Positions 1 through 64,000 of a stretch of 64,000 nucleotides of DNA are shown in pieces; positions within the stretch are counted from its first letter, which is position 1, and every line of letters starts with the position of its first letter. A model generated the notes under the pieces. It did no database searches and was not told the DNA's origin. It worked only from the letters and a program-made list of their open reading frames with translations. The translations under genes were made by a program, and so were the position numbers. Source of the DNA: Nocardia asteroides (GTDB lineage: Bacteria > Actinomycetota > Actinomycetes > Mycobacteriales > Mycobacteriaceae); the NCBI RefSeq assembly GCF_021183625.1, contig NZ_CP089214.1:806001-870000 (forward strand), written 5' to 3'.

Positions 1-1069
1 CGAAGCCGAAGGCGACGTGCTTGTTCGGCTCGCGCCCGATATCGAAGCGGAACGGGTCGTCGAAGGCCTCCTCGTCGCGGTTGGCCGAGATGTAGGAGAG
101 CAGCAGCGAATCGCCCTCGGCGATCGGCACCCCGCGCAGCGTGGTGTCCGCGGTCGCGGTGCGCATGAACGCCTTGACCGGGGTGACCCAGCGGATCATC
201 TCCTCGGTGGCCTGCGGCAGCAGCGACATGTCGGCGCGCAGCCTGGCCAGCTGGCCGGGGTTCTCCGCCAGCGCGCGCAGCCCGCCGGAGATGGTGCCGC
301 TGGTGGTGTCGTGGCCCGCCGTCGCGATGATCGCGTAGTAGGAGACGGTGTCGATCTCGGAGAGCGGTTCGCCGTCGACGCGGGCATTGGCGATCGTGGA
401 GGCGAGGTCCTCGGTCGGCGTCGCCCGCCGCGCCCCGGTGATCTCGGTGAAGTAGGCGAACATGTCGAGCAGCGCGCCGATCTTCTCCTCCTGCGAGACC
501 GCCGATCGCTGGTACTCCTCGTCGTCGCTGCCGAGCAGCTCCTGGGTGAGCTTCAGCATCCGGGGGAAGTCCGACTCCGGGACGCCGAGCAGCGACATGA
601 TCACGAAGAGCGGGTAGTTGACCGCGACCTCCTGCACGAAATCGCACTCCCCGCCCGCGTCGCGCATCCGGTCCACGTACCGCTTCGCCAGCTCGGTGAT
701 GCGCAGCTCCATGGCGCGCATGGCCTTCGGCGCGAACCAGTCGGCGGCGACCGCGCGGACCACGCGGTGCTGCGGATCGTCCATGTGGATCAGGGTGCGG
801 ATGCCGACGGCGGCCTGCTGCTCGTCGGACTCCGCCGACATCAGCACCGGCCGCGGCCAGTTGCTGAACAGCGCGCCGTTGCGCTCGACCGCGAGCACGT
901 CGGCGTGCTTGGTGACGGCCCAGAAGGGCTTGTACCCGGGGACGTCGACATACGACACGGGGGTCCTGGCGCGCAGGCCCGACAGCGCGGCGTGCAGCCG
1001 CGGCTCGTCGGTGTAGGCGGCGGGCTCCGCGAGTACCTTCGCGGCTTCATCGACGATCTCCGTGCTCAT
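1..1069 (-). CDS. Cytochrome P450 (C-terminus cut by window edge)
   Basis: Bacterial class I cytochrome P450, a soluble haem monooxygenase that takes electrons from a ferredoxin. About 356 residues are present from the start (MSTEIVDEAAK). The I-helix oxygen-activation motif AGHDTTS lies near residue 250 and the K-helix EEMIR near 288. The frame leaves the window inside AFGFG, the beginning of the haem-binding loop, so the cysteine ligand is outside. It is divergent from an SDR gene, with a 23-bp regulon palindrome in between. P450 plus dehydrogenase suggests hydroxylation followed by oxidation of the new alcohol. The substrate is unknown. The family call is certain; the subfamily is not. Confidence 0.93.
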   Translation of the reverse strand, partial: MSTEIVDEAAKVLAEPAAYTDEPRLHAALSGLRARTPVSYVDVPGYKPFWAVTKHADVLAVERNGALFSNWPRPVLMSAESDEQQAAVGIRTLIHMDDPQHRVVRAVAADWFAPKAMRAMELRITELAKRYVDRMRDAGGECDFVQEVAVNYPLFVIMSLLGVPESDFPRMLKLTQELLGSDDEEYQRSAVSQEEKIGALLDMFAYFTEITGARRATPTEDLASTIANARVDGEPLSEIDTVSYYAIIATAGHDTTSGTISGGLRALAENPGQLARLRADMSLLPQATEEMIRWVTPVKAFMRTATADTTLRGVPIAEGDSLLLSYISANRDEEAFDDPFRFDIGREPNKHVAFGF

Positions 1070-1130
1070 CCGGTCTGTTCCGTCCAGTCGAGGCTCGTTG
1101 TCTCGGTAGCAAGGGTGATTTATAGTCGAC

Positions 1131-1153
1131 CTTACTGTCAAGCATTCCGTAAG
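1131..1153. promoter_or_regulatory. Regulon operator (TACNGTA palindrome), P450/SDR divergent promoter
   Basis: This is a 23-bp imperfect palindrome with outer arms CTTAC and GTAAG separated by 13 bases. It matches 10 of 12 fixed positions of the core TACNGTANNNNNTACNGTA found repeatedly in this window. It lies between the divergent P450 and SDR genes, 32 bp before the SDR start. It is probably bound by a TetR-family repressor (inference). Confidence 0.7.
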
Positions 1154-1184
1154 ACCTTCGAGCCGACTGGACGGTGGTATTCCC

Positions 1185-1970
1185 ATGGCACAGCCACAGC
1201 GCAGGATCGTGGTGGTCGGAGCGGGGTCCGGCATCGGCGCGGCCACCGCGGCGCACTTCCACGCGGCGGGCGAGCACGTGCTCGCGGTCGACCTGCGCGA
1301 CAACGACACCCCGGCCACCGAGCACCGCCGCTGCGACCTGCGCGACCCCGCCGCCGTCGAGCGGCTGCTCGCCGCGATCGGCGACGGCTGGGACCTGCTC
1401 GCGCACGTCGCGGGCATCCCCGGCACCGCGCCCGCCGCGGAGGTGCTCGCCGTCAACTACCTCGGCCTGCGCCGCACCGTGACCGGCATGCTGCCGCTGC
1501 TGCGCACCGGCGGCGCGGTCGTCACCGTCGCCTCGGTGGCCGCGCTCGGCTGGCAGCAGCGCATCCCCGAGCTGGAGGGGCTGCTCGCGGCGACCGACGA
1601 GGCCGCGGTGCTGGCGTGGCAGGCGGGGCAGGACCCGGCCTATCCGGTGTACAGCACCGCCAAGCAGGCCGCGGTGCTCTTCGCCACCCGGCTCGCGCCC
1701 GCGGCCTGGCAGAAGTACGGGGTCCGGGTGAACACGGTGAGCCCCGGCCCGACCGAGACGCCGATCCTCGGCGACTTCGAGACCTCGATGGGCAAGGAGG
1801 TGCTCGACACCGTGAAGGCCACCGTCGGCCGCCATGCCACCGCCGCCGACATCGTCCCGGTGATCGCGTTCCTCGGCTCGTCCGCGGCGGGCTGGGTGAA
1901 CGGCCAGGACCTGCATGTCGACGGCGGCTTCGTCGCCCCGATGTCGGTCGGCGGCCCGCTCGCGCTGTGA
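1185..1970 (+). CDS. Short-chain dehydrogenase/reductase (3-alpha-HSD-like)
   Basis: A 261-residue NAD(P)-dependent SDR. The dinucleotide-binding GAGSGIG is at residues 12-18, a serine in VASVAAL is near 117, and the catalytic pair YSTAK is near 155-159. The long insert between Ser and Tyr and the overall layout resemble 3-alpha-hydroxysteroid dehydrogenase/carbonyl reductases, but substrate cannot be assigned from that. The start is ATG, with only a weak ribosome-binding site after the upstream palindrome. The downstream P450 begins 24 bp after the stop, so the two are probably co-transcribed. Likely role: oxidising an alcohol made by a P450 to a ketone. Confidence 0.9.
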   Translation: MAQPQRRIVVVGAGSGIGAATAAHFHAAGEHVLAVDLRDNDTPATEHRRCDLRDPAAVERLLAAIGDGWDLLAHVAGIPGTAPAAEVLAVNYLGLRRTVTGMLPLLRTGGAVVTVASVAALGWQQRIPELEGLLAATDEAAVLAWQAGQDPAYPVYSTAKQAAVLFATRLAPAAWQKYGVRVNTVSPGPTETPILGDFETSMGKEVLDTVKATVGRHATAADIVPVIAFLGSSAAGWVNGQDLHVDGGFVAPMSVGGPLAL

Positions 1971-1994
1971 CCGACCACTACTGAAAGGCGCACT

Positions 1995-3194
1995 GTGGAC
2001 AGCCCCGTGCAGGAGGAACCGGTGACCATCGACCTCCGCGATCCCTACCCCTTCTTCGCCGCCAACCGCCGCGCGAACGGCGTGTACCACGGCGGCGTCA
2101 TGGACTACACCCGCACGCCGCCGGAGTTCCGGCCACGCGACTCCTGGTCCGCGCTCTCCTGGACCGCGGCCAATGCCGCGCTGCGCGACACCGAGACCTT
2201 CAGCTCGAAGCTCTACGACAGCACCATCGGCGTCTTCATGGGCCCGACGATCCTGGCCATGCACGGCTCCAGGCACAAAGCGCACCGCAACCTGGTGACG
2301 GCCGCATTCAAACCGCAGTCGCTGCGCACCTGGGAGCCGGAGATCGTGCGCCCGATCTGCACCGCGCTGATCGATGAGTTCGCCGAGCGCGGCAGCGCGG
2401 ACCTGGTGCGCGAGTTCACCTTCGAGTTCCCGACCCGGGTGATCGCCCGGCTGCTCGGGCTCCCGGAGGAGGAGCTGCCCTTCTTCCGCAAGGCCGCCGT
2501 CGACATCATCAGCTACACCGGTGACCACAGGGCCGCCTTCGCGGCGTCGGGTGCGCTGCAGGAGTACTTCCAGGGCCACATCGATCAGCGCCGATCCCAG
2601 CCCACCGAGGACATCATCGGCGACCTCGTCGCCGCCGAGATCGACGGCGAGAAGCTCACCGACGAGGCGATCTACTCGTTCCTGCGGCTGCTGCTGCCCG
2701 CCGGGCTGGAGACCACCTACCGCTCCTCGGGCAATCTGCTGTACCTGCTGCTCACCCACCCCGAGCAGTTCGAGGCGGTGCGCGCGGACCGCAGGCTGCT
2801 CAACCCCGCCATCGAGGAGGGGCTGCGCTACGAGACCCCGCTGACGCTGGTGCAGCGCACCGTCACCAGGGATACCGAGCTGGCGGGTGTGGCGATCCCA
2901 CGCGGCGCGACGCTGGACATCTGCCTCGGCGCGGCCAACCGGGACGAGCAGCGCTGGGAGCGCGCCGAGGAGTTCGACATCGCCCGGAAGCGGCTGCCGC
3001 ACCTCAGCTTCACCGCCGGCGCGCACACCTGCCTCGGGCTGCACCTGGCCCGGATGGAGACCAGGGTGGCGCTGGAGGTGCTACTGGACCGGCTGACCGG
3101 GATCACCCTGCTCGACGACGGCGACCCGCACATCTTCGGCCAGCCGTTCCGCTCCCCCACCGCGCTGCCGGTGTCGTTCGAGGTGGCCGGGTGA
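1995..3194 (+). CDS. Cytochrome P450
   Basis: A complete 399-residue P450 with a GTG start. It has the I-helix PAGLETT near residue 235, with Glu-Thr-Thr in place of the common Asp/Glu-Thr pair. The ExxR motif (EEGLR) is near 274. The haem loop FTAGAHTCLG, with ligand Cys near 345, has Thr where FGxG usually has Gly. It follows the SDR by 24 bp and is followed without a gap by a short SDR remnant that starts on its stop codon. It is probably a soluble monooxygenase in the same pathway as the divergent P450. Substrate unknown. Confidence 0.94.
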   Translation: MDSPVQEEPVTIDLRDPYPFFAANRRANGVYHGGVMDYTRTPPEFRPRDSWSALSWTAANAALRDTETFSSKLYDSTIGVFMGPTILAMHGSRHKAHRNLVTAAFKPQSLRTWEPEIVRPICTALIDEFAERGSADLVREFTFEFPTRVIARLLGLPEEELPFFRKAAVDIISYTGDHRAAFAASGALQEYFQGHIDQRRSQPTEDIIGDLVAAEIDGEKLTDEAIYSFLRLLLPAGLETTYRSSGNLLYLLLTHPEQFEAVRADRRLLNPAIEEGLRYETPLTLVQRTVTRDTELAGVAIPRGATLDICLGAANRDEQRWERAEEFDIARKRLPHLSFTAGAHTCLGLHLARMETRVALEVLLDRLTGITLLDDGDPHIFGQPFRSPTALPVSFEVAG

Positions 3195-3331
3195 GCGAGC
3201 GCGACCCCTTCGACCTGTCCAGGCGTTCGGCACCGGTCACCGGCGCCGCGGGCGGGATCGCCGCGGCGGCCCGCGTCGCAGCGCTCGGCACAGCGGGGAT
3301 TGCCGTTCCCGCCCAGGAAGGAACGTCATGA
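3191..3331 (+). pseudogene. Remnant of an SDR gene, N-terminal fragment
   Basis: A GTG that overlaps the P450 stop (GTGA) opens a 46-codon frame that reads FDLSRRSAPVTGAAGGIAAA. This is recognisably the start of an SDR: the beta-1 strand and a TGxxxGxG motif whose last Gly has become Ala. It then ends without any further Rossmann fold, and its TGA overlaps the ATG of the next gene (ATGA). This looks like an internally deleted dehydrogenase whose reading frame survives, perhaps because it keeps translation coupled between its neighbours. Similarity is judged by eye. A short genuine coupling peptide is the alternative. Confidence 0.6.
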
Positions 3332-4131
3332 CCGTCCTCCTCGTCGAGCAGCACGGCGGCGTGCGCACGCTCACGCTGAACCGCCCGGAGCGGCGCAATG
3401 CGCTCGATCGCGCGCTCTGGGCGGCGCTGCGGGAGCAGCTCGCCGAGATCGCCGCCGGCGCGGCGCGGGCGGTCGTGCTCACCGGCGCCGGCGGCGCATT
3501 CTCCGCCGGAGCCGACCTCTCCGCCACCGCCGACGTCGAGGAGTTCCCCGACCCGGCCGAGGAGATGCGCGGCATCAACGAGGTGGTGCGGCGGCTGCAC
3601 GAGCTGCCGGTGCCGACGGTGGCCAAGGTGCGCGGCCCGGCCTACGGCGCGGGCTGGAACCTCGCGCTCGCCTGCGATCTCGTGATCGCGGCGCCCGATG
3701 CCCGGTTCTGCCAGATCTTCACCCGCCGGGCGCTCTCCCCGGACTGCGGCGGGTCGTGGGTGCTGCCCCGGCTCGTCGGGTTGCAGCAGGCCAAGCGGCT
3801 CACCCTGCTCGCCGAGGCGATCGGCGCGGAGGAGGCGCGCCAGCTCGGGCTCGTCACCTGGGTGCGGCCGGAGGCCGAGATCGACGCCCGCACCGCCGAA
3901 CTCGCCGGGCGGCTCGCCGCCGGAGCGCCGACCGCGCTCGCCCAGACCAAGGCGCTGCTCGCCGCCGGCGCGGACCGGACCCTGGCCGAGGCGCTCGACG
4001 CCGAGACCCGCGCGCAGGCGGTGAACCTCGCCGGGACCGACGTCCTCGAGGCGTTCGCCGCCTTCCTGGAGAAACGCGAGCCGATATTCCCCGGCGCGAA
4101 CGGGAATTCGACCGCCGCCGAGATAATGTGA
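3328..4131 (+). CDS. Enoyl-CoA hydratase/isomerase (PaaG-like crotonase)
   Basis: A 267-residue crotonase-fold enzyme. The first oxyanion-hole segment, AFSAGADLSA, is near residues 55-64, and GPAYGAGWNLAL near 105-116 is the second. Where classical hydratases place the second catalytic Glu, this protein has ALSPDCGGSWVLPR, the SPD-GGS pattern of PaaG-type isomerases/hydratases. The ATG follows an AGGAAGGA ribosome-binding site. It overlaps the stop of the SDR remnant and is downstream of the P450, so it is probably the last gene of that operon. Expected to act on an unsaturated acyl-CoA; whether it hydrates or isomerises is open. Confidence 0.9.
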   Translation: MTVLLVEQHGGVRTLTLNRPERRNALDRALWAALREQLAEIAAGAARAVVLTGAGGAFSAGADLSATADVEEFPDPAEEMRGINEVVRRLHELPVPTVAKVRGPAYGAGWNLALACDLVIAAPDARFCQIFTRRALSPDCGGSWVLPRLVGLQQAKRLTLLAEAIGAEEARQLGLVTWVRPEAEIDARTAELAGRLAAGAPTALAQTKALLAAGADRTLAEALDAETRAQAVNLAGTDVLEAFAAFLEKREPIFPGANGNSTAAEIM

Positions 4132-4182
4132 CCTGAGATACATTCGGGGCGGATTCCACTACCGCGGCGCCGTCGGAAATAC

Positions 4183-4217
4183 CACACGGTAAACCCCGTG
4201 GTAGCATCTACCGTGCG
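4183..4217. promoter_or_regulatory. Two overlapping regulon operators upstream of the TetR gene
   Basis: Two 23-bp sites (4183-4205 and 4195-4217) overlap with a 12-bp offset and share the middle half-site. The half-sites read ACGGTA, TGGTAG and CTACCGT. Each full site matches about 8 of 12 core positions, but the outer halves are strong. GGTAG-CAT-CTACC is itself a perfect palindrome at 4200-4212. The position 85 bp before a TetR gene suggests autoregulation. Confidence 0.6.
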
Positions 4218-4301
4218 GATTTCGACAATCCGCTTCCGGCATTTCCCCGGCGGCGCCGGATACCGGAGACCCCCAGCATCGCAGAGGAAGTGAGTTCGAC
4301 G

Positions 4302-5150
4302 ATGGCGAAGCGCGCAACGCCAGTGAAGCGGCAGCGCCGCGAGCGAGGATCGCTCAATCCCGATGACATCATCCAGGGCGCTTTCGAACTCGCCGAAGAG
4401 GTCTCCATCGACGGGCTGAGCATGCCGCTGCTCGGCAAACACCTCGATGTCGGCGTCACCAGCATCTACTGGTACTTCCGCAAGAAGGACGACCTGCTCA
4501 ACGCCATGACCGACCGGGCGCTGAGCCAGTACGCCTTCGCCGCGCCCTTCGTCGAGGCCGACCACTGGCGCGAGACGCTGCGTAATCACGCACGGACAAT
4601 GCGGGAAACGTTTCTCGGTAATCCCATTCTCTGCGATCTGATTCTGATCCGCTCCGCGCTGAGCCGCGATGCCGCCCGTCTCGGCGCGCAGGGAATCGAG
4701 CGCGCGATCAACACTCTGGTCAAAGCGGGATTCTCCGTCGACGACGCCTTCGACCTCTATTCCGCGATCAATCTGCACGTGCGCGGCTCGGTCGTATTGC
4801 AGCGGCTCTACGACAAGAACAAGGAACTCGACGCCGAGGCGTCCGCGTACTACGAGGACATCGCCATCGAGCCGGAGACAACGCCGCTGCTCGCCGAGGC
4901 GATGGCGCGGGGGCGGCGCAGTGGCGCGCCCGACGATCGGAACTTCGAGTACGGGCTGGAGTGCATTCTCGACCACGCGAGCCGGGTGATCGCGGGCAGC
5001 GCGCCCGCCGCCCCGGCGAAGAAGGCGCCCGCGAAGGCGGCGGCCGAGACCGCGGCGCCGGCCAAGGCTCCGGCGAAGAAGACCGCCGCGAAGCGCTCCG
5101 CGACGAAGGCGCCTGCCACGCGCACCCGGCGCACCGCCGCCGCCTCCTGA
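4302..5150 (+). CDS. TetR-family regulator with a lysine/alanine-rich tail
   Basis: A 282-residue transcriptional repressor candidate. The N-terminal helix-turn-helix covers about residues 19-65, with recognition helix around DVGVTSIYWYFRKKDDLL. The middle part is an all-helical ligand domain of the TetR_C type. From about residue 234 to the end it is a Pro/Ala/Lys-rich tail built from PAKKA-like units, as in histone H1 or mycobacterial HupB, which is unusual for TetR proteins. The ATG at 4302 is preferred because GAGGAAG precedes it; GTG at 4290 is possible. Its own promoter carries two copies of the regulon palindrome, so it is the best candidate for the local regulator. It may sense an acyl-CoA (inference). 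Confidence 0.88.
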   Translation: MAKRATPVKRQRRERGSLNPDDIIQGAFELAEEVSIDGLSMPLLGKHLDVGVTSIYWYFRKKDDLLNAMTDRALSQYAFAAPFVEADHWRETLRNHARTMRETFLGNPILCDLILIRSALSRDAARLGAQGIERAINTLVKAGFSVDDAFDLYSAINLHVRGSVVLQRLYDKNKELDAEASAYYEDIAIEPETTPLLAEAMARGRRSGAPDDRNFEYGLECILDHASRVIAGSAPAAPAKKAPAKAAAETAAPAKAPAKKTAAKRSATKAPATRTRRTAAAS

Positions 5151-5232
5151 CCTGTTCCGTCCGCACAGCGGAACCCGCGCCCGCTCACCCGGGCGGCCGC
5201 GATCGCGGGTCCGGGTCATCGCGCGACAAGCT

Positions 5233-5264
5233 CCGTGCCCCGGCCCAAACCGGCCGGGGCACGG
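5233..5264. terminator. Bidirectional hairpin terminator
   Basis: A perfect inverted repeat with arms CCGTGCCCCGGCC and GGCCGGGGCACGG and a 6-base loop. It sits between the convergent TetR and crotonase genes. There is no long T tract, as is usual in high-GC actinobacteria. Confidence 0.75.
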
Positions 5265-5271
5265 GTCGCGT

Positions 5272-6153
5272 TCACGGCTCCGGCACGTGGAAGTGCTCGT
5301 CCCGCAACCGGAACGCCTCGCGCGTACCATGCTCCGCCCGCGTCTTGACGAAGTTGAACTCGCCCGCGCCGAACTGCAGATTCGTGCCGAAAGCGTGGAA
5401 GAGGTAGCTCGCCACCTCCTCCCCCTGGTACGCCTGGCTCTGCTCCACCAGCCGGAACGCCTCCTTGGCGATCACCACCCCGTCGGCGGGCATCTTCGCC
5501 GCCTTCTCCGCCCAGTAGCGCGCCCGCGCCGTCACCTGCCCCGGCTCGCAGGTCTCGGTGAACACGCCGAGGTGCTCGAGCGTGCCCGCCTCCACGATGT
5601 CGCCGGTGAGCAGCAGCCGCCGCGCCAGCACCGGGCCGAGCCGGTGGAAGAACATGTGCAGGCTGCCGAGCGCGGGGCCGAGGAAGCGGGTGGCGGGCAT
5701 GCCGAGCCGCGCGTCCCGCGCGACCACGGCGATATCGGCCATCAGCGCCAGCTCGAAGCCACCACCGAGGGCGAAGCCGCCGACCTCGGCGACGGTGACC
5801 TTCGGGAAGCCGAGGAACTCGTGGTAGAAGTCGAAGGACCTGCGATCCACGGTGAGCCTGCGCCGCTGGCTCGGCCTGCTCTTCTTCGGCGCGGCGCCGT
5901 TGCCATCCCCGTACCAGCCGTAGGCGTTGTTCATGTCGGCACCGGTGCTGAACACGCCGCCCGCGCCGCGCAGCAGGACAACGGTGATGTCGTCGTCGGC
6001 GGCGACCTCGTCGAGGAAGCCCGCCAGGCCGTCGCGCATGGTCGCGTCGTAGGAGTTGCGGCGCTCGGGGTTGTTCAGGGTGATCGTGGCGATCCGGCGG
6101 TCCTCGTCCACCTCGTAGCGGACGCGGCCGTCGGCGGCGCTGGAAGCGGTCAT
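5272..6153 (-). CDS. Enoyl-CoA hydratase/isomerase family protein
   Basis: A 293-residue crotonase-fold protein. It has the acyl-CoA binding segment FSTGADMNNAYG near residues 68-79, followed by an inserted loop rich in Gly/Lys/Arg, and the oxyanion-hole Gly segment GGFALGGGFELAL near 125-137. The usual second Glu position is FLGPALGSLHMFF, so catalysis may differ from classical hydration. ATG overlaps the stop of the upstream thioesterase-like gene (TGATG), so the two are translationally coupled. It ends just before a strong terminator. Substrate unknown. Confidence 0.87.
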   Translation of the reverse strand: MTASSAADGRVRYEVDEDRRIATITLNNPERRNSYDATMRDGLAGFLDEVAADDDITVVLLRGAGGVFSTGADMNNAYGWYGDGNGAAPKKSRPSQRRRLTVDRRSFDFYHEFLGFPKVTVAEVGGFALGGGFELALMADIAVVARDARLGMPATRFLGPALGSLHMFFHRLGPVLARRLLLTGDIVEAGTLEHLGVFTETCEPGQVTARARYWAEKAAKMPADGVVIAKEAFRLVEQSQAYQGEEVASYLFHAFGTNLQFGAGEFNFVKTRAEHGTREAFRLRDEHFHVPEP

Positions 6154-6824
6154 CGCGGGATCCCTTCGGTCGTCGGCGCGCCGGGGGCCCGGCGGCGGCC
6201 GTATCCGGTGCCGGTGAGGCGTTCCGGCGTCGCCGCGACCGTCGCGACCGTCGCGCGGCACAGCACCTCGTCGCCGCGGCGCAGCTGGGCGTTCGATTCG
6301 ATGCCCGCCGCGGTGGCCGTGCGCGCGATCGCGAAGTTCAGCTCGGTGAGCAGCGGGGTCGGGCGCCGGTAGGTGATCGTCAGCGACCTGGTCTTGCCGG
6401 TCACCCCCGCCGCGCAGCTGTGCTGCTGGACCACGCAGTCGAAGAAGACGCCGAGGAAGCCACCGTGCACCAGCCCCGGCGGGCCCTCGAAGGTCACCGG
6501 GAAGCTCACCCGCCCGGTCGCCGATGCCGGGTCGGCGGCATCGAAGACGTACTCGGGGAAGCTCGGGTTGTAGGCGCCGATGTCGAAGGCGTGGTCGAGG
6601 TAGATCCGGCGCTCCGGGTCGTCCGCGGCGTCGCCCACCCGTGGCCGCGGGTCGGCCGGCGCGGTGGCGGTGAGCGCGCGCTCCCACTCCGCGAACCGCG
6701 GCAGCATCTCCTCGACCACCGGCTGCGGCTGCTCCTGCGCGAGCAGCAGCGCGGTGAGCCGGCGCAGCGCGGCCGCCGCCGCCCCGGTCTGGGCCAGCGG
6801 CCGCTCACCGAAATGGATCTCCAT
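6150..6824 (-). CDS. Hotdog-fold thioesterase-like protein
   Basis: A 224-residue protein. The C-terminal half has PaaI/4HBT features: GPPGLVHGGFLGVFFDCVVQ near residues 115-134 matches the GxVHGG(x)ALxxxxD motif, followed by TRSLTITYRRPTPL, the typical central beta-strand. The N-terminal 90 residues are a helical extension. It probably hydrolyses an acyl-CoA or removes a stalled thioester. It is the first gene of a two-gene operon with the crotonase at 5272 and is divergent from the crotonase run at 6919. The 23-bp regulon palindrome lies in the shared promoter. Confidence 0.8.
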   Translation of the reverse strand: MEIHFGERPLAQTGAAAAALRRLTALLLAQEQPQPVVEEMLPRFAEWERALTATAPADPRPRVGDAADDPERRIYLDHAFDIGAYNPSFPEYVFDAADPASATGRVSFPVTFEGPPGLVHGGFLGVFFDCVVQQHSCAAGVTGKTRSLTITYRRPTPLLTELNFAIARTATAAGIESNAQLRRGDEVLCRATVATVAATPERLTGTGYGRRRAPGAPTTEGIPR

Positions 6825-6868
6825 GCGGGCTCATTCCTCCTCGGGCACGACCCCACCTTGGCAGACGA

Positions 6869-6891
6869 GCAACGGTATTGTCTACTGTATC
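6869..6891. promoter_or_regulatory. Regulon operator between thioesterase and crotonase operons
   Basis: A 23-bp site with half-sites ACGGTA and CTACTGTA matches 11 of 12 core positions. It is in the 94-bp divergent promoter, 28 bp before the GTG of the crotonase operon. A second inverted repeat, CTACTG-N9-CAGTAG (6882-6902), overlaps its right half. Confidence 0.7.
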
Positions 6892-6918
6892 TATCTCAGT
6901 AGCGAATGGAGGACGGCG

Positions 6919-7707
6919 GTGGGCGACGCGGAGACCGGAGTACGGCGGGACGGGGTGGTGCTGCGGCTCACCCTCGACCGGCCGGGGCGGCGCAACTCGC
7001 TGACCCCGGAGATGGTCGAGACCCTGGTCACCGCGCTGACCGCGGCCGCATCCGACGACACCCTGCGCGCCATCCACCTGCGCGGCGCGGGCGAGCACTT
7101 CTGCGCGGGCGTCGACTTGGTCTCCGGCAACACCGGCGACGCCAAGCCGCGCACCGGCTCGGTGCTGCGCCGTGTACCGCACACCGCGCACCGGGTGATC
7201 GAGCTGCTGCACACCGTCCAGCTCCCGGTGGTCGCCACGGTGCGCGGCTGGGCCGCGGGCATGGGCTGCAACCTGGCACTGGCCGCCGATTTCACCGTCG
7301 CCGCCCCCGGCGCGACCTTCTGGGAGCCGTTCCTCGACCGCGGCTTCAGCCCCGACTCCGGCGCCACCTGGCTGCTGCCGCGGCTGACCGGGCTCGCCAG
7401 GGCCAGGCGGATGCTGCTGCTCGGCGAGCGGGTGGACGGCACCACGGCCGCCGAGTGGGGGCTGATCCACGAGGTCGCCGACGACCCGGACGCCGCCGCC
7501 GAGGCACTGCTGGCCCGGCTCGCCGCCGCGCCGACCGTCGCGTTCGGGCTGGCCAAGCAGGCACTGGCGCAGAACCTGCACGCGACCCTGCCGCAGGCCA
7601 TGAACAACGAGCTGTTCGCGCTCGAACTGGCCTGCCGCACCCGCGATTTCAAGGAGGGCCTCGCCGCCTTCCGCGACCGCAGGGCACCGGAGTTCGAGGG
7701 CCGATGA
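6919..7707 (+). CDS. Enoyl-CoA hydratase/isomerase (PaaG-like)
   Basis: A 262-residue crotonase. The GTG start is chosen because GGAGGA precedes it by 5 bases. It has LDRPGRRNSLT near residue 20, HFCAGVDLVSG near 60, GWAAGMGCNLALAADF near 108-123 and GFSPDSGATWLLPRL near 140-154, again the SPD-G pattern of PaaG-type enzymes. It is the first of five consecutive genes with ATGA/GTGA overlaps (three crotonases and two acyl-CoA ligases), so it is certainly part of an operon. Its promoter carries the regulon palindrome. Confidence 0.9.
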   Translation: MGDAETGVRRDGVVLRLTLDRPGRRNSLTPEMVETLVTALTAAASDDTLRAIHLRGAGEHFCAGVDLVSGNTGDAKPRTGSVLRRVPHTAHRVIELLHTVQLPVVATVRGWAAGMGCNLALAADFTVAAPGATFWEPFLDRGFSPDSGATWLLPRLTGLARARRMLLLGERVDGTTAAEWGLIHEVADDPDAAAEALLARLAAAPTVAFGLAKQALAQNLHATLPQAMNNELFALELACRTRDFKEGLAAFRDRRAPEFEGR

Positions 7708-8531
7708 CCACCGACGAAGGGAAGCCCATGCCGTACGAGTCCATCGGATACGAGGTCGAGGGGCATACGGCCACCGTCACGCTGAACCGGCCCGACGCGC
7801 TGAACGCGCTGAGCCCGCACATGATCACCGAGTTGCGCGCCGCCTACGCCGAGGCCGAGCACGACGACCGCGTCTGGCTGCTGATCGTCACCGGCACCGG
7901 CCGGGCCTTCTGCACCGGAGCCGACGTCAAGGCAATCCCCGGCGACGGCAAGGTGCTGAACGAGCGCCCGTACCTGTCCACCTACGAGCAGTGGGAGGCG
8001 CCGCAGGAGGGCACTCCCCCGTTCCGCACCATGGCCAAACCGATCCTGACCGCGGTGAACGGGATCTGCTGCGGGGCCGGGCTGGACTGGGTGACCACCT
8101 CCGACATCGTGATCGCCTCCGAGCGGGCCACCTTCTTCGACCCGCACGTCAGCATCGGCCTGGTCGCCGGGCGCGAGGTGGTGCGGCTGGCGCGGGTGCT
8201 TCCCCGCTCGGTGGCGCTGCGGATGGCGATCATGGGCAAGCACGAGCGGATGAGCGCCGCCCGCGCCTACGAACTCGGGATGATCACCGAGGTGGTCGAG
8301 CACGACCGGCTGCTGGAGCGCGCGCACGAGCTCGCCGCCGTGGTCAACCGGAACGCGCCGCTCGCCGTGCGCGGCACCCGGCTCGCGATCCAGAAGGGGC
8401 TCGACCTGCCGCTGCACGAGGCGGAGATGCTGGCCGAGTCCTTCCGCGAGCGCGTCACCCGCACCGAGGACGCGCTGGAGGGGCCGAAGGCGTTCGTGGA
8501 GAAGCGGACTCCGCAATGGCGGGCGCGGTGA
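7704..8531 (+). CDS. Enoyl-CoA hydratase/isomerase family protein
   Basis: A 275-residue crotonase-fold protein. It contains FCTGADVKAIPGDG near residue 70 (oxyanion hole) and GICCGAGLDWVTTSD near 115-129. The second active-site region, FFDPHVSIGLVAGREVVRL, has no Glu at the usual hydratase positions, so it could be an isomerase, hydrolase or another crotonase type. ATG overlaps the preceding stop (ATGA). A second ATG at 7728, preceded by AAGGGAAG, could be the true start. It is strikingly similar in layout to the next gene (ATFFD, VSxGLV), so the pair may be a duplication. Confidence 0.87.
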   Translation: MTTDEGKPMPYESIGYEVEGHTATVTLNRPDALNALSPHMITELRAAYAEAEHDDRVWLLIVTGTGRAFCTGADVKAIPGDGKVLNERPYLSTYEQWEAPQEGTPPFRTMAKPILTAVNGICCGAGLDWVTTSDIVIASERATFFDPHVSIGLVAGREVVRLARVLPRSVALRMAIMGKHERMSAARAYELGMITEVVEHDRLLERAHELAAVVNRNAPLAVRGTRLAIQKGLDLPLHEAEMLAESFRERVTRTEDALEGPKAFVEKRTPQWRAR

Positions 8532-9343
8532 GCGCGGGCACCCCGGCGCACTCCGACGCCGCCGGATACGACACCGTGCTGCTCGAGGTCGATCCGGCGG
8601 CGAAGGTCGCCACCATCACCCTCAACCGGCCGGAGCGGCTCAACGCCTTCGACCGGCGCATGTGCGAGGAGATGGCCCGGATCTGGCAGTCACTGCGCAC
8701 CGACGACCGGGTGCACGCGGTGGTGCTGCGCGCCGCGGGCGAGCGTGCCTTCAGCGCCGGGCTCGACATCAAGTCCAGCTACGGCCAGCCCGGCAGCATC
8801 TGGCACCACGAGGATCCGGGCGAACTGCTCAGCCCCAAGTGGCAGAAGATGTGGAAGCCGGTGGTCTGCGCGGTGCAGGGCATCTGCACCGCGGGCGCGT
8901 TCTACTTCGTCAACGAATCCGACATCGTGCTCTGCGCCGAGGAGGCCACCTTCTTCGACTCGCACGTCTCGGCCGGACTGGTCTCCGCGCTCGAACCGAT
9001 CGGGCTGATGCGCCGGGTCGGGCTCGGCGAGACGCTGCGCATGGCGCTGCTCGGCAACGACGAACGGGTCTCCGCCGCGACCGCGCTGCGCATCGGGCTG
9101 GTGAGCGAGGTCGTGCCACGGGCCGGACTCCGGGCACGGGCGCACGAGATCGCCGCGACGATCGCCGCCAAACCGCCGTCGGCCACCCAGGGCACCGTCA
9201 AGGCGATCTGGGAATCGCTGGACAAGCCGTACCGCGCCGCCCTGGACCAGGGGCTGATCTACACCCGGCTCGGCAATCCGCTCGGCACCGCCGAACTCGC
9301 CGCGCGCGGCGGACCCGCCCCCACCGAACCGAGGATTCGCTGA
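8528..9343 (+). CDS. Enoyl-CoA hydratase/isomerase family protein
   Basis: A crotonase-fold enzyme of 271 residues from the GTG that overlaps the preceding stop (GTGA); ATG at 8516 is the alternative. Motifs: LNRPERLNAFD near residue 36, FSAGLDIKSSYGQPG near 75-89, GICTAGAFYFVNESD near 119, and ATFFDSHVSAGLVSALEPIG near 139-158. Like its upstream neighbour it lacks the canonical catalytic Glu pattern but keeps an ALEP glutamate. It is middle gene of the crotonase/ligase operon. It probably processes a later intermediate of the same pathway. Confidence 0.87.
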   Translation: MSAGTPAHSDAAGYDTVLLEVDPAAKVATITLNRPERLNAFDRRMCEEMARIWQSLRTDDRVHAVVLRAAGERAFSAGLDIKSSYGQPGSIWHHEDPGELLSPKWQKMWKPVVCAVQGICTAGAFYFVNESDIVLCAEEATFFDSHVSAGLVSALEPIGLMRRVGLGETLRMALLGNDERVSAATALRIGLVSEVVPRAGLRARAHEIAATIAAKPPSATQGTVKAIWESLDKPYRAALDQGLIYTRLGNPLGTAELAARGGPAPTEPRIR

Positions 9344-10866
9344 TGAGCACCTCCGTCCATCCCCTCATCCGCCGCCTCGCCGCCGTGCTCGCGCTGCGGC
9401 CGGACGCCCCCGCGATCGAGTTCGACGGCCACTGGCACACCTGGGGCGAGCTCGCGGGCCCGGCCGCGCGGATCGCCGCGCTCACCCGCGCGCACGCCGT
9501 CGACGGCGCGGCGCCGATCGGCATCCTGCTGCGCAACACCCCCGCGCACGTCACCGCCTTCCTCGGCGTGCTCGGCGCGGGCGGCACCGTGGTCTCGATC
9601 AATCCGTCCCGCGGCGAGGAGCGCACCCGCGCGGACCTGATCGAACTGGACCTGCCGCTGGTGCTCGGGCTACCGGGGGATCTGGCGGCGGTGGTGCCCG
9701 ACGGCACCCCGACCGGCTCGCTGGCCGGGCTCTTCACCGGACCGACCCCGGAGTACGGCGTCGATCCGCTCCCCTGCCCGGTGGCGGTGCGCATGCTCAC
9801 CAGCGGCACCACCGGCCCGCCCAAGCGCATCGACCTGGGCTACGACATGCTGGCGCACAGCGTGATCGGCCCCGGTTTCCGCACCACCCCCGACCCGGCG
9901 GAGCCGCGCGCCGGGGTCGCGATCGTGAACGCGCCGCTGGTGCACATCGGCGGGGTCTACCGGGTGCTGCAGTGCGTCGCCGAGGCGCGGCCGTTCGTGC
10001 TGCTGCCGCGCTTCGAGCTGGAGTCCTGGGCCCGCGCGGTGCGCACGCACCGCCCGCGCGCGGTGTCGCTGGTGCCCGCCGCGCTGCGCATGGTGCTGCA
10101 CTCGAAGCTGACTCGTGCGGATTTGGCGAGCGTCGCGGTTGTCACCTCGGGCACCGCGCCGTTGGCCGCCGCGGACGCCGACGCCTTCCACGAGAAGTTC
10201 GGCATTCCGGTGCTCACCTCCTACGCCGCCACCGAGTTCGGCGGCGGCGTGGCGGGCTGGACGCTCGCCGACCACCGCGAGTTCTGGGCGACCAAGCGCG
10301 GCAGTGTCGGCCGGGCGCAGGGGGGTGCTGCGCTGCGGGTCGTCGCCGACGACGGCAGCCCGCTTCCGCCGGGTGAGCCGGGGCTGCTCGAGGTCGTCCC
10401 CGGCCAGCTCGGCCCCGATGCCGACTGGATCCGCACCACCGACCTGGCCCGGCTCGACGACGACGGCTTCCTCTGGATTCTCGGCCGGGCCGACCAGGCC
10501 ATCATCCGCGGCGGGTTCAAGGTGCTGCCCGACGACGTGCGCGACGCGCTCGAGGCGCACCCGGCGGTGCGCGGCGCCGCCGTCGTCGCCCGGCCCGACC
10601 CGCGGCTCGGGGAGACCCCGGTGGCGTTGGTGGAGCTGCGGGCCGGGACGCACACCGACGCCGACGAGATCGCCGCCTTCCTCCGCGACCGGCTCGCCGG
10701 GTACGAGCTGCCGACCGAGATCGCGGTGGTGCCGGAGATTCCGCGCACCCCCTCCGGGAAGCCGGATCTGGGTGCGGTGCGACGGCACTTCACCGACGCT
10801 GCCGGAGCTCAGCTCCCCACCGCCGTGGCCGGCGTCCTCGCCGCCGGAGGTGAGCATGTCCGGTGA
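9343..10866 (+). CDS. AMP-forming acyl-CoA synthetase/ligase
   Basis: A 507-residue ANL-superfamily ligase that activates a carboxylic acid to its CoA thioester through an acyl-adenylate. The P-loop-like motif LTSGTTGPPKR is near residues 149-159. The segment SYAATEFGGG near 292 corresponds to the YxxTE motif, RTTDLARLDDDGFLWILGRAD near 363-383 is motif A8, and the tail ends with RTPSGKPDL, which holds the catalytic Lys. The start overlaps the preceding stop (TGATG). It is followed by a second ligase that overlaps it by 11 bp. Confidence 0.92.
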   Translation: MSTSVHPLIRRLAAVLALRPDAPAIEFDGHWHTWGELAGPAARIAALTRAHAVDGAAPIGILLRNTPAHVTAFLGVLGAGGTVVSINPSRGEERTRADLIELDLPLVLGLPGDLAAVVPDGTPTGSLAGLFTGPTPEYGVDPLPCPVAVRMLTSGTTGPPKRIDLGYDMLAHSVIGPGFRTTPDPAEPRAGVAIVNAPLVHIGGVYRVLQCVAEARPFVLLPRFELESWARAVRTHRPRAVSLVPAALRMVLHSKLTRADLASVAVVTSGTAPLAAADADAFHEKFGIPVLTSYAATEFGGGVAGWTLADHREFWATKRGSVGRAQGGAALRVVADDGSPLPPGEPGLLEVVPGQLGPDADWIRTTDLARLDDDGFLWILGRADQAIIRGGFKVLPDDVRDALEAHPAVRGAAVVARPDPRLGETPVALVELRAGTHTDADEIAAFLRDRLAGYELPTEIAVVPEIPRTPSGKPDLGAVRRHFTDAAGAQLPTAVAGVLAAGGEHVR

Positions 10867-12445
10867 CGCGCTCGACACGGACCGGCCGGGAGGTCGTGCC
10901 GGGAACGACACCATCGATGCGGTGCTCACTGCCGCTGCGGCCGCCCATCCCGACCGCGAGGCGGTGATCGATCCCGAACACCGGCTCACCTACGGCGAAC
11001 TCGATACCGCCACCGCCGAACTCGCCGCCGGACTGGTGGCGGCGGGCATCGGTACCGGCACCCGGGTCGGGCTGCTCGCGCCGAACAACACCGGCTGGGT
11101 GCGCACCGCGATCGCGCTGACCCGGATCGGCGCGGTCCTGGTCCCGCTCTCCACCCTGCTCACCCCGCCGGAGCTGCTCGCCCAGCTACGCACCGCCGGA
11201 GTTCACGTGCTGATCACCGCCGAGGAGTTCCGCGGCCACCGCTACCTCGACGATCTGCGCGCGGCGCTGAACTCCCCGCTCACCGCGCCGATCCTGCACC
11301 CCGACGTCCCGGCCCTGCGAACCGTGCTGACCACCGGCGACGCGGCCGCGCTGCGCGGCGACGCCACCGCGGCCGCCGTCGCCCGCGCCCTCGCCGCCGC
11401 GGTGACCCCCGCCGACCCGCTGACCATCCTCTTCACCTCCGGCAGCCGCGGCACCCCGAAGGGGGTGATCCACGCCCACGGCAGCGCACTCGGCGCGGTG
11501 CGGGCCGGGCTGGCCGACCGATGCATCACCGCCGAAACCCGCCTGTACCTGCCGATGCCGTTCTTCTGGGTGGGCGGTCTCGGCGGCGGCGTTCTGTCCG
11601 CCCTCCTGGCGGGCGCCACCCTCGTCACCGAGGAGATCCCGCACCCGGCGACCACCCTGCGCCTGCTGGAACGCGAACGCGTCACCCTGTTCCGGGGCTG
11701 GCCGGACCAGGCGCAGGCGCTCGCCCGCGAAGCCGATGCCATCGGCGCCGAGCTGTCCGCGCTGCGCCCGGGCAGCCTCGAGGCACTGCTCCCACCCGCG
11801 CTGCGCGCCGAGCCCGGCGCCCGCGCCAACCTGTTCGGAATGACCGAATCCTTCGGCCCCTACTGCGGCTACCCCGCCGACACCGACCTGCCGGAGCGGG
11901 CTCGGGGCAGCTGCGGCCGCCCGTTCCCCGGCACCGAGGTCAGCATCGACGCCCCCGCATCGGGGGAGATCGGTGAGATCCTGATCCGCGGCCCGCACAT
12001 CCTGCGCGGCCTGTGCGGACGCACCCGCGAGCAGCTCTTCACCCCGGACGGCTTCTACCGCACCGGCGACCTCGGCCGCCTCGACGAGGCCGGATTCCTC
12101 TTCTACCACGGCCGCACCGACGACATGGTCAAGGTCAGCGGCGCCACCGTCTACCCCGGCGAGGTGGAGCGCGCGCTGCGCTCGCTCCCCGCGGTGGACC
12201 GCGCCTACGTCACCGACCTGCCCGGCCCGCGGCTCGCCGCCGCCGTGGTATGCCCCCCGGACACCACGGCCGACGAGCTGCACACCGCGACCCGCGGCGT
12301 CCTCAGTGCCTTCAAGGTGCCCGCGATCTGGCTGCTGCTCGACTCCGACGACCTGGTCCCGCGCGGCGGCACCGGCAAGGTCGACCTTCCCGCCCTGCGC
12401 GCGCTGCTCGACGCCAGGGGCACCACAGCGAGGAACTCACGATGA
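10856..12445 (+). CDS. AMP-forming acyl-CoA synthetase/ligase
   Basis: A 529-residue ANL-superfamily ligase. The nucleotide motif LFTSGSRGTPKG is near residues 193-204, with Arg replacing the usual second Thr. FGMTESFG is near 327, YRTGDLGRLDEAGFLFYHGRTDD near 400-422, and PRGGTGKVDL near the C-terminus contains the catalytic Lys. It begins inside the preceding ligase gene, so expression is coupled. Two adjacent ligases in one operon suggest activation of two different acids, for example the starting compound and a cleaved side-chain product (inference). Confidence 0.92.
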   Translation: MSGDALDTDRPGGRAGNDTIDAVLTAAAAAHPDREAVIDPEHRLTYGELDTATAELAAGLVAAGIGTGTRVGLLAPNNTGWVRTAIALTRIGAVLVPLSTLLTPPELLAQLRTAGVHVLITAEEFRGHRYLDDLRAALNSPLTAPILHPDVPALRTVLTTGDAAALRGDATAAAVARALAAAVTPADPLTILFTSGSRGTPKGVIHAHGSALGAVRAGLADRCITAETRLYLPMPFFWVGGLGGGVLSALLAGATLVTEEIPHPATTLRLLERERVTLFRGWPDQAQALAREADAIGAELSALRPGSLEALLPPALRAEPGARANLFGMTESFGPYCGYPADTDLPERARGSCGRPFPGTEVSIDAPASGEIGEILIRGPHILRGLCGRTREQLFTPDGFYRTGDLGRLDEAGFLFYHGRTDDMVKVSGATVYPGEVERALRSLPAVDRAYVTDLPGPRLAAAVVCPPDTTADELHTATRGVLSAFKVPAIWLLLDSDDLVPRGGTGKVDLPALRALLDARGTTARNSR

Positions 12446-12649
12446 CGGCGCTCGAAGCGTCGCGGCGGGCTCGGCCGCGGCGGCCAGGCGGCCCGAGGGC
12501 GCGGCGCGGGCATCGCCGAGTGCTCGGCCGATGTTTTCGATTGGCAGTACCCGATGTCCGCGGACGGCATAGCATTGCCTCGCTCCACGCTTCAGATCAC
12601 AGTCCGGCTTGCCATGTGTGCTTGAACCGACCCCTTTCGGGAGGCTGTC

Positions 12650-13498
12650 ATGAACGATGAGCGTGACCAGTTCGCCGAGCTGTCCGAGGTCCGGATGTGC
12701 TACCGCGACGAGGGAAATCCGGCGGGTGAACCGCTGCTGCTGATCATGGGCCTGAGCTCGCAGCTGATCCACTGGCCCCAGGAGATCGTCGACCGGCTCG
12801 GCGAGCGGTACCGGGTGATCCGGCCCGACAACCGCGACAGCGGGCTGACCGAATGGAAAGGCGATCCGAAGCAGTACTTCCTGCGGGCGATCGCGCGCGA
12901 CACCGTGGAGCTGCTCGACCACCTCGGTATCGACCGCGCGCACGTCGTGGGCGCGTCGATGGGCGGGATGGTCGCCCAGCTGCTCGCGATCGAGCACGGC
13001 TCGCGGGTGCTGTCGCTCTGTTCGATCATGAGCACCCCGCACGTCTCCATCGGCATGGCCGAAGGCGAGGTGCTCGAGGAGCTGACCAAGCCGCTGCCCG
13101 AGGACCGCGACGAAGCGATCGCCCAGATCGCCGCGCTGTACGCCTTGATCGGGTCGAAGACGCACGCCGACTCCGAACGCGCCCGCCGGCTCGACATGGC
13201 CACCCGCTCCTACGACCGCGCTCAGCACCCCCAGGGCTCGGTCCGTCAGGTCAGCGCGGCCCTCATGGCGCCCAACCGCACCGAGGGGCTGCGGGGGCTG
13301 CGGCTGCCCGCCCTGGTCGTCCACGGCGGCGAGGATTCCCTGATCGAGATCGCGGGCGGGGAGGCCACCCACGCCGCCATCGCGGGCTCGACCTACCTGC
13401 CCCTGGCCGATATGGGCCACGACCTGCCCCAGCCGCTGCTGGCCCGGATCGCCACCGAGATCCAGGCCAACGCCAGCCGGGCAGCCGCGGTCGTCTGA
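12650..13498 (+). CDS. Alpha/beta hydrolase
   Basis: A 282-residue alpha/beta-hydrolase. It has the oxyanion segment LLLIMGLSSQL near residues 28-38, nucleophile elbow GASMGG near 101-106 (Ser 103), the late acid in GGEDSL near 227, and a final His in MGHDLPQ near 258. The closest familiar families are esterases or carbolactone/C-C bond hydrolases. It stands alone after a 204-bp gap that holds no convincing gene, and is followed by a strong hairpin. It could open a lactone or cleave an ester/dione in the catabolic route. That role is only contextual. Confidence 0.88.
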   Translation: MNDERDQFAELSEVRMCYRDEGNPAGEPLLLIMGLSSQLIHWPQEIVDRLGERYRVIRPDNRDSGLTEWKGDPKQYFLRAIARDTVELLDHLGIDRAHVVGASMGGMVAQLLAIEHGSRVLSLCSIMSTPHVSIGMAEGEVLEELTKPLPEDRDEAIAQIAALYALIGSKTHADSERARRLDMATRSYDRAQHPQGSVRQVSAALMAPNRTEGLRGLRLPALVVHGGEDSLIEIAGGEATHAAIAGSTYLPLADMGHDLPQPLLARIATEIQANASRAAAVV

Positions 13499-13528
13499 TC
13501 GGCCCGAGCACCAACGCTCACCGCAGCC

Positions 13529-13581
13529 CGACCGAGCACCACCGAGCCGCGATACTCCTTGCGGCCGGTGGTGCTCGGTCG
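13529..13581. terminator. Large hairpin terminator
   Basis: Arms of 16 bp (13529-13544 and 13566-13581, beginning CGACCGAGCACC) pair perfectly around a 21-base loop that contains a smaller GCCGC/GCGGC stem. It ends the catabolic run just before the metal-resistance genes. Confidence 0.7.
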
Positions 13582-13663
13582 AGGCGAAGCCGCCCCCACG
13601 AAGCCGGGCTCGACCTGCTCCCCGGCCCGGAACGCGGCTTGGGAATCGATTCGGTCCGCGGGG

Positions 13664-13694
13664 TTGCATCCGGTACCCGGGTACAGGCTTACCG
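13664..13694 (+). promoter_or_regulatory. MerR-type promoter with dyad between -35 and -10
   Basis: TTGCAT (13664-13669) and TTACCG (13689-13694) are separated by 19 bases that contain the perfect 12-bp palindrome GTACCCGGGTAC (13673-13684). A long spacer with a central dyad is the hallmark of MerR-activated promoters. The first gene starts at 13702, so its message would be nearly or wholly leaderless. The -10 match is weak. Confidence 0.6.
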
Positions 13695-13701
13695 TGAATC
13701 C

Positions 13702-14061
13702 ATGACCGACGATGACCTGCGCGAACAGATGACGAAGCTGTCCGCGTGCACGCTTCCGACCGCCGAGCGTCCGACCCGGCTGGCCGAGTTCGACACCTTC
13801 TTCGCCCGCTCGGTGACCGCCACCGCCCGCCCCGCACCGACCCGGCTGGAGCTGCGGCTGCGCACCGGTGGCGACGCCGAACCGGTCGGGCGGGACCTGG
13901 CCGCGCGCGAGTCGGCGTGCTGCTCGTTCTTCACCTTCTCCTTCACCCCCGGCCCGGCCGGAACGCTGGTGATGGGGATCGAGGTCCCGCCCGCGTACCT
14001 CGAAGTCCTCGACGCCCTCGCCGGACGCGCGCAGGCCGCCGTGATCGGTGCGGGCCGATGA
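13702..14061 (+). CDS. Conserved hypothetical protein with paired cysteines, MerR partner
   Basis: A 119-residue cytosolic protein without signal peptide or membrane segment. Features are a Cys in SACTLPTAERP near residue 16 and the sequence ARESACCSFFTFSF near 71-84, whose adjacent cysteines could bind a metal. Proteins of this kind are known next to MerR regulators in actinobacteria, but I know of no proven function. Its stop overlaps the ATG of the MerR gene (ATGA). It sits directly behind a MerR-type promoter. It may be a metal-binding or detoxification accessory protein (inference). Confidence 0.75.
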   Translation: MTDDDLREQMTKLSACTLPTAERPTRLAEFDTFFARSVTATARPAPTRLELRLRTGGDAEPVGRDLAARESACCSFFTFSFTPGPAGTLVMGIEVPPAYLEVLDALAGRAQAAVIGAGR

Positions 14062-14525
14062 CCGGGTTGCGCAGCGGGGCGCTGGCGGCCGCGGCGGGGG
14101 TCAACGTCCAGACCCTGCGCTACTACGAGCGCCGCGGCATCCTGCCCGAACCCGACCGCTCCCTGGGCGGGCACCGGCTCTACCCCCAGCAGTCGGTGAC
14201 GGTGCTGCGGGTCATCAAGGCCGCCCAGCGCCTCGGATTCACCCTCGACGAGGTCGCCGACCTGCTCGAAGCCACCCAGCTCGGCGCAGGTCGCGCCGAT
14301 ACCGGGCTGCGCGAACGCGCCCGCGCCAAACTGATCGAGGTCGACACCAAGGTGGCCGAGCTCACCGCGGTCCGCGACACCCTCGCCGCCGCCATCACCG
14401 CGGGCTGTGCGGACCTGCTGGTGTGCAGCGAGTCCCCACGCTGCCCGATCCCGTTCACCGGGACCGAGACCCACCCCGCCGCGGCCGGTGTCAGCGAAGC
14501 CGCGGGAGACAGTTGTGGCTGCTGA
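14058..14525 (+). CDS. MerR-family metal-responsive regulator
   Basis: A 155-residue regulator. The winged helix-turn-helix is at residues 1-70, with GVNVQTLRYYERRGILPEPDR near residue 13, followed by a dimerisation coiled coil near 85-115. The C-terminal cysteines in TAGCADLLVCSESPRCP near 114-130 and the CGC at the end could form a thiol metal site like that of Hg(II)/Cd(II)-sensing members. It is coupled to the upstream cysteine-pair protein. It probably controls the dyad promoter at 13664-13694. The exact metal cannot be decided without comparison to characterised members. Confidence 0.87.
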   Translation: MTGLRSGALAAAAGVNVQTLRYYERRGILPEPDRSLGGHRLYPQQSVTVLRVIKAAQRLGFTLDEVADLLEATQLGAGRADTGLRERARAKLIEVDTKVAELTAVRDTLAAAITAGCADLLVCSESPRCPIPFTGTETHPAAAGVSEAAGDSCGC

Positions 14526-14883
14526 CAGCACACGCACGCGGCGCTGGTAGGCGCCGATCATCGCCGGGCAGCGATGTGCCTCGGCAGCTGCGCCTGGCCG
14601 GGGTCGCGGCTGTCATGTACGCACCCCGGCCGCGCTGCCCCTGGTACGGGGGTCGGGGTGATCGCCGATGCGACACGGGACTCAGGTACGTCGACCACCA
14701 CCGAACTCCCGCCGAACCACCCAGGAACCGCGCCGGCATTCGACCACGAAACCATCTGCGCAGTCGAACGCACCGGCAGCCCCTCGACGCACTGCGTCGA
14801 GGGGCCGGGTGACCACAGCGGTGGACATCGCCTGAGGTCGGCGCGGAGGCTCCGGGTCTCATCTCACCGGCAGCGGGCGGCGC
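14526..14883. other. Intergenic region, 358 bp, no convincing gene
   Basis: This lies between the convergent MerR gene and the hypothetical gene ending at 14884. Apart from the hairpin at 14780-14804 I see no start with ribosome-binding site and no conserved protein frame. Short frames here have no recognisable content. Confidence 0.5.
14780..14804. terminator. Bidirectional hairpin terminator
   Basis: CCCCTCGACGC and GCGTCGAGGGG pair perfectly (11 bp) around a 3-base loop. It is placed between convergent genes. Confidence 0.75.
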
Positions 14884-15279
14884 TCAGATGGTGAACGAGA
14901 TGCCCGGGGCGGCGTTCTGGTTGTTCGCGCCGCTGCTGATGTACAGGGTCCCGGCGTTCGTGTCGTCGTTGATCTCGACCACGATGTCGTGCTGGCCGGC
15001 GACCAGGTTGCCGACGGCGAAATGGGTGGTCGCGCTGCCCTTCCCATCCGTGGTGAACGCCACCCCGGACGCCACGGGCGCTTTCCCGTCGAGCTTGTAG
15101 AAGGTCCTGAGCTGCTTGTTGGCCTGGTTGGTGGCCTCGAGGTGCACGACCACGTGAACGGTGGGGCCGTTGGCCCAGACGAACGCGTAGCTGTCACCGA
15201 CCGAGAGCGACTGGCCGCGGGCGTAGCCGACGAACGGCTGAATGTTCTGCCAGAGCGGGGATGCGGGAAGCGGAGCCAT
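14884..15279 (-). CDS. Hypothetical protein, predicted beta-rich
   Basis: A 131-residue protein that I do not recognise. It begins MAPLPASPLWQNIQPFVGYA and has no signal peptide or membrane segment. The rest alternates hydrophobic and polar residues (HVVVHLEAT, GSATTHFAVGNL, HDIVVEIND), as expected for an all-beta sandwich of the lectin or immunoglobulin-like type. There are no cysteines. It is preceded by a purine-rich GAGAAAACAG stretch and by an AT-richer 365-bp region, unlike its surroundings. Codon use is typical of the genome, so the gene may be old even if its promoter region is foreign. Longer starts upstream (to 15411) are possible but translate into unlikely sequence. Confidence 0.65.
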   Translation of the reverse strand: MAPLPASPLWQNIQPFVGYARGQSLSVGDSYAFVWANGPTVHVVVHLEATNQANKQLRTFYKLDGKAPVASGVAFTTDGKGSATTHFAVGNLVAGQHDIVVEINDDTNAGTLYISSGANNQNAAPGISFTI

Positions 15280-15644
15280 CTGTTTTCTCTTTTCTATCCG
15301 AAAATCTCGAGCCACACGAAAATTGAACGGCGAAATACCGACGGACCGCGAATTCGCGAACCGTAGGAAAAGGTTGATAGACCCCCGCACCGAACCGTGA
15401 CCCTGTGGCACCAGTGATCATAACCCCATCTACGTGCGGTTATGTCGCCTCTTGATCTTCCGGGCGAAAATGGGAAATTTCTACATGAAACTCGTTGCGT
15501 CCGCAGAGATATTCCGAATACTGACCGGTCGCATTCGTCTCGATTTGTCCATTCAAACATTAGCGCAATTCGAAATAGAACTCTGTCAAGAGCGCCGCGC
15601 CGTACCCCAGGACCTGTCTGTGCTTTCCGGGATCGCCGCGGTGC
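15280..15644. other. AT-richer intergenic patch, no gene seen
   Basis: A 365-bp region with a clearly lower GC content than the rest of the window, holding A/T-rich words such as GAAAATGGGAAATTTC (15465-15480). It presumably holds the promoter of the hypothetical gene at 14884-15279. Open frames in it are short and look random. Composition suggests a junction of horizontally acquired DNA. Confidence 0.5.
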
Positions 15645-15983
15645 TCAGGCAGCGAGCGCCGCGGCCAGATCATCGGGGACCGGCATCGGTGTCAGCAGTC
15701 CGACGCGAGCGCGGCCGGTGTTGCCCTCGGGGTAGCGCCCGGTCAGCGAACCGGGCGCCGCGACGATGATCCGCACGACCTGGCCGAGGGCTTCGCGCCG
15801 GTCCCGGCCGCGTAGCGCGAGGGTGAGCATGGCTGCGTGGTTGCGGGTGTGCAGCCAGGCATCGGGCTGGGACAAGATGTGCGCGCGTTCCAGATGCGCC
15901 CATCGCACCGCAGTGGCGCCGGTGCGGGCCGCGGCCATCTCCTCGTCGTAGCGGGCCCTGGCCGCGGCAGAAATGTGCGGCAT
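15645..15983 (-). CDS. DUF3703 family protein
   Basis: A 112-residue protein matching the DUF3703 pattern: ARARYDEEMAAAR at the start, then HLERAHILSQP near residue 30 and HTRNHAAMLTLAL near 45-57, which hold conserved histidines. The biochemical role of the family is unknown, but it commonly accompanies heavy-metal efflux genes, as here. It lies 36 bp behind the cation transporter and is probably the last gene of the cmtR operon. Confidence 0.8.
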   Translation of the reverse strand: MPHISAAARARYDEEMAAARTGATAVRWAHLERAHILSQPDAWLHTRNHAAMLTLALRGRDRREALGQVVRIIVAAPGSLTGRYPEGNTGRARVGLLTPMPVPDDLAAALAA

Positions 15984-16019
15984 CGCAACCTCTTTCAGGT
16001 CGATGGGACGGAACGGGGT

Positions 16020-16733
16020 TCAGTCGCAGCAGTCACAGTCGTGCCCGCCCGCCGCGGCCTCGCCTGCACGCGGCAGCGGGGTCGCGCAGCAGGCGTCCCC
16101 GCGCCAGGCTTCGCGGCCCTCCTTGACCGCGACCGCGGCGATGACCAGCGCGGCGATCGGATCGGCCCACGACCAGCCCAGGGCACTGTTGAGCACCAGT
16201 CCGACCAGCAGCACCGCCGAGAGGTAGGTGCACAGCAGGGTCTGCTTGGAGTCGGCCACCGCCGAGGCCGACCCCAGCTCGCGCCCGGCGCGGCGCTGCA
16301 GCTGCGAGAGCACCGGCATGATCACCAGACTCACCGCCGCCAGCGCGATCCCGACGGTGGAGTGTTCGGCTTCGGCTGCGCCGGTCAGGGCCCTGATCGC
16401 GTCGACGGTGACGTAGAGGGCAAGGGCGAAGAAGGAGAACGCGATCACCCGCAGCGCGACCTTCTCCCGCGCCTCGGGATCGCGCCCGGCGAACTGCCAG
16501 GCCACCGCCGCCGCCGAGGACACTTCGATCACCGAGTCCAAACCGAACCCGATCAGCGCGGTCGATGACACCCGGGCACCCTCGCTCAGCGCGATGATCG
16601 CCTCGATCACGTTGTAGGTGATCGTGGCCGCCACGAACCAGCGAATCCGCCGAGACAGCAGCGCCTTGCGCGCCGACGACGGGCCCGGGGTCACGGTGCC
16701 GGGCAACCCCGCCATGCCCAGCGGCGCGCTCAT
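16020..16733 (-). CDS. Cation efflux transporter (CDF-like)
   Basis: A 237-residue inner-membrane transporter with about five to six hydrophobic helices. GFGLDSVIEVSSAAAVAWQF near residues 64-83 and the C-terminal SWADPIAALVIAAVAVKEG carry Asp residues of the metal path of cation diffusion facilitators. The tail has Cys/His motifs (GDACC and HDCDCCD), a likely cytosolic metal-binding end. The gene starts on the stop of the CmtR-type regulator (TGATG), so it is most likely an exporter of Cd(II), Pb(II) or Zn(II) derepressed by that metal. Confidence 0.85.
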   Translation of the reverse strand: MSAPLGMAGLPGTVTPGPSSARKALLSRRIRWFVAATITYNVIEAIIALSEGARVSSTALIGFGLDSVIEVSSAAAVAWQFAGRDPEAREKVALRVIAFSFFALALYVTVDAIRALTGAAEAEHSTVGIALAAVSLVIMPVLSQLQRRAGRELGSASAVADSKQTLLCTYLSAVLLVGLVLNSALGWSWADPIAALVIAAVAVKEGREAWRGDACCATPLPRAGEAAAGGHDCDCCD

Positions 16734-17062
16734 CAGCAGCACCCCTCTCGCCCGGAGGCCGGGCAGCACGCCGGATCCACCGCCAGCACCAGCCCGAGCA
16801 GATCCGCCAGGGCGCGCCCGATCTTCGGATCCGCCAGCTCGTAGCGCGAACGCCTGCCCTCCGGCACCGCGACCACCAGCCCGCACCCGCGCAGGCACGC
16901 GAGATGGTTGGACAGAATCTGGCGCGAGACCCCGATCTGCTCGGCCAGCTCCGCCGGATACCCCGGGCCCTCGCGCAGGCTCAGCAGCACCCGGGTCCGG
17001 GTCGCGTCCGAGAGCGCATGGCCGAAGCGGGCGAGAGCGTCGATGTGCAGCGCGGTCTCCAT
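16733..17062 (-). CDS. cmtR: ArsR/SmtB-family metal repressor, CmtR-like
   Basis: A 109-residue winged-helix repressor. LSNHLACLRGCGLVVAVPEG near residues 50-69 closely resembles the recognition helix of Mycobacterium tuberculosis CmtR, including its two metal-binding cysteines (C-x3-C). Further cysteines occur at the C-terminus (ACCPASGREGCC) and may complete the Cd(II)/Pb(II) site. ATG at 17062 is preferred by homology; ATG at 17077 would add five residues. It is the first gene of an operon with the cation exporter and DUF3703. A short palindrome upstream may be its operator. Confidence 0.87.
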   Translation of the reverse strand: METALHIDALARFGHALSDATRTRVLLSLREGPGYPAELAEQIGVSRQILSNHLACLRGCGLVVAVPEGRRSRYELADPKIGRALADLLGLVLAVDPACCPASGREGCC

Positions 17063-17086
17063 GACCGAACGGTACATCAGTTTCTG

Positions 17087-17099
17087 TATTCAGGGAATA
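17087..17099. promoter_or_regulatory. Candidate CmtR operator
   Basis: TATTC-AGG-GAATA is a perfect 5-3-5 palindrome 25 bp upstream of the cmtR-like start, in a locally AT-rich promoter. ArsR-family operators are often of this size. Assignment is by position only. Confidence 0.4.
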
Positions 17100-17146
17100 A
17101 TGGATTGATTGGTGATTTCCGGCCCGGTCGGGCACTGGTCATCAAA

Positions 17147-17169
17147 CTTACCGCTAGGCTTACAGTAAG
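17147..17169. promoter_or_regulatory. Regulon operator upstream of acyl-CoA dehydrogenase
   Basis: A 23-bp palindrome with perfect outer arms CTTAC and GTAAG, 27 bp before the start of the acyl-CoA dehydrogenase. It matches 10 of 12 core positions and is built like the site at 1131-1153. Confidence 0.72.
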
Positions 17170-17196
17170 TGCATACACAACCAGGAGGAAGCAGCG

Positions 17197-18363
17197 ATGA
17201 CGAGTGCGCCCGGAGACGACGCGGTCACCGAGGAGGAGTTCCGTGAGATCCTCGCCCAGACGCGCAAGTTCGTCCGGGAGGTCGTGCTGCCGAGGGAGCG
17301 CGATATCGCCGCGGACGACCGCGTCCCGGACGACATCGTCGAGCGGGCGAAGGCGATGGGGCTGTTCGGCTACGCACTGCCACCCGAGTGGGGCGGGCTC
17401 GGGCTGAACCTGGCGCAGGACGTCGAGCTCGCCCTCGAGTTCGGCTACACCACGCTCGCCCTGCGCTCACTGTTCGGCACCAACAACGGGATCGCCGGGC
17501 AGGTCCTCGTCGGCTACGGCACCGATCGGCAGAAGCAGCGCTGGCTGGCCGAGATCGCGGCCGGACACGTCGTCGCCTCGTTCGCGCTGACCGAGGAGGG
17601 CGCCGGCTCCAACCCCGCCGCGCTGCGCACCGCCGCCGCCCGCGACGGCGACGACTGGGTCATCGACGGGCAGAAGCGGTTCATCACCAACGCCCCGGTC
17701 GCCGACCTGTTCGTGGTGTTCGCCCGCACCGGGCCCGAGCGGATCGCGGTCTTCCTGGTGCCCGCGCGCACGCCGGGCGTCGAGGTCGGGCCGAAGGATC
17801 GCAAGATGGGCCAGGAGGGGGCGTGGACCGCCGAGGTCCGGTTCACCGGCGTCCGGGTCGGCGGGGACGCGCTGGTCGGCGGCAGCGAAGACGTCGGGTA
17901 CCGGGCGGCCATGAGCTCACTGGCGCGCGGGCGGGTGCACATCGCCGCGCTCGCCGTCGGCGCTGCCCAGCGGGCCTTGGACGAGTCGGTCGCCTACGCC
18001 GCGGGCGTCACCCAGGGTGGCACGGCGATCGGCGAGTTCCAGCTGGTCCAGGCGATGCTCGCGGATATGCAGACCGGGGTGATGGCCGGGCGCGCGCTGG
18101 TCCGCGACGCCGCCCGGCTCTGGGTGAGCGAGGAGGATCGCCGGATCGCGCCCTCGGTCGCCAAGCTGTACTGCACCGAGATGGCCGGAAAGGTGGCCGA
18201 TCTCGCGGTCCAGGTGCACGGCGGGACCGGCTACATGCGCGACGTCGCCGTGGAGCGCATCTACCGCGACGTCCGCCTGCTGCGGCTCTACGAGGGCACC
18301 AGCGAAATCCAGCGGCTCATCATCGGCGGCGGGCTGGTGCGCGCCGCTCAGCGCGCCCGATAG
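17197..18363 (+). CDS. Acyl-CoA dehydrogenase
   Basis: A 388-residue FAD flavoprotein of the FadE type, which introduces the alpha-beta double bond in an acyl-CoA. FALTEEGAGSNPAAL near residues 128-142 is the FAD/substrate signature. QVHGGTGYMRDVAVERIYRD near 337-356 and LYEGTSEIQRLIIGG near 361-375 form the C-terminal signature. The position that usually holds the catalytic Glu in the latter is present as EGTSE. AGGAGGA precedes the ATG. The regulon palindrome is in its promoter. Its last 16 bp overlap the convergent NUDIX gene. Confidence 0.94.
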   Translation: MTSAPGDDAVTEEEFREILAQTRKFVREVVLPRERDIAADDRVPDDIVERAKAMGLFGYALPPEWGGLGLNLAQDVELALEFGYTTLALRSLFGTNNGIAGQVLVGYGTDRQKQRWLAEIAAGHVVASFALTEEGAGSNPAALRTAAARDGDDWVIDGQKRFITNAPVADLFVVFARTGPERIAVFLVPARTPGVEVGPKDRKMGQEGAWTAEVRFTGVRVGGDALVGGSEDVGYRAAMSSLARGRVHIAALAVGAAQRALDESVAYAAGVTQGGTAIGEFQLVQAMLADMQTGVMAGRALVRDAARLWVSEEDRRIAPSVAKLYCTEMAGKVADLAVQVHGGTGYMRDVAVERIYRDVRLLRLYEGTSEIQRLIIGGGLVRAAQRAR

Positions 18364-18782
18364 CTCGCGAGGGTCTGCGCGACGGCGTCGGTGACCGGCG
18401 CGGCGGCGCCGAGTGCGGCCCAGGAGTGCGCGGCGTGTTCGGTGAGCCGGACCGGTTCGATGGCGTCGCACTCGACGGCGAAATTGAACTGGCGGCTGAG
18501 CTTCCCGCTGCCGGATCGGTAGTCGAAGCTGTCGACGTAGCGGCCAACTCCAGCGACCTGGAGCCCGGTTTCCTCCTCGACCTCGCGAACAACGGCCTGT
18601 TCGAGCGTCTCCCCCGGCTCGACCTTGCCGCTGGGGAGTTCCCAGATGCCGCCCATGAAGTCGTCGCCGGGGCGGCGGAGCAGCAGGACACGGCCGTTGT
18701 CGTCGATGACAGCGCCGACAACGAGCTGCTGGACGCCGTCGCGCCGCGCATCGGCAACAAGTACCTCGGTGGGAGTTGGCAC
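18348..18782 (-). CDS. NUDIX hydrolase (MutT-like)
   Basis: A 144-residue Nudix enzyme with a complete Nudix box GX5EX7REUXEEXGU (near residues 52-74: GKVEPGE, then REVEEETGL). Such enzymes hydrolyse nucleoside diphosphate derivatives, including CoA or NAD derivatives. GTG at 18782 is chosen because GCGAGGA precedes it; ATG at 18815 is an alternative. It overlaps the convergent acyl-CoA dehydrogenase by 16 bp. The substrate could be an oxidised nucleotide (housekeeping) or a CoA-type compound linked to the cluster, and sequence alone does not decide. Confidence 0.85.
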   Translation of the reverse strand: MPTPTEVLVADARRDGVQQLVVGAVIDDNGRVLLLRRPGDDFMGGIWELPSGKVEPGETLEQAVVREVEEETGLQVAGVGRYVDSFDYRSGSGKLSRQFNFAVECDAIEPVRLTEHAAHSWAALGAAAPVTDAVAQTLASYRAR

Positions 18783-18835
18783 GGCGTCATCCTCGCACTC
18801 GATGCCCGAGACCATCTCGCCGCGGCGGCAGGCGA

Positions 18836-19687
18836 CTACTCGCCGGCCGCGACCCTGGCCCGTTCGCGCATGGAGGCGATCACTCCGCCATCGGAGAGGA
18901 TGTCGGTGCCCGTGAGGTAGCCGGCCTTCGCGCTCACGCAGAAGGCGAGGAGCTCGGCCATCTCCTCGGCACGCCCCCAGCGCGGCACCGCGAAGTCGGC
19001 GACCATCGCACCGGCACCGGCCTGCTCCTCCAGCCGCCCCATCTCGGTGTCGATCGATCCGGGCGACACCGAGACGATGCGCAGGCCGCGGCCGTTGAAG
19101 CGCTCGGCCCGGGCCGCGCTGTACCACCGGACGAAGCTCTTGCCGATGGCGTAGGCGTACCCGGAGCGGGCCTCGTCGGGCACAGCGGCACAGGCCGCCG
19201 AGAGGCTGTCGAGGAAGGCGGCCGGGTCGCGCAGCGCCGCCGGGAAGTGCTGCGTCGGAACGGCTTCGGGCGGCAGCATGTGCGAGGCCATGGAGGCGAC
19301 ATTGACGATCGCGGCGCCCTCGCCCGCGACGCGGTAGAAGGTCTCACCGACGGTGAGCGTGCCGAGCGCGTTGACCCGCAGCAGGTATCCGGCATCGCCC
19401 ATGCTCGGGCTGACGCCCGCGGTGTGCACCACCGACGTCAGGGTTCCCAGTCCGGTCGCGGTGCCGAACAGGCGGTCGACCGCTTCCCGGTCGGTGACAT
19501 CGCAGACGACCGGCACCGCGGTGATGCCGGATTCCAGCAGGGTACGGGTGGCGGCGTCGAGCCGGTCCGCGCGATTGTCGGCGAGGACGACGGTGTGCTC
19601 GCGGCCGAGGATCGCGGCCGTGGCCAGCCCCATGCCGCCCGCGCCGCCGGTGACGATCGAGACCGTGCCCCCATGCCCCTGGACCAT
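18836..19687 (-). CDS. Short-chain dehydrogenase/reductase
   Basis: A 283-residue SDR. TGGAGGMG near residues 13-20 binds the dinucleotide and VVHTAG near 87 replaces the usual NNAG. Ser lies in VASMAS near 132 and YAIGK near 178-182 is the catalytic Tyr/Lys pair. The Ser-Tyr insertion is long, as in 3-alpha-HSD-like enzymes. ADNRAD after beta-2 suggests NAD preference. It is preceded by a 27-bp inverted repeat. It is probably part of the catabolic locus as an alcohol or 3-hydroxyacyl dehydrogenase. Confidence 0.88.
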   Translation of the reverse strand: MVQGHGGTVSIVTGGAGGMGLATAAILGREHTVVLADNRADRLDAATRTLLESGITAVPVVCDVTDREAVDRLFGTATGLGTLTSVVHTAGVSPSMGDAGYLLRVNALGTLTVGETFYRVAGEGAAIVNVASMASHMLPPEAVPTQHFPAALRDPAAFLDSLSAACAAVPDEARSGYAYAIGKSFVRWYSAARAERFNGRGLRIVSVSPGSIDTEMGRLEEQAGAGAMVADFAVPRWGRAEEMAELLAFCVSAKAGYLTGTDILSDGGVIASMRERARVAAGE

Positions 19688-19706
19688 CGCGACACCTTCC
19701 GTCGTT

Positions 19707-19733
19707 GGTTTCGAGACATTCTGCCTCGAAACC
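19707..19733. repeat. Inverted repeat before the SDR gene
   Basis: GGTTTCGAG and CTCGAAACC are perfect 9-bp arms with a 9-base spacer. It lies between the end of the acyl-CoA ligase gene (19768) and the start of the SDR gene (19687), all on the minus strand. It could be an operator for the SDR or a terminator for the ligase operon. It does not match the TACNGTA motif. Confidence 0.55.
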
Positions 19734-19767
19734 GGACGCTACACCGCGCGACGGCCGAACGAAAGGC

Positions 19768-21426
19768 TCACCCTTCCGCGACCGCCTGCTCCCGCGCCCA
19801 GCGGTAGTCCGGCTTGCCCGCCGGGCTCCGGGTCAGCGCCGGCCGGAAGACCACCGCCTTGGGCAGCTTGTACCGGGCCAGGCTCTGCCCGGCGTGCGCG
19901 ATCAACTCGGCGGCGGTGGCGGAGCCATCCCCGGCGAGCGCGACGACGGCGACCACCTCCTGCCCCCACCGCCCGCTCGGCCGCCCCACCACGATCACAT
20001 CGGCGACCGCGGGGTGCGAGCCGAGCGCGATCTCCACCTCCTCGGCGAACACCTTCTCGCCGCCGGTGTTGATCGTCATCGAGTCGCGGCCGAGCAGTTC
20101 GATCCCGCCGCCGGCGCGGTGCCTGGCCCGATCGCCGGGCAGCGAGAAGCGGGTGCCGTCGATGACCGGGAAGGTCGCGGCGGTCTTGGCGGCGTCGCCC
20201 TTGTAACCGAGCGGGGCGAAGCCGCGCTGGGCCAGCCAGCCGATCCCGTCGTGCCCGGGCTCGAGCACCGACCCCAGGTCAGCAGCGACAACCCGGGTGT
20301 GCGGGCCGGCGCTGAAGGTGCCGGTCGACGGCGCGCCGGCGGCGGAGACCTGCGACATCTGCGCCCCGCCCTCGGACGAGCCGACGCCATCGATGATCAC
20401 GAGGCCGGGTTTGGCGGCGATCAGCCGCTCCTTAAGCACCGGGCTCAGCACCGCGCCACCGTTGCCGATCGCCACGAGCGAGGAGACGTCGGCGACGCCG
20501 GATTCGATCGCCGCGAGCAGCGGCCTCGCCATGGCGTCGCCGACCAGGGTGACCACCGCGACCCGCTCGCGCTCGATGGTGCGCACCACCTCCTCGGCGT
20601 CGATGTGCTCGACGGTCGCCGCGAAGACCACGGTCTGCCCGGTGCTCAGCGCGGTCAGGGCGGCCCACTGCGCGGCGCCGTGGATGAGCGGCGGCAGGAT
20701 CATCAGCTTCAGGCCGGGGTTCGCCGCGACCCGCTCGGCGATGACCTCGTAGGACTCGACCACCGCGCCGGTATTCATGTCCCGCCCGCCGCAGGCGGCG
20801 ACGAACAGGTCGTGCTGGCGCCAGAGCACGCCCTTCGGCATGCCGGTGGTGCCGCCGGTGTAGAGCACGTACAGGTCGTCGGGGGTCGGCTCGACCGGGA
20901 GCGCCGCCGGGTCGGCCGAGGCCAGGGCGGTCTCGTAGTCGATCGCGCCGTCGAGCGGGGCGTTGCCGGAGCCGTCGGCGATCTGGATCAGCACCCGCAG
21001 CTGTGGCAGCTCGGGCAGCACCTCGGCCAGCCGGGGCGCGAAGGCGGCGTGGTAGATCAGGGCGGTGGCGCCGGAGTCGGCGAGCAGATGCCGCAGCTCG
21101 TCGCGCACATAGCGGAAGTTGACGTTGAACGGCGCCACCCGCGCGCGCAGCGCGCCGACGATCCCCTCGACGAACTCCGGGCCGTTGTAGGCGTAGATGC
21201 CGACCAGGTCCTGACCGACCTCGTGCCCGGCGAGCTCGCCGCGCTCGCGGTGGCAGCCGAGCCCCTGCGCGTGCAGGAAGGCGGCGAGCCGCCGGGAGCG
21301 CTCGGCGATCTGCGCGTAGGTGTAGCGGCGGTCGCCGTGTATCACCAGTTCGCGGTCGGGGATCTGCGCGGCCACCACGTCGGCGGTGTGCACGAGGGTG
21401 AACTCGGTCGTCACGGAACGGGACAC
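19768..21426 (-). CDS. Acyl-CoA synthetase (FadD17/FadD19-like)
   Basis: A 552-residue AMP-forming ligase. Motifs are YVLYTGGTTGMPKGVLW near residues 181-197, IDGVGSSEGGAQMS near 336, GGIELLGRDSMTINTGGEKVF near 435-455 and RSPAGKPDYRW at the end, with catalytic Lys. APFNVNFRYVRDEL near 110 is the stretch shared with mycobacterial FadD17/FadD19, which activate steroid side-chain acids. GTG at 21426 is preceded by GAGGAGG. It follows the aldehyde dehydrogenase, so aldehyde to acid to acyl-CoA would proceed within one operon. Confidence 0.91.
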   Translation of the reverse strand: MSRSVTTEFTLVHTADVVAAQIPDRELVIHGDRRYTYAQIAERSRRLAAFLHAQGLGCHRERGELAGHEVGQDLVGIYAYNGPEFVEGIVGALRARVAPFNVNFRYVRDELRHLLADSGATALIYHAAFAPRLAEVLPELPQLRVLIQIADGSGNAPLDGAIDYETALASADPAALPVEPTPDDLYVLYTGGTTGMPKGVLWRQHDLFVAACGGRDMNTGAVVESYEVIAERVAANPGLKLMILPPLIHGAAQWAALTALSTGQTVVFAATVEHIDAEEVVRTIERERVAVVTLVGDAMARPLLAAIESGVADVSSLVAIGNGGAVLSPVLKERLIAAKPGLVIIDGVGSSEGGAQMSQVSAAGAPSTGTFSAGPHTRVVAADLGSVLEPGHDGIGWLAQRGFAPLGYKGDAAKTAATFPVIDGTRFSLPGDRARHRAGGGIELLGRDSMTINTGGEKVFAEEVEIALGSHPAVADVIVVGRPSGRWGQEVVAVVALAGDGSATAAELIAHAGQSLARYKLPKAVVFRPALTRSPAGKPDYRWAREQAVAEG

Positions 21427-21452
21427 TGCGGCCTCCTCGAGGTCGGGGGCGC

Positions 21453-22922
21453 TCACCGGGCGAGCCGGCGGCGGGTGCGGAAGGCGGCCGCGCGCAGCGC
21501 CAGGCCGACACCGTTGCGCAGGAACGGGGTGAACGGCGGCGCCGCCAGCGCGGTCACCGGGAACGGCAGCGCGGAGCCGACGACGGTGCGGTGCTGGCTG
21601 AAGGTGTCGAAGCCCGCCTTCCCGTGGTAGGCGCCCATGCCGCTGTGGCCGACGCCGCCGAACGGGGCGTCGCTGGGGAACATGTGCACGGCGAAGTCGT
21701 TGCGCGCGACCCCGCCGCTGCGGGTGTTCCGGACGAAGGTGCGGAAGTCGGCGTCGTCGGGGCCGAACCAGTAGGCGACCAGCGGCGCGTGCCCGGCGCC
21801 GACGTGGTCGGTCACCTCGGTGAGCGTGCCGTAGGGCCGCAGCGCGAGCACCGGCCCGAACACCTCCTCCCGCGCCACCCGCATGTCGCCGGTGCCACCG
21901 GTGATCAGGGTCGGCGCGATCTTGCGGGTGACCGGGTCGGCAGCGGGCTCGTGCGGCGGGGCGAGCGATTCGACCTCGGCGCCGTGCGCGCGGGCGTCCT
22001 CGATCAGGCCGAGCACCCGGTCGTAGTTGGCGCTGTCCACGCTGGCGGTGTAGTCCGGGTCGTCCTGGATCGCCGGGTAGAGCGTGCGCAGCTCGGTGCG
22101 GAGCGCGCCGGTGAACTCGGCGAAGTGCTCCTCCGGCACGAAGACGTAGTCGGGGCAGACGCAGACCTGCCCGCCGTTGACCATCCTGGCCCGCGCGATC
22201 CGCCGTGCCGCCCGGCCGATATCGGCGGCGCGGCCGACCACGACCGGGTTCTTGCCGCCGAGTTCCAGGGTGACCGGAACCAGGTTGCGTGCCGCGGCCA
22301 GCGCCACGAGCTGCCCGACCCGCGGCGAGCCGGTGAAGAACAGGTGGTCGAAGGGGAGCTCGGTGAAGGCCGCCGCGATGTCGGGCCCGCCGGTGACGAC
22401 GGCCAGCTCGGCCGGGTCGAAGTACTCCCCGGCCAGCCGGGCGGTGAGCTCCGCGGTGTGCGCGGTGACCTCCGACATCTTGATCATGACCCGATTGCCC
22501 GCCGCGAACGCCGCCGCGGCGGGCAGCACGACCAGGTTGAGCGGGAAGTTCCACGGCCCGACGATCCCGACGACGCCGAGCGGGGTCGGCTGCACCTCGG
22601 CGCGGATCCCCATGAGCCGCGCGGCCGGGCTCGGGTTGCGCGGGCGCATCCAGGACCGCACGTGCGAGCGGGTGTGCTCGAGCACCGACAGCATGCCGAC
22701 GAGCTCGGTGAAGCGGATGCCGGTCGGCGAGCGGGTGCCGTAGTCGGCGACCAGGGCATCGACGTAGGCGTCGGCGTTGTCGAGCACCAGGGCGGTCAGC
22801 CGGTCGATCCGCTCGCGCCGGGCCGCCGCCGACGGCGGCCCGTCGCGCAGGAACGCCGCCCGCTGGGTCGCCAGCAGCTCGCTCGGATCGGTGCGGCGCG
22901 CTTCGGTCTGCGGAAGGGTCAT
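21453..22922 (-). CDS. Aldehyde dehydrogenase (coniferyl-aldehyde-dehydrogenase-like)
   Basis: A 489-residue NAD(P)-dependent aldehyde dehydrogenase. GPWNFPLNL near residues 122-130 begins the cofactor site, FTGSPRVGQ near 199-207 is the Gly motif and LELGGKNP near 223-230 contains the general-base Glu. NGGQVCVCPDY near 256-266 holds the catalytic Cys, with a second Cys two residues away. The tail is rich in hydrophobic residues followed by Arg, as in fatty-aldehyde types that touch the membrane. It lies between the beta-hydroxyacid dehydrogenase and the ligase in one operon and probably oxidises the aldehyde produced by a P450/SDR step. Confidence 0.93.
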   Translation of the reverse strand: MTLPQTEARRTDPSELLATQRAAFLRDGPPSAAARRERIDRLTALVLDNADAYVDALVADYGTRSPTGIRFTELVGMLSVLEHTRSHVRSWMRPRNPSPAARLMGIRAEVQPTPLGVVGIVGPWNFPLNLVVLPAAAAFAAGNRVMIKMSEVTAHTAELTARLAGEYFDPAELAVVTGGPDIAAAFTELPFDHLFFTGSPRVGQLVALAAARNLVPVTLELGGKNPVVVGRAADIGRAARRIARARMVNGGQVCVCPDYVFVPEEHFAEFTGALRTELRTLYPAIQDDPDYTASVDSANYDRVLGLIEDARAHGAEVESLAPPHEPAADPVTRKIAPTLITGGTGDMRVAREEVFGPVLALRPYGTLTEVTDHVGAGHAPLVAYWFGPDDADFRTFVRNTRSGGVARNDFAVHMFPSDAPFGGVGHSGMGAYHGKAGFDTFSQHRTVVGSALPFPVTALAAPPFTPFLRNGVGLALRAAAFRTRRRLAR

Positions 22923-22945
22923 CGTCGGGCCTTTCGCGGCGGGGG

Positions 22946-23755
22946 TCAGGCGAGTTCGAGCGGGCCGGTGCGGATCACCTCGGCGAGCCGGCCGAGGTCG
23001 ACCCCGAGGTCACCGGCGGCCGAGAGGCACGCGGCCACGTCCTTGCGCAGGAACGGTGCGGCAATGGTGGCGAAGGCGGGCAGCCCGCCGGTGGTGCGGA
23101 CCGCCTTGGCGGCGTAGCTGTCGCCGCTGCACCGGGCCAGCGCGGCAAGTAGCTGTTCGCCGGAGGTGCCGAGCTGCTCCCCCACCGCCACCGCCGCGGC
23201 CACGAGCTGGGCGTTCGCGGCGAAGAGCGCGTTGTTCACCAGCTTCACGCTGAGCGCGGTGCCGAGCGCACCGGTGGTGATCACCGGGTCGCCGTAGGCG
23301 GTGAGCACCGGGAGCGCGCGGGCGACCGTCTCCTCCGGCCCGCCGAGCAGCACCGTCAGCCGCCCGGCGGCGATGTCGTCGGCGGTGCCGCTGACCGGGC
23401 CGTCGAGCAGCACGCCCGCGCCGGGGTGCGCGGCGGCGAGCCCGGTCACCGTCGCGACGGTGCCGGTGCTGTGCGAGACCACCGGAACGCCGGGGCCCGC
23501 GGCGGCGAGCACGCCGTCCGCCCCGCCGAGCACCTCGATCAGCTGGTCGTCGGAGAACAGGCAGGTGATCACGGTGTCGGCGCCGGCCGCGACCTCGGCC
23601 GGCGTCGCCGCGAGCTCCGCGCCCCACCCGCGCAGCCGCTCGCGGACCTCGTCGCGGCGCGCGAAGACCCGCACCCGGTGCCCGGCGTCGAGCAACCGGC
23701 GCACCATGACCCCGCCCATCCGGCCGGCACCGACGAATCCGACGTTCAGCGACAT
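22946..23755 (-). CDS. NAD(P)-dependent beta-hydroxyacid dehydrogenase (HIBADH-like)
   Basis: A 269-residue member of the 3-hydroxyisobutyrate/6-phosphogluconate dehydrogenase family. VGFVGAGRMGGVMVRRLL near residues 5-22 is the Rossmann motif. DGPVSGTADDIAAGRLT near 117-133 is the substrate signature. KLVNNALFAAN near 167-177 carries the catalytic Lys and the Asn. GAGGAG precedes the ATG, and it is the first gene of the operon with the aldehyde dehydrogenase and ligase. The HIBADH type would fit removal of a branched, isobutyrate-like fragment from an isoprenoid chain (inference). Confidence 0.88.
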   Translation of the reverse strand: MSLNVGFVGAGRMGGVMVRRLLDAGHRVRVFARRDEVRERLRGWGAELAATPAEVAAGADTVITCLFSDDQLIEVLGGADGVLAAAGPGVPVVSHSTGTVATVTGLAAAHPGAGVLLDGPVSGTADDIAAGRLTVLLGGPEETVARALPVLTAYGDPVITTGALGTALSVKLVNNALFAANAQLVAAAVAVGEQLGTSGEQLLAALARCSGDSYAAKAVRTTGGLPAFATIAAPFLRKDVAACLSAAGDLGVDLGRLAEVIRTGPLELA

Positions 23756-23802
23756 CCGCGCACTCCTCGAGCCGTGCCCGCGCGACCCGGCGGGCCGAAA
23801 AT

Positions 23803-23825
23803 CATCCGGTAAGACAGACCGTAAC
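23803..23825. promoter_or_regulatory. Regulon operator, minus-strand side of divergent promoter
   Basis: A 23-bp site with half-sites CCGGTA and ACCGTA, 10 of 12 core positions. It is 48 bp upstream of the HIBADH-like gene and probably controls the minus-strand operon. Confidence 0.6.
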
Positions 23826-23859
23826 ACCGCGTCACACGGAGCGGGCCAGTTCCAGAGCA

Positions 23860-23882
23860 TTTACCGTTGTGCTTACTATATA
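23860..23882. promoter_or_regulatory. Regulon operator, plus-strand side of divergent promoter
   Basis: A 23-bp site reading TTTACCGT on the left and GCTTACTATATA on the right, 10 of 12 core positions. It is 57 bp from the site at 23803. Its right half overlaps the A/T-rich TATATA that may be a -10 element for the plus-strand operon starting at 24020. Confidence 0.65.
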
Positions 23883-24019
23883 TAGAACGGCACGTGGCTC
23901 GCCCGCGACGGGACTCGCCACCTGCCCACATGATCACCCCGTTCCTGCCACTGTGGATGGCCGATCCCGGCGAGCATCGCCGTCGATCCAGAGCCGCACC
24001 CAGTACCGAAAGGACTTCC

Positions 24020-24748
24020 ATGTCGCTTCTCGCAGGCCGGGTCGCCGTCGTCACCGGCGGCGCCCAGGGCATCGGCTTCGCCATCGCCGAGACGTTCGTG
24101 CGCAACGGGGCCGCCGTCGTCGTCGGCGACCTGGAGCCCGGTGACGCCGCCGAGCGGCTCGGCGCGGACGCCGCCCGCGCCGTGCGCTGCGACGTCACCT
24201 CCGCCGACGATGTGGCCGCGCTGCTGGACGTCGCCGTCACCGAGTTCGGCGCGCTCGACGTCATGGTCAACAACGCGGGGATCACCCGCGACGCCACCAT
24301 GCGCACCATGACCGAGGAGCAGTTCGACCAGGTCATCAACGTGCACCTCAAGGGAACCTGGCACGGCACCCGGCTCGCGGCGGCGATCATGCGCGAGCGC
24401 GGCAGCGGCAGCATCGTCAACCTCTCCTCGCTCTCGGGCAAGGTCGGGCTGGCCGGGCAGACCAACTACTCCGCCGCCAAGGCGGGCATCGTCGGGCTGA
24501 CCAAGGCGGCCGCCAAGGAGGTGGCCCGGTTCGGGGTCCGGGTGAACGCGATCCAGCCCGGGCTCATCCGCACGCCGATGACCACGGCCATGCCGGCGAA
24601 GGTCTGGGACCAGAAGATGGCCGAGATCCCGCTCGGCCGGGCGGGCGAGCCGGCCGAGGTGGCCGGGGTCGCGCTGTTCCTCGCCTCGGAACTCTCGTCG
24701 TACATGACCGGGACCGCGCTGGAAGTGACCGGCGGGCGGTTCATGTGA
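24020..24748 (+). CDS. Short-chain dehydrogenase/reductase (FabG-like)
   Basis: A 242-residue classical SDR close to beta-ketoacyl reductases and 3-hydroxyacyl-CoA dehydrogenases. TGGAQGIG is at residues 12-19, NNAG near 84, SSLSG near 138 and YSAAK near 152-156. [20 protein letters not shown] is the usual C-terminal helix. It opens a five-gene operon that continues with a hydratase, a thiolase, a CoA transferase and an acyl-CoA dehydrogenase, so oxidation of a 3-hydroxyacyl-CoA is the natural role. Its stop overlaps the next start (GTGA). Confidence 0.92.
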
Positions 24749-25632
24749 GCTGGGAACCGCACACCGTCGTCACCGAGGAGTACCTGGACCCGGGGCCGGT
24801 GGCGGCGCTCACCGCGCTGCTCGGCTCCGGCGCGCGGGCCGTCGCGGCGGGCGATCCGCTGCCCCCGCTGTGGCACTGGGCGGCGCTGCCGCGCTGGTCC
24901 GCGGCGGCCGAGACCGGGCCCGACGGGCACCCGCGCCGCGGTACCTTCCTGCCGCCGGTGGAGCTGCCGCGGCGGATGTTCGCCGGCGGCGAGGTGCGGT
25001 TGCGCGGGGTGCTCACCGTCGGCGCGGCTGTCCGCCGCGAGGCGCGGGTGCTCTCGGTGACGCCGAAGCGGGGGCGCAGCGGGCGGCTCGTGGCGGTGGT
25101 CGTCGAGATCACGCTGCGCGGCGCCGACGGCACCGTGGTGGAGCGGCAGGATCTCCTCTACCGCGAGGCGGCAGGCCCCGTCGCCGCGCCCCCGGCGCCG
25201 CCCGCCGTCGAGCCGGTCGGGGCGGCGCTGGCCCGGCTCGGTACCGGGAGCTGGGAGCTGCGCACCGATCCGGTCGTGCTCATGCGGTTCAGCGCCGCCA
25301 CCGCGAACGCGCACCGCATCCACTACGACCTGCCCTACGTCACCGGCGTCGAGGGGTACCCAGGGCTGGTCGTGCACGGCCCGCTCACCACCCTGGCGCT
25401 GGCCGAGACGCTGCGGATCGATGATCCCCGGCCGCCGGTGCTGCTGCGGCACCGCAATCTCGCCCCGATCTTCTGCGGCGCCGCCATCCGGCTCGGCCCC
25501 CGCGGCGACGCCGGATCGACGACGGCGACCGCCGCTCCGGAAGCCGAAAGAGTCGCCATCGGCGCCGATTCCACCATCCACGCGGTGCTCACCGCCGCCT
25601 TCGCACCCCCGGAGCCCGACCCCCATGCGTGA
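24745..25632 (+). CDS. FAS1-like acyl dehydratase / mesaconyl-CoA hydratase-like protein
   Basis: A 295-residue protein with a double hotdog layout. The N-terminal half contains [17 protein letters not shown] near residues 67-83. The C-terminal half has [20 protein letters not shown] near 186-205 followed by GLVVHGPL, which carries the Tyr, Asp and His typical of mesaconyl-C4-CoA/itaconyl-CoA hydratase-like and HTD-type dehydratases. GTG overlaps the preceding stop, and its own stop lies inside the thiolase gene. It probably hydrates an enoyl-CoA in the same beta-oxidation round. Confidence 0.85.
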
Positions 25633-26812
25633 AGTCGTCATCTGCGAACCCGTCCGCACCCCCGTCGGCCGCTACGGCGGCGCGCTCGCCGCGCACACCG
25701 CCGCCGAGCTCGGCGTGGTCGCGCTGCGCGGCCTGCTCGACCGCACCGGCATCGCCCCCGAGCTGATCGAGGACGTCGTCCTCGGCAACTGCAATCCCAG
25801 CAGCGAGGCGCCCGCACTCGGCCGGGTGGTCGCCCTCGATGCCGGGCTCCCGGTCACGGTGGGCGGGATGCAGCTGGACCGGCGCTGCGGCTCCGGGCTG
25901 CAGTCGGTGATCCAGGCGGTGCTGCAGGTGGGCAGCGGCGCCAACGAGGTCGTCGTCGCCGGCGGCGCGGAGAGCATGAGCAATGTCCCGTTCTACTCCA
26001 CCGACATCCGGTGGGGCGCCGCGCGCAGCGGCGTCACCATGCACGACGGGCTGGTCCGGGCGCGGGAGACCGCGGGCGGCAGGGGCTATCCAGTGCCGGG
26101 CGGCATGCTGGAGACCGCCGAGAACCTGCGCCGCGAGTACGCCATCCCACGCGCGGAGCAGGACGCGCTCGCGCTGCGCTCGCATCGCAATGCGGTGGCC
26201 GCCATCGAATCCGGCGCGGCCGCCGAGCAGATCGTCCCGGTCGGGACGGTCGCCACCGACGAGCATCCCCGCGCGGACACCACCCTGGAGGCGCTGGCGA
26301 AGCTGAAGCCGGTCCGGTTGCGGATCGACCCGGATTCCACGGTGACGGCGGGCAATTCGAGCGGCCAGAACGACGCCGCCGCCGTCTGCCTCGTCACCAC
26401 CCGCGCCACGGCCGACCGGCTCGGGCTGACCCCGCTGGTCCGGCTCGCCGCCTGGGCGGTGGCCGGGGTGCGGCCGAGCGTGATGGGGATCGGGCCGGTG
26501 CCCGCGACCGACGCCGCGCTCGGGCGGCTCGGGCTCACCCTCGCCGATATCGACCTGATCGAGCTGAACGAGGCCTTCGCCGCCCAGGCGCTGGCGGTGC
26601 TGCGCGAATGGAGGTTCGGCGACACCGACCTCGATCGGGTCAACGTGCACGGCTCCGGCATCTCGCTCGGCCACCCGGTCGGCGCCACCGGCACCAGGAT
26701 GCTGGCCACCCTGGCCCGTGAACTGCACCGCCGCGAGCTGCGGTACGGGCTGGAGACCATGTGCATCGGCGGCGGGCAGGGGCTGGCCGCCGTCTTCGAG
26801 AGGGTGAACTGA
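25625..26812 (+). CDS. Acetyl-CoA acyltransferase (thiolase)
   Basis: A 395-residue thiolase that cleaves a 3-ketoacyl-CoA with free CoA. The nucleophile Cys is at residue 88 in DRRCGSGLQ. NEAFAAQ near 319, GHPVGATGTR near 350 with the catalytic His, and the second Cys in CIGGGQG near 380 are all present, so it should be active. It overlaps the upstream hydratase gene by 8 bp. Together with the SDR, hydratase and acyl-CoA dehydrogenase of the same operon it forms a full beta-oxidation cycle. Confidence 0.95.
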   Translation: MREVVICEPVRTPVGRYGGALAAHTAAELGVVALRGLLDRTGIAPELIEDVVLGNCNPSSEAPALGRVVALDAGLPVTVGGMQLDRRCGSGLQSVIQAVLQVGSGANEVVVAGGAESMSNVPFYSTDIRWGAARSGVTMHDGLVRARETAGGRGYPVPGGMLETAENLRREYAIPRAEQDALALRSHRNAVAAIESGAAAEQIVPVGTVATDEHPRADTTLEALAKLKPVRLRIDPDSTVTAGNSSGQNDAAAVCLVTTRATADRLGLTPLVRLAAWAVAGVRPSVMGIGPVPATDAALGRLGLTLADIDLIELNEAFAAQALAVLREWRFGDTDLDRVNVHGSGISLGHPVGATGTRMLATLARELHRRELRYGLETMCIGGGQGLAAVFERVN

Positions 26813-26813
26813 T

Positions 26814-28016
26814 GTGGGGAAATTCCGACCGCTCGACAGTGCCGTGAACGCGGATCCGGCGCACGGCGCCACCGCCGCGGCCCCGCTGGCGGGGCTCCGA
26901 ATCGTCGAGATATCCAGCTTCGTGGCCGCGCCGCTGGCCGGGCTGACCCTGGCTCAACTCGGCGCCGAGGTGATCCGGGTGGACCCGCTCGGCGGCGGCC
27001 CCGATTACCGGCGCCTGCCGCTCACCGCCGCGGGCGAGAGCCTGTACTGGACCGGGCTGAACAAGGGCAAGCGCTCGGTCACCGTCGACCTGCGCTCGCC
27101 GGAGGGCCGGGCGGCGGTACTCGGGCTGATCACCGACGGCAGCGGCATCGTGCTCACCAATGCCGCCCGGCCCTGGCACGGCTACGACGCTCTCCGCGCA
27201 CTGCGGGACGATCTCGTCCACCTGGAGATCACCGGCCGGGCCGACGGCGGCACCGCCGTCGACTACACCGTCAACGCCGCGACCGGCTTCCCCTTCGTCA
27301 CCGGCCCGGCGGAGCACGAGGGCCCGGTCAACCACGTCCTGCCCGCCTGGGATGTCGCCTGCGGGCTGTACGCGGCGCTGGCGATCACCGCCGCGGTGCG
27401 CCACCGCGACGCCACCGGCGCGGGCAGCCGGATCGTGCTCCCGCTGGAGAACGTGGCACTGGCGATCGCCGGGCACCTCGGCTTCCTCGGCGAAGCGGCG
27501 GTGAACCGAACTGAGCGCCCGCGCATCGGGAACGCGCTCTTCGGCCAGTACGGCGCACCCTTCACCGCCGCCGACGACGCCACCTTCATGATCGTCGCGC
27601 TCACCCCGCGGCACTTCACCGATCTCGTCGCGCTCACCGGTACCGGCGCGGCGGTGCGGGCACTGGCGGGAGCGCTCGACGCCGACTTCGCCGACGAAGG
27701 TGACCGCTACCGGCACCGGGACGTACTGACCGGGCTCTTCACCCCCTGGTTCCGCGAGCGCACCGGCCCCGAGATCGAGGCGGCGCTGACCGGAACCTCC
27801 CTGCTGTGGGACCGCTACCGCACCTTCCTGGAACTGGTCGACAGCCCCCGCGTCACCGGTAACCCGCTCTTCACCACCGTGCACCAGCCGGGAATCGGCG
27901 ATCTGCCCGCCCCCGGCTCGCCGATGACGGTGGACGGCGCGCACTCCCCCGCCCGGCCGGCGCCCACGCTCGGCGCCGACACCGAAGCCCTGCTGCAGGA
28001 ACGGAACCCCTCGTGA
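26814..28016 (+). CDS. Family III CoA transferase (CaiB/BaiF)
   Basis: A 400-residue CoA transferase or racemase. GLRIVEISSFVAAPLAGLTL near residues 27-46 and LGAEVIRVDPLGGGPDYRR near 49-67 form the N-terminal signature. The catalytic Asp expected in the central part probably lies in LPAWDVACGLYAAL near 178-191. The start is GTG directly after the thiolase stop, with GAGAGGGT upstream. The family also includes alpha-methylacyl-CoA racemase. In a branched-substrate pathway racemisation of a methyl branch before the acyl-CoA dehydrogenase that follows is a good alternative. Confidence 0.9.
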   Translation: MGKFRPLDSAVNADPAHGATAAAPLAGLRIVEISSFVAAPLAGLTLAQLGAEVIRVDPLGGGPDYRRLPLTAAGESLYWTGLNKGKRSVTVDLRSPEGRAAVLGLITDGSGIVLTNAARPWHGYDALRALRDDLVHLEITGRADGGTAVDYTVNAATGFPFVTGPAEHEGPVNHVLPAWDVACGLYAALAITAAVRHRDATGAGSRIVLPLENVALAIAGHLGFLGEAAVNRTERPRIGNALFGQYGAPFTAADDATFMIVALTPRHFTDLVALTGTGAAVRALAGALDADFADEGDRYRHRDVLTGLFTPWFRERTGPEIEAALTGTSLLWDRYRTFLELVDSPRVTGNPLFTTVHQPGIGDLPAPGSPMTVDGAHSPARPAPTLGADTEALLQERNPS

Positions 28017-29203
28017 AACTCGCGCAGACCCACGGCCTGACCGACGTCCAGACCGATATCCTCGCCACCGTCCGCAGCTTCGTGGACAGGGAGATCATTC
28101 CGGTCGCGCAGCACCTGGAGCACACCGACACCTACCCGCGGGCCATCGTGGACCGGATGGCCGAGATGGGGCTGTTCGGGCTGATGATCGACGAGGAGTA
28201 CGGCGGGCTCGGCGAATCGCTGCTCACCTACGCCCTGTGCGTGGAGGAGCTGGCGCGGGGCTGGATGAGCGTCTCCGGCGTGATCAACACCCACTTCATC
28301 GTCGCCTACCTGCTGCGGCAACACGGCACGGCGGAGCAGAAGGCCCGGTTCCTGCCGCGGATGGCGACCGGGGAGGTGCGCGGGGCGTTCTCCATGTCCG
28401 AGCCCGAGCTGGGCTCGGATGTCGCGGCTATCCGCACCAGGGCCGTGCGCGGCGCCGACGGCGGCTACACCATCGACGGCCGCAAGATGTGGCTCACCAA
28501 CGGCTCGACCGCGACCCTGGTCGCGGTGCTCGTCCGCACCGACGAGGGCGCCGAGCGCCCGCACGACAACCTCACCGCGTTCCTCATCGAGAAGCCCGCC
28601 GGGCTCGGCGAGATCGCGCCCGGGCTCACCGTTCCCGGGCGCATCCCCAAGATGGGGTACAAGGGCATCGACACCACCGAGCTGCTGCTCGACGCCTACC
28701 GCACCCCCGCCGACACCGTGCTCGGCGAAGCACCGGGCAGCGGGTTCAAGCAGATGATGGACGGCATCGAAGTGGGCCGGGTCAATGTGGCCGCCAGGGC
28801 GTGCGGCATCGCCATCCGCGCCTTCGAGCTCGGTGCCCGCTACGCCCAGCAGCGCTCGGCCTTCGGCAAGCCGATCGTGCAGCACCAGGCGATCGAGTTC
28901 GCGCTCGCCGAGATGGCGACCAAGGTCGAGGCCGCGCACCTGATGATGGTGAACGCGGCCCGGCTCAAGGACTCCGGGGAGCGCAGCGACGTCGCCGCCG
29001 GGATGGCGAAGTACCTGGCCAGCGAGTTCTGCAACGAGGTGACCCAGGCCGGGTTCCGCATCCACGGCGGCTACGGCTACTCCACCGAGTACGAGATCGA
29101 GCGGCTCATGCGCGAGGCGCCGTTCCTGCTCATCGGCGAGGGGACCAGCGAGATCCAGAAGCGGATCATCGCCCGCGGTGTCCTCGCCGACTACCGGCTC
29201 TGA
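28013..29203 (+). CDS. Acyl-CoA dehydrogenase
   Basis: A 396-residue FAD-dependent acyl-CoA dehydrogenase. FSMSEPELGSDVAAI near residues 127-141 is the substrate/FAD signature and KMWLTNG near 158 forms the beta-domain. YAQQRSAFGKPIVQHQAIEF near 279-298 is typical. IHGGYGYSTEYEIERLMREA near 347-366 and IGEGTSEIQKRIIARG near 372 complete the C-terminus. GTG overlaps the stop of the CoA transferase. It is the last gene of the operon, before a convergent hairpin. It introduces the alpha-beta double bond handled by the hydratase earlier in the operon. Confidence 0.94.
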   Translation: MKLAQTHGLTDVQTDILATVRSFVDREIIPVAQHLEHTDTYPRAIVDRMAEMGLFGLMIDEEYGGLGESLLTYALCVEELARGWMSVSGVINTHFIVAYLLRQHGTAEQKARFLPRMATGEVRGAFSMSEPELGSDVAAIRTRAVRGADGGYTIDGRKMWLTNGSTATLVAVLVRTDEGAERPHDNLTAFLIEKPAGLGEIAPGLTVPGRIPKMGYKGIDTTELLLDAYRTPADTVLGEAPGSGFKQMMDGIEVGRVNVAARACGIAIRAFELGARYAQQRSAFGKPIVQHQAIEFALAEMATKVEAAHLMMVNAARLKDSGERSDVAAGMAKYLASEFCNEVTQAGFRIHGGYGYSTEYEIERLMREAPFLLIGEGTSEIQKRIIARGVLADYRL

Positions 29204-29210
29204 ACCGCGG

Positions 29211-29237
29211 GCCGCCGGGCAGCAGGCTCCCGGCGGC
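29211..29237. terminator. Hairpin terminator between convergent genes
   Basis: GCCGCCGGG and CCCGGCGGC pair over 9 bp with a 9-base loop, eight bases after the acyl-CoA dehydrogenase stop. Confidence 0.6.
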
Positions 29238-29292
29238 ACACGATCGCCGGCCGGAACTCGGCTGCGGCGGCGCCGCGGTCACCTGCCCGAGG

Positions 29293-30351
29293 TCAGCTGC
29301 CGGCTGCGACGGGGGCCGTCCGGTCCTCGGCGGTAGCCGTGCGTGCCGCCCCGGTGCCACCGCCGGTTCCCCCCGGCCGCCGTCCGCGGACGGCCAGGTA
29401 GACCGCGAAGAGGACGAGCAGCCCGCCGACGACCGCGATGCCGATCGGCACGTAGACGAAGACCAGCCGCAGCGAGTCCCGGCCGTCCTGCGCGGTCCGC
29501 GCCAGCGACGCCACCGTCTCCGGGGTGAATCGCAGCTCGCCCGCGTACACCACGACCTTGTTCGGATCGCCGGGCGCGGAGCCGAAGTACGAGGTCGGCT
29601 GCACGACGGTGTCGATGACGGACCCGGTCACGGGCTCCACCCACATGTCCTGCACCAGCGTGTAGTACAGGTTCCCGACGACCAGCTCGTCACCGGGCAG
29701 CCCCCACTTGGAAGCGGGCAGCGGGAGCCGGGCGGGCTGGCTGTTCGCGGGCGAGCCCGCCATGTCGTAATCGGTGACCTCGAAGCGGAAGTGCAGCAGC
29801 TGCTGCCCCTCGATCTCGCGGTCGGCATCCAGATATTTCGCCGTCACCGGGGTCAGGGTCGCGGTGTCGAAGTACGAGTAGTCGCCGCGCGCGGTGTCGG
29901 CGGGAAAGGTCCAGTACGTCCCGGTGCGCACGGGGGTCGGCTTGGCCGACGCGGCCGCGGGTGCCCGCATGGTGGATTCCGGCGTGGCGACCGCGATCCT
30001 GGTGCCGGGGTCGACGGTCACGACATCGATCGCGGTGTGGAACTCGGTGCCCGCGCCGGTGACGCCCCTCGCCTCGGTGCGCACCACCAGATCACCGCTG
30101 TCGGTGCTCGATTCGGCCTTCGTCGTGGTGTCGATCCGGATCTCGGTCCCGTCGTCCACCTTCAGCGGGCCGGGCACCATCACGCTCGACCGGTCGAGCA
30201 GGCTCGCGGTGCCGACCAGCACGGTCTCCTGCGTGAAATCGGCGGGCACCCGGACCGCGGAGTCCCGGAGCCGACCGGGCGCGAACGCGGCCGCGGCCAC
30301 CAATAGGACACCGAGGACGGCGAGGGCGGAAACGAGAATCTTGCGTGTCAC
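29293..30351 (-). CDS. DUF3068 (PorA-family) membrane protein
   Basis: A 352-residue envelope protein. One hydrophobic helix is at residues 5-25 (ILVSALAVLGVLLVAAAAFA), then a large extracytoplasmic domain with several Trp/Tyr-rich beta stretches. A second helix near 300-322 (VFVYVPIGIAVVGGLLVLFA) precedes a short basic cytosolic tail. This two-anchor layout is characteristic of DUF3068, a family of mycolic-acid bacteria annotated as PorA-like. The molecular role is not established. Within a hydrophobic-substrate locus it might take part in envelope passage, but that is inference. Confidence 0.85.
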   Translation of the reverse strand: MTRKILVSALAVLGVLLVAAAAFAPGRLRDSAVRVPADFTQETVLVGTASLLDRSSVMVPGPLKVDDGTEIRIDTTTKAESSTDSGDLVVRTEARGVTGAGTEFHTAIDVVTVDPGTRIAVATPESTMRAPAAASAKPTPVRTGTYWTFPADTARGDYSYFDTATLTPVTAKYLDADREIEGQQLLHFRFEVTDYDMAGSPANSQPARLPLPASKWGLPGDELVVGNLYYTLVQDMWVEPVTGSVIDTVVQPTSYFGSAPGDPNKVVVYAGELRFTPETVASLARTAQDGRDSLRLVFVYVPIGIAVVGGLLVLFAVYLAVRGRRPGGTGGGTGAARTATAEDRTAPVAAGS

Positions 30352-30590
30352 AGAACGACACTCCCTATTTCGACAAAGACGAGTGGCTCGACCGTAGTCA
30401 CAATCGTTACGACACCGTTAGCAAACGAAGCACATTCCGCCACGGGGATTTTCGAATTCGGGATCACGGCAGGTAGACCCGGCGGCCGTCGACCGGCTCC
30501 CACGGGATCCGGCCGCGCTTCCCGCGGAGAGCACTTACCGTTGAGCTGAGCACAGCTTGTTCCGCGCCAACCCGGCCCGAGGCCTCCGAA
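30352..30590. other. Divergent promoter region with an isolated operator half-site
   Basis: This is most of the intergenic space between the DUF3068 gene and the kinase-like gene. It holds a solitary operator half, CTTACCGTTGAGC, at 30534-30546 that lacks a good partner arm. A second weak partial match, ACCGTAGTCAC, is at 30398-30408. I saw no gene in it. Confidence 0.4.
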
Positions 30591-30625
30591 GTAACGGTAA
30601 GTTGTACCGTTGCCATTACAGTGCA
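30591..30625. promoter_or_regulatory. Two overlapping regulon operators
   Basis: Sites 30591-30613 and 30603-30625 overlap with a 12-bp offset, and each matches 10 of 12 core positions. They give three half-sites: AACGGTAAG, TACCGTTG and ATTACAGT. The array ends 16 bp before the start codon of the kinase-like gene, so binding would block transcription start. It has the same geometry as the array at 4183-4217. Confidence 0.72.
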
Positions 30626-30641
30626 GTCTTGGAGGACGACC

Positions 30642-31721
30642 ATGACCCCAGCAATCCCGCGCGGCCCGGACGACCTGACGCCGAGCTGGCTCGGTGCGGT
30701 GCTCGGCGGCGCCACCCCGGTCGCCGTCGACCGCGTGGTCGTCACGCCCGTCGGCACCGGCCAGACCGGCGCCACCTACCGGCTCACCGTCGACTACCCC
30801 GCCCCGGCCGGGCACCCGCGCACCCTGGTGGCGAAGCTGCCCGCGCAGGACGACGCGGTGCGCGCCGGGGTCACGCTCGGCTACCTCGCCGAGGTCGAGT
30901 TCTACGCCGGCGTCGCGCACCGCACCAGCGTGCCGGTGCCGCGCTGTCACCACAGCGCGATCAACCGGGACGGCTCCGAGTACGTGCTGCTGCTCGACGA
31001 CCTCGACCCCGCGCAGCAGGGCGACCAGGTCTCCGGCTGCGACGAGGAGACCGCGCGCCGCGCGGTGACCGCGCTGGCCGGGCTGCACGGCCCGAGCTGG
31101 TGCGATCCGGCCTGGCTCGCCCTTCCGGTCGGCGCCATGCCCAAGCCGGGCGACGTGGCGGCGGCGGGCGGGCTCGGACAGGTCGTCGACATGGTCGCCC
31201 CCGCCATCCTTGAGCGCTTCGGCCCCTTCCTGGACGACGCCGATCGGGAGACGCTGCGGCGCGCGCTCGAGCTCATGGGGCCGTGGCTGTGCACCGACAC
31301 CGGCCGCTACGCGCTCATGCACGGCGACTACCGCCTCGACAACCTGCTCTTCGACGCCGACCGGCTCTTCGTCGTCGACTGGCAGACGCTCGGCGTCGGG
31401 CTGCCCGCCCGCGACCTGGCCTACTTCATCGGCACCTGCCTCGACCCCGAGCTGCGCGCGGCAACCGAGCAGCGCCTGGTCGCGGCCTACCACGCGGAGC
31501 TGCTCCGGCACGGCGTGCGCGACTACGACCTGGAGACCTGCCTGGCCGACTACCGCCTGGGCATGCTGCAGGGGCCGCTGATCATCGCGCTCGGCGCCGC
31601 CTTCGCCGCGAGCACCGAGCGCGGCGACGACCTGTTCCGGGTGATGCTGCGCCGCAGCTGCCGTGCCATCCGCGAGCTCGGCACCCTCGACCTCGTGCGC
31701 GCCGCCGGCGCGACCGCCTAG
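30642..31721 (+). CDS. Aminoglycoside-phosphotransferase-fold kinase (FadE36/ACAD10-like)
   Basis: A 359-residue kinase-fold protein. LVAKLP near residues 62-67 holds the ATP-binding Lys. MHGDYRLDNLLF near 226-237 is the catalytic loop and FVVDWQTLGVG near 245-255 the metal-binding DxD-like motif. Proteins like this sit beside acyl-CoA dehydrogenases in actinobacteria and, as ACAD10/11 domains, phosphorylate hydroxyacyl-CoAs so that the phosphate can be eliminated. That activity is plausible here but not shown. ATG at 30642 is preceded by GGAGGA. It is followed by an SDR 10 bp downstream. Confidence 0.87.
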   Translation: MTPAIPRGPDDLTPSWLGAVLGGATPVAVDRVVVTPVGTGQTGATYRLTVDYPAPAGHPRTLVAKLPAQDDAVRAGVTLGYLAEVEFYAGVAHRTSVPVPRCHHSAINRDGSEYVLLLDDLDPAQQGDQVSGCDEETARRAVTALAGLHGPSWCDPAWLALPVGAMPKPGDVAAAGGLGQVVDMVAPAILERFGPFLDDADRETLRRALELMGPWLCTDTGRYALMHGDYRLDNLLFDADRLFVVDWQTLGVGLPARDLAYFIGTCLDPELRAATEQRLVAAYHAELLRHGVRDYDLETCLADYRLGMLQGPLIIALGAAFAASTERGDDLFRVMLRRSCRAIRELGTLDLVRAAGATA

Positions 31722-31731
31722 GCGACCGGCC

Positions 31732-32529
31732 GTGGATCTTGGACTGCGCGACGCGACCGCGGTCGTCGTCGGCGGTAGCCGCGGGATGGGGCTCGCCACC
31801 GCGCGCTGCCTGGCCGAGGAGGGCGCCCGCGTCGCGGTGGTCGGGCGCACCGCCGCCGACGTGGCCGCCGCCGCGCGCGACCTGACCGAGCGCGGCAGCC
31901 CGGACGCGGTCGGGCTCGCCGCCGACGCCGCCGATCCCGCCGCCGTGCGGCGGGTCTTCGCCGAGCTCGGCGAGCGCTGGGACGACAGCCTCAACGCCCT
32001 GGTGAACACCGCGGGCCCGAACGTGCAGGGCAGCTTCGAGACGCTGAGCGCGGACAGCTGGCGCGAAGCCGTCGACTACGGCGCCATGCCGATGGTGCAC
32101 TGCGTGCAGGCCGCGCTGCCGCTGCTGCGCCGCGCCGAATGGGCGCGCATCGTCAACTTCTCGGCGCACTCCACCCAGCGTCAGAGCGTGAACCTGGTGG
32201 CCTACACCGCCGCCAAGGCCATGGTCACCAGCGTCTCCAAGAACCTCTCGCTGCTGCTCGCGCCCGAGGAGATCCTCGTCAACGTGGTCTCCCCCGGCAC
32301 CTTCGTCACCCCGGCGCTGCTCGACTGGGCCCGCTCGGCCGGCGTGCACACCGACGACCCGTACGAACTCATGCGGGCGATCGGCGCGCACTTCGGCCAC
32401 CCCGCGCAGATGCCGCGCGCCGGACGGCCGGAGGAGATCGCTCCGGTCGTCACCTTCCTCGCCTCGCGGCGCAATTCCTACACCACCGGCGCCGACATCA
32501 ACGTCGACGGCGGCTCCGATTTCACCTGA
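31732..32529 (+). CDS. Short-chain dehydrogenase/reductase
   Basis: A 265-residue SDR with GTG start. GGSRGMG near residues 14-20 is the cofactor motif and NTAGPN near 90 replaces NNAG. Ser lies in NFSAHS near 139-144 and YTAAK near 160-164 is the catalytic pair. TTGADINVDGGSDF closes the fold. The gene is 10 bp after the kinase-like gene and probably co-transcribed under the double operator. It is expected to oxidise or reduce a hydroxyl/keto group of a pathway intermediate. Confidence 0.9.
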   Translation: MDLGLRDATAVVVGGSRGMGLATARCLAEEGARVAVVGRTAADVAAAARDLTERGSPDAVGLAADAADPAAVRRVFAELGERWDDSLNALVNTAGPNVQGSFETLSADSWREAVDYGAMPMVHCVQAALPLLRRAEWARIVNFSAHSTQRQSVNLVAYTAAKAMVTSVSKNLSLLLAPEEILVNVVSPGTFVTPALLDWARSAGVHTDDPYELMRAIGAHFGHPAQMPRAGRPEEIAPVVTFLASRRNSYTTGADINVDGGSDFT

Positions 32530-32608
32530 CGGGGCCGCTTCGCTGCGAGGATGCCGTCCTCCGATCAGTTGTGAAGATGGAAGAACAACCGACTATTCCC
32601 GGCGTTCG

Positions 32609-33757
32609 TCAGGTCGTGACGATCGTGGCGCCCGCGGTGCCCGGTGCGCCGTAGAGCAGGGCGAAGCCCGCCTTGGGCGCACCGGCGACCTGCCGCTCCC
32701 CCGCGGTCCCGCGCAGCTGCAGTACCAGCTCGTGCAGCTGCCGCAGCCCGGAGGCGCCGATCGGCTCGCCGTTGGCGATCAGCCCGCCGTCGGTGTTCAC
32801 CGGCAGCGAGCCGGTGATCTCCGTCGCGCCCTCGGCGATCAGCTTCTCCTGGTCGCCGTCCGCGCACAGCCCGGCCTCGGCCATGTGGATGACCTCCGCG
32901 CCCGCGTCGGTGTCCTGCAACTGGGCGATGTCGATGTCGGCCGGGGAGATCCCGGCGGACTCGAAGGCCGCGCGCGCGGCGTGCACCGAGGGGGCGGCCT
33001 CCTCCCGCACCGGCGCGTAGGTCGTGTTCACCTCGTAGGCGCCGTAGCTGCGGGTGCGGATCTCGACCGCGCGCACGTACACCGGTTTGGCGGTGTAGCG
33101 GTGGGCGATGTCGGCCCGGCACATGATCACCGCGGCGGCGCCCTCGTCCGGGGCGCAGAACATGTAGTGCGTGAGGGGGTAGTTGAGCATCGGCGCGGCC
33201 AGGATGTCGTCCTCGGCGACCGGCTTGCGGCGGAACGCGTTCGGGTTCAGCGCGCCGTTGCGGTAGTTCTTCGCCGCGACCCTGGCCAGGGTGCGCTGCG
33301 AGATGCCGTGGTCGTGCAGGTAGCGGTTGGCCTTCATGCCGAAGAACTGGGTGGTCAGGTACTGGCCGTTCTCCCCGTACCACTTCGGCATCCCGACCAG
33401 GGTCGGGTCGACGGTGAAGGCGCCGCGCGGGTGCTTGTCCATGCCGATCGCGATGCCGATGTCGTACTTGCCGAGCCGGATCCCGTCGGCCACCGCCTCG
33501 GTGGCTGCGGCCGCGGTGGCGCAGGCGTTGAAGACGTTGGTGAACGGGATTCCGGTGAGCCCCATCAGGCTCACGATCGCGTCCGGGTTGGCGACCTCCC
33601 AGCTGCCGCCGACGGCGAACTGGATGTCCCTCCACACCAGCCCGGCGTCGGCCAGCGCGGCCCGGATCGCCTCCGCCCCCATCTGCATGGCGGTCTTGCC
33701 CTCGAAGCGGCCGAACGGATGCAGGCCGACACCGATGATCGCGACATCGTTGCTCAT
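32609..33757 (-). CDS. Thiolase-fold lipid-transfer-like protein (Ltp-type thiolase/aldolase)
   Basis: A 382-residue thiolase-superfamily protein of the SCP-x/Ltp branch. NVFNACATAAAATEAVADGI near residues 74-93 keeps a Cys at the nucleophile region. MFCAPDEGAAAVIMC near 199-213 is typical. The usual C-terminal GHPxGATG is replaced by ANGEPIGASG near 329-338, as in Ltp-type enzymes that perform retro-aldol rather than Claisen cleavage. It follows a DUF35 gene in the same operon, the standard partner of such enzymes (compare Ltp2 with ChsH2-DUF35). Likely role: C-C bond cleavage of a beta-hydroxyacyl-CoA. Confidence 0.87.
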   Translation of the reverse strand: MSNDVAIIGVGLHPFGRFEGKTAMQMGAEAIRAALADAGLVWRDIQFAVGGSWEVANPDAIVSLMGLTGIPFTNVFNACATAAAATEAVADGIRLGKYDIGIAIGMDKHPRGAFTVDPTLVGMPKWYGENGQYLTTQFFGMKANRYLHDHGISQRTLARVAAKNYRNGALNPNAFRRKPVAEDDILAAPMLNYPLTHYMFCAPDEGAAAVIMCRADIAHRYTAKPVYVRAVEIRTRSYGAYEVNTTYAPVREEAAPSVHAARAAFESAGISPADIDIAQLQDTDAGAEVIHMAEAGLCADGDQEKLIAEGATEITGSLPVNTDGGLIANGEPIGASGLRQLHELVLQLRGTAGERQVAGAPKAGFALLYGAPGTAGATIVTT

Positions 33758-33770
33758 CTGAACTCCCGAT

Positions 33771-34187
33771 CTACAGCGGCTGGAAGGCGAAGGTGAGCAC
33801 ATCGGCGCCCGCGGCGTCGGTACCGAGCGGCACCGCCGTCAGCGCGACCCGCATGCCGAACTCCAGTTTCTCCGGGTCGTTCTCGGTGAGCCTGCCCTCG
33901 ATCCGGATGGCATCGCCGAGCTGCACCAGCCCGACCCCGAACGGGGTGAAGGTCCGCGCCGTCTCGTCGCCCAGGTAGGGCGCGCCGGGCAGAAATCCCT
34001 GGGTGGTCCAGGCGATCAGCGTGCCCTCCCGCGGGAAGGCGACGCTCTCGATCGCGGGCTCGCTGCACCGCGGGCACAGCTCCTGGATCGGGAACACCGT
34101 GGCACCGCAGGCACCGCAGGCGCCGCCGACGAGCCGGAAATCCGGCTCCGGCCAGGTGGAGATCTCCGGTGCGATCATCCGCTGCAT
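33771..34187 (-). CDS. DUF35 OB-fold/zinc-ribbon acyl-CoA-binding protein
   Basis: A 138-residue protein with an N-terminal rubredoxin-like zinc ribbon (CGACGA near residues 24-29 and CPRC near 38-41) and a C-terminal OB fold with FTPFGVGLVQL near 79-89. DUF35 proteins bind the CoA substrate for an Ltp-type thiolase/aldolase. The gene ends 13 bp before the Ltp-like gene, so the two should form a complex. It starts the operon and is divergent from a PPOX gene, with a near-perfect regulon palindrome between. Confidence 0.9.
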   Translation of the reverse strand: MQRMIAPEISTWPEPDFRLVGGACGACGATVFPIQELCPRCSEPAIESVAFPREGTLIAWTTQGFLPGAPYLGDETARTFTPFGVGLVQLGDAIRIEGRLTENDPEKLEFGMRVALTAVPLGTDAAGADVLTFAFQPL

Positions 34188-34247
34188 CGTTCTCCTCGAA
34201 TCTACCGATGGGTGTGCGACTCCCGAAGCCGGCAGCTGGAATGGTAG

Positions 34248-34270
34248 CTTACGGTAATATCAACCGTAAA
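34248..34270. promoter_or_regulatory. Regulon operator between DUF35 and PPOX genes
   Basis: A 23-bp site with arms CTTACGGTA and ACCGTAAA, 11 of 12 core positions, one of the best copies. It is 32 bp before the PPOX start and 60 bp before the DUF35 start, so it can control both directions. Confidence 0.78.
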
Positions 34271-34302
34271 CGTTTCGACCTACCCGTTGCGAGGTGATAT
34301 CG

Positions 34303-34695
34303 ATGAGTTCGAGGATTCCGGGCGGACTCGAGGATCTGCTGCACCGCCCGATCGTCGGCATCCTCGCGACGGTGACCCCCGACGGGTCGCCCGACCAGTC
34401 CCCCATGCGCTTCCAGTGGGACGGCGCGCACCTGCGGATGAGCCACACCATCCCGCGCAAGAAGTTCACGAGTCTGCAGGCCAACCCGAACTATTCGTTC
34501 GTGCTCACCGATCCGGACGCACCCGCCCGCTGCCTGGAGGCGAGGGGCTGGCTGGTGACCGTGCAGGGCGACGAGGACGGCGCGTTCTACGCCGAGCTCG
34601 GCCGGCGCTACGGGGACCCCGACGGCGGTCCCCCCGACGACGTGGACGACCGCGTCGTCCTGATCCTCGACGCGACCCGATTCGTCGCCAAATAG
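34303..34695 (+). CDS. PPOX-class F420/flavin-dependent enzyme
   Basis: A 130-residue split-barrel protein of the pyridoxamine-5-phosphate-oxidase-like superfamily. ILATVTPDGSPDQSPMRFQW near residues 18-37 is the first barrel strand pair with the cofactor loop, and HTIPRKKFTSLQANPNYSFV near 45-64 is the phosphate-contacting Arg/Lys region. In actinobacteria many such proteins use F420, others FMN. ATG at 34303 is favoured by GAGGTGAT just upstream. It starts an operon with two amidohydrolases. It probably reduces a double bond or carbonyl. Confidence 0.85.
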   Translation: MSSRIPGGLEDLLHRPIVGILATVTPDGSPDQSPMRFQWDGAHLRMSHTIPRKKFTSLQANPNYSFVLTDPDAPARCLEARGWLVTVQGDEDGAFYAELGRRYGDPDGGPPDDVDDRVVLILDATRFVAK

Positions 34696-34715
34696 CCGCC
34701 AAGGAGAACCCCGCT

Positions 34716-35945
34716 ATGACCCAGGCCGCCGACATCCCGATCTTCGACGCCGACTCGCACATGTACGAGACGGCCGACGCGCTCACCAGGTTCCTGCCCG
34801 AGCAGTACCGCCGGGCGGTGCAGTACGTGCAGATCGGGCGGCACACCCGGCTCGCCATCAACGGCCGGATCACCGACTTCATCCCGAACCCGACCTTCGA
34901 CCGGGTCGCCGCGCCCGGCGCGCACGAGAAGTTCTTCGCCGGGGAGAACACCGAGGGGCTGACCCTGCGCGAGATGCAGGGATCGGCCATCGAAGCGCCC
35001 GCCGCCACCCGCAACCCCGCGGACCGGATCGCCGAGCTGGACCGGCAGGGCGTGCGCGAGACGCTGAACTACCCCACCCTCGCCAGCCTGGTCGAGCACT
35101 CCGCCGCCGACGACCCCCGGCTCACCCTCGCCATCATTCACGCGCTCAACCGGTGGATGCTCGAGCACTGGGGCTACGCGTACCGGGACCGGATCTTCAG
35201 CACCCCGATCATCAACTGCGCCGAGGTCGACGGCGCCCGGCGCGAGCTGGAGTACATCCTGGACAACGGCGCCAGGGTCGCGCTGATCAAACCCGCGCCG
35301 GTCAAGGGCATCAACGGCTGGCGCTCCCCCGCGCTGCCCGAGTTCGACCCGTTCTGGCGCGACGTCGAGGCCGCCGGGCTGCCGATCGTGCTGCACGCCA
35401 GCCAGCCCCCGCTGGACGAGTACGTGAACAGGTGGGAGCCGCCGGCCACCGAGAACTTCATGGCCATGAGCTCGTTCCGCTGGCTGGCGCTCGGGCACCG
35501 CGAGATCTCGGACATGATCGGCAGCCTGATCTGCCACGGCACGCTCACCCGGTTCCCGAAGCTGCGCATCGCCAGCGTGGAGAACGGCAGCTCCTGGATC
35601 CATCCGCTCTTCCACGATCTGGAGGATCTGACCAGGAAGATGCCGCAGAACTTCCCCGAGGACCCGCTGGCGGTCTTCCGGCGCAATATCTGGGTGAGCC
35701 CGTTCTGGGAGGGCTCGGTCGCCGACGTGGTCGAGACCGTCGGCTGGGACCGGGTCATGTTCGGCTCGGACTACCCGCACCCGGAGGGGCTGCCCGAGCC
35801 CAAGGCGTACCGCAAGTACGCCGAGGGCATGGACGAGCGGCGTACCTGGGACTTCCTCGGCGACAACGCCCGCCGGTTCCTGGGGCTGCCGATCGAGAAC
35901 CCCGACCCCGCCGCCCGCAAACCCCCCGTCGCCGCCACCGTGTAG
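34716..35945 (+). CDS. Amidohydrolase family protein (amidohydrolase_2, ACMSD-like)
   Basis: A 409-residue TIM-barrel metal enzyme. The first metal motif is DADSHMYE near residues 10-17, with D-x-D-x-H spacing in place of HxH. PIVLHASQPP near 226-235 provides the barrel His, and MFGSDYPHPEG near 348-358 the final Asp. AAGGAG precedes the ATG. It is followed 13 bp later by a second member. The family includes decarboxylases and hydrolases of ring-cleavage products, so ring or C-C hydrolysis is likely, but the reaction is unknown. Confidence 0.88.
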   Translation: MTQAADIPIFDADSHMYETADALTRFLPEQYRRAVQYVQIGRHTRLAINGRITDFIPNPTFDRVAAPGAHEKFFAGENTEGLTLREMQGSAIEAPAATRNPADRIAELDRQGVRETLNYPTLASLVEHSAADDPRLTLAIIHALNRWMLEHWGYAYRDRIFSTPIINCAEVDGARRELEYILDNGARVALIKPAPVKGINGWRSPALPEFDPFWRDVEAAGLPIVLHASQPPLDEYVNRWEPPATENFMAMSSFRWLALGHREISDMIGSLICHGTLTRFPKLRIASVENGSSWIHPLFHDLEDLTRKMPQNFPEDPLAVFRRNIWVSPFWEGSVADVVETVGWDRVMFGSDYPHPEGLPEPKAYRKYAEGMDERRTWDFLGDNARRFLGLPIENPDPAARKPPVAATV

Positions 35946-35958
35946 AGGAGTACCACCC

Positions 35959-37260
35959 GTGGACAAGAACGACATGATCCTGGTCAGCGTCGACGACCAC
36001 ATCATCGAACCGCCCGACATGTTCGACGGCAGGCTGCCCGCCAGGTACGCCGAGGACGCGCCCCGGCTGGTGCGCATGGACAACGGCGCCGACATGTGGA
36101 AGTTCCGCGACCGGGTGATCCCGAACGTCGCGCTGAACGCCGTCGCCGGCCGCCCCAAGGAGGAGTACGGGCTCGAACCCGAGGGCCTCGACGAGATCCG
36201 CCCCGGCTGCTACAACGTCGACGAGCGGGTCAAGGACATGAACGCCGGCGGCGTGCTGGCGCAGATGAACTTCCCGTCCTTCCCCGGCTTCGCCGCCCGG
36301 CTCTTCGCCACCGAGGACTCGGACTTCTCGCTGGCCCTGGTGCAGGCCTACAACGACTGGCACATCGAGGAGTGGTGCGGCGCCTACCCCGGCCGCTTCA
36401 TCCCGATGGCGCTGCCGGTGATCTGGGACGCCGAGCTCTGCGCGGCCGAGGTGCGCCGGGTGTCGAAGAAGGGCGTGCACTCGCTCACCTTCACCGAGAA
36501 CCCCGCCGCGCTCGGCTACCCGAGCTTCCACAACGAGTACTGGAACCCGCTGTGGAAGGCGCTCGTCGACACCGACACCGTGCTCAACGTGCACATCGGC
36601 TCCTCCGGCAAGCTCTCGATCCCCGCCGCCGACTCCCCGCCCGACGTCATGATCACGCTGCAGCCGATGAACATCGTCTCCGCCGCCGCCGACCTGCTGT
36701 GGTCGCGCCCGGTGAAGGAGTACCGGGATCTCAAGATCGGGCTCTCCGAGGGAGGCACCGGCTGGATCCCCTACTTCCTGGAGCGCGTCGACCGCACCTA
36801 CGAGATGCACTCCACCTGGACCATGCAGGACTTCGGCGGCAAGCTGCCCAGCGAGGTCTTCCGCGACCACTTCCTGACCTGCTTCATCAGCGACCCGATC
36901 GGGGTGCGGCTGCGCAACGAGATCGGCATCGACAACATCGCCTGGGAGATGGACTACCCGCACAGCGACTCCATGTGGCCCGGCGCCCCCGAGCAGCTGA
37001 GCGCGGTCTTCGAGGCGGAGAACGTGACCGACGACGAGATCGCCAAGATGACCCACCGCAACGCCCTGAGGTGGTACTCCTTCGACCCGTTCGCGCACGT
37101 GCCGCGGGAGAAGGCCACCGTCGGCGCGCTGCGCGCCGCCTCGGCAGGCCACGACGTCAGCATCAGGGCGCTGAGCCGCCACCAGACCACGGCCGCGGAG
37201 AAGCTCGCCGCCTTCCGCTCGCAGATCGACGCGGCCACCGCGCACCAGGCCGCCGAATAG
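35959..37260 (+). CDS. Amidohydrolase family protein (amidohydrolase_2)
   Basis: A 433-residue second amidohydrolase_2 member. VSVDDHIIEPPDMFDG near residues 9-24 is the N-terminal metal motif, VLNVHIGSSG near 208 holds the strand-5 His, GLSEGGTGWIPYFLERVDR near 257-275 is conserved, and WEMDYPHSDSMWPG near 331-344 holds the last Asp. GTG start with GAGGAG upstream. The tandem arrangement with a related gene suggests either a heteromeric enzyme or two successive hydrolytic steps. It ends the PPOX operon before a hairpin. Confidence 0.88.
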   Translation: MDKNDMILVSVDDHIIEPPDMFDGRLPARYAEDAPRLVRMDNGADMWKFRDRVIPNVALNAVAGRPKEEYGLEPEGLDEIRPGCYNVDERVKDMNAGGVLAQMNFPSFPGFAARLFATEDSDFSLALVQAYNDWHIEEWCGAYPGRFIPMALPVIWDAELCAAEVRRVSKKGVHSLTFTENPAALGYPSFHNEYWNPLWKALVDTDTVLNVHIGSSGKLSIPAADSPPDVMITLQPMNIVSAAADLLWSRPVKEYRDLKIGLSEGGTGWIPYFLERVDRTYEMHSTWTMQDFGGKLPSEVFRDHFLTCFISDPIGVRLRNEIGIDNIAWEMDYPHSDSMWPGAPEQLSAVFEAENVTDDEIAKMTHRNALRWYSFDPFAHVPREKATVGALRAASAGHDVSIRALSRHQTTAAEKLAAFRSQIDAATAHQAAE

Positions 37261-37272
37261 CCCACGCGGGCG

Positions 37273-37302
37273 AGCCCGGAGATCCGACGGGATGTCCGGG
37301 CT
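37273..37302. terminator. Hairpin between convergent amidohydrolase and FMO genes
   Basis: AGCCCGGA (37273-37280) pairs with TCCGGGCT (37295-37302) around a 14-base loop, 12 bases after the amidohydrolase stop. Confidence 0.5.
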
Positions 37303-37348
37303 GTTCGGGGTCATAAGGGAGCGAGCACCGACTCGAAGGTCGTGTCCC

Positions 37349-38692
37349 TCAACGGTTCACCAGCTCCACGGCCTGTGCCCTGGCCCGGCCCCGCGGCAAC
37401 TCTTCCAGGCGCAGCTGCCGCTCGTAGGGGAAGAACTCCACCTGCTGGGTGTGGCGCGGCCGGTCGAGCACGTGCCCGAGGTAGCGCCGCTCGTCCTCGG
37501 CGACGACCCGCTCCATCTCCGCCTCCGGTGGCGGCAGGTACTCCCCCGCGGCGTAGGCGGCGATCAGCCTGGCCTGGCACTCCACGAACGGGAACAGCGT
37601 CGGCACCGACTGGGCCAGCCCCGCGAAGGCCAGATCCGGGGTGCCCGGCCGCAGGATCCGCTTGTAGAGCGGGATGCGGTTGCCCGGCGCGCTGAGGAAG
37701 TCCGGGTCGAAGAAGGGGAAGGTGATGTTGTACCCGGTGGCGTAGATGATGACGTCGAACTCGGCGCTGCTGCCGTCGGTGAAGCGCACCAGCGTGCCGT
37801 CCAGCTCGCTGATGTCCGGCTTCGGCAGCACGTCGCCGGAGCCGAGCCGCAGCGGCAGCTCCACCGACTGGGTGCCGTGCGCGTCCAGGAACCGGTGCCG
37901 CGGGCGCGGCAGCCCCCAGCGTTCGGGGTTGCCGGAGATGAACTCGGCGAAGGCGTTCACCGCCGCGCGGTAGACCGGGCGCGGGACGAAGGGCAGGGCC
38001 GCGCCGTACTTGTCGACCGGCCGCCCGGCCATGTACTTCGGCACGATCCAGGAGCCGGAGCGGGTGGAGAGGTACACGGTGTTGCCCAGCGCCCGGGAGG
38101 AGAGCTCCACGGTGATGTCGGCGGCGCTGTTACCGAGCCCGACCACCAGGATGCGCCTGTTCCGCAGGTCGAGCGGGTGCGCGGGATCGATGTAGGCGTG
38201 CGAGTGGATCACCTCCCCGTCGAAGCGGCCGGGGAAGTCGGGGAAGCGCGGGTCCCAGTGGTGCCCGTTGGCGACCACGAGGAACTCGGCCTCGCGCTGC
38301 TCGCCGGTGCCGAGGTGCAGCGTCCAGCCGCCCTCCGGGTGGTGTTCGGCGCGGACCACCGCGGTGCCGAACTCGATGGTGTCGAGCAGGTCGAAGGAGG
38401 CGGCGTAGTCGTCCAGGTACCGCTTGATCAGGCTGTGGTGCGGGAAGTCCGGGTAGGTCTGCGGCATCGGGAAGTCGCGAAAGGACAGCTGGTACTTCGA
38501 GGTGTCGATGTGCAGCGACCGGTACGCGCTGGAGTGGCCGTTCGGGTTGCCGAAGGCCCAGTTGCCGCCGATGCGGTCGGACGCCTCGAAGCAGGTGTAG
38601 GGAACGCCGTAGTCGGCGAGCATCTTCCCCGCGGTCAGCCCGGCGATGCCCGCGCCGATGATCGCCGTCGAAGACGGCCGGAACGCTCCCAT
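37349..38692 (-). CDS. Flavin-containing monooxygenase (FMO/BVMO-like)
   Basis: A 447-residue FAD/NADPH monooxygenase. IIGAGIAGLTAGKML near residues 11-25 is the FAD Rossmann motif. The region FPGRFDGEVIHSHAYIDP near 153-170 corresponds to the FMO fingerprint FxGxxxHSxxY. LVVGLGNSAADITVEL near 178-193 is the NADPH motif and IIYATGYNITFPF near 321-333 the C-terminal ATG motif. GAAGG precedes the ATG. It may form a lactone/ester from a ketone or oxygenate a heteroatom. A weak regulon palindrome lies just upstream. Confidence 0.9.
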   Translation of the reverse strand: MGAFRPSSTAIIGAGIAGLTAGKMLADYGVPYTCFEASDRIGGNWAFGNPNGHSSAYRSLHIDTSKYQLSFRDFPMPQTYPDFPHHSLIKRYLDDYAASFDLLDTIEFGTAVVRAEHHPEGGWTLHLGTGEQREAEFLVVANGHHWDPRFPDFPGRFDGEVIHSHAYIDPAHPLDLRNRRILVVGLGNSAADITVELSSRALGNTVYLSTRSGSWIVPKYMAGRPVDKYGAALPFVPRPVYRAAVNAFAEFISGNPERWGLPRPRHRFLDAHGTQSVELPLRLGSGDVLPKPDISELDGTLVRFTDGSSAEFDVIIYATGYNITFPFFDPDFLSAPGNRIPLYKRILRPGTPDLAFAGLAQSVPTLFPFVECQARLIAAYAAGEYLPPPEAEMERVVAEDERRYLGHVLDRPRHTQQVEFFPYERQLRLEELPRGRARAQAVELVNR

Positions 38693-38713
38693 TTCGACAC
38701 ACCTTCTGTTGGC

Positions 38714-38736
38714 ATTTCGGTATGTAGAATAGTATG
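38714..38736. promoter_or_regulatory. Weak regulon operator upstream of FMO gene
   Basis: A 23-bp site with half-sites TTCGGTA and ATAGTA, 9 of 12 core positions, 22 bp upstream of the FMO start. It is the poorest of the listed copies. Confidence 0.4.
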
Positions 38737-38798
38737 GCAAACGGTCAGCTGTCGGCAGGGGGAACCGGAGGTTCTGCGGGCATCGATCGAAGAGCCGC

Positions 38799-39863
38799 TC
38801 ACGGGAAGTGCTGGGCCGCAGGCACCGGGAGGTCCGCGTAGGTGACGATGCCGGGCCGCGCGGCGACGACGTGCGGAATCGCGTGCACGATGGGCATGGC
38901 GGTGATCCGCATGCCGATCCCGTGCAGGTCCGCGGCGGTGAGCGTGTCCAGCGGCTGGTCGGGCAGCAGCCCGAGCGTCAGCGTGACCTTCGGGTTGCCG
39001 TCGACCTCGATCCGGTACCCGTGCTCGGCGGGCATCGGCGGCTCCACCTCGTGGTCCATCACCCAGCGCTGATGCAGGTCGATCAGCTCCCGGCCCGCGC
39101 TGATGCCGACGAACCGCACGTCGAGCCCGGCGACGGTCCCGGCCGCGATGGGCCGCCCCGGCAGGTCGAGATCGCGCTTCGCGGCAGCGAATTCGACGCG
39201 GCACTCGACGGCGTCGAGTGCGATGCCGAGGCAGTCCGCCAGGACGTACACGCCGTCCTCGAAGACCGCGACCGCGGCGCGCACATCGTCGGCGTGGCCG
39301 GGATCGTGCAGCGGCCGCCCCCAGCCGAGCGCGTCCATGTTCGAGTCGGCGGCGAAGTGGCTGACGTCGACGGACTCCACCGTCCTGATGTGCCGCACCT
39401 CGCTGCAGATTCCGGTGGCGACCGCGCCGAGCAGCTGGGTGTAGCCCGGGTTCATGCCGCTGCCGAACAGGCTCGCCCCGCCCGCGCGGGCGGCGGCGTC
39501 CAGCCGCTCGCGCAGTCCGGGAACGCTGTGGCCGGTCAGGAACTCCGCGGTGGTCACCACATTGATCCCCGCGCGCAGCAGCCGCTCGACCACCTCGGCG
39601 TCCAAGTGCAGCGGCGTGTAGACGACGCAGTCCGGCCGCAGCGCGAGCAGCGCCGGGATGTCGGCGGAGGCCTCGACCCCGCAGGGCTCGGGGAGGCCGC
39701 AGAGCAGCGCGGCATCGCGGCCCGCCTTCTCCGGCGACCAGGCGTAGCAGCCGACGAGTTCGAGCAGGGGGTGCCGCAGCACGGCGGGGACGGCGGCGCG
39801 GGCGACATTGCCCGTCGTCCACTGGACGACCCGCAGCGGGGCGGGCGCGATGGTGTCCGGCAT
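38799..39863 (-). CDS. DapB-like NAD(P)H-dependent dehydrogenase
   Basis: A 354-residue protein of the dihydrodipicolinate-reductase N-terminal (DapB_N) superfamily. VVQWTTGNVARAAVPAVL near residues 12-29 is the GxxGxxG-like dinucleotide motif and LALRPDCVVYTPLHLDAEVV near 72-91 is conserved with the neighbouring paralogue. GSGMNPGYTQLL near 133-144 is the interdomain loop. Such proteins are often called amine dehydrogenases by similarity to 2,4-diaminopentanoate dehydrogenase, but their reaction in catabolic clusters is not established. Two copies side by side suggest a heteromer or two related steps. Confidence 0.83.
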   Translation of the reverse strand: MPDTIAPAPLRVVQWTTGNVARAAVPAVLRHPLLELVGCYAWSPEKAGRDAALLCGLPEPCGVEASADIPALLALRPDCVVYTPLHLDAEVVERLLRAGINVVTTAEFLTGHSVPGLRERLDAAARAGGASLFGSGMNPGYTQLLGAVATGICSEVRHIRTVESVDVSHFAADSNMDALGWGRPLHDPGHADDVRAAVAVFEDGVYVLADCLGIALDAVECRVEFAAAKRDLDLPGRPIAAGTVAGLDVRFVGISAGRELIDLHQRWVMDHEVEPPMPAEHGYRIEVDGNPKVTLTLGLLPDQPLDTLTAADLHGIGMRITAMPIVHAIPHVVAARPGIVTYADLPVPAAQHFP

Positions 39864-39940
39864 GGGATGGTCACCTTTCGGAGCAGGTCGGCAGGCAGTC
39901 GACCTGCGCATGCGCGCGCCACTGGCGGGCTCACTCCATC

Positions 39941-39966
39941 TGGACACTACTATAGACAGCTGTCCA
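39941..39966. promoter_or_regulatory. Palindrome upstream of the DapB-like gene
   Basis: TGGACA (39941-39946) and TGTCCA (39961-39966) form an inverted repeat with a 14-base spacer, and the perfect palindrome GACAGCTGTC (39955-39964) overlaps its right arm. It does not match TACNGTA, so another regulator may act here. Confidence 0.45.
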
Positions 39967-39989
39967 ATCAGCGGCTTTCCGCGCGGTGC

Positions 39990-41063
39990 TCACCAGACGA
40001 GGCCCTTGACGACCGCGACCGGCGGAATGTCCTCGACCGAGACCAGCCCGGCGGGAGCGGCGCAGACCCAGTCGATCGCATTGACCACCCGGGCGGCGGT
40101 CGAGATACAGCCCGCGTCGGTCGCGTCGAACAGCGGGTGCGAGACGTGGGTGTTGATCTCGACCCGCGGATCGCCGTCGACCACCACCCGGTGCACGCCG
40201 GTGTGGCCGTCCGGCGGGTAGTCCCAGTCCGGCGCGGCGGCCGGGGTGAGGCGGTTGATGTGCTCGAGGCTGATCACCGGCTTCCCGTTCAGCACACCCT
40301 CGGTGGCGAACCGCACGGCGGCCATCTGCCCGGGCAGCACCGTCATCATGGTGCAGTCGATGCGCTCGGGCGTGAACCACCGCTCGGTGCGCTGCCTGGT
40401 CTCGTCCAGCGTGATGCCGAGCGCCGCGGCCAGGCTGCGCACCTGCCCGCCCCACATGGACTCGACCACGCCCGGCAGGTACAGCGGCGGCAGCTCCTCG
40501 TCCTCGGCGACGCCGAATCCCATGGCGGCGCCGGTGAACTCGGCGTCGTCGTAGTTGCCGTAGTCGAAGATCTCCTGCACCGCGACCGCCTCGACCCTGG
40601 CGGCGAGGCTGAGCGCGGTGTGCACCAGGGTGTCGCCGGAGTAGCCCGGGTCGATGCCGTTGATGTACAGCGAGGAGCCGCCGGCGGCGCACGCCTTCTC
40701 CAGCGGCTCGCGCACCCAGTCCTCGGCGTGCCGGGGGGCGGCCATCCACACCAGCGACGAGCCGACCACGTTGATCCCGGCGGCGAGGATGGCGGAGAGC
40801 TGGTCGATCGCCTCCACCGGCCTGGTCTCGGCGAGCGCGGTGTAGACCACGCAGTCCGGCCGCAGGGCCAGCAGCGCCTCGACATCGTCGGTGGCGATGA
40901 TGCCGGTGGGTTCGCTCCAGTCGCAGAGCTCGGCGGCGTCCCGGCCGATCTTGGCCGGGCTCGCGGCGTGCACCCCGGCCAGCTCGAGGTCGGGGCGGCC
41001 GATGATGGCCCGCAGCGAGTGCCGCCCGACATTACCCGTGGAGAACTGGACTACTGTGCGCAT
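39990..41063 (-). CDS. DapB-like NAD(P)H-dependent dehydrogenase, paralogue
   Basis: A 357-residue paralogue of the protein encoded at 38799. TVVQFSTGNVGRHSLRAII near residues 3-21 is the cofactor motif, LALRPDCVVYTALAETRPVE near 64-83 is nearly the same as in the neighbour and NGIDPGYSGDTLVH near 134-147 is the interdomain loop. GGAAGAA precedes the ATG. It is separated from the neighbour by a 126-bp promoter-like gap with a palindrome, so the two may be regulated separately. It lies 79 bp downstream of the ABC transporter genes on the same strand and may belong to their operon. Confidence 0.83.
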   Translation of the reverse strand: MRTVVQFSTGNVGRHSLRAIIGRPDLELAGVHAASPAKIGRDAAELCDWSEPTGIIATDDVEALLALRPDCVVYTALAETRPVEAIDQLSAILAAGINVVGSSLVWMAAPRHAEDWVREPLEKACAAGGSSLYINGIDPGYSGDTLVHTALSLAARVEAVAVQEIFDYGNYDDAEFTGAAMGFGVAEDEELPPLYLPGVVESMWGGQVRSLAAALGITLDETRQRTERWFTPERIDCTMMTVLPGQMAAVRFATEGVLNGKPVISLEHINRLTPAAAPDWDYPPDGHTGVHRVVVDGDPRVEINTHVSHPLFDATDAGCISTAARVVNAIDWVCAAPAGLVSVEDIPPVAVVKGLVW

Positions 41064-41142
41064 TTCTTCCTGCCTCGATCTCGAAAATCGGCCCGGACCC
41101 GTCGGGGTTCGGGCATTGCCCACTTCCCTCCCTCGCCTGCCG

Positions 41143-42390
41143 TCAGCGGCCGGGCATGGTGAAGATCGCGCCGGTGTCGATGGGCTCGACGTCGACCAGG
41201 GTGCCGTCCTCCTCGGCCCGGCCGACGAGCCCGGCGCTGGAGCAGATGTTCGGGACCACGGGGACCGGCTTGCTGCCGCACTGGAAGGTGTCCCCGCCGG
41301 AGAGCGAGAGCGGTGCGGGCTCGGGCATCGCGCTCAGCCGGGCGATCACCGACTGCCTGCTGAGCTCGCCCTGCGCGCCGTTCAGCGCGGAGTGCAGCCC
41401 GAGCAGCGCGCGGAACGCCGACGCCGCCTTGCGCGGATCCTTCGCGCCCGAGCCGTCGACCACCGCGTCGAAGATCTTCGTGTCCGGCTGCGCCGGGTCG
41501 AAGACGGTATTGGCGATGACCCGGACGTCGGAGTACCCACCCGGGATCTGCGCGGCGGCATCGGCGTCGCCGACGCACTGGGTGACCGTCATGACCGGCT
41601 GCGTGGTGTTCAGCGTCCGCATGGCCTTGAGCGCCGCGGTGCAGAACGAGACGTCGCCGAGCAGGTGGAACATGTCCGGCTGCTTCGCCAGCGCCGCCTG
41701 GACCTGCGGGGTCATGTCCGCGGTGCCGAGCGGCACCGGCACCACGTCGAGCTGGGCGCCGGCATTGCCGAAGGCGAACGGCCCGAGCTGGCGCAGCGGC
41801 TCGACGGCGGTCGGCGAATCGACGGTCAGGATGGCGACCTTCCTGTACTGCTGCTGCTTCGCGTAGGCGGCGGGCACGCCCGCCAGCGAGTTCAGCGCGT
41901 TGATCAGCACATAGGTGTTCGGCAGCAGCAGCGACTGCTGCCCACCGGCCGCGGTGACGTAGGGCATCCCGGACGGTGAGGTGATCGAGGTGATGGTGTC
42001 GGCGCTGTTCAGCTCACCGCTGACCACGGCGACCGCGTCGGACTGGACGAACTTGTTGGCGCAGTTGCGCGCCAGGCTCACCTGGAGTTCGTCCTCGCAG
42101 GTGATCAGCTCGATCGGGCGGCCATCGATCCCGCCGAGGTAGTCGTTGATGTAGGCGGCCGTCGCGGTGGCGACCTCGAGCTCCTCGGTGTAGACCGGCG
42201 CCTTCGGGCCGGTGGTGACGAATCCGATGCGCACCGGGGCACCGGTGGCCTTGTTCGGCTGCCCGAGCACGGACTTGTCCGCCGGGGTCGCCGCCGAATC
42301 GGCACCGCCGGAACAGCCGGAGGCGAACAACGCGGCCGCGAGGGCGAGGCACGGCAGCGCCGCCCACCGGGTGCGGGTGAAGGGGGACAT
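41143..42390 (-). CDS. Liv-type ABC transporter substrate-binding lipoprotein
   Basis: A 415-residue periplasmic-binding protein of the branched-chain amino-acid type (type 1 fold). The signal peptide is residues 1-26, with lipobox FASGCSGG giving an acylated Cys near residue 26. VRIGFVTTGPKAPVYTEELE near 53-72 and INDYLGGIDGRPIELITCED near 80-99 match the Liv family. Cys pairs occur in the mature part. It is encoded directly after the ATPase and permease genes. Liv-type systems in actinobacteria often carry hydrophobic or aromatic acids, so the ligand here is likely the pathway substrate rather than an amino acid (inference). Confidence 0.9.
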   Translation of the reverse strand: MSPFTRTRWAALPCLALAAALFASGCSGGADSAATPADKSVLGQPNKATGAPVRIGFVTTGPKAPVYTEELEVATATAAYINDYLGGIDGRPIELITCEDELQVSLARNCANKFVQSDAVAVVSGELNSADTITSITSPSGMPYVTAAGGQQSLLLPNTYVLINALNSLAGVPAAYAKQQQYRKVAILTVDSPTAVEPLRQLGPFAFGNAGAQLDVVPVPLGTADMTPQVQAALAKQPDMFHLLGDVSFCTAALKAMRTLNTTQPVMTVTQCVGDADAAAQIPGGYSDVRVIANTVFDPAQPDTKIFDAVVDGSGAKDPRKAASAFRALLGLHSALNGAQGELSRQSVIARLSAMPEPAPLSLSGGDTFQCGSKPVPVVPNICSSAGLVGRAEEDGTLVDVEPIDTGAIFTMPGR

Positions 42391-42413
42391 GACGATCTCC
42401 TGAGATAGGCGGA

Positions 42414-43130
42414 TCACTCCGCGGTTGTGCTGCTTTCGCCGCCCAGGTAGGCGGCCTCCAGGCGCTCCGGCGCCCGCGCGAGCTCCGCGGCCGGGCCGCG
42501 CAGCGTCACGTCGCCGTGGACGAGGACAACGGCGTCGTCGGCGACCGCGAGGGCCAGCCGCACGTGTTGCTCGACCAGGACAACCGCGGCATCGGCGTCG
42601 TCCGCGACCCGCCGGACGGCGGGCAGCAGCTCCTCCACCACGACCGGTGCCAGCCCCATGCTCATCTCGTCGATGAGCAGCACCGCGGGGTTCTGGATCA
42701 GCGCCCGGCCGACCGCGAGCATCTGCTGCTCGCCGCCGGAGAGCGCGCCCGCGGCGACCCTGCGGCGCTGCCGCAGCGCGGGCAGCAGGTCGAGGATGTC
42801 ATCGAGCGGGCGGCGGCTCCGGCCGCGGGCGAGTTCGAGGTGCTCGGCGACGGTCAGGCCGGTGAACAGCGCCCTGCTGTCCGGCACGAGCACGACACCG
42901 GCCCGGTTCGCCCTGGCCGGAGCGGCTTTCGGCAGGCGGGTGCCCGCGACGGTGATCTCCCCGCCGAGCGCGGGAAGCAGCCCGGCCATGGTCAGCATGA
43001 GCGTGGTCTTCCCGGAGCCGTTCGGTCCGAGCAGCGCGGTGACCGTGCCGGAGCGGACCTCGAGGTCGAGGCCGCGCACGATCGCCAGCTTGCCGTATCC
43101 GGCGGTCACGCCGGCCAGTCGCAGGCTCAT
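42414..43130 (-). CDS. Liv-type ABC transporter ATPase (LivF-like)
   Basis: A 238-residue ABC ATPase of the LivF kind. Walker A is GPNGSGKTT near residues 35-43, the signature ALSGGEQQML near 133-142, Walker B AVLLIDEMSMGL near 154-165, followed by the switch His in VEQHVRLAL near 197. The last base of the ATG lies inside the upstream fused transporter gene, so they overlap by 4 bp and are coupled. It would form a heterodimer with the ATPase domain at the end of that fusion. Confidence 0.93.
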   Translation of the reverse strand: MSLRLAGVTAGYGKLAIVRGLDLEVRSGTVTALLGPNGSGKTTLMLTMAGLLPALGGEITVAGTRLPKAAPARANRAGVVLVPDSRALFTGLTVAEHLELARGRSRRPLDDILDLLPALRQRRRVAAGALSGGEQQMLAVGRALIQNPAVLLIDEMSMGLAPVVVEELLPAVRRVADDADAAVVLVEQHVRLALAVADDAVVLVHGDVTLRGPAAELARAPERLEAAYLGGESSTTAE

Positions 43131-45844
43131 CCGACGACCTCCTCGGTGAACCGGGTGCCGAGGTAGGCCTCGGCCACCTTCCGGTCGGCGCGGATCCGCT
43201 CGGGGCTGCCCGCCGCCAGGGTGCGGCCGAAGTTCAGCACCTGGATGTGGTCGCAGACGCCGAGCACCAGGCTCATGTCGTGCTCGACCAGCAGGATCGT
43301 CACCCCGCCCGCCCGGATCGCCCGCAATCGCTCACCCAGCCACCGGCTCTCGGTGCTGTCCAGCCCGCCCGCCGGTTCGTCCAGGAGCAGCAGCTCCGGT
43401 CGGCCCGCGAGTGCGCGCGCGATCGACACCAGCTGGCGTTGCCCCTGGGACAGTTCGCCCGCGGGGGTGTCGCAGAGCTCGCCGAGCCCGAGCAGGGTGA
43501 ATACTTCGTCGAGTTCGGCCGCAGTACCGCCTTTTTCGCTGTGACCGGAGAGCCCGACCAGGACGTTCTCCCGGACGCTCAGGTCCTCGTACAGTTCGAT
43601 GGCCTGGAAGGTCCGGCCGAGCCCGGCGTGCACGCGGCGGTGCACGGGTCTGCCGCCGAGCGGCACCCCGCCGAGCGTCACCGTTCCCGCCGCGCGCACC
43701 GACCCGGTGATCGCGTCGATCAGCGTCGTCTTCCCCGCGCCGTTGGGGCCGATCAGCCCGACGATGGCGCCGCGCCGCACGGTGAAGCTCACGTCGTCCA
43801 CCGCGACCACCCCGCCGTAGCGGACGGTCACACCGTCCAGCGTCAGCAGCGGATCACCCGGTTCGACGGGTTCGGTATCGAGTGGCGGTGGCGCGGTCGG
43901 AGCGGCAGGCGCGGGACGCTTGCCACTTCGGGCCAATGCCCGCTGCACGGGGGCGGCGATGCCGTCGGGGTTCGCCAGCACCGTGATCAGCAGCGCGAAC
44001 CCGACGATCACCTGGTACCAGGCGCCCGCCGACTCGCCGAGCTTGCCGAGTAGCAGGAACGCCACTCCCCCCGCGCCGAGCACGCCGCTCAGCAGCCCGC
44101 CGGAGATCGAGGTCGTGCCCGCCAGGTAGACGATGGCGAACAGGGTCAGCGCGGCGGGCGCGGTGAAGGATTGGAAGGAGACGTTGGTCTGCTGGTAGGC
44201 CAGCAGGCTGCCGCCGAGCCCGGCGATGAAGGCGCCGATCGCGAAGGCGAGCAGCTTGGTGCGGACCACGTCGACGCCGGAGGCCGCGGCCGAGCGCTCG
44301 TTGGCGCGCACCGCCAGCATCCGGGTGCCGAGCCTGCCGCGCCGCAGCACGGCGACACCGACGCCGACCGCCGCGAGCACCGCCAGGCACAGCAGCCCGA
44401 ACTCCAGCCGCGGGTAGGTCTCGCCCCGGCCGATGCCGAGGCTGTGGCCGAAGATCACCGGATCCGGGATGTCGATTCCGCTCGACCCGACGAAGTCGAG
44501 ATTGCGGAACCACAGCGCCTCCAGGGCATAGGCCAGCGCCAGCGTGACGACCGCGAGGGTGAGGCCGCGGATCCGGAGCGCGGGCAGCCCGGCGAGCACG
44601 CCGAGCACCGTCGCCACCAGCGCGGCCAGCAGCGGCGCGAACGGGAACGGCACGCCGAGCCCGTCGGTGATCGGGCCGAGGACGAAGGCCGCGGCCCCCG
44701 CCAGCGAGAGCTGGGCCAGCGACACCTGACCGGCGTACCCGGTGACCACCACCTGGGACAGGCCGATGACGCCGAGGATCAGGGTGGTGGTGATCGCGAC
44801 CCGCAGGTCGTTCCCGGACAGCACCAGCCCGGCCGCGGCGACCGCGACACCGGCCACCGTGCACAGCAGCACTTTTCGCGGGTAGGGCGCGGTGCCCAGC
44901 TCGGCGACGACGACCGCGCCGCGCGCGGGCAGCGGCCGAGCCCTGATCACGAGCACCACCAGGATCACCACCAGCGGCACCAGCTCCACCAGCCCGCTGG
45001 AGGGCAGCCACTCGTACACCCGGACGAGGTAGGTCGCCTCGGATTGCAGCATGCCGATCACCAGCCCGGCGACCGCGGCCGCGACCACCGACGCGAACCG
45101 GCCGATGATCGCCGCGGCCAGCGCGGGGACGATGAACAGCACGTACCCGGTCGGGCTGAGCGGCACGATCGGCGCGATCAGGATGCCCGCCGCGCCAGCG
45201 ACCGCCGCGCTGATCATCCAGTTGGCGGCCGCGATCCGGTCCGGCGACAGGCCGCTGACGTAGGCGCCCTCCTCGCTCTCGGCGGTGGCGCGGGTGGCGA
45301 GGCCGAAGCGGGTGAACCGGTAGAGCGCCGCGAGCGCCACCGCCAGCACGAGGATGCTGACCCCGAACAACACCCGGTCCTGCGGAATCCTGACGGCGCC
45401 GACGGTCCAGATATCGACGGGGAAGATCGCCCGCACCCCGACGGAGTTCGAGCCGACCTGCTTGCTCGCGATGGCCAGCAGCAGGATCATCAGCGCGAGC
45501 GAGGCGACGGCCCGCGCGATCGGCGGAGCCTTGCGCAGCGGACGGAAGATCAGCACGTAGACCAGCAGCCCGAAGAGCGCCGAGAGCGTCACCGCGATCA
45601 GCGCCGAGAGCGCGAAGCCGGGGTCGCCGCCGATCTCGACCGACTTCGGCAGCCCGGGCACCAGCAGCACGAACTCGCCCCTGCGCAGGAAGGCGTAGAT
45701 GTACGCGCAGTTCAGCGCCATGGCACCGGTCGCGAAGTTGAGCACGCCCGAGCTGCGGTAGGTCAGGACCAGGGCGATGGCGAGGGCGCCGAAGACGCCG
45801 CCGCTGCCGATGCCGAGCAGCAGGAACTGGAGGTGCTGGCTCAT
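43127..45844 (-). CDS. Fused Liv-type ABC transporter: permease-permease-ATPase
   Basis: A 905-residue protein joining three normally separate subunits. Residues 1-300 are a LivH-like permease (LTYRSSGVLNFATGAMALN near 26). Residues 310-620 are a LivM-like permease (VVTGYAGQVSLAQLSLAGAAAF near 367-388), with about 15-17 membrane helices in total. After a Pro-rich linker with TAPPPLDTEPVEP, a LivG-like ATPase fills 660-905, with Walker A GPNGAGKTT near 695, signature LSQGQRQL near 797 and Walker B LLLLDEPAGGL near 820. I chose the ATG at 45844 by homology. A regulon palindrome lies 122 bp upstream. Confidence 0.9.
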   Translation of the reverse strand: MSQHLQFLLLGIGSGGVFGALAIALVLTYRSSGVLNFATGAMALNCAYIYAFLRRGEFVLLVPGLPKSVEIGGDPGFALSALIAVTLSALFGLLVYVLIFRPLRKAPPIARAVASLALMILLLAIASKQVGSNSVGVRAIFPVDIWTVGAVRIPQDRVLFGVSILVLAVALAALYRFTRFGLATRATAESEEGAYVSGLSPDRIAAANWMISAAVAGAAGILIAPIVPLSPTGYVLFIVPALAAAIIGRFASVVAAAVAGLVIGMLQSEATYLVRVYEWLPSSGLVELVPLVVILVVLVIRARPLPARGAVVVAELGTAPYPRKVLLCTVAGVAVAAAGLVLSGNDLRVAITTTLILGVIGLSQVVVTGYAGQVSLAQLSLAGAAAFVLGPITDGLGVPFPFAPLLAALVATVLGVLAGLPALRIRGLTLAVVTLALAYALEALWFRNLDFVGSSGIDIPDPVIFGHSLGIGRGETYPRLEFGLLCLAVLAAVGVGVAVLRRGRLGTRMLAVRANERSAAASGVDVVRTKLLAFAIGAFIAGLGGSLLAYQQTNVSFQSFTAPAALTLFAIVYLAGTTSISGGLLSGVLGAGGVAFLLLGKLGESAGAWYQVIVGFALLITVLANPDGIAAPVQRALARSGKRPAPAAPTAPPPLDTEPVEPGDPLLTLDGVTVRYGGVVAVDDVSFTVRRGAIVGLIGPNGAGKTTLIDAITGSVRAAGTVTLGGVPLGGRPVHRRVHAGLGRTFQAIELYEDLSVRENVLVGLSGHSEKGGTAAELDEVFTLLGLGELCDTPAGELSQGQRQLVSIARALAGRPELLLLDEPAGGLDSTESRWLGERLRAIRAGGVTILLVEHDMSLVLGVCDHIQVLNFGRTLAAGSPERIRADRKVAEAYLGTRFTEEVVG

Positions 45845-45939
45845 GCCCGCGGCCTTGCGGATTCCCGATTCGGGAGGTGTCGGCGCATCGCGTACCCAAC
45901 TTTCCGGTCGGCACATTCGCCGACCGGATGGTCGGTATC

Positions 45940-45965
45940 GTTACCTGCCGTGTGACGTGGGTAAC
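45940..45965. repeat. Inverted repeat adjoining the ABC-transporter operator
   Basis: GTTACC (45940-45945) and GGTAAC (45960-45965) with a 14-base spacer. It touches the regulon palindrome at 45966. It may be a second regulator site or promoter structure. Confidence 0.4.
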
Positions 45966-45988
45966 AGTACGGTAGGAGTTACCGTAAG
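45966..45988. promoter_or_regulatory. Best regulon operator, upstream of ABC importer
   Basis: This is the only copy matching all 12 fixed positions of TACNGTANNNNNTACNGTA, with half-sites TACGGTA and TTACCGTAAG. It lies between the peroxiredoxin gene and the fused transporter gene and ties substrate import to the catabolic genes. Confidence 0.75.
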
Positions 45989-46109
45989 CACAATAGTGAA
46001 ATGTTCGGCAGCGCGACCCGCCCGGCGAACCCTTCAGAAATCGCAGACATGCCGAAAGGCGAGCGGTCACGACCGAATCGCGACCCACCCGCCCCGGCGC
46101 GACACCGGG

Positions 46110-46559
46110 TCAGCCGCGCAGCGCCGCGAGCGCCTGATCGGCGTGGATGTTCATGTTCAGCTCGCTGTGCACTGCGGCGAGCACCCGCCGGTCAGACCCG
46201 ATGACGAAGGTCACCCGCTTGGCGGGCAGCCCCGGCACCCGCCGCTTCAGCCCGTACAACTTGGCGACCTCGCCGCCGACATCGGCCAGCAGCGAATACC
46301 CGAGCCGATGCGCCTCGTCGAACCGCTTCTGGGTGGCGACATCGTCGTTGCTGATGCCGAGCACCGTCGCCCCGCGCTCGGCGAACTCGGCGACGATGTC
46401 CCGGAAGTGGCACGCCTCCCTGGTGCACCCGGGGCTCAGCGCGGCCGGGTAGAAGAAGAGGGTGGCGGAGCCGGTGCCGAGCACCGTGCTGAGCCGGACC
46501 GGCTCCCCCTTCTGGTCCAGCAGCTCGAAATCCGGTGCCGGATCGCCTACCTGCAGCAT
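46110..46559 (-). CDS. bcp: Peroxiredoxin (BCP/PrxQ type)
   Basis: A 149-residue thiol peroxidase. PAALSPGCTREACHFRD near residues 38-54 contains the peroxidatic Cys 45 in the PxxxSPGCT context and a second Cys five residues later, the resolving Cys of alpha-type BCP proteins. GLKRRVPGLPAKRVTFVI near 101-118 is the conserved C-terminal part. GGAG precedes the ATG. It lies downstream of a divergent TetR gene with its own palindrome and may be controlled by it. It is probably a general stress protein, separate from the catabolic regulon. Confidence 0.9.
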   Translation of the reverse strand: MLQVGDPAPDFELLDQKGEPVRLSTVLGTGSATLFFYPAALSPGCTREACHFRDIVAEFAERGATVLGISNDDVATQKRFDEAHRLGYSLLADVGGEVAKLYGLKRRVPGLPAKRVTFVIGSDRRVLAAVHSELNMNIHADQALAALRG

Positions 46560-46663
46560 TGTGTACTCCTCGACAGTTCGGGCGCGAGCGTCGAGCACCG
46601 GGCGGATGCCATACTCTGGTCTGCTCGCGAACACGCAGGTCGCCTCACCCGGCGGCCGAATTA

Positions 46664-46682
46664 ATGCACCGACATGGTGCAT
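46664..46682. promoter_or_regulatory. Palindromic operator between peroxiredoxin and TetR genes
   Basis: ATGCACC-GACAT-GGTGCAT, a perfect 7-5-7 palindrome, ends 20 bp before the TetR start. It is unlike the TACNGTA motif. Autoregulation by the adjacent TetR is the simplest reading. Confidence 0.65.
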
Positions 46683-46702
46683 CAAATAGGTGAGGTTTGG
46701 CA

Positions 46703-47302
46703 ATGGGTTCAGCGGCACCGCCGCGAGGCCGCCGCCGCGACCCGTCGATCGACGGTCGCGTCATCGAGGCCGCCGTCGCGGAGCTGGCCGAGCGCGGCAT
46801 CGCCGGGCTCTCGATCAACAGCGTCGCCGCCCGCGCCGGCGTCGACAAGCGCGGCATCTACACCCGCTGGCCCGACCGCGAACTCTTGATCACCGACGCC
46901 CTCGGCAGCCTCGCCGCCGGCCTCACCCCACCGGCGACCGGGGCACTACGCACCGACCTGCTGGCGATCATCCCGGCCGTGACCGCCGTCTTCACCAGCC
47001 CGCGGATCGAGATCCTGCAGCGCTGCGTCCAGGAGGCGCAGCAGTACCCGGCCATCTACACCGCGTTCCGGCGCGACTCCATCGACCGCTGCATGGCGGT
47101 GGTCGAGGACATCTTCTGGTCTGCCGCACAGCGGGGCGAGCTGAACGGCGATCCCGCGCTCGCCGGCGAGGCGTTCATGGGGATACTGCTGACCCGGACC
47201 AGCTTCCTCGGCGCCGCGGCGATCACCGAGCCCGGCAAGCAGAACGCCATCGTCGACTTCATCCTGCGGGCTGTCGGATTCGGCGAATCCCCGCGGCACT
47301 GA
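46703..47302 (+). CDS. TetR-family regulator
   Basis: A 199-residue regulator. The helix-turn-helix is at residues 15-62, with SINSVAARAGVDKRGIYTRW near 36-55 as the recognition part. The rest is a helical ligand domain without a recognisable family. ATG at 46703 follows GTGAGGT. It is divergent from the peroxiredoxin gene, and a perfect palindrome precedes it. It probably regulates itself and the peroxiredoxin. The ligand is unknown. Confidence 0.87.
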   Translation: MGSAAPPRGRRRDPSIDGRVIEAAVAELAERGIAGLSINSVAARAGVDKRGIYTRWPDRELLITDALGSLAAGLTPPATGALRTDLLAIIPAVTAVFTSPRIEILQRCVQEAQQYPAIYTAFRRDSIDRCMAVVEDIFWSAAQRGELNGDPALAGEAFMGILLTRTSFLGAAAITEPGKQNAIVDFILRAVGFGESPRH

Positions 47303-47463
47303 CCTGCGCCTGCCGCGGGCGCCGTACGCAGCCGGTCCGGTACTCGGGACGACGGTGATAATGATCGAAATAGACTCTCGCACTGTCTATTCCTCCGGGT
47401 AATTGGGGGCAAGCGCACATCCCGATCGGAGCCGATCGCCGAGTAGACTTTCGGCAGCGGGGG

Positions 47464-47862
47464 GTGACTGCGGTGACGATTTCCGGAGACGGGCGTGCGG
47501 GGCTGCGTGCTGAAATCGCCTCGTTCTACCGCGGTTTCGGCCAACCGGACGCACTGCTGACGGCGTTCCGGTCAGCGGCGCTGCTGGTGCCGATCACCGG
47601 CGACGACCGGCTGCTGACCACCCGGTTCGGCGGGGTGGAGTGGGTGTGCGGGTTCACCGGCGAACACGACTACGCCCGCTACGTGCTCGCCCGTGGCCTC
47701 GACGCCGACACCGACTACCGATATCGCACAATATTCGGTGCGCATCTCGCGGATTGGGCCGGTCGGCGCACCGCTACCCCGACGGGCGTGCTCGTCGATA
47801 TCGCGGGGGCGGCGCCGATGGCGTTCCCGCCACAGATCGCGAACAGTGAGGACGATCGGTGA
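47464..47862 (+). CDS. SseB-like protein of the toxin module
   Basis: A 132-residue protein with the layout of the SseB N-terminal domain: ALLVPITGDDRLLTTRFGG near residues 39-57 and WVCGFTGEHDYARYV near 60-74. Proteins of this type occur beside ESX/WXG-like and RHS genes in actinobacteria, but their role is not established. Its stop overlaps the start of the next gene (GTGA), so it belongs to the same operon. The GTG at 47464 follows a G-rich stretch; GTG at 47473 is possible. Confidence 0.7.
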   Translation: MTAVTISGDGRAGLRAEIASFYRGFGQPDALLTAFRSAALLVPITGDDRLLTTRFGGVEWVCGFTGEHDYARYVLARGLDADTDYRYRTIFGAHLADWAGRRTATPTGVLVDIAGAAPMAFPPQIANSEDDR

Positions 47863-48488
47863 CGGTGAACGTCGACCCGGTGGCACTGCAGCAGACCGCG
47901 CAGGGCATCACCGGCATGATCGGGGTCCTGACCGACCTCGGCATCAAGGAGACAGCGGCATCGGGGCGCGGGTTCGCGCTGCTCACGCTCTCCCCGCTGG
48001 AAGCGGGCCACCCTCGCGTGCAGGGGAGTTTCGAGACCTACTGCGAGCGCTGGTCCTGGGGAGTCCGGTCGATGGTGCAGTCGGGCAACGAGATCGCCGA
48101 GGCCCTGAACATCGCCGCAGGCCGCTACCACATGATGGACTCCCAGGCCTCGGAGGTACTGGCGACACTGTGGACCCACACCATGGGCAACCCGCACCTG
48201 TCCAGGGACGAGATCGCGCAGCGCTCCTGGTCGGAAACCCTGGCCGACAACCCGATCAACAACATCGTGCACCCCGACTACAGCCGGGAATCCTTCGCAC
48301 AGGCTGAGCTGACCATCGAGCAGAACTGGCAGGTGGTCGAGGAGGTCGGCCCGCAGGCGCTCGCCAATGTGTCCGTTCTGACGAACCCGCTGCTGGCCGA
48401 CGACATCGCACAGGCCACCGGCGAGACCCCGGGCTGGGACACCGACGGCGCCGAGCGGGCCGCGCAGCTCCTCGCCCCGCCGGAGTGA
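47859..48488 (+). CDS. ESX/type VII secretion-associated small protein
   Basis: A 209-residue mostly helical protein. The first 95 residues resemble WXG100-like ESX substrates: VDPVALQQTAQGI at the start, a Trp-rich turn WSWG near residue 66, and after the second helix the motif YHMMD near 90-94. This fits the YxxxD/E type VII secretion signal. The C-terminal 110 residues are an extension of unknown fold. It lies 6 bp before the RHS toxin gene and may act as its secretion partner or chaperone. Confidence 0.72.
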   Translation: MTVNVDPVALQQTAQGITGMIGVLTDLGIKETAASGRGFALLTLSPLEAGHPRVQGSFETYCERWSWGVRSMVQSGNEIAEALNIAAGRYHMMDSQASEVLATLWTHTMGNPHLSRDEIAQRSWSETLADNPINNIVHPDYSRESFAQAELTIEQNWQVVEEVGPQALANVSVLTNPLLADDIAQATGETPGWDTDGAERAAQLLAPPE

Positions 48489-48494
48489 GCGCGC

Positions 48495-51400
48495 GTGGGC
48501 TGGAATCCGCTCGACCCGCTCGAGGATCTCGCCGACGCGGCCGGTGATGCCGTCGACGACATCGCCGCCGTCGTCGAACCCGCCTGGGAGTCCGGCGTCG
48601 AGACGCTCGGCGAGCTCGCCGACGACGGCCTCGATCTCCTCGCCGATGGCGCCGAGCTGGTCGGGCTCGACGGCGCCGCCGAGGCGCTCGACGACTTCGG
48701 CGACCAGATCTCCTCCGCGCTCGGCGGTGAGATCGAGGAACGGCAGCTGGGCGAGACCCAGGACCCGAAGGAGCTGGTCCGCGGCGAACCGGAGGCCATC
48801 GGCGAGGCCGCGGGCACGCTCACCGACATGGCCGCCGCCGTCGAGCTCACCGGCCAGGGGTTGCGCGCGATCGACGCCGGAGAGTGGACCGGGGAAGGCC
48901 GCGAAGGCTTCGACGCGGCCTACGATCCGCAACCCCAGCTGTGGTTCGACGCCGCCGACGCCTTCACCGATGCCGCGTCCACCCTCGTCGAATGGGGGTA
49001 CGCGGTGGAGACCGCGCAGCGCGGTGCCGCCGACGCCATCGCCGAATGGAACGCCGCGATCGCCGAGGAGAACCGGCAGAAGACCTGGTGGAACTCGCTA
49101 CCCGCGGAAACACAGGCCGAGACACCGCTGGTCGACACCTGGTCCGGCCGCTACCGCGCCGCGCTCGACATGCTCGAGCGGGCGCGCACCCATCGCAATA
49201 CCGCCGCCGAACAAGCCGGGACCGCCATCGAGACCGCGACCGAGACGGCGCCGACCGAGCCGCCGTTCACCTCCCGCATGGGCGCGAATATCGAGGACGG
49301 CATCGACATCGCGAACTACGCGGGGCTCAGCTTCTCCGACGGGCTGCTGACCGGGCTGAGCGGGATCGTGCAGTTCGTGCGCCAGGTCAACCCGACCGAT
49401 CCCTACAACCTCACCCACCCCGCCGACTACCTGGCGAACCTCTCCACGCTGGCCACCGGGGTGGTGGTGCTGGCCGCCGATCCCGCGGCCGCCGTCGACG
49501 CGGTGGTGAACCAGGCGCGGACCAGCCCCTTCGAGTTCACCGGAATGCTCACCAGCGAGGTGCTCCTCACCGTGGCGACCGGCGGCGCGGGGGCGGCCCG
49601 GACACCGCTCTCCCTGGTCAACCGGGTACGGCACGCGCTGCCCGGCCGCGGGTTGCCGGATGTGGACCTGCCGAACCCGGCGCCCCGGCCGGGCACCGGG
49701 CTCCCCGACGGGCCGCCGGCCCGCGCCGGTCTCGGTGACCGGCCGGGGGCACCCGAGGGCCGAGCACCGGCGGCGGACACCCGCGCACCCACACCGGAGA
49801 CCGGCGACTCCGCTCCGGGGGCCGGGGCCGCCGATTCCGCTCCGCCGCAATTGGATCGGCCCGGGGTGCCGGACTCGACGCGCCCGGAACCCTCGATCGA
49901 CGCGGGTCCGGCCGACGGGCCCGCGCCCCGACCCGATCCCGAACCGCAGGACCAGCCGGACGGCATCGGTGCGGGGGCCGCCGACAGCGCGCCGCCGGTG
50001 GACCGCACACTCGGCACCACCGCGGACGCTCCCGACGCCCGGCCGGAGCCTCCTGCGCCGGATCCGGTGCCCGACCGGCCCGGCACCGGCGACACCGATG
50101 GGCCCCGTACCGACGGACCCGGCGACGACCCGCCCGACCCGCGACCCGACACCTACACCCCGCCGGACCGGCCCGACACCCGTACCGATGACGGCGACAG
50201 ACCGGACGTCGACGCGCCCGTGGCGCGTCCGGATTCCGGGGCGTCCGACGCCCGGCCCGAAACGGATCTTCCCCGAGACCGGCCAAACGTCGATCCTTCT
50301 CACGACCGCGCCGACGTCGATCCTTCCCAAGACCGCGCCGACGTCGATCCCTCACAAGACCGGCCCGACACCGATCCCTCACAAGACCGGCCCGACACCG
50401 ATCCCTCACAAGACCGGCCCGACACCGATCCCTCCCGAGACCGGCCCGACAGCGATCCCTCTCACGACCGCCCCGACGTCGATCCTTCCCAAGACCGAGC
50501 CGACACCGACCCTTTCCGAGACCGGCCCGACAGCGATCCCGCCCAAGACCGAGCCGACGCCGGCACCTCCGACCCCTCCCCGGCGGGACATCCCGACGCC
50601 GAGCCTCCCCGTGATCGCGGCGACAACGAAACCCCATCCCCACGTGCCGATTCCGATCCCGTCACACCGCGCTCCGACCCCGATGCTACGGGCCCGCGCA
50701 CGGAATCCGACCCGCCGGACAGCTCCCGATCCGACTCCCCCGACCACGCCCCCACCGCGATCCACTCCCCCACCACGCACCCGCACGGTCACGGCGCGCC
50801 GACGCCGACCCCGCCGCGACCGGACACCCCCGCACCCCGGAATCCGCCCGATTCCCCCAACACCCCGCGTCGCCCCGACCCGATCGGCCCCCGCCCGGAC
50901 CCGGACCGGCCGTCGCCCCGCGCGGGCCTCGACCCGGCCGCGCCACGGCGCCCCGCCATCGCCGCGGACACCGGCCGCCCTGCCGTCGACGCACGTCCGG
51001 CAGCACCGGACTCGCCAACCGCCCACACCCCGGAAGCGGAACAGGCACGAGACGGTAACCCCGATCGCGGCGACAGCGCCCCCGATCCCCGCGGCGACCC
51101 GGTGGACCAGCGCGCGGATTCCGACGCCGGTATCGGCGACGAAGCCCGCTCCGGTGACCCGGCCAACGACCGCGACCCCGCGCAGACCACCGAGTGCGGC
51201 GACCCGGTCGATGTCGCGACCGGCGAATTCCTCCTCCCGACCGTCGATCTCGACCTCCCCGGCGTACTCCCGCTGGTCCTGAACCGCAGGCACCGCTCGA
51301 ACTACCGCTGGGGCCGCTGGTTCGGCCACTCCTGGTCGACCACGCTCGACATCCGGCTGATAGTCGACGACAGCGGCATCGTCTTCGCCGGCGAGGACGG

Positions 51401-54400
51401 CATCCTGCTCGCCTACCCGCACCCACAACCGGGCACCCCGGTGCGCCCGCTGTCCGGCGGCTCACGCTGGACCTGCGCCCGCACCGAGACCGGCTCCTAC
51501 CGGGTCCACGACCCGGAACGTGGCATCACCTGGCACTTCGCCCCCGAGCCGACACTGCGCGGCCTGGACGACCGGCGCGGCAACTACGCGGTCTCCGCGC
51601 TCACCGACCGGCACCGCAACCGCATCCGCTTCCACTACGCCGCCGACGGCGCACCCACCGAGATCATCCACTCCGGCGGCTACCGCGTACGCGTCCGCAC
51701 CGACCCGCAGCTGGGCCGGGTCACCGCGCTCGCACTGTCCGGTGACGATGCCGCCGACGACCTCGTCGTCCGCGAATTCGTCTACGAAGCAGACGAACTC
51801 GTCGCGGTCACCGACGCACTGGGCGCCACGTCGCGATACACCTACGACGCCGACGGCCGCATGCTGTCGTGGACCGACTCCAGGGGCACCTCGATGTCGA
51901 ACACCTACGACGACCGCGGCCGGGTCGTGGCCCAGCACGGCACCCACGGCATCCTCTCCGCGACCTTCACCTACCGCGACCACCCCGGCGACACCGGCCG
52001 CAGTACCCGGCACACCGATTCCCTCGGCGCCGAGACCACATACGGCTTCGACAGCGACCTGCGGCTGCGCGACGTACGCACCCCGACCGGTGCGCACACC
52101 CGCATCGACTACAACAGCGAGCGCAAACCGCTCACCGTCACCGGTCCCGACGGCGCCGTCACCCGCTACCTCTACACCCCCGACGGCGACCTGGCCCGAA
52201 TCGTGCGGCCCGACGGTACCCGCCTCGAGCTCGACTACGCCGCCCCCGGCCTGCCCGCCCGCATCACCGGCCCCGACGGCACGGCAACCCTGCAGGAGTG
52301 GCACGGCGACGGCACGCTGGCCGCTCTCACCGACCCGGCCGGGGCCCGCACAGAATTCACCTATCACCCCTGCGGCGCGCAGGCAGCGATCACCATGGCC
52401 GACGGATCGAGCACCCGGATCGAGACCGACGCGGCCGGGCTACCGGTCACCGTCGTCGACCAGCTCGCGGGCGTCACGCGCATTCGCCGCGATCGATGCG
52501 GCCGCCCGGCCGAGATCACCGACCCGCTCGGCCGGGTCACCCGCTACAGCTGGTCGCCCGAGGGGACCCTGCTGTCCAGGATCGACCCCGACGGGCACGG
52601 CGAGACCTGGGAGCACGACGACGAGGGCGCACCCATCCGGCACGTGAACCGGGCGGGCGGAGTCACCACCTTCGCGAACGGCAGCTGGGACCTGCGCACC
52701 GCACGCACCGACCCGGACGGCGCCGTGACCCGCTACCGCTACGACTCCGAGGGGCGCCTCACCGCCGTCGTGAGCCCGCTGGGCCAGGTCTGGCGCTACG
52801 CCTACGATCCGGCCGGACAGCTCGCCGCCGAGACCGACTACAGCGGAGCGCAGAGCCGCTACACCCGCACGGATGCGGGCCTGATCGCCACCGTCACCCC
52901 CGCGACCGGCGACACCCGCACGCACACCTACGACGCCATCGGCTACCTCACGAGCATCACGGCGTCCTCCGGAGCCTGGCGCCGCTTCACCTACGACGGT
53001 GCGGGCCGCATGCTCTCCGCCGTCTCCGGCCACGGCGACGACACCGGCCACACCCTCGCGTTCACCCACACCGCGACCGGCGAGATCGAGACCGAAACCC
53101 GCGACGGCGAGCACACCCTCCGGCACGAATACGACCCGCTGGGCAGACGCACCCGCCGCACCGACCACGCAGGCACGCAGACCCGGTGGGGCTACGACCG
53201 CGCAGGCAGGCCCGCCACGCTCGGAGCAGGCAACCACACCCTCCGCTTCGACCACGACGCCGCCGGACAGCTCACCGCCTGGACCGTCGGCGACATCGCC
53301 GTCACCCGTGACCTCGACCCGGTCGGGAGGCTCACCGCCCAGACGGTCACCGCACACCCGCCGAACCTGCTCGACCTCGGCGAGACCCGCCGCGCGCCTG
53401 CCGAACTGCGCAGCGACACCTACACCTGGCGTCCGGACAACTACCCCCGCACCCGGACCGCCGCCCGGCAGGGCACCAGCCTGCACCACGACTTCGCCCT
53501 CGACCCGATGGGCCGCGTCACCACCGTCAGCGACGGCACCACCGCTGCCGAGCGGTACACCTACGACGCATTGTCCAACATCACCGCTGCTCGTACCGTC
53601 CACCGGCCGAACATCCGGATGCGACGCAGGCGGTACCGAGGCACCCGCCTGGTGCGCGCGGGCCGCACCCGCTACCACTACGACGCTGCGGGCCGGTTGA
53701 CCCGCAAGATCACCGCACGCCGCTCCCGCAAACCCGACGTCTGGTTCTACCGCTACGACGGTTTCGACCAGCTCACCGATGTCTGGACCCCGAGCAGGCA
53801 GTGGTGGCACTACACCTACGACGCCCTCGGGCGCCGCACCACCAAGCAGCACCTCGCCACCGACGGCACCGTTCTGGAGCGCATCGACTACCACTGGGAC
53901 GGCGACCAGCTCGTCGCCCTGTCCAGCGCCGGGAGCGTCACGCGCTGGCACTACCTGCCCGGCACCCACACACCGCTCGCCCAGACCACCGACCGCGACG
54001 ATCTCGACCGGCGATTCCACGCCGTCATCGGCGATCTCGTCGGCACCCCCGTCGAGCTGATCGACCCCGCCGCCGCCCGCTCCGTCGCCACGGCCGATAC
54101 CGAACTCTGGGGTCGCACCCGCTGGATCGGCGCGGCCGACACCCCGCTGCGCTTCCCCGGCCAGATACACGACCCGGAGACCGGGTTGCACTACAACCAC
54201 CACCGCTACTACGACCCCGAGATCGGCCGCTACCTCAGCAGCGACCCCCTCGGTCTCGATCCGGCCCCGAATCCGGACGCCTACCCGCACAATCCGCTGG
54301 CCTGGATCGATCCCACCGGTCTCGCCCGCAGGGAGTGCAATACCAACGGCCGGAACCTCTCGGATCCCAACCCGATTCCCCGGCCGATCAGGGAGGCCTA

Positions 54401-54671
54401 CGAGAACGTCCGCGCGGGGAACGGGGTCCCGCGGATCGACCCGCAGACCGGTCGGCAGACCGTGTACCAGGGCCGCGAACTGCCACCCGGGCAGCGCAGC
54501 CAGTGGGCCGGCTCGCTCGAGTGGGATGTGCCCGGCACCAACCACCGCATCCTCCAGCGGCCGGACGGCTGGCTAGGGTACGTCTACCAACACGACTACA
54601 GGGCCCCGTTCCTGTTCCCGGGGCCGTGGTATCCGGAAGGCGGCACGATCCCGAACCGGCTCGGTGGATGA
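48495..54671 (+). CDS. RHS-repeat polymorphic toxin with probable barnase-like RNase C-terminus
   Basis: A 2058-residue polymorphic toxin. Residues 1-220 form an acidic helical region with a putative T7SS signal domain (GEWTGEGREGF near 128). Residues 260-390 are hydrophobic helices, and 400-890 are a disordered Pro/Asp/Arg linker with eleven 9-residue repeats. CGDPVDVATGEFLLP near 899 starts a DUF6531 domain, followed by YD (RHS) repeats to about 1880. The RHS core RYYDPEIGRYLSSDPLGL near 1905-1922 precedes the DPTGL junction, after which the variable toxin begins. The last 110 residues contain SLEWDVPG, NHRIL and YQHDYRAPFLF, the Glu, Arg and His arrangement of N1/T1/barnase-like guanyl RNases. 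A barstar-like gene follows. Confidence 0.9.
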   Translation: MGWNPLDPLEDLADAAGDAVDDIAAVVEPAWESGVETLGELADDGLDLLADGAELVGLDGAAEALDDFGDQISSALGGEIEERQLGETQDPKELVRGEPEAIGEAAGTLTDMAAAVELTGQGLRAIDAGEWTGEGREGFDAAYDPQPQLWFDAADAFTDAASTLVEWGYAVETAQRGAADAIAEWNAAIAEENRQKTWWNSLPAETQAETPLVDTWSGRYRAALDMLERARTHRNTAAEQAGTAIETATETAPTEPPFTSRMGANIEDGIDIANYAGLSFSDGLLTGLSGIVQFVRQVNPTDPYNLTHPADYLANLSTLATGVVVLAADPAAAVDAVVNQARTSPFEFTGMLTSEVLLTVATGGAGAARTPLSLVNRVRHALPGRGLPDVDLPNPAPRPGTGLPDGPPARAGLGDRPGAPEGRAPAADTRAPTPETGDSAPGAGAADSAPPQLDRPGVPDSTRPEPSIDAGPADGPAPRPDPEPQDQPDGIGAGAADSAPPVDRTLGTTADAPDARPEPPAPDPVPDRPGTGDTDGPRTDGPGDDPPDPRPDTYTPPDRPDTRTDDGDRPDVDAPVARPDSGASDARPETDLPRDRPNVDPSHDRADVDPSQDRADVDPSQDRPDTDPSQDRPDTDPSQDRPDTDPSRDRPDSDPSHDRPDVDPSQDRADTDPFRDRPDSDPAQDRADAGTSDPSPAGHPDAEPPRDRGDNETPSPRADSDPVTPRSDPDATGPRTESDPPDSSRSDSPDHAPTAIHSPTTHPHGHGAPTPTPPRPDTPAPRNPPDSPNTPRRPDPIGPRPDPDRPSPRAGLDPAAPRRPAIAADTGRPAVDARPAAPDSPTAHTPEAEQARDGNPDRGDSAPDPRGDPVDQRADSDAGIGDEARSGDPANDRDPAQTTECGDPVDVATGEFLLPTVDLDLPGVLPLVLNRRHRSNYRWGRWFGHSWSTTLDIRLIVDDSGIVFAGEDGILLAYPHPQPGTPVRPLSGGSRWTCARTETGSYRVHDPERGITWHFAPEPTLRGLDDRRGNYAVSALTDRHRNRIRFHYAADGAPTEIIHSGGYRVRVRTDPQLGRVTALALSGDDAADDLVVREFVYEADELVAVTDALGATSRYTYDADGRMLSWTDSRGTSMSNTYDDRGRVVAQHGTHGILSATFTYRDHPGDTGRSTRHTDSLGAETTYGFDSDLRLRDVRTPTGAHTRIDYNSERKPLTVTGPDGAVTRYLYTPDGDLARIVRPDGTRLELDYAAPGLPARITGPDGTATLQEWHGDGTLAALTDPAGARTEFTYHPCGAQAAITMADGSSTRIETDAAGLPVTVVDQLAGVTRIRRDRCGRPAEITDPLGRVTRYSWSPEGTLLSRIDPDGHGETWEHDDEGAPIRHVNRAGGVTTFANGSWDLRTARTDPDGAVTRYRYDSEGRLTAVVSPLGQVWRYAYDPAGQLAAETDYSGAQSRYTRTDAGLIATVTPATGDTRTHTYDAIGYLTSITASSGAWRRFTYDGAGRMLSAVSGHGDDTGHTLAFTHTATGEIETETRDGEHTLRHEYDPLGRRTRRTDHAGTQTRWGYDRAGRPATLGAGNHTLRFDHDAAGQLTAWTVGDIAVTRDLDPVGRLTAQTVTAHPPNLLDLGETRRAPAELRSDTYTWRPDNYPRTRTAARQGTSLHHDFALDPMGRVTTVSDGTTAAERYTYDALSNITAARTVHRPNIRMRRRRYRGTRLVRAGRTRYHYDAAGRLTRKITARRSRKPDVWFYRYDGFDQLTDVWTPSRQWWHYTYDALGRRTTKQHLATDGTVLERIDYHWDGDQLVALSSAGSVTRWHYLPGTHTPLAQTTDRDDLDRRFHAVIGDLVGTPVELIDPAAARSVATADTELWGRTRWIGAADTPLRFPGQIHDPETGLHYNHHRYYDPEIGRYLSSDPLGLDPAPNPDAYPHNPLAWIDPTGLARRECNTNGRNLSDPNPIPRPIREAYENVRAGNGVPRIDPQTGRQTVYQGRELPPGQRSQWAGSLEWDVPGTNHRILQRPDGWLGYVYQHDYRAPFLFPGPWYPEGGTIPNRLGG
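50265..50561 (+). repeat. 27-bp tandem repeat within the RHS gene
   Basis: Eleven in-frame 27-bp units encode DPSQDRPDT-like nonapeptides (variants with A/P, H/Q/R and V/T/S). Three consecutive units near 50346-50426 are almost identical, so copy number is likely to vary. They form a charged, disordered linker between the secretion and RHS parts. Confidence 0.88.
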
Positions 54672-55429
54672 TCGGAGAATCCGTGGCACGGTACGACATC
54701 GTCCTGGACGGAAACAGCACCGCGGCGTGTGACGTCGAGCAGTTGACCGGGCTGTTCGACAGCGATCCCGAAGCAGCGATGACGCTGCGGGCGAGCGGGG
54801 TTCGCCCCGGCCCGGCCGACGAGTGGAAGACGCTGACCCGCCTGGGTTCGCGCGAGCCCGCCGATAATGTCGACATCCGGATCTTGGATATCCACGGTGC
54901 CCCGATCGGCGCCTACCTCCTTTCGAACACGCGAACCACCGAGTTGGCGCGCACGGGTGACCGCTGGTCCCTGACCCTCTCGGGAGGTATGTGGGCGCCA
55001 CCGAAACCCGGTGCGGCGCAGCTCTGGGAACTGTGGCGACGGGGCGGCCCGGCGAAGACCAACGCGTGGGCTCCGCTGTCGGCGGCGGATCGGGAAGCTT
55101 GGCTGGAGGTCGTCCGGATCGCGTCGGACGGGGTGCACCGAGCGTCCGCGAGCGGGCCCTTCGAACTGGACGGCCGCTTCATCACCGACAGGAACGGATT
55201 CTTCTGCGCGATCGGCGAAGCCGTCAACGGCCCCGGCGGATACTTCGGATCGGATCTGGACGGTCTGGCGGACTGCCTGCGCGGCGGATTCGGCGCGGCG
55301 CCGCCGTTCGCCCTCACCTGGCTCGGTTTCGACCTTTCCGAGCGCCACCTGTCCTTCGAGTTTCTCGAAGCGGTGCTCGCTGTGCTGGATGGCGGCGGCG
55401 TCTCGGTCCAACCGAGTTACGGCGGCTGA
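54668..55429 (+). CDS. Barstar-family immunity protein
   Basis: A 253-residue protein whose last 90 residues match barstar: FELDGRFITDRNGFFCAIGE near residues 159-178, then YFGSDLDGLADCLRGGF near 187-203 (barstar has YYGxNLDALWDCL), and an aromatic strand LTWLGFD. The N-terminal 150 residues are an extension of unknown role. ATG overlaps the toxin stop (ATGA), as immunity genes usually do; GTG at 54683 after GGAGAA is an alternative start. The barnase-like toxin end and barstar-like immunity protein support each other. It presumably protects the producer by binding the RNase active site. Confidence 0.85.
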   Translation: MIGESVARYDIVLDGNSTAACDVEQLTGLFDSDPEAAMTLRASGVRPGPADEWKTLTRLGSREPADNVDIRILDIHGAPIGAYLLSNTRTTELARTGDRWSLTLSGGMWAPPKPGAAQLWELWRRGGPAKTNAWAPLSAADREAWLEVVRIASDGVHRASASGPFELDGRFITDRNGFFCAIGEAVNGPGGYFGSDLDGLADCLRGGFGAAPPFALTWLGFDLSERHLSFEFLEAVLAVLDGGGVSVQPSYGG

Positions 55430-55449
55430 CAGGGGGCGCGGCGCCCGCG

Positions 55450-56955
55450 TCAGGACTCGGGATTTCGCTGCACGACCGGGGCGGGGTGCCGGTGCGCCCA
55501 CGGCCGCGCCTGCTCGAGCTGCGCGGCCAGCTGCAGCAGATCACCGTCGGCCCCCGGCCGCCCGACGAACTGGACACCGAGCGGCAACCCCGCCTCGGTC
55601 CAGTGCAGCGGAACAGTGATCGCGGGCCGCCCGGTGAGGTTCGCGAGCTGGGTGTAGGGCACCCAGCCGAGGTTCTCGTCGATGAGCGAGGCGAGAATCC
55701 CGCTCATCGCCAGGACCTTCCCACCGTGCAGCCGGTGCAGCAGCCGGGCGGCGGTCCGCAGTGGTTTCGGGGTGACCATCTTCCCGACGGTCAGCGGCGG
55801 CTCCGCGAGGGTCGGGGTGAGGAAGTAGTCGTAGCGTTCGTGGAACTCGGCCAGGTCCGCGGTGTAGTCGTTGATGTGGTCGATCGCCGCCATCAGCGCG
55901 CCGACACCACGGGCGCGCCCGAGTTCGCCGACGGCGAGCGTGTCGGCTTCGAAATCGCTGTCCCGCGCGCCGGTCCGCTCCTTGATCGCGACGATCTCGC
56001 GGTGGAGGCTGGCGAACCAGATCGTCAGGAAATCCTCCGCCAGCCGCTTGTCGTTGTACGGCGGCCGGACCTCCTCGACCTCGTGGCCGAGCTCGGTGAG
56101 CAGCCGCGCCGCGCTCTCGACCGCCGCGATCGCCTCCGGGTGTGGCTTCGCGGTGATCGCGGAGGCGGTGGAGTAGCCGATCCGCAGCGTGCCCGGCGGC
56201 CGGGTGATGTGCTCGGCGAACGGGCGCTCGGGCAGCGCGGCCCGGTACGCGGCGCGCGGGTTCGCGCCGATGATGGCGTCGTAGAGCGCCGCGCTGTCGC
56301 GCACGGTCCGCGAGACGACGCCCTGGGTGACCATGCCGAACATGACCTCGCCGACCCGCGGCCCGTACGGGCTCAGGCCGCGGCTGGCCTTCAGCCCGAC
56401 CAGCCCGTTGCACGCCGCCGGGATCCGGATCGACCCGCCACCGTCGTTCGCGCCAGCGGCGGGCACGATCCCGGCCGCGACCGCCGCACCGGAGCCGCCC
56501 GACGACCCGCCCGGGGTGTGCGCGGTGTTCCACGGATTGCGCGCCGGACCCCAGTACTCCGATTCCGTGACGCCCTTGCTGCCGAACTCCGGGGTGTTCG
56601 TCTGACCGAAGATGACCAGCCCCGCATCGAGCAGGCGCCGCACCAGCAGGCTGTGCTCGGCCGCGACCTCACCGGCCAGCGAACGCGACCCCTCCGTACT
56701 GGGGAAACCCTGGTACTCCTGCTGCAGATCCTTGATCAGGAACGGCACCCCGGCGAACGGACCGGCGAGCGCGGCGTCCCCGGCCCGCTCGTCGGCGACC
56801 CCGTCCAGCCTCCGCACGATGGCATTGAGCGCGGGATTCACGGCGTCGGCCCGCTGCCGCGCCAGTGCGAGCAGCTCGGCGGGCGTCACCTCCTGGCGCG
56901 CCACCAGCTCGGCCAAGCCGGTCGCGTCGTGCTTCATGTACTCGTCGAGTTCCAC
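55450..56955 (-). CDS. Amidase signature family hydrolase
   Basis: A 501-residue amidase. PFLIKDLQ near residues 72-79 provides the catalytic Lys, and [16 protein letters not shown] near 146-161 the cis-Ser and nucleophile Ser of the Ser-cisSer-Lys triad. [17 protein letters not shown] near 170-186 continues the signature. It hydrolyses a carboxamide; the substrate cannot be told. GTG at 56955 is used as start; ATG at 56937 is nearly as good, and neither has a clear ribosome-binding site. It is convergent with the toxin/immunity operon 20 bp away and looks unrelated to it. Confidence 0.9.
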
Positions 56956-57096
56956 CCGACGGATACTAGGACGCCGGGCACGCCTACTGGGCGGCTTCGT
57001 ACTGTGGTGGCATGCGGAGCGCGAAGGAAGTCGGCAACGAACGACCGCTCGACGATCCCGCGCCGCTCTCCTCGGCGCGGACGCCGGGCTGACGGG

Positions 57097-57396
57097 ATGG
57101 TATCGCGGTATGCGTTCACGGCACCGGTGTGGGAGCACGACGGCGCCGGGTCGTGGCATTTCCTGAGCCTGCCGGAGGAGGTGGCCGATGAGATCGAGGA
57201 GCGGTACGGGCATCGGACCACGGGGTTCGGGGCGGTGAAGGTGCGGGTGCGGATCGGCGGGACCGCGTGGTCGACGTCGCTGTTCCCGGATTCCAAGCGC
57301 TCCACCTACGTGCTGCCGGTGAAGAAGGCGGTGCGGGCGGCGGAGGGGCTGGTCGCGGGGTCTGCGGCGGAGGTCGAGCTGGAAGTCGTTCTCTAG
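57097..57396 (+). CDS. DUF1905 family protein
   Basis: A 99-residue small beta-barrel protein. TAPVWEHDGAGSWHFLSLPE near residues 8-27 and WSTSLFPDSKRSTYVLPVKK near 57-76 match DUF1905 proteins, which have no established function. It is cytosolic, without signal peptide or cysteines. It stands alone between the amidase and the siderophore-interacting protein. Confidence 0.85.
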   Translation: MVSRYAFTAPVWEHDGAGSWHFLSLPEEVADEIEERYGHRTTGFGAVKVRVRIGGTAWSTSLFPDSKRSTYVLPVKKAVRAAEGLVAGSAAEVELEVVL

Positions 57397-57469
57397 CAGT
57401 CCTTCTTCCAGGTCGCGATGCCGTCCAGCAGGAGGTTCAGGGCGGTGTCGGATCAGGGTTCCGGCCCCG

Positions 57470-57488
57470 GCACGTTAGGCTGACCTAA
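57470..57488. promoter_or_regulatory. IdeR/DtxR iron box
   Basis: TTAGGCTGACCTAA (57475-57488) extended to 19 bp agrees with 15 of 19 positions of the mycobacterial IdeR consensus (the classic TTAGGTTAGGCTAACCTAA). It lies 21 bp before the siderophore-interacting protein gene and predicts iron repression. Confidence 0.8.
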
Positions 57489-57509
57489 GTAGACGTGCGA
57501 GGAGGGGTG

Positions 57510-58331
57510 ATGGATTCCATCAAGGCAGGCATCGCGGCGCTGGGGCGCGCCAACGAGCCGCTGTCGCTGCGGCTCACCGTCGCCGAGGTGCGCCCGCTCT
57601 CGCCTGGGTTCACCCGGGTCGTGCTCGAGGGGGCCGCGCTCGCGCAGTACCGCGCGCCGCGCCCGGCGGACGCGTTCAAGCTCGAGCTGTCCGCCGACGA
57701 CACCGGGCGGCCGCTCCTGCGCGCCTTCACCGTGCGCCGATTCGACGCGGACACCCGGCGCCTGACGCTGGACATCGCCCGCCACGAGCGCGGGGTGGCC
57801 GTGAACTGGCTCGCCACCGTGAGCGCGGGAGACGCGGTGACGCTCGCCGGAATGCGGCCGGAATGGGTTGTCGCGGAGGGGTTTCGCGACCACATCCTGG
57901 TCGGCGACGACACCGCCGTCCCGGCGATCGCGGCGATCGTCGACAGCCTCGGGCCCGAGCATCGGATCCGGGTGTACGCGGCGCTCACCGATCCGGCCGA
58001 CCGCGCCCTGCTCCCTGAGCACCCGAACCTGGAGCTGGAACTCCTCGACTCCGTCACCGACCTCGAAAACCATCCACCCGAAGCACTTTCCGAACACCGC
58101 ACCCAGGTGTGGGTGGCCGCCGAGGCCGCCGCCGTCCGGCGTGTCCGCGCGCACCTGCTCGGCTCGTGCGGCGTCGCCCGCGCCGATCTGCTCGCGCGCG
58201 CCTACTGGAAGCGCGGCAAGACCAATACCGACACCGACGCGGCCAGCCTGCTCGGCTATCGGGAGGCGATGCGGGCAGGCGGCGACATCCACGATCCGGC
58301 GCTCGCCGAGCGCATCGATCTGGGGCTCTGA
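57510..58331 (+). CDS. Siderophore-interacting protein / ferric-siderophore reductase
   Basis: A 273-residue flavoprotein of the SIP family (ViuB-like), which reduces the iron in an imported siderophore complex. RAFTVRRFDADTRRLTLDI near residues 71-89 is the FAD-binding RxYS/T region. HERGVAVNWLATVSAGD near 92-108 is the flavin phosphate loop. HILVGDDTAVPAIAAI near 129-144 is the NADH-site motif, and LARAYWKRGKTN near 235-246 the typical C-terminus. ATG follows GGAGGGG. An IdeR box overlaps its promoter, so it should be induced under iron starvation. Confidence 0.93.
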   Translation: MDSIKAGIAALGRANEPLSLRLTVAEVRPLSPGFTRVVLEGAALAQYRAPRPADAFKLELSADDTGRPLLRAFTVRRFDADTRRLTLDIARHERGVAVNWLATVSAGDAVTLAGMRPEWVVAEGFRDHILVGDDTAVPAIAAIVDSLGPEHRIRVYAALTDPADRALLPEHPNLELELLDSVTDLENHPPEALSEHRTQVWVAAEAAAVRRVRAHLLGSCGVARADLLARAYWKRGKTNTDTDAASLLGYREAMRAGGDIHDPALAERIDLGL

Positions 58332-58341
58332 GTAGCCGAAA

Positions 58342-58371
58342 GGGCCCCGGCGCACTGTCGCGCCGGGGCCC
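58342..58371 (+). terminator. Strong hairpin terminator
   Basis: GGGCCCCGGCGC and GCGCCGGGGCCC pair perfectly over 12 bp with a 6-base loop, 11 bases after the siderophore-interacting protein stop. Confidence 0.8.
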
Positions 58372-58746
58372 GGAAGAGTTGACGAGGGAATCGAATTCAC
58401 TGCCCGGCGGAGAGCACCGGGCCCCGCGGCATGGCGGGAATGTGAGGTCGAGATACGTGTTCCAGTAAGCCACCTCCCAGGTCGACGGGTATGTAGCGGT
58501 CCCCCGGCGGTCCGGCCGACTGCACCGGATTCGCGTCTCCGCCGAGGGGGACCGAGGGTCTCGCATCCGGGCAGCTCACCTGCCCGGCCACTAATCCTTC
58601 TCTCTTCGACGGGAGAGACAGTAGCCGGTCCGCAGCACAATGTCTACCCTCCGGACTACAGATTTTTACCTCGGACACTTCGGCACATAACCGGCGCCGA
58701 GCTGGGTAACGACCACACGTAGTGGAGCTGAAGGGAGGCAGGGCAG
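58372..58746. other. Intergenic promoter region of the GAF-ANTAR operon
   Basis: A 375-bp region after the terminator, with no convincing gene on either strand. GGGAGG at 58734-58739 is the ribosome-binding site of the next gene. I could not identify a clear sigma-factor promoter. Confidence 0.5.
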
Positions 58747-59490
58747 GTGTCGGCGGAGGATTCGAAGAGCGGCGGGCTGGGTGACACCACCGCGGCCGAG
58801 CAGATCGTGGCCGCGTTCGCGCGGATGGCGGGAATGTTCCTGACCCACCGGACGGTGGACGAGGCACTGGCGACCATCACCGAGCTCGCGGTGCAGACGG
58901 TGCCCGGCACCGCGGGCGCGGGGATCACGCTCTTCGACAGCGCGGGCGAGCGCGGAACCACGGCGGCGACCAGCGACCTGGTCGAGCGCGCCGACGCGCT
59001 GCAGTACGAGCTGGGCGACGGCCCGTGCCTCACCGCGTCGGCGGAGCGGATCGTGGTCCGCGTCGACGACGTCGGCACCGATCCGCGCTGGCCGCGCTGG
59101 GGTCCGCGCGCCGCCGCGCTCGGGCTGGTCTCGACGCTGAGCGCTCCCCTCGTCGCCGGTGAGCGCGGGCTCGGCGCGATGAAGGTCTACGGCACCGACG
59201 CCTACGGCCCCCGCGAGGAGCACGTGCTCACCCTGTTCGCCGCGCAGGCATCGTTGCTGGTGGCGCAGGTGGTCGGCGCCGCAGAGGCGGAGACGGTCAG
59301 CGGCCGGATCACCGACAAGCTGCGCGGCCGCGAGCTGATCGCGCGGGCCACCGGCTTCCTCATGGGCCGGGACGGAGTCGGCGAGCAGGCGGCGTTCCTG
59401 ACCCTCGCGCACACCGCCCGCGAGCAGCGCATCTCGATGCGCCGGGTCGCCGAGCAGCTCACCGCCGCACGGGACGACGAGCAGTGGTGA
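58747..59490 (+). CDS. GAF-ANTAR RNA-binding antitermination regulator
   Basis: A 247-residue regulator. The GAF sensor domain (residues 20-170) includes GAGITLFDSAGERGTTAATS near 57-76 and LSAPLVAGERGLGAMKVYGT near 136-155. The ANTAR domain (about 180-240) includes RITDKLRGRELIARATGFLM near 186-205 and a final helix with SMRRVAEQLTAA. ANTAR domains bind paired hairpins in RNA and prevent termination. GTG start after GGGAGG. Its stop overlaps the start of the PP2C-type phosphatase gene (GTGA), so they form a signalling pair. Confidence 0.9.
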   Translation: MSAEDSKSGGLGDTTAAEQIVAAFARMAGMFLTHRTVDEALATITELAVQTVPGTAGAGITLFDSAGERGTTAATSDLVERADALQYELGDGPCLTASAERIVVRVDDVGTDPRWPRWGPRAAALGLVSTLSAPLVAGERGLGAMKVYGTDAYGPREEHVLTLFAAQASLLVAQVVGAAEAETVSGRITDKLRGRELIARATGFLMGRDGVGEQAAFLTLAHTAREQRISMRRVAEQLTAARDDEQW

Positions 59491-60980
59491 CCGGCTCCCG
59501 CGAATTCTCCGGCCGGGATCGCGCCGGGGAGCAGCAGCGCAGCTTCGCCGCGGTCTTCGAGGGCGCCGGGCTCGACGTCGAGGAGCTGTGGACCGAGTAC
59601 TTCGGCATCGGAGGCAACGCCGGGTTCCTCGAGGTCGACGCCTACGTGCACGGCATGACGACGCTCGCCGCCAGGGACCGCGACATGCTCGCGCACGTCG
59701 TCAACGAATACCTCGACCAGCGCACCGAGACCAGGCGCGCCACCTTCAGCCGCCCCTTCCGCAATCCGCGCCCGACCACCCCGGCGCTCTCCGCGCTGGT
59801 CGAGCTGGTCGACGGCGTCCACCTCGCCGCACCGGACCGGCTCCCGGTGATCGCGCGCGCCGCGGGCACCGCGCTCGGCGTCGAACTCACCGTGCACCTC
59901 GTCGACTACGAACAGCGCGCGCTGCACCCCGCCACCGGCACCGGCACGCCCCCGCTCGACCTCGACACCACCACCGCGGGCCGGGCCTTCCGCGAACTGG
60001 AGACCCAGACCTCCTCGACCGACCGCGCACAAACCCTGTGGATACCGCTGCTCGACGGCATCGAACGGCTCGGCGTGCTCGAGATCGGCGTCCCCGAACC
60101 CGAAGACCTGCGCGACCCCGGCCTGCGCGCGCACTGCCGCTGGGTGGCCCGGCTGCTCGGCCACCTCGTCACCATCACCACCAACTACGGCGACGGACTC
60201 GACCGCACCCGCCTCACCCGGAACCGCACCCCCGACGCCGAACTCCTCTGGTCGCTGCTGCCCCCGCGTACCGCCGGGGTCGGCGACGTCGTGGTCAGCG
60301 CCGCCGTCGAGCCGCGCTACGACCTGCGCGGCGACGTCTTCGACTACGCCTTCTCCGAAAGCACCGCGCAGCTGCTGATCCTCGACGCCTCCGGCGACCG
60401 CGCCGAGCTGATCGCCGCGACCGCGCTGTCCGCCTACCGCAGCGCCAGGCACGCCGGAGCCGGGCTGCCCGGGCAGGCCCGCTCGATCGAGGAGACGCTC
60501 GTCGCCCGCTTCGGGGCAGGCCCGCTGGCCACCGCCGTACTCGCCGAGCTGGACCTGGACAGCGGGCGGCTGCGCTATCTCAACGCCGGTCACGCCGAGC
60601 CGCTGGTCATGCGCGGCGGCACTATCGCCGACCCGCTCGGCGGCGGGCGGGGTCTACCGCTCGGCCTCGGCGCGGCGACCGAGCCCGTCGCCGAGGAGAA
60701 GGTGCACCCCGAGGACTGGCTGGTCCTCTACACCGACGGCATCACCGGTGGTCCCAGCGGTGACGAGTTCGGCCTGCGGCGGCTGGCGGAGGTGCTGCGC
60801 CGGGAGGCCGGGACGGGCCATCCGCCGCCGGAGACGGTGCGGCAGGTGATCACCGCGGTGCGGGAGCATCACCCGACGCCGCTGCGCGAGGACGCCACCG
60901 TCATGCTGGTGCGCAAGCTGGGTCCGAAGATCGCGCCGCGACGTCCGGAGGACGAAAGGCGAGAATCGTTCGACCGGTGA
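59487..60980 (+). CDS. PP2C/SpoIIE-family serine phosphatase
   Basis: A 497-residue phosphatase. Residues 90-235 look like a GAF-type sensor and 250-485 are a SpoIIE/RsbU-type PP2C domain. Landmarks are RGDVFDYAFSES near 276, RYLNAGHAEPLVMRGG near 363-378, WLVLYTDGITGG near 410-421 and REDATVMLVRK near 469-479. The usual DVSGHG loop reads LDASGDRAELI, so one metal-ligand or substrate contact may differ. GTG at 59487 overlaps the upstream stop; GTG at 59484 is possible. The pair probably transmits a small-molecule or stress signal to an anti-sigma-factor antagonist or to the ANTAR protein. Confidence 0.88.
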   Translation: MTGSREFSGRDRAGEQQRSFAAVFEGAGLDVEELWTEYFGIGGNAGFLEVDAYVHGMTTLAARDRDMLAHVVNEYLDQRTETRRATFSRPFRNPRPTTPALSALVELVDGVHLAAPDRLPVIARAAGTALGVELTVHLVDYEQRALHPATGTGTPPLDLDTTTAGRAFRELETQTSSTDRAQTLWIPLLDGIERLGVLEIGVPEPEDLRDPGLRAHCRWVARLLGHLVTITTNYGDGLDRTRLTRNRTPDAELLWSLLPPRTAGVGDVVVSAAVEPRYDLRGDVFDYAFSESTAQLLILDASGDRAELIAATALSAYRSARHAGAGLPGQARSIEETLVARFGAGPLATAVLAELDLDSGRLRYLNAGHAEPLVMRGGTIADPLGGGRGLPLGLGAATEPVAEEKVHPEDWLVLYTDGITGGPSGDEFGLRRLAEVLRREAGTGHPPPETVRQVITAVREHHPTPLREDATVMLVRKLGPKIAPRRPEDERRESFDR

Positions 60981-61023
60981 GAGAGTCGGCCGTACTGATC
61001 CGACCGAGCCCCCGGGAACTACC

Positions 61024-61623
61024 GTGTCCACCATGACCTCCGCCCTGTGGCGCGCGATGATCGAGCCGGGCCTCGCCTCGCTGCCGGAGCACGTAGCGGT
61101 ACTCCTCACGAGCCTCGACGCTCCGCCTCGGCTCGGTGCACACCTGCGGGCAGTGCACGACGTCGCCAGGCAGTTGGCCGATTGGATGACCGACCATCAC
61201 CCCGCGGTGCGCTTCGATCGCGAAGCGGTGCTCTTCGGAGCGGCAACTCACGACATCGGGAAGGTGCTGCACCCCGAGGAACTGTCCGGACCGGGCACCG
61301 ACCACGAACGCGCCGGATTCGAACTGCTGCTCGCTCGAGGCTTCGAGGCGAAGTCGGCCCGCTTCGCATGGACGCACGGAGCGTGGAGCGGAGACGACAT
61401 CGGCATGGAAGACCTCCTCGTCGGCCTGGCCGACAAAGTGTGGAAAGCCAAGCGCGTCCCCGACGTCGAGCAGTTGATCGTGCAGCGTCTCGCAGCCGCC
61501 GACGGTTCACCGCCCTGGCAGGTGTTCCTGGCGCTCGATGACGCACTCGACCGGACCGCCGCGGAAGCCGACTCCCGGCTCGCATTCCAAGCGAGCTATC
61601 CGATCGAGGCCCGGCCTTCGTAG
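61024..61623 (+). CDS. HD-domain protein
   Basis: A 199-residue HD-superfamily phosphohydrolase candidate. LRAVHDVARQLADWM near residues 40-54 gives the first His, GAATHDIGKVLHPEEL near 71-86 the HD pair and GPGTDHERAGFELL near 87-100 a further His. The final metal-binding Asp may be in GLADKVWKAKR near 133. Substrates of such proteins are nucleotides or related phosphates. GTG start; an internal ATG three codons later is also possible. It stands 43 bp after the phosphatase gene and may be co-transcribed. Confidence 0.82.
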   Translation: MSTMTSALWRAMIEPGLASLPEHVAVLLTSLDAPPRLGAHLRAVHDVARQLADWMTDHHPAVRFDREAVLFGAATHDIGKVLHPEELSGPGTDHERAGFELLLARGFEAKSARFAWTHGAWSGDDIGMEDLLVGLADKVWKAKRVPDVEQLIVQRLAAADGSPPWQVFLALDDALDRTAAEADSRLAFQASYPIEARPS

Positions 61624-61665
61624 GGCGAAGAACCCGGCATTGGCATCTGCGCCGGCATCGGAATA

Positions 61666-62067
61666 ATGGCGCGTATGGAATTCACGCACAGTGGCTGGCT
61701 CGCCATCTTCACAGGAACCGACACCCTCATGGGCCGTTCCCGCGAGGTCGACGCGTGGGATTCGATAACGGGCACCGCCATGATCGTCGACGCCGAACAG
61801 GGCGCGCGGCGGCCGGTCACCGACTACCCTGACTTCTCCCACCTCGAACGGGCAAATCGCGTCGTCGGCGTCGTGCCGGGAGCCGGATGGCGCGCCTGCG
61901 CTCGCGGACACATGGCGAACGATCCCGACTCACCGGCAGAGCCGGTTCTGGCGTGGCTGGTGTCGTCCCGCGGCGTACTCACCCCCGTCACCATGGACGC
62001 CGACGGAGAGATCGGCCTCGATGACACGATGAGTCGCTACTTCCCACCGGGAAGCGAGCTCGATTGA
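61666..62067 (+). CDS. Hypothetical protein
   Basis: A 133-residue protein I do not recognise. It starts MARMEFTHSGWLAIFTG, has no signal peptide or membrane helix, and continues with short beta-like stretches (TAMIVDAEQGARRPV, VLAWLVSSRGVLTPVTMD). The Cys in WRACARGHM near residue 77 is the only one. It lies between the HD protein and the transglutaminase-like gene, all on the same strand. ATG at 61675 is an alternative start. Codon use is typical of the genome, which supports a real gene. Confidence 0.65.
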   Translation: MARMEFTHSGWLAIFTGTDTLMGRSREVDAWDSITGTAMIVDAEQGARRPVTDYPDFSHLERANRVVGVVPGAGWRACARGHMANDPDSPAEPVLAWLVSSRGVLTPVTMDADGEIGLDDTMSRYFPPGSELD

Positions 62068-62106
62068 TCAAGTCGACCCGCACTGCGACTGTCTACCATC
62101 GCCGAC

Positions 62107-62997
62107 ATGACGGATCTTTCGCACTACTCGACACAGAGCAGAGTGACCGATCCGGGGGCTCGATCCGCGTTGCTGGCCGGGCTGACCGGCGACTTCGCGC
62201 AGCTGCGACGGACGGTATCGGGTCTGGTCATCCACTACCGCGCCGACAGCCCACTGGCGAAAGGCGTTCCGGCTCAGCGCATGCGCGAGATCGATACCCG
62301 CTACATCGAGACCATGCTGAGCAGGCTGGCCGAGCTGGCCGGCGGCTCACTCGACGAACCACGGCGGCCGGCCCAGCGCCTGGTCGGCTGCTGCCGTGAC
62401 TTCACGGTGCTCTACGTCGCCGCGTTGCGCGCACGCGGCATCCCGGCCCGCGCGCGGGTCGGCTTCGCCACCTACTTCGTCGCCGACTACGCCGTGGATC
62501 ACGAAGTCGCCGAGGTCTGGGACGCCGATCGGGCGCGCTGGCGCCTCGTCGACCCCGAACTCGACGACGGGCACACCGGCCCGGACGGCACCCGCATCGA
62601 CCCGCTCGATCTCATACCCGACCAATTCGTACCCGCCGGCGCTGCATGGCAACTGTGCCGCACCGGCAACGCCGACCCGGCACGCTTCGTCGTCGACCCG
62701 GGCCTCGACATCCCCGAGACGCACGGCATGCCGCAGATCGCGCACAATCTCGTGCACGACCTCGCCGCACTGAACTGCGCCGAGATGTTGCTCTGGGACG
62801 AGTGGGGCTGGGGTGAGAACAGGTCGCTCACCGACTCGGAGCAGGAGCTCCTCGACCGCGTCGCGGCGGTCACGACGGGCGGCGACAGCTTGCAGGCCCG
62901 TCGGCTCTACGAGGACGAGCCGTTGCTGCGCGTGCCCGACACCGTCACCAGCGTCGATCCCCTCGGGGGTCCACCGCGCACCGTGACGTGGCGCTGA
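62107..62997 (+). CDS. Transglutaminase-like cysteine protease superfamily protein
   Basis: A 296-residue transglutaminase-core protein. The catalytic triad can be placed as Cys near residue 97 in VGCCRDFTVLYVAAL, His near 132 in DHEVAEVWD and Asp near 149 in RLVDPEL. ALRARGIPARARVGFATYF near 104-122 is the classic segment between Cys and His. It lacks a signal peptide, so it is probably cytosolic. Bacterial members are proteases, peptidases or peptide-modifying enzymes. The precise role is unknown. Confidence 0.88.
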   Translation: MTDLSHYSTQSRVTDPGARSALLAGLTGDFAQLRRTVSGLVIHYRADSPLAKGVPAQRMREIDTRYIETMLSRLAELAGGSLDEPRRPAQRLVGCCRDFTVLYVAALRARGIPARARVGFATYFVADYAVDHEVAEVWDADRARWRLVDPELDDGHTGPDGTRIDPLDLIPDQFVPAGAAWQLCRTGNADPARFVVDPGLDIPETHGMPQIAHNLVHDLAALNCAEMLLWDEWGWGENRSLTDSEQELLDRVAAVTTGGDSLQARRLYEDEPLLRVPDTVTSVDPLGGPPRTVTWR

Positions 62998-63067
62998 ACC
63001 GCGCCCCGGCGACAGATTCGGCGATGCGCGCTGCATCCGGCTCGATGCTCGTACGGTACGGCCCGGG

Positions 63068-64000
63068 TCAGCCTTCGATCGGCTGCGCCTGATCACGAAC
63101 GACAGCGGCGGAGGCGAAGAGGTTCAACCCCAGCGTCCGCGACAGGTGCGCGATGGCACGCTGCCCGCGCACACTGTTGCCCGCCGGATCCAGCTTCGGC
63201 GAGAACGTCCCGATGGCGCCCTTGCCGGGCGAGATCGCGACGATCCCGCCGGACACCCCCGATTTGGCGGGTAACCCGATCTCGTAGAGCCATTCCCCTG
63301 ACCGTTCGTACATCCCGCAGGTCGCCAGCACCGACAGCGTGTCCCGGCAGACATGGGCCTGCACGACCCGCTCGCCGGTCACCGGATTCACGCCACCGCC
63401 GGCCAGCGTGGAGCCCATGATCGCGAGATCGCGTGCGTGCACGCGCAGCGAGCACTGCCTGGTGTAGACATCCACCACCTCGAGCGGGTCGGCCGTGATC
63501 CGCCCGTAGCTCTCCAGCAGGCCCGCGATCGCCCGGTTGCGCTGGTTGGTCAGCGTCTCCGAGTGGTAGACCTCGTCGTCCAGCTGCAGCGGCCGACCCG
63601 CGAAGCGGGACAGCCCCGTGCGGATGTACTCCCACCGCGCGGCCGGTGTGCCACCGGGAACCAGCGCGGTCGTCGCCATCGCCCCCGCGTTGACCATGGG
63701 GTTCATCGGATGCCCGTCGTTGAGTTCGATGGCCATGACCGAATTGAACGGCAGCCCGGTGTTGTCGACACCGACCCGATCGCGGACGATGCCGTGCCCG
63801 AGCGCGTCACAGACCAGCGCGTAGACGAACGCCTTCGAAATCGACTGGATGGAGAACTCGTGCGCGGCGGCGCCGACGGTGTGCGCGCCGCCGCCGAGAT
63901 CGGCGACCGCGATGCCGAAGAGATCGGGATCGGCGGCGGCGAGCGCGGGAATGTAGTCGGCGACGACACCGGCGGTCCGCGGAACGTAGCGCTGATAGGC
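63068..64000 (-). CDS. glsA: Glutaminase (partial, N-terminal end beyond the window)
   Basis: About 311 residues of a serine-dependent glutaminase, which converts glutamine to glutamate and ammonia. FSIQSISKAFVYAL contains the catalytic Ser-x-x-Lys (SISK). ELNDGHPMNPMVNAGAMATT and SETLTNQRNRAIAGLL hold the substrate-binding Asn and Tyr/Glu residues, and GLPAKSGVSGGIVAISPGKG the C-terminal Ser/Lys loop. The frame is open to the right edge, so only a short N-terminal piece is missing. It is cytosolic and convergent with the transglutaminase-like gene. Confidence 0.93.
   Translation of the reverse strand, partial: AYQRYVPRTAGVVADYIPALAAADPDLFGIAVADLGGGAHTVGAAAHEFSIQSISKAFVYALVCDALGHGIVRDRVGVDNTGLPFNSVMAIELNDGHPMNPMVNAGAMATTALVPGGTPAARWEYIRTGLSRFAGRPLQLDDEVYHSETLTNQRNRAIAGLLESYGRITADPLEVVDVYTRQCSLRVHARDLAIMGSTLAGGGVNPVTGERVVQAHVCRDTLSVLATCGMYERSGEWLYEIGLPAKSGVSGGIVAISPGKGAIGTFSPKLDPAGNSVRGQRAIAHLSRTLGLNLFASAAVVRDQAQPIEG

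Follow-up and report, generated by a model that had tools for sequence, protein, structure and literature searches.

KstR is a TetR-family repressor with palindromic operators of the AAC..GTT type near gene starts and in divergent promoters of lipid and steroid catabolic genes, and together with KstR2, which like it governs cholesterol catabolism in mycobacteria and rhodococci, it has given handles on actinobacterial steroid catabolism. SimR has a basic N-terminal arm, and its operator also contains GTA-N5-TAC. For KstR2, the operator is AnCAAGnnCTTGnT according to the available text of PMC3068626, and the locus described here resembles that system, as presented there, in having a TetR-family protein (a predicted repressor in our case), palindromic operators tens of bases from starts, divergent promoters and a lipid or steroid catabolic setting. 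It differs from both KstR and KstR2 in operator sequence and spacing, in the TetR_C_1 group to which its regulator belongs and in its PF04909 oxygenase homologues. A further precedent, in the accessible part of PMC3388012, is a TAC-N6-GTA motif that was derived from mycobacterial genome comparison and lies upstream of Rv3229c, Rv3230c and Rv2524c; the two motifs have in common a TAC/GTA palindrome and clusters of two or three sites, but the published one has 6 bp between TAC and GTA and fatty-acid targets, whereas here TACNGTA recurs every 12 bp. Our main reading, to which we assign a probability of about 0.87, is that the sites are operators of a single catabolic regulon whose predicted repressor is the TetR protein encoded at 4302-5150 and whose predicted role is the degradation of polycyclic terpenoid- or steroid-like acids.

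Within the window (the whole stretch of 64,000 nucleotides that was analysed), 16 matches to TACNGTANNNNNTACNGTA, i.e. TACNGTA-N5-TACNGTA with a 19-bp core, were found at up to three mismatches, compared to 1.70 expected (sd 1.23; maximum 6 in 100 dinucleotide shuffles). The preliminary description had proposed a shared 23-bp palindrome; the shared palindromic motif holds, but it is better put as 7-bp palindromic TACNGTA units in a 12-bp register: 124 unit pairs are spaced by 12 bp, and every other spacing from 7 to 60 has at most 21. The sites listed there were recovered, with the core beginning 2 bp later, except for the one at 4183/4195, which proved not to be a good site: its middle unit is poor, either 19-mer has four mismatches, it is absent from the set at up to three mismatches, and the top overlapping weight-matrix match scores 4.6 bits (at 4209). 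The sites lie 7-145 bp from the nearest called start, in line with the statement that nearly all are within 130 bp of operon starts, given gene calls from our own codon-usage script rather than a standard gene finder; when the longest possible frames replace the chosen starts, some sites (6871, 23805, 38704) become frame-internal. The assertion that the motif is neither that of KstR nor that of KstR2 also stands. KstR-type sites (TNNAACNNGTTNNA) are not in excess in the window (two one-mismatch matches vs. 2.4 expected, none at operators), and the only one-mismatch match to the KstR2 motif (29549, vs. 0.25 expected) lies inside a PorA-like gene. Nor does TAC-N6-GTA mark promoters in the window, where one exact match was found vs. 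1.12 expected; this sole match, at 4180, adjoins the degenerate 4183/4195 site in front of the TetR gene.

Table 1 Putative operators and genes of the catabolic cluster (window coordinates).
Position	Strand	Feature	Details
1121..1151		Operator, good core plus poorer unit 12 bp off	Divergent promoter P450 (-) / SDR (+); 22.5 bits; core 1133, 2 mismatches; partner 1121, 3
1979..1997		Weak operator before P450 gene 1995	3 mismatches, 8.7 bits; not in the preliminary description
4185..4215		Degenerate operator upstream of TetR gene	Two fair outer units, poor middle one
6871..6901		Operator, two overlapping cores	Divergent promoter 6150 (-) / 6919 (+); core 6871, 1 mismatch; partner 6883, 2
17149..17167		Operator before acyl-CoA dehydrogenase 17197	2 mismatches
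23805..23823		Operator, divergent promoter 22946 (-) / 24020 (+)	2 mismatches; within longest frame of 22946-23860
23862..23892		Second operator of 22946/24020 promoter region	24.6 bits; core 23862, 2 mismatches; partner 23874, 3
30593..30623		Operator before kinase-like gene and SDR	Three units, each with at least 5/6 letters; cores 30593/30605, 2/2 mismatches
34250..34268		Operator, divergent promoter DUF35/SCP2-thiolase (-) vs PNPOx/amidohydrolase-like oxygenases (+)	1 mismatch, 26.0 bits
38704..38734		Weak operator before FMO gene	17.3 and 15.1 bits; cores 38704/38716, 3/3 mismatches
45968..45998		Perfect core plus poorer third unit, before ABC importer operon	22.8 and 16.1 bits; core 45968, 0 mismatches; partner 45980, 3
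2..1069	-	Cytochrome P450	Start 1069; 3' end beyond window
1185..1970	+	SDR dehydrogenase	
1995..3194	+	Cytochrome P450	
3328..4131	+	Crotonase	
4302..5150	+	TetR-family regulator, TetR_N + TetR_C_1	Proposed repressor
5272..6153	-	Crotonase	
6150..6824	-	Conserved protein, leads its operon	No Pfam match
6919..9343	+	Three crotonases	
9343..12445	+	Two AMP-forming acyl-CoA ligases	
17197..18363	+	Acyl-CoA dehydrogenase	
18836..23860	-	SDR, acyl-CoA ligase, aldehyde dehydrogenase, NAD_binding_2 dehydrogenase	Last starts at 23755 or 23860
24020..29203	+	SDR, FAS1_DH-like, thiolase, CoA-transferase family III, acyl-CoA dehydrogenase	FAS1_DH match weak, below cut-off
30642..32529	+	APH/EcKL kinase-like protein and SDR	
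32609..34187	-	SCP2-type thiolase and DUF35 partner	DUF35 partner ChsH2 C-terminal-like
34303..34695	+	PNPOx_N (PPOX-class) protein	NCBIfam PPOX match below its cut-off
34716..37260	+	Two adjacent PF04909 proteins	Six dinuclear-oxygenase metal ligands; second matches DitZ, PtmU3
37349..38740	-	Flavin-binding (FMO-like) monooxygenase	Start 38692 or 38740
41143..45916	-	Branched-chain-type ABC importer	Binding protein, ATPase, fused permease-ATPase

Across the 6.99-Mb genome, there are 29 matches at up to two mismatches, 14 of them inside one 63-kb stretch; after merging into operators, 11 of 25 fall in this stretch, and the maximum in 20,000 random placements was 6. About a quarter of the stretch is upstream of the window, with the site set reaching 790.8 kb (genome coordinates), some 15 kb beyond the window edge; one further operator was found at 929.06 kb. 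Between 790 and 852.5 kb, all 20 matches with up to three mismatches are intergenic according to our own gene calls, by which 8.9% of the 184 kb searched is non-coding, as opposed to 2 of 8 matches in the rest of the 184 kb. Equally frequent matches elsewhere or inside genes, which the preliminary description had named as speaking against its proposal, were not found in these 184 kb. A weight matrix made without this genome gave 22 matches of at least 12 bits, compared to 0.6 in shuffles, and 19 of the 22 are in the site-rich stretch. The bare genome-wide count, however, shows no excess: at up to two mismatches, the motif has 29 matches and its reversed form, used as a control, has 83, and several genomes that carry the TetR give equal or nearly equal counts for control and site (e.g. 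10 and 10 in G103, 8 and 7 in G014). The argument is carried by location and co-occurrence. For the MerR, ArsR and metal genes at about 13.7-17.1 kb of the window, the syntenic Skermania stretch has no counterpart; they are probably an insertion.

The TetR protein scores 41.2 bits against TetR_N (cut-off 24) and 51 bits against TetR_C_1 (cut-off 21), and its AlphaFold2 model (mean pLDDT 77.6) has an all-helical TetR fold, for which the 50 Foldseek matches listed are all Tet repressors or engineered relatives (best E 1.6e-8). The nearest solved structures include Tet repressors and SimR, and the resemblance to SimR and TetR(A/B/D) comprises the TetR_C_1-type profile match, the predicted fold and, in the case of SimR, the basic N-terminal arm. 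Unlike these proteins, which control adjoining drug efflux genes, the TetR here would control many catabolic operons, and it carries a long Lys/Ala-rich C-terminal tail that was found in many members of its group. We infer that each GTA-N5-TAC core, together with the TAC and GTA on its sides, serves as the binding site of one TetR dimer, and that a three-unit operator would hold two dimers, placed 12 bp from each other, with the middle TACNGTA unit in common. Bound TetR would block the promoters until a pathway intermediate, possibly a CoA ester, released it, which would jointly induce the importer, the oxygenases, the acyl-CoA ligases and the enzymes of ring and side-chain degradation.

Among 301 genomes of the family, at least three sites (up to one mismatch) were present in 43 of the 44 where a close TetR relative was found at E 1e-70 or better and in 5 of the 252 without a TetR match at E 1e-40 (Fisher p = 6e-45, phylogeny ignored; the latter count of 5 was made by eye, and per-genome site numbers were copied by hand into the comparison). 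Five genomes with a TetR only 37-42% identical (G146, G152, G224, G265 and G368, with 1, 5, 1, 0 and 1 sites, respectively) were excluded from both groups. The assembly with a close TetR relative and zero sites, G374, consists of 610 contigs with 7% contamination. Within the genus, all 15 genomes with a TetR at E <1e-100 hold 5-25 sites and the remaining 83 hold 0-5; at E 1e-10, a TetR match of some kind, mostly a distant one, turns up in 92 of the 98.

Conservation was analyzed in 82 loci, namely the best 80 of 304 named loci, with flanks of up to 10 kb around TetR, and two Skermania stretches; many of the Mycobacterium loci are near-duplicates. At least one site is present in 78 of the 80 named loci, which contain 313 site matches vs. 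1-72 for eight permuted control patterns. An orthologue was scored as preceded by a site when a match with up to two mismatches lay between −220 and +25 bp of the aligned start; matches with less than 50% identity, a start beyond residue 30, less than half of the query covered or an upstream stretch off the locus were dropped. In these 82 loci, sites precede 56/56 orthologues of 6919, 53/54 of 6150 and 10/10 of the P450 gene 1995, and none of 160 orthologues of the operon-internal genes 8516, 9343 and 10856. Other genes with an operator here show low rates (genome positions 790898, 4/53; 802576, 4/57; 805831, 3/9; 807209, 3/10; 823197, which is window 17197, 1/7; 830020, 0/8), in part because these genes sit inside operons elsewhere. 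Some genes that are internal here and lead operons elsewhere have sites there (7704, 6/58; genome 793627, 7/8; 825768, 4/7; 827453, 3/4). Autoregulation of TetR is suggested in Mycobacterium, where a site lies before the TetR gene in 52 of 58 orthologues, and would be weak in this Nocardia genome; a site right before the gene was found in 0 of 23 Nocardia and other orthologues in the same loci. In a Skermania genome, the cluster is present, with most genes 70-90% identical and sites, including the operator at 34250, in matching promoters. Clustering in the genome, co-occurrence across the 301 genomes and conservation before orthologous genes together back the earlier proposals that one motif links one catabolic cluster and that this TetR is the likely regulator.

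Recognition of the sites by another regulator, either one of the TetR_C_11 proteins (genome 792220, window 46703) or one encoded elsewhere, appears improbable to us. Both are TetR-family proteins at the edges of the site-rich stretch, but neither was matched within the 40 kb searched in Skermania, and across the 82 loci 792220 has one orthologue and 46703 none, a limited test because the loci, the Skermania stretches excepted, reach no more than 10 kb from the 4302-type TetR. The co-occurrence in 43 of 44 genomes, computed for the 4302 TetR, argues against another regulator, as does a TetR with about 40% overall identity that shares the recognition helix (VGVTSIYWYFRKK) and retains a one-mismatch site between its own gene and a homologous importer. 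A promoter element as the cause of the motif was dropped given the TetR co-occurrence. That the sites are a by-product of common ancestry or duplicated promoter DNA, with no functional operator set, is very unlikely: several crotonases and ligases do show gene duplication in the cluster, but what the sites have in common is chiefly the 12-bp register and the TAC/GTA letters, with mid-spacer letters varying, and in Skermania, Aldersonia and Mycobacterium sites still precede the orthologous operons although gene order is rearranged.

With the regulon taken as real, the TetR could be an activator or dual-acting rather than a plain repressor. Some TetR-family proteins activate, and the distance of 116-145 bp between some sites and starts could suit activation. 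However, 15 of the 20 sites precede the nearest start codon by 20-80 bp, and an operator at that distance would cover the promoter; the nearest solved relatives include Tet repressors and SimR, itself a repressor in the available text of PMC5812520. We therefore consider activation, too, to have a small chance of being correct and retain repression by the 4302-5150 TetR.

Known amidohydrolase-related dinuclear oxygenases, in the accessible parts of PMC7782822 and PMC10811679, act in diterpenoid biosynthesis or amino-acid catabolism, whereas the PF04909 homologues here belong to an actinobacterial CoA-ester catabolic cluster. The six metal ligands (D-x-H, H, E, D-x-x-H; list from the available text of PMC7782822) are kept in three of the four PF04909 proteins of the cluster (genome 790898, 840716 and 841959) and not in the short one (801727). 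The protein encoded at window 35959-37257 resembles PtmU3, DitZ and AibH2 in these ligands and in sequence, matching DitZ at E 2e-107 and PtmU3 at E 5e-30; no function for DitZ was found in the literature searched, including the accessible part of PMC13063091. Judged from gene content, the three PtmU3/DitZ-type oxygenase homologues, a KshA-like Rieske oxygenase, P450s and the SCP2-thiolase/DUF35 pair point to a polycyclic substrate, terpenoid- or steroid-like, and all cluster genes likely belong to one pathway. More tentatively, and with doubt prevailing, a master repressor widespread in Nocardia and slow-growing mycobacteria might control a new pathway for polycyclic terpenoid-like acids. In it, dinuclear oxygenases of the PtmU3 type would hydroxylate a CoA ester at a blocked beta-carbon, and the SCP2-thiolase/DUF35 pair, under the same operator (34250), would carry out retro-aldol cleavage, with the repressor sitting on 12-bp-register arrays as overlapping dimers with a common palindromic half-unit.

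No description of the regulon or motif was found in the literature searched, a scope mostly outside subscription papers. It would be the third large actinobacterial regulon of the KstR/KstR2 kind with operator and regulator named together, carried by many Nocardia and Mycobacterium species. It makes the pathway testable, since the substrate would be revealed by a screen for inducers or by a mutant freed from repression, and it ties the poorly known PF04909 dinuclear oxygenase class to a catabolic setting.

Genomes that have sites but no close TetR mostly show scattered single ones (G113, G143, G136, G273, G059, G011); G136 and G059 each also contain one adjacent pair. Within 44 kb of one contig, G016 has four variant sites; because this contig has neither a cluster homologue nor a TetR of this group, they were regarded as something else. 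A Mycobacterium branderi plasmid with a relative of one oxygenase gene was set aside, with a single three-mismatch match in 41 kb. For the second, divergent TetR of the present genome (221068-221790; identity about 40%), 15 kb of sequence contained no site at up to two mismatches; upstream of this TetR is a TACNGTA-like unit pair with a 6-bp spacer.

The source genome is a single contig of 6,986,884 bases (the window covers positions 806001-870000), in which the 19-bp core TACNGTA-N5-TACNGTA was found at 29 places with at most two mismatches, compared with 83 for the reversed control pattern; because the bare genome total shows no excess, the case for the sites rests on location. Fourteen of the 29 places fall within 790.8-852.0 kb and two at 929.06 kb. 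With overlaps merged, 11 of the 25 operators genome-wide lie in this 63-kb stretch, and the maximum per 63-kb window in 20,000 random placements was 6. When three mismatches were allowed, the window contained 16 matches (1.70 expected) and the stretch 20, all of them intergenic and 7-145 bp from the nearest called gene start; outside the stretch, in the 184 kb examined (8.9% non-coding), six of eight matches were inside called genes, one of these being a doubtful 62-aa call (gene starts and intergenic status were taken from the calls of a codon-usage script). A weight matrix built from 203 sites of other genomes in both orientations (406 rows) scored 12 bits or more at 22 positions of the same 184 kb, where 20 shuffles averaged 0.6; 19 of these hits were in the stretch, two at 929 kb and one at 887.9 kb. 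The single weak claim of the preliminary description was a site pair at 4183/4195, upstream of the TetR gene. The distant operator (929059/929071) precedes a crotonase that ends an Mce-type operon with MlaE permeases and an MlaD protein (genome 928248-937669; loci L020/L021). A 10.2-bit hit at window position 30390 lies 48 bp before the gene of a PorA-like porin, which may for this reason be a regulon member.

The architecture of the operators was analyzed in 83 sequences (this stretch, 80 named loci and two Skermania stretches), with units defined by five or six of the six TACNGTA letters and no preset spacing. Unit pairs 12 bp apart were by far the most common (124 distinct pairs, with no other spacing between 7 and 60 giving more than 21), and 97 arrays had two units and nine had three; in this genome's stretch, the only strict three-unit array is at 30593. 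Conservation across the 210 distinct sites is concentrated in the unit letters, with a preference for T/A in the outer part of the spacer.

Among the named loci, the best 80 of 304, at least one site was present in 78, with 313 sites in total vs. 1-72 for eight permuted patterns. Sites are found consistently before orthologues of several catabolic genes and not before operon-internal genes; for the TetR gene itself, Mycobacterium differs from Nocardia and the other loci, and counts are low for six further genes (see the table). In the Mycobacterium locus L093, the orthologues of two of these six, 790898 and 802576, appear to be internal to an operon that has a site farther upstream. The cluster is also present in a Skermania genome, most genes being 70-90% identical, with sites in the matching promoters.

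Features of the stretch and the window, and sites before orthologues (at most two mismatches, 220 bp before to 25 bp after the aligned start, 82 loci)
Feature	Position	Orthologues with site	Remark
P450	window 1995	10/10	
TetR	window 4302-5150	Mycobacterium 52/58; Nocardia/other loci 0/23	TetR_N and TetR_C_1 domains
Divergent partner of 6919	window 6150	53/54	
Crotonase	window 6919	56/56	
Operon-internal genes	window 8516, 9343, 10856	0/160	
SDR	window 31732	43/46	
Gene	genome 790898	4/53	
Gene	genome 802576	4/57	
Gene	genome 805831	3/9	
Gene	genome 807209	3/10	
Gene	genome 823197	1/7	
Gene	genome 830020	0/8	
MerR and ArsR regulators, DUF3703 protein, cation-efflux protein	window 13702-17077		inside cluster; G+C 69.0% vs about 72%
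2058-aa open reading frame, then barstar-domain gene	window 48495-55429		barstar domain match

The occurrence of the sites follows that of the TetR protein. In 98 Nocardia genomes, at no more than one mismatch, the number of sites was 5-25 in the 15 that encode a close relative of TetR and 0-5 in the other 83; the reversed control pattern, with 2-21 matches in those 15 genomes, does not track TetR. Among 301 family genomes, at least three sites were present in 43 of the 44 with a close relative vs. 5 of the 252 lacking a match at E 1e-40. The sole genome that has TetR but not a single site (G374) comes from a contaminated assembly. Five genomes hold only a 37-42% identical relative. One of these, G146, has a single site, located between its TetR, the recognition helix of which is identical to that of the window protein, and an importer homologous to the window's (permease-ATPase 53%, ATPase 57% and binding protein 30% identical); in another, G152, the five sites all share a contig with TetR, and the remaining three have 1, 0 and 1 sites. 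As far as sequence can show, these observations support a real, conserved TetR regulon with a well-supported regulator. Four variant sites (e.g. TAAAGTA-N5-TACNGTA) were also seen in 44 kb of contig G016:C38 (L149-L151), which contains neither this TetR nor these cluster genes.

The DNA-binding part of TetR is nearly invariant in 23 Nocardia, Aldersonia and Mycobacterium sequences, and its N-terminal arm is basic. The predicted structure matches Tet repressors (among the matches listed), which were also the solved relatives found by sequence-profile search, with SimR among others lower down. Many members have a Lys/Ala-rich tail, which the structure model renders at low confidence; this histone-like C-terminal tail varies greatly in length among the relatives (4302-5150; loci L098, L142). 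The genome encodes a further TetR of this group (221068-221790; L148:6104-6832), which is adjacent to CoA-transferase and P450-like genes, and TACNGTA-like units with a 6-bp spacer occur upstream of it, possibly marking a sister regulon.

The preliminary description held that the motif is neither that of KstR nor that of KstR2, in agreement with our scans, which found neither site type at these promoters. A TAC-N6-GTA motif in clusters of two to three sites is described for mycobacterial fatty-acid genes in PMC3388012, with a spacing unlike that of the present sites; its one occurrence in the window (4180) is next to the weak site of the TetR promoter. PMC4482099 presents, as logos, eleven motifs for mycobacterial TetR proteins, and the genes that it lists are those of M. 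tuberculosis. No description of the present motif or regulon was found in the literature searched. The set would be a new example of the same kind as the KstR-type regulon; its binding, repression, inducer and pathway are predictions.

Besides a branched-chain-type importer, the stretch encodes P450s, an FMO and a KshA-like Rieske oxygenase, along with SDRs, five crotonases around TetR, several acyl-CoA ligases, acyl-CoA dehydrogenases, thiolases, CoA-transferases and an SCP2-thiolase/DUF35 pair. The best solved relatives of the Rieske protein are 3-ketosteroid 9alpha-hydroxylases (E 2e-36), and genome gene 799484 resembles two heteromeric acyl-CoA dehydrogenases of the steroid type, Tcur3483 (E 5e-47) and 4x28 (E 4e-38). 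The PF04909 protein at 35959 is similar to DitZ (E 2e-107) and, less strongly, to PtmU3 (E 5e-30). It retains the metal-ligand set D-x-H, H, E, D-x-x-H and is one of three among the four cluster PF04909 proteins that do so. These homologies suggest that the substrate is a polycyclic terpenoid- or steroid-like acid, in which the oxygenase and the SCP2-thiolase/DUF35 pair would together open a blocked carbon. According to PMC7782822 and PMC10811679, PtmU3 acts in diterpenoid biosynthesis as a diiron beta-hydroxylase on CoA-linked substrates, and AibH1H2 is an oxygenase composed of two proteins of this type.

The genes at 13702-17077, of lower G+C and absent from the syntenic Skermania stretch (G139), are probably an inserted metal-resistance module. 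The region at 48495-55429 looks like a large polymorphic-type toxin with its immunity protein, the tested part of this assignment being the barstar match. In Mycobacterium lepraemurium (L086), several cluster genes match piecewise in different frames, as if decayed, and some sites and the TetR frame persist.
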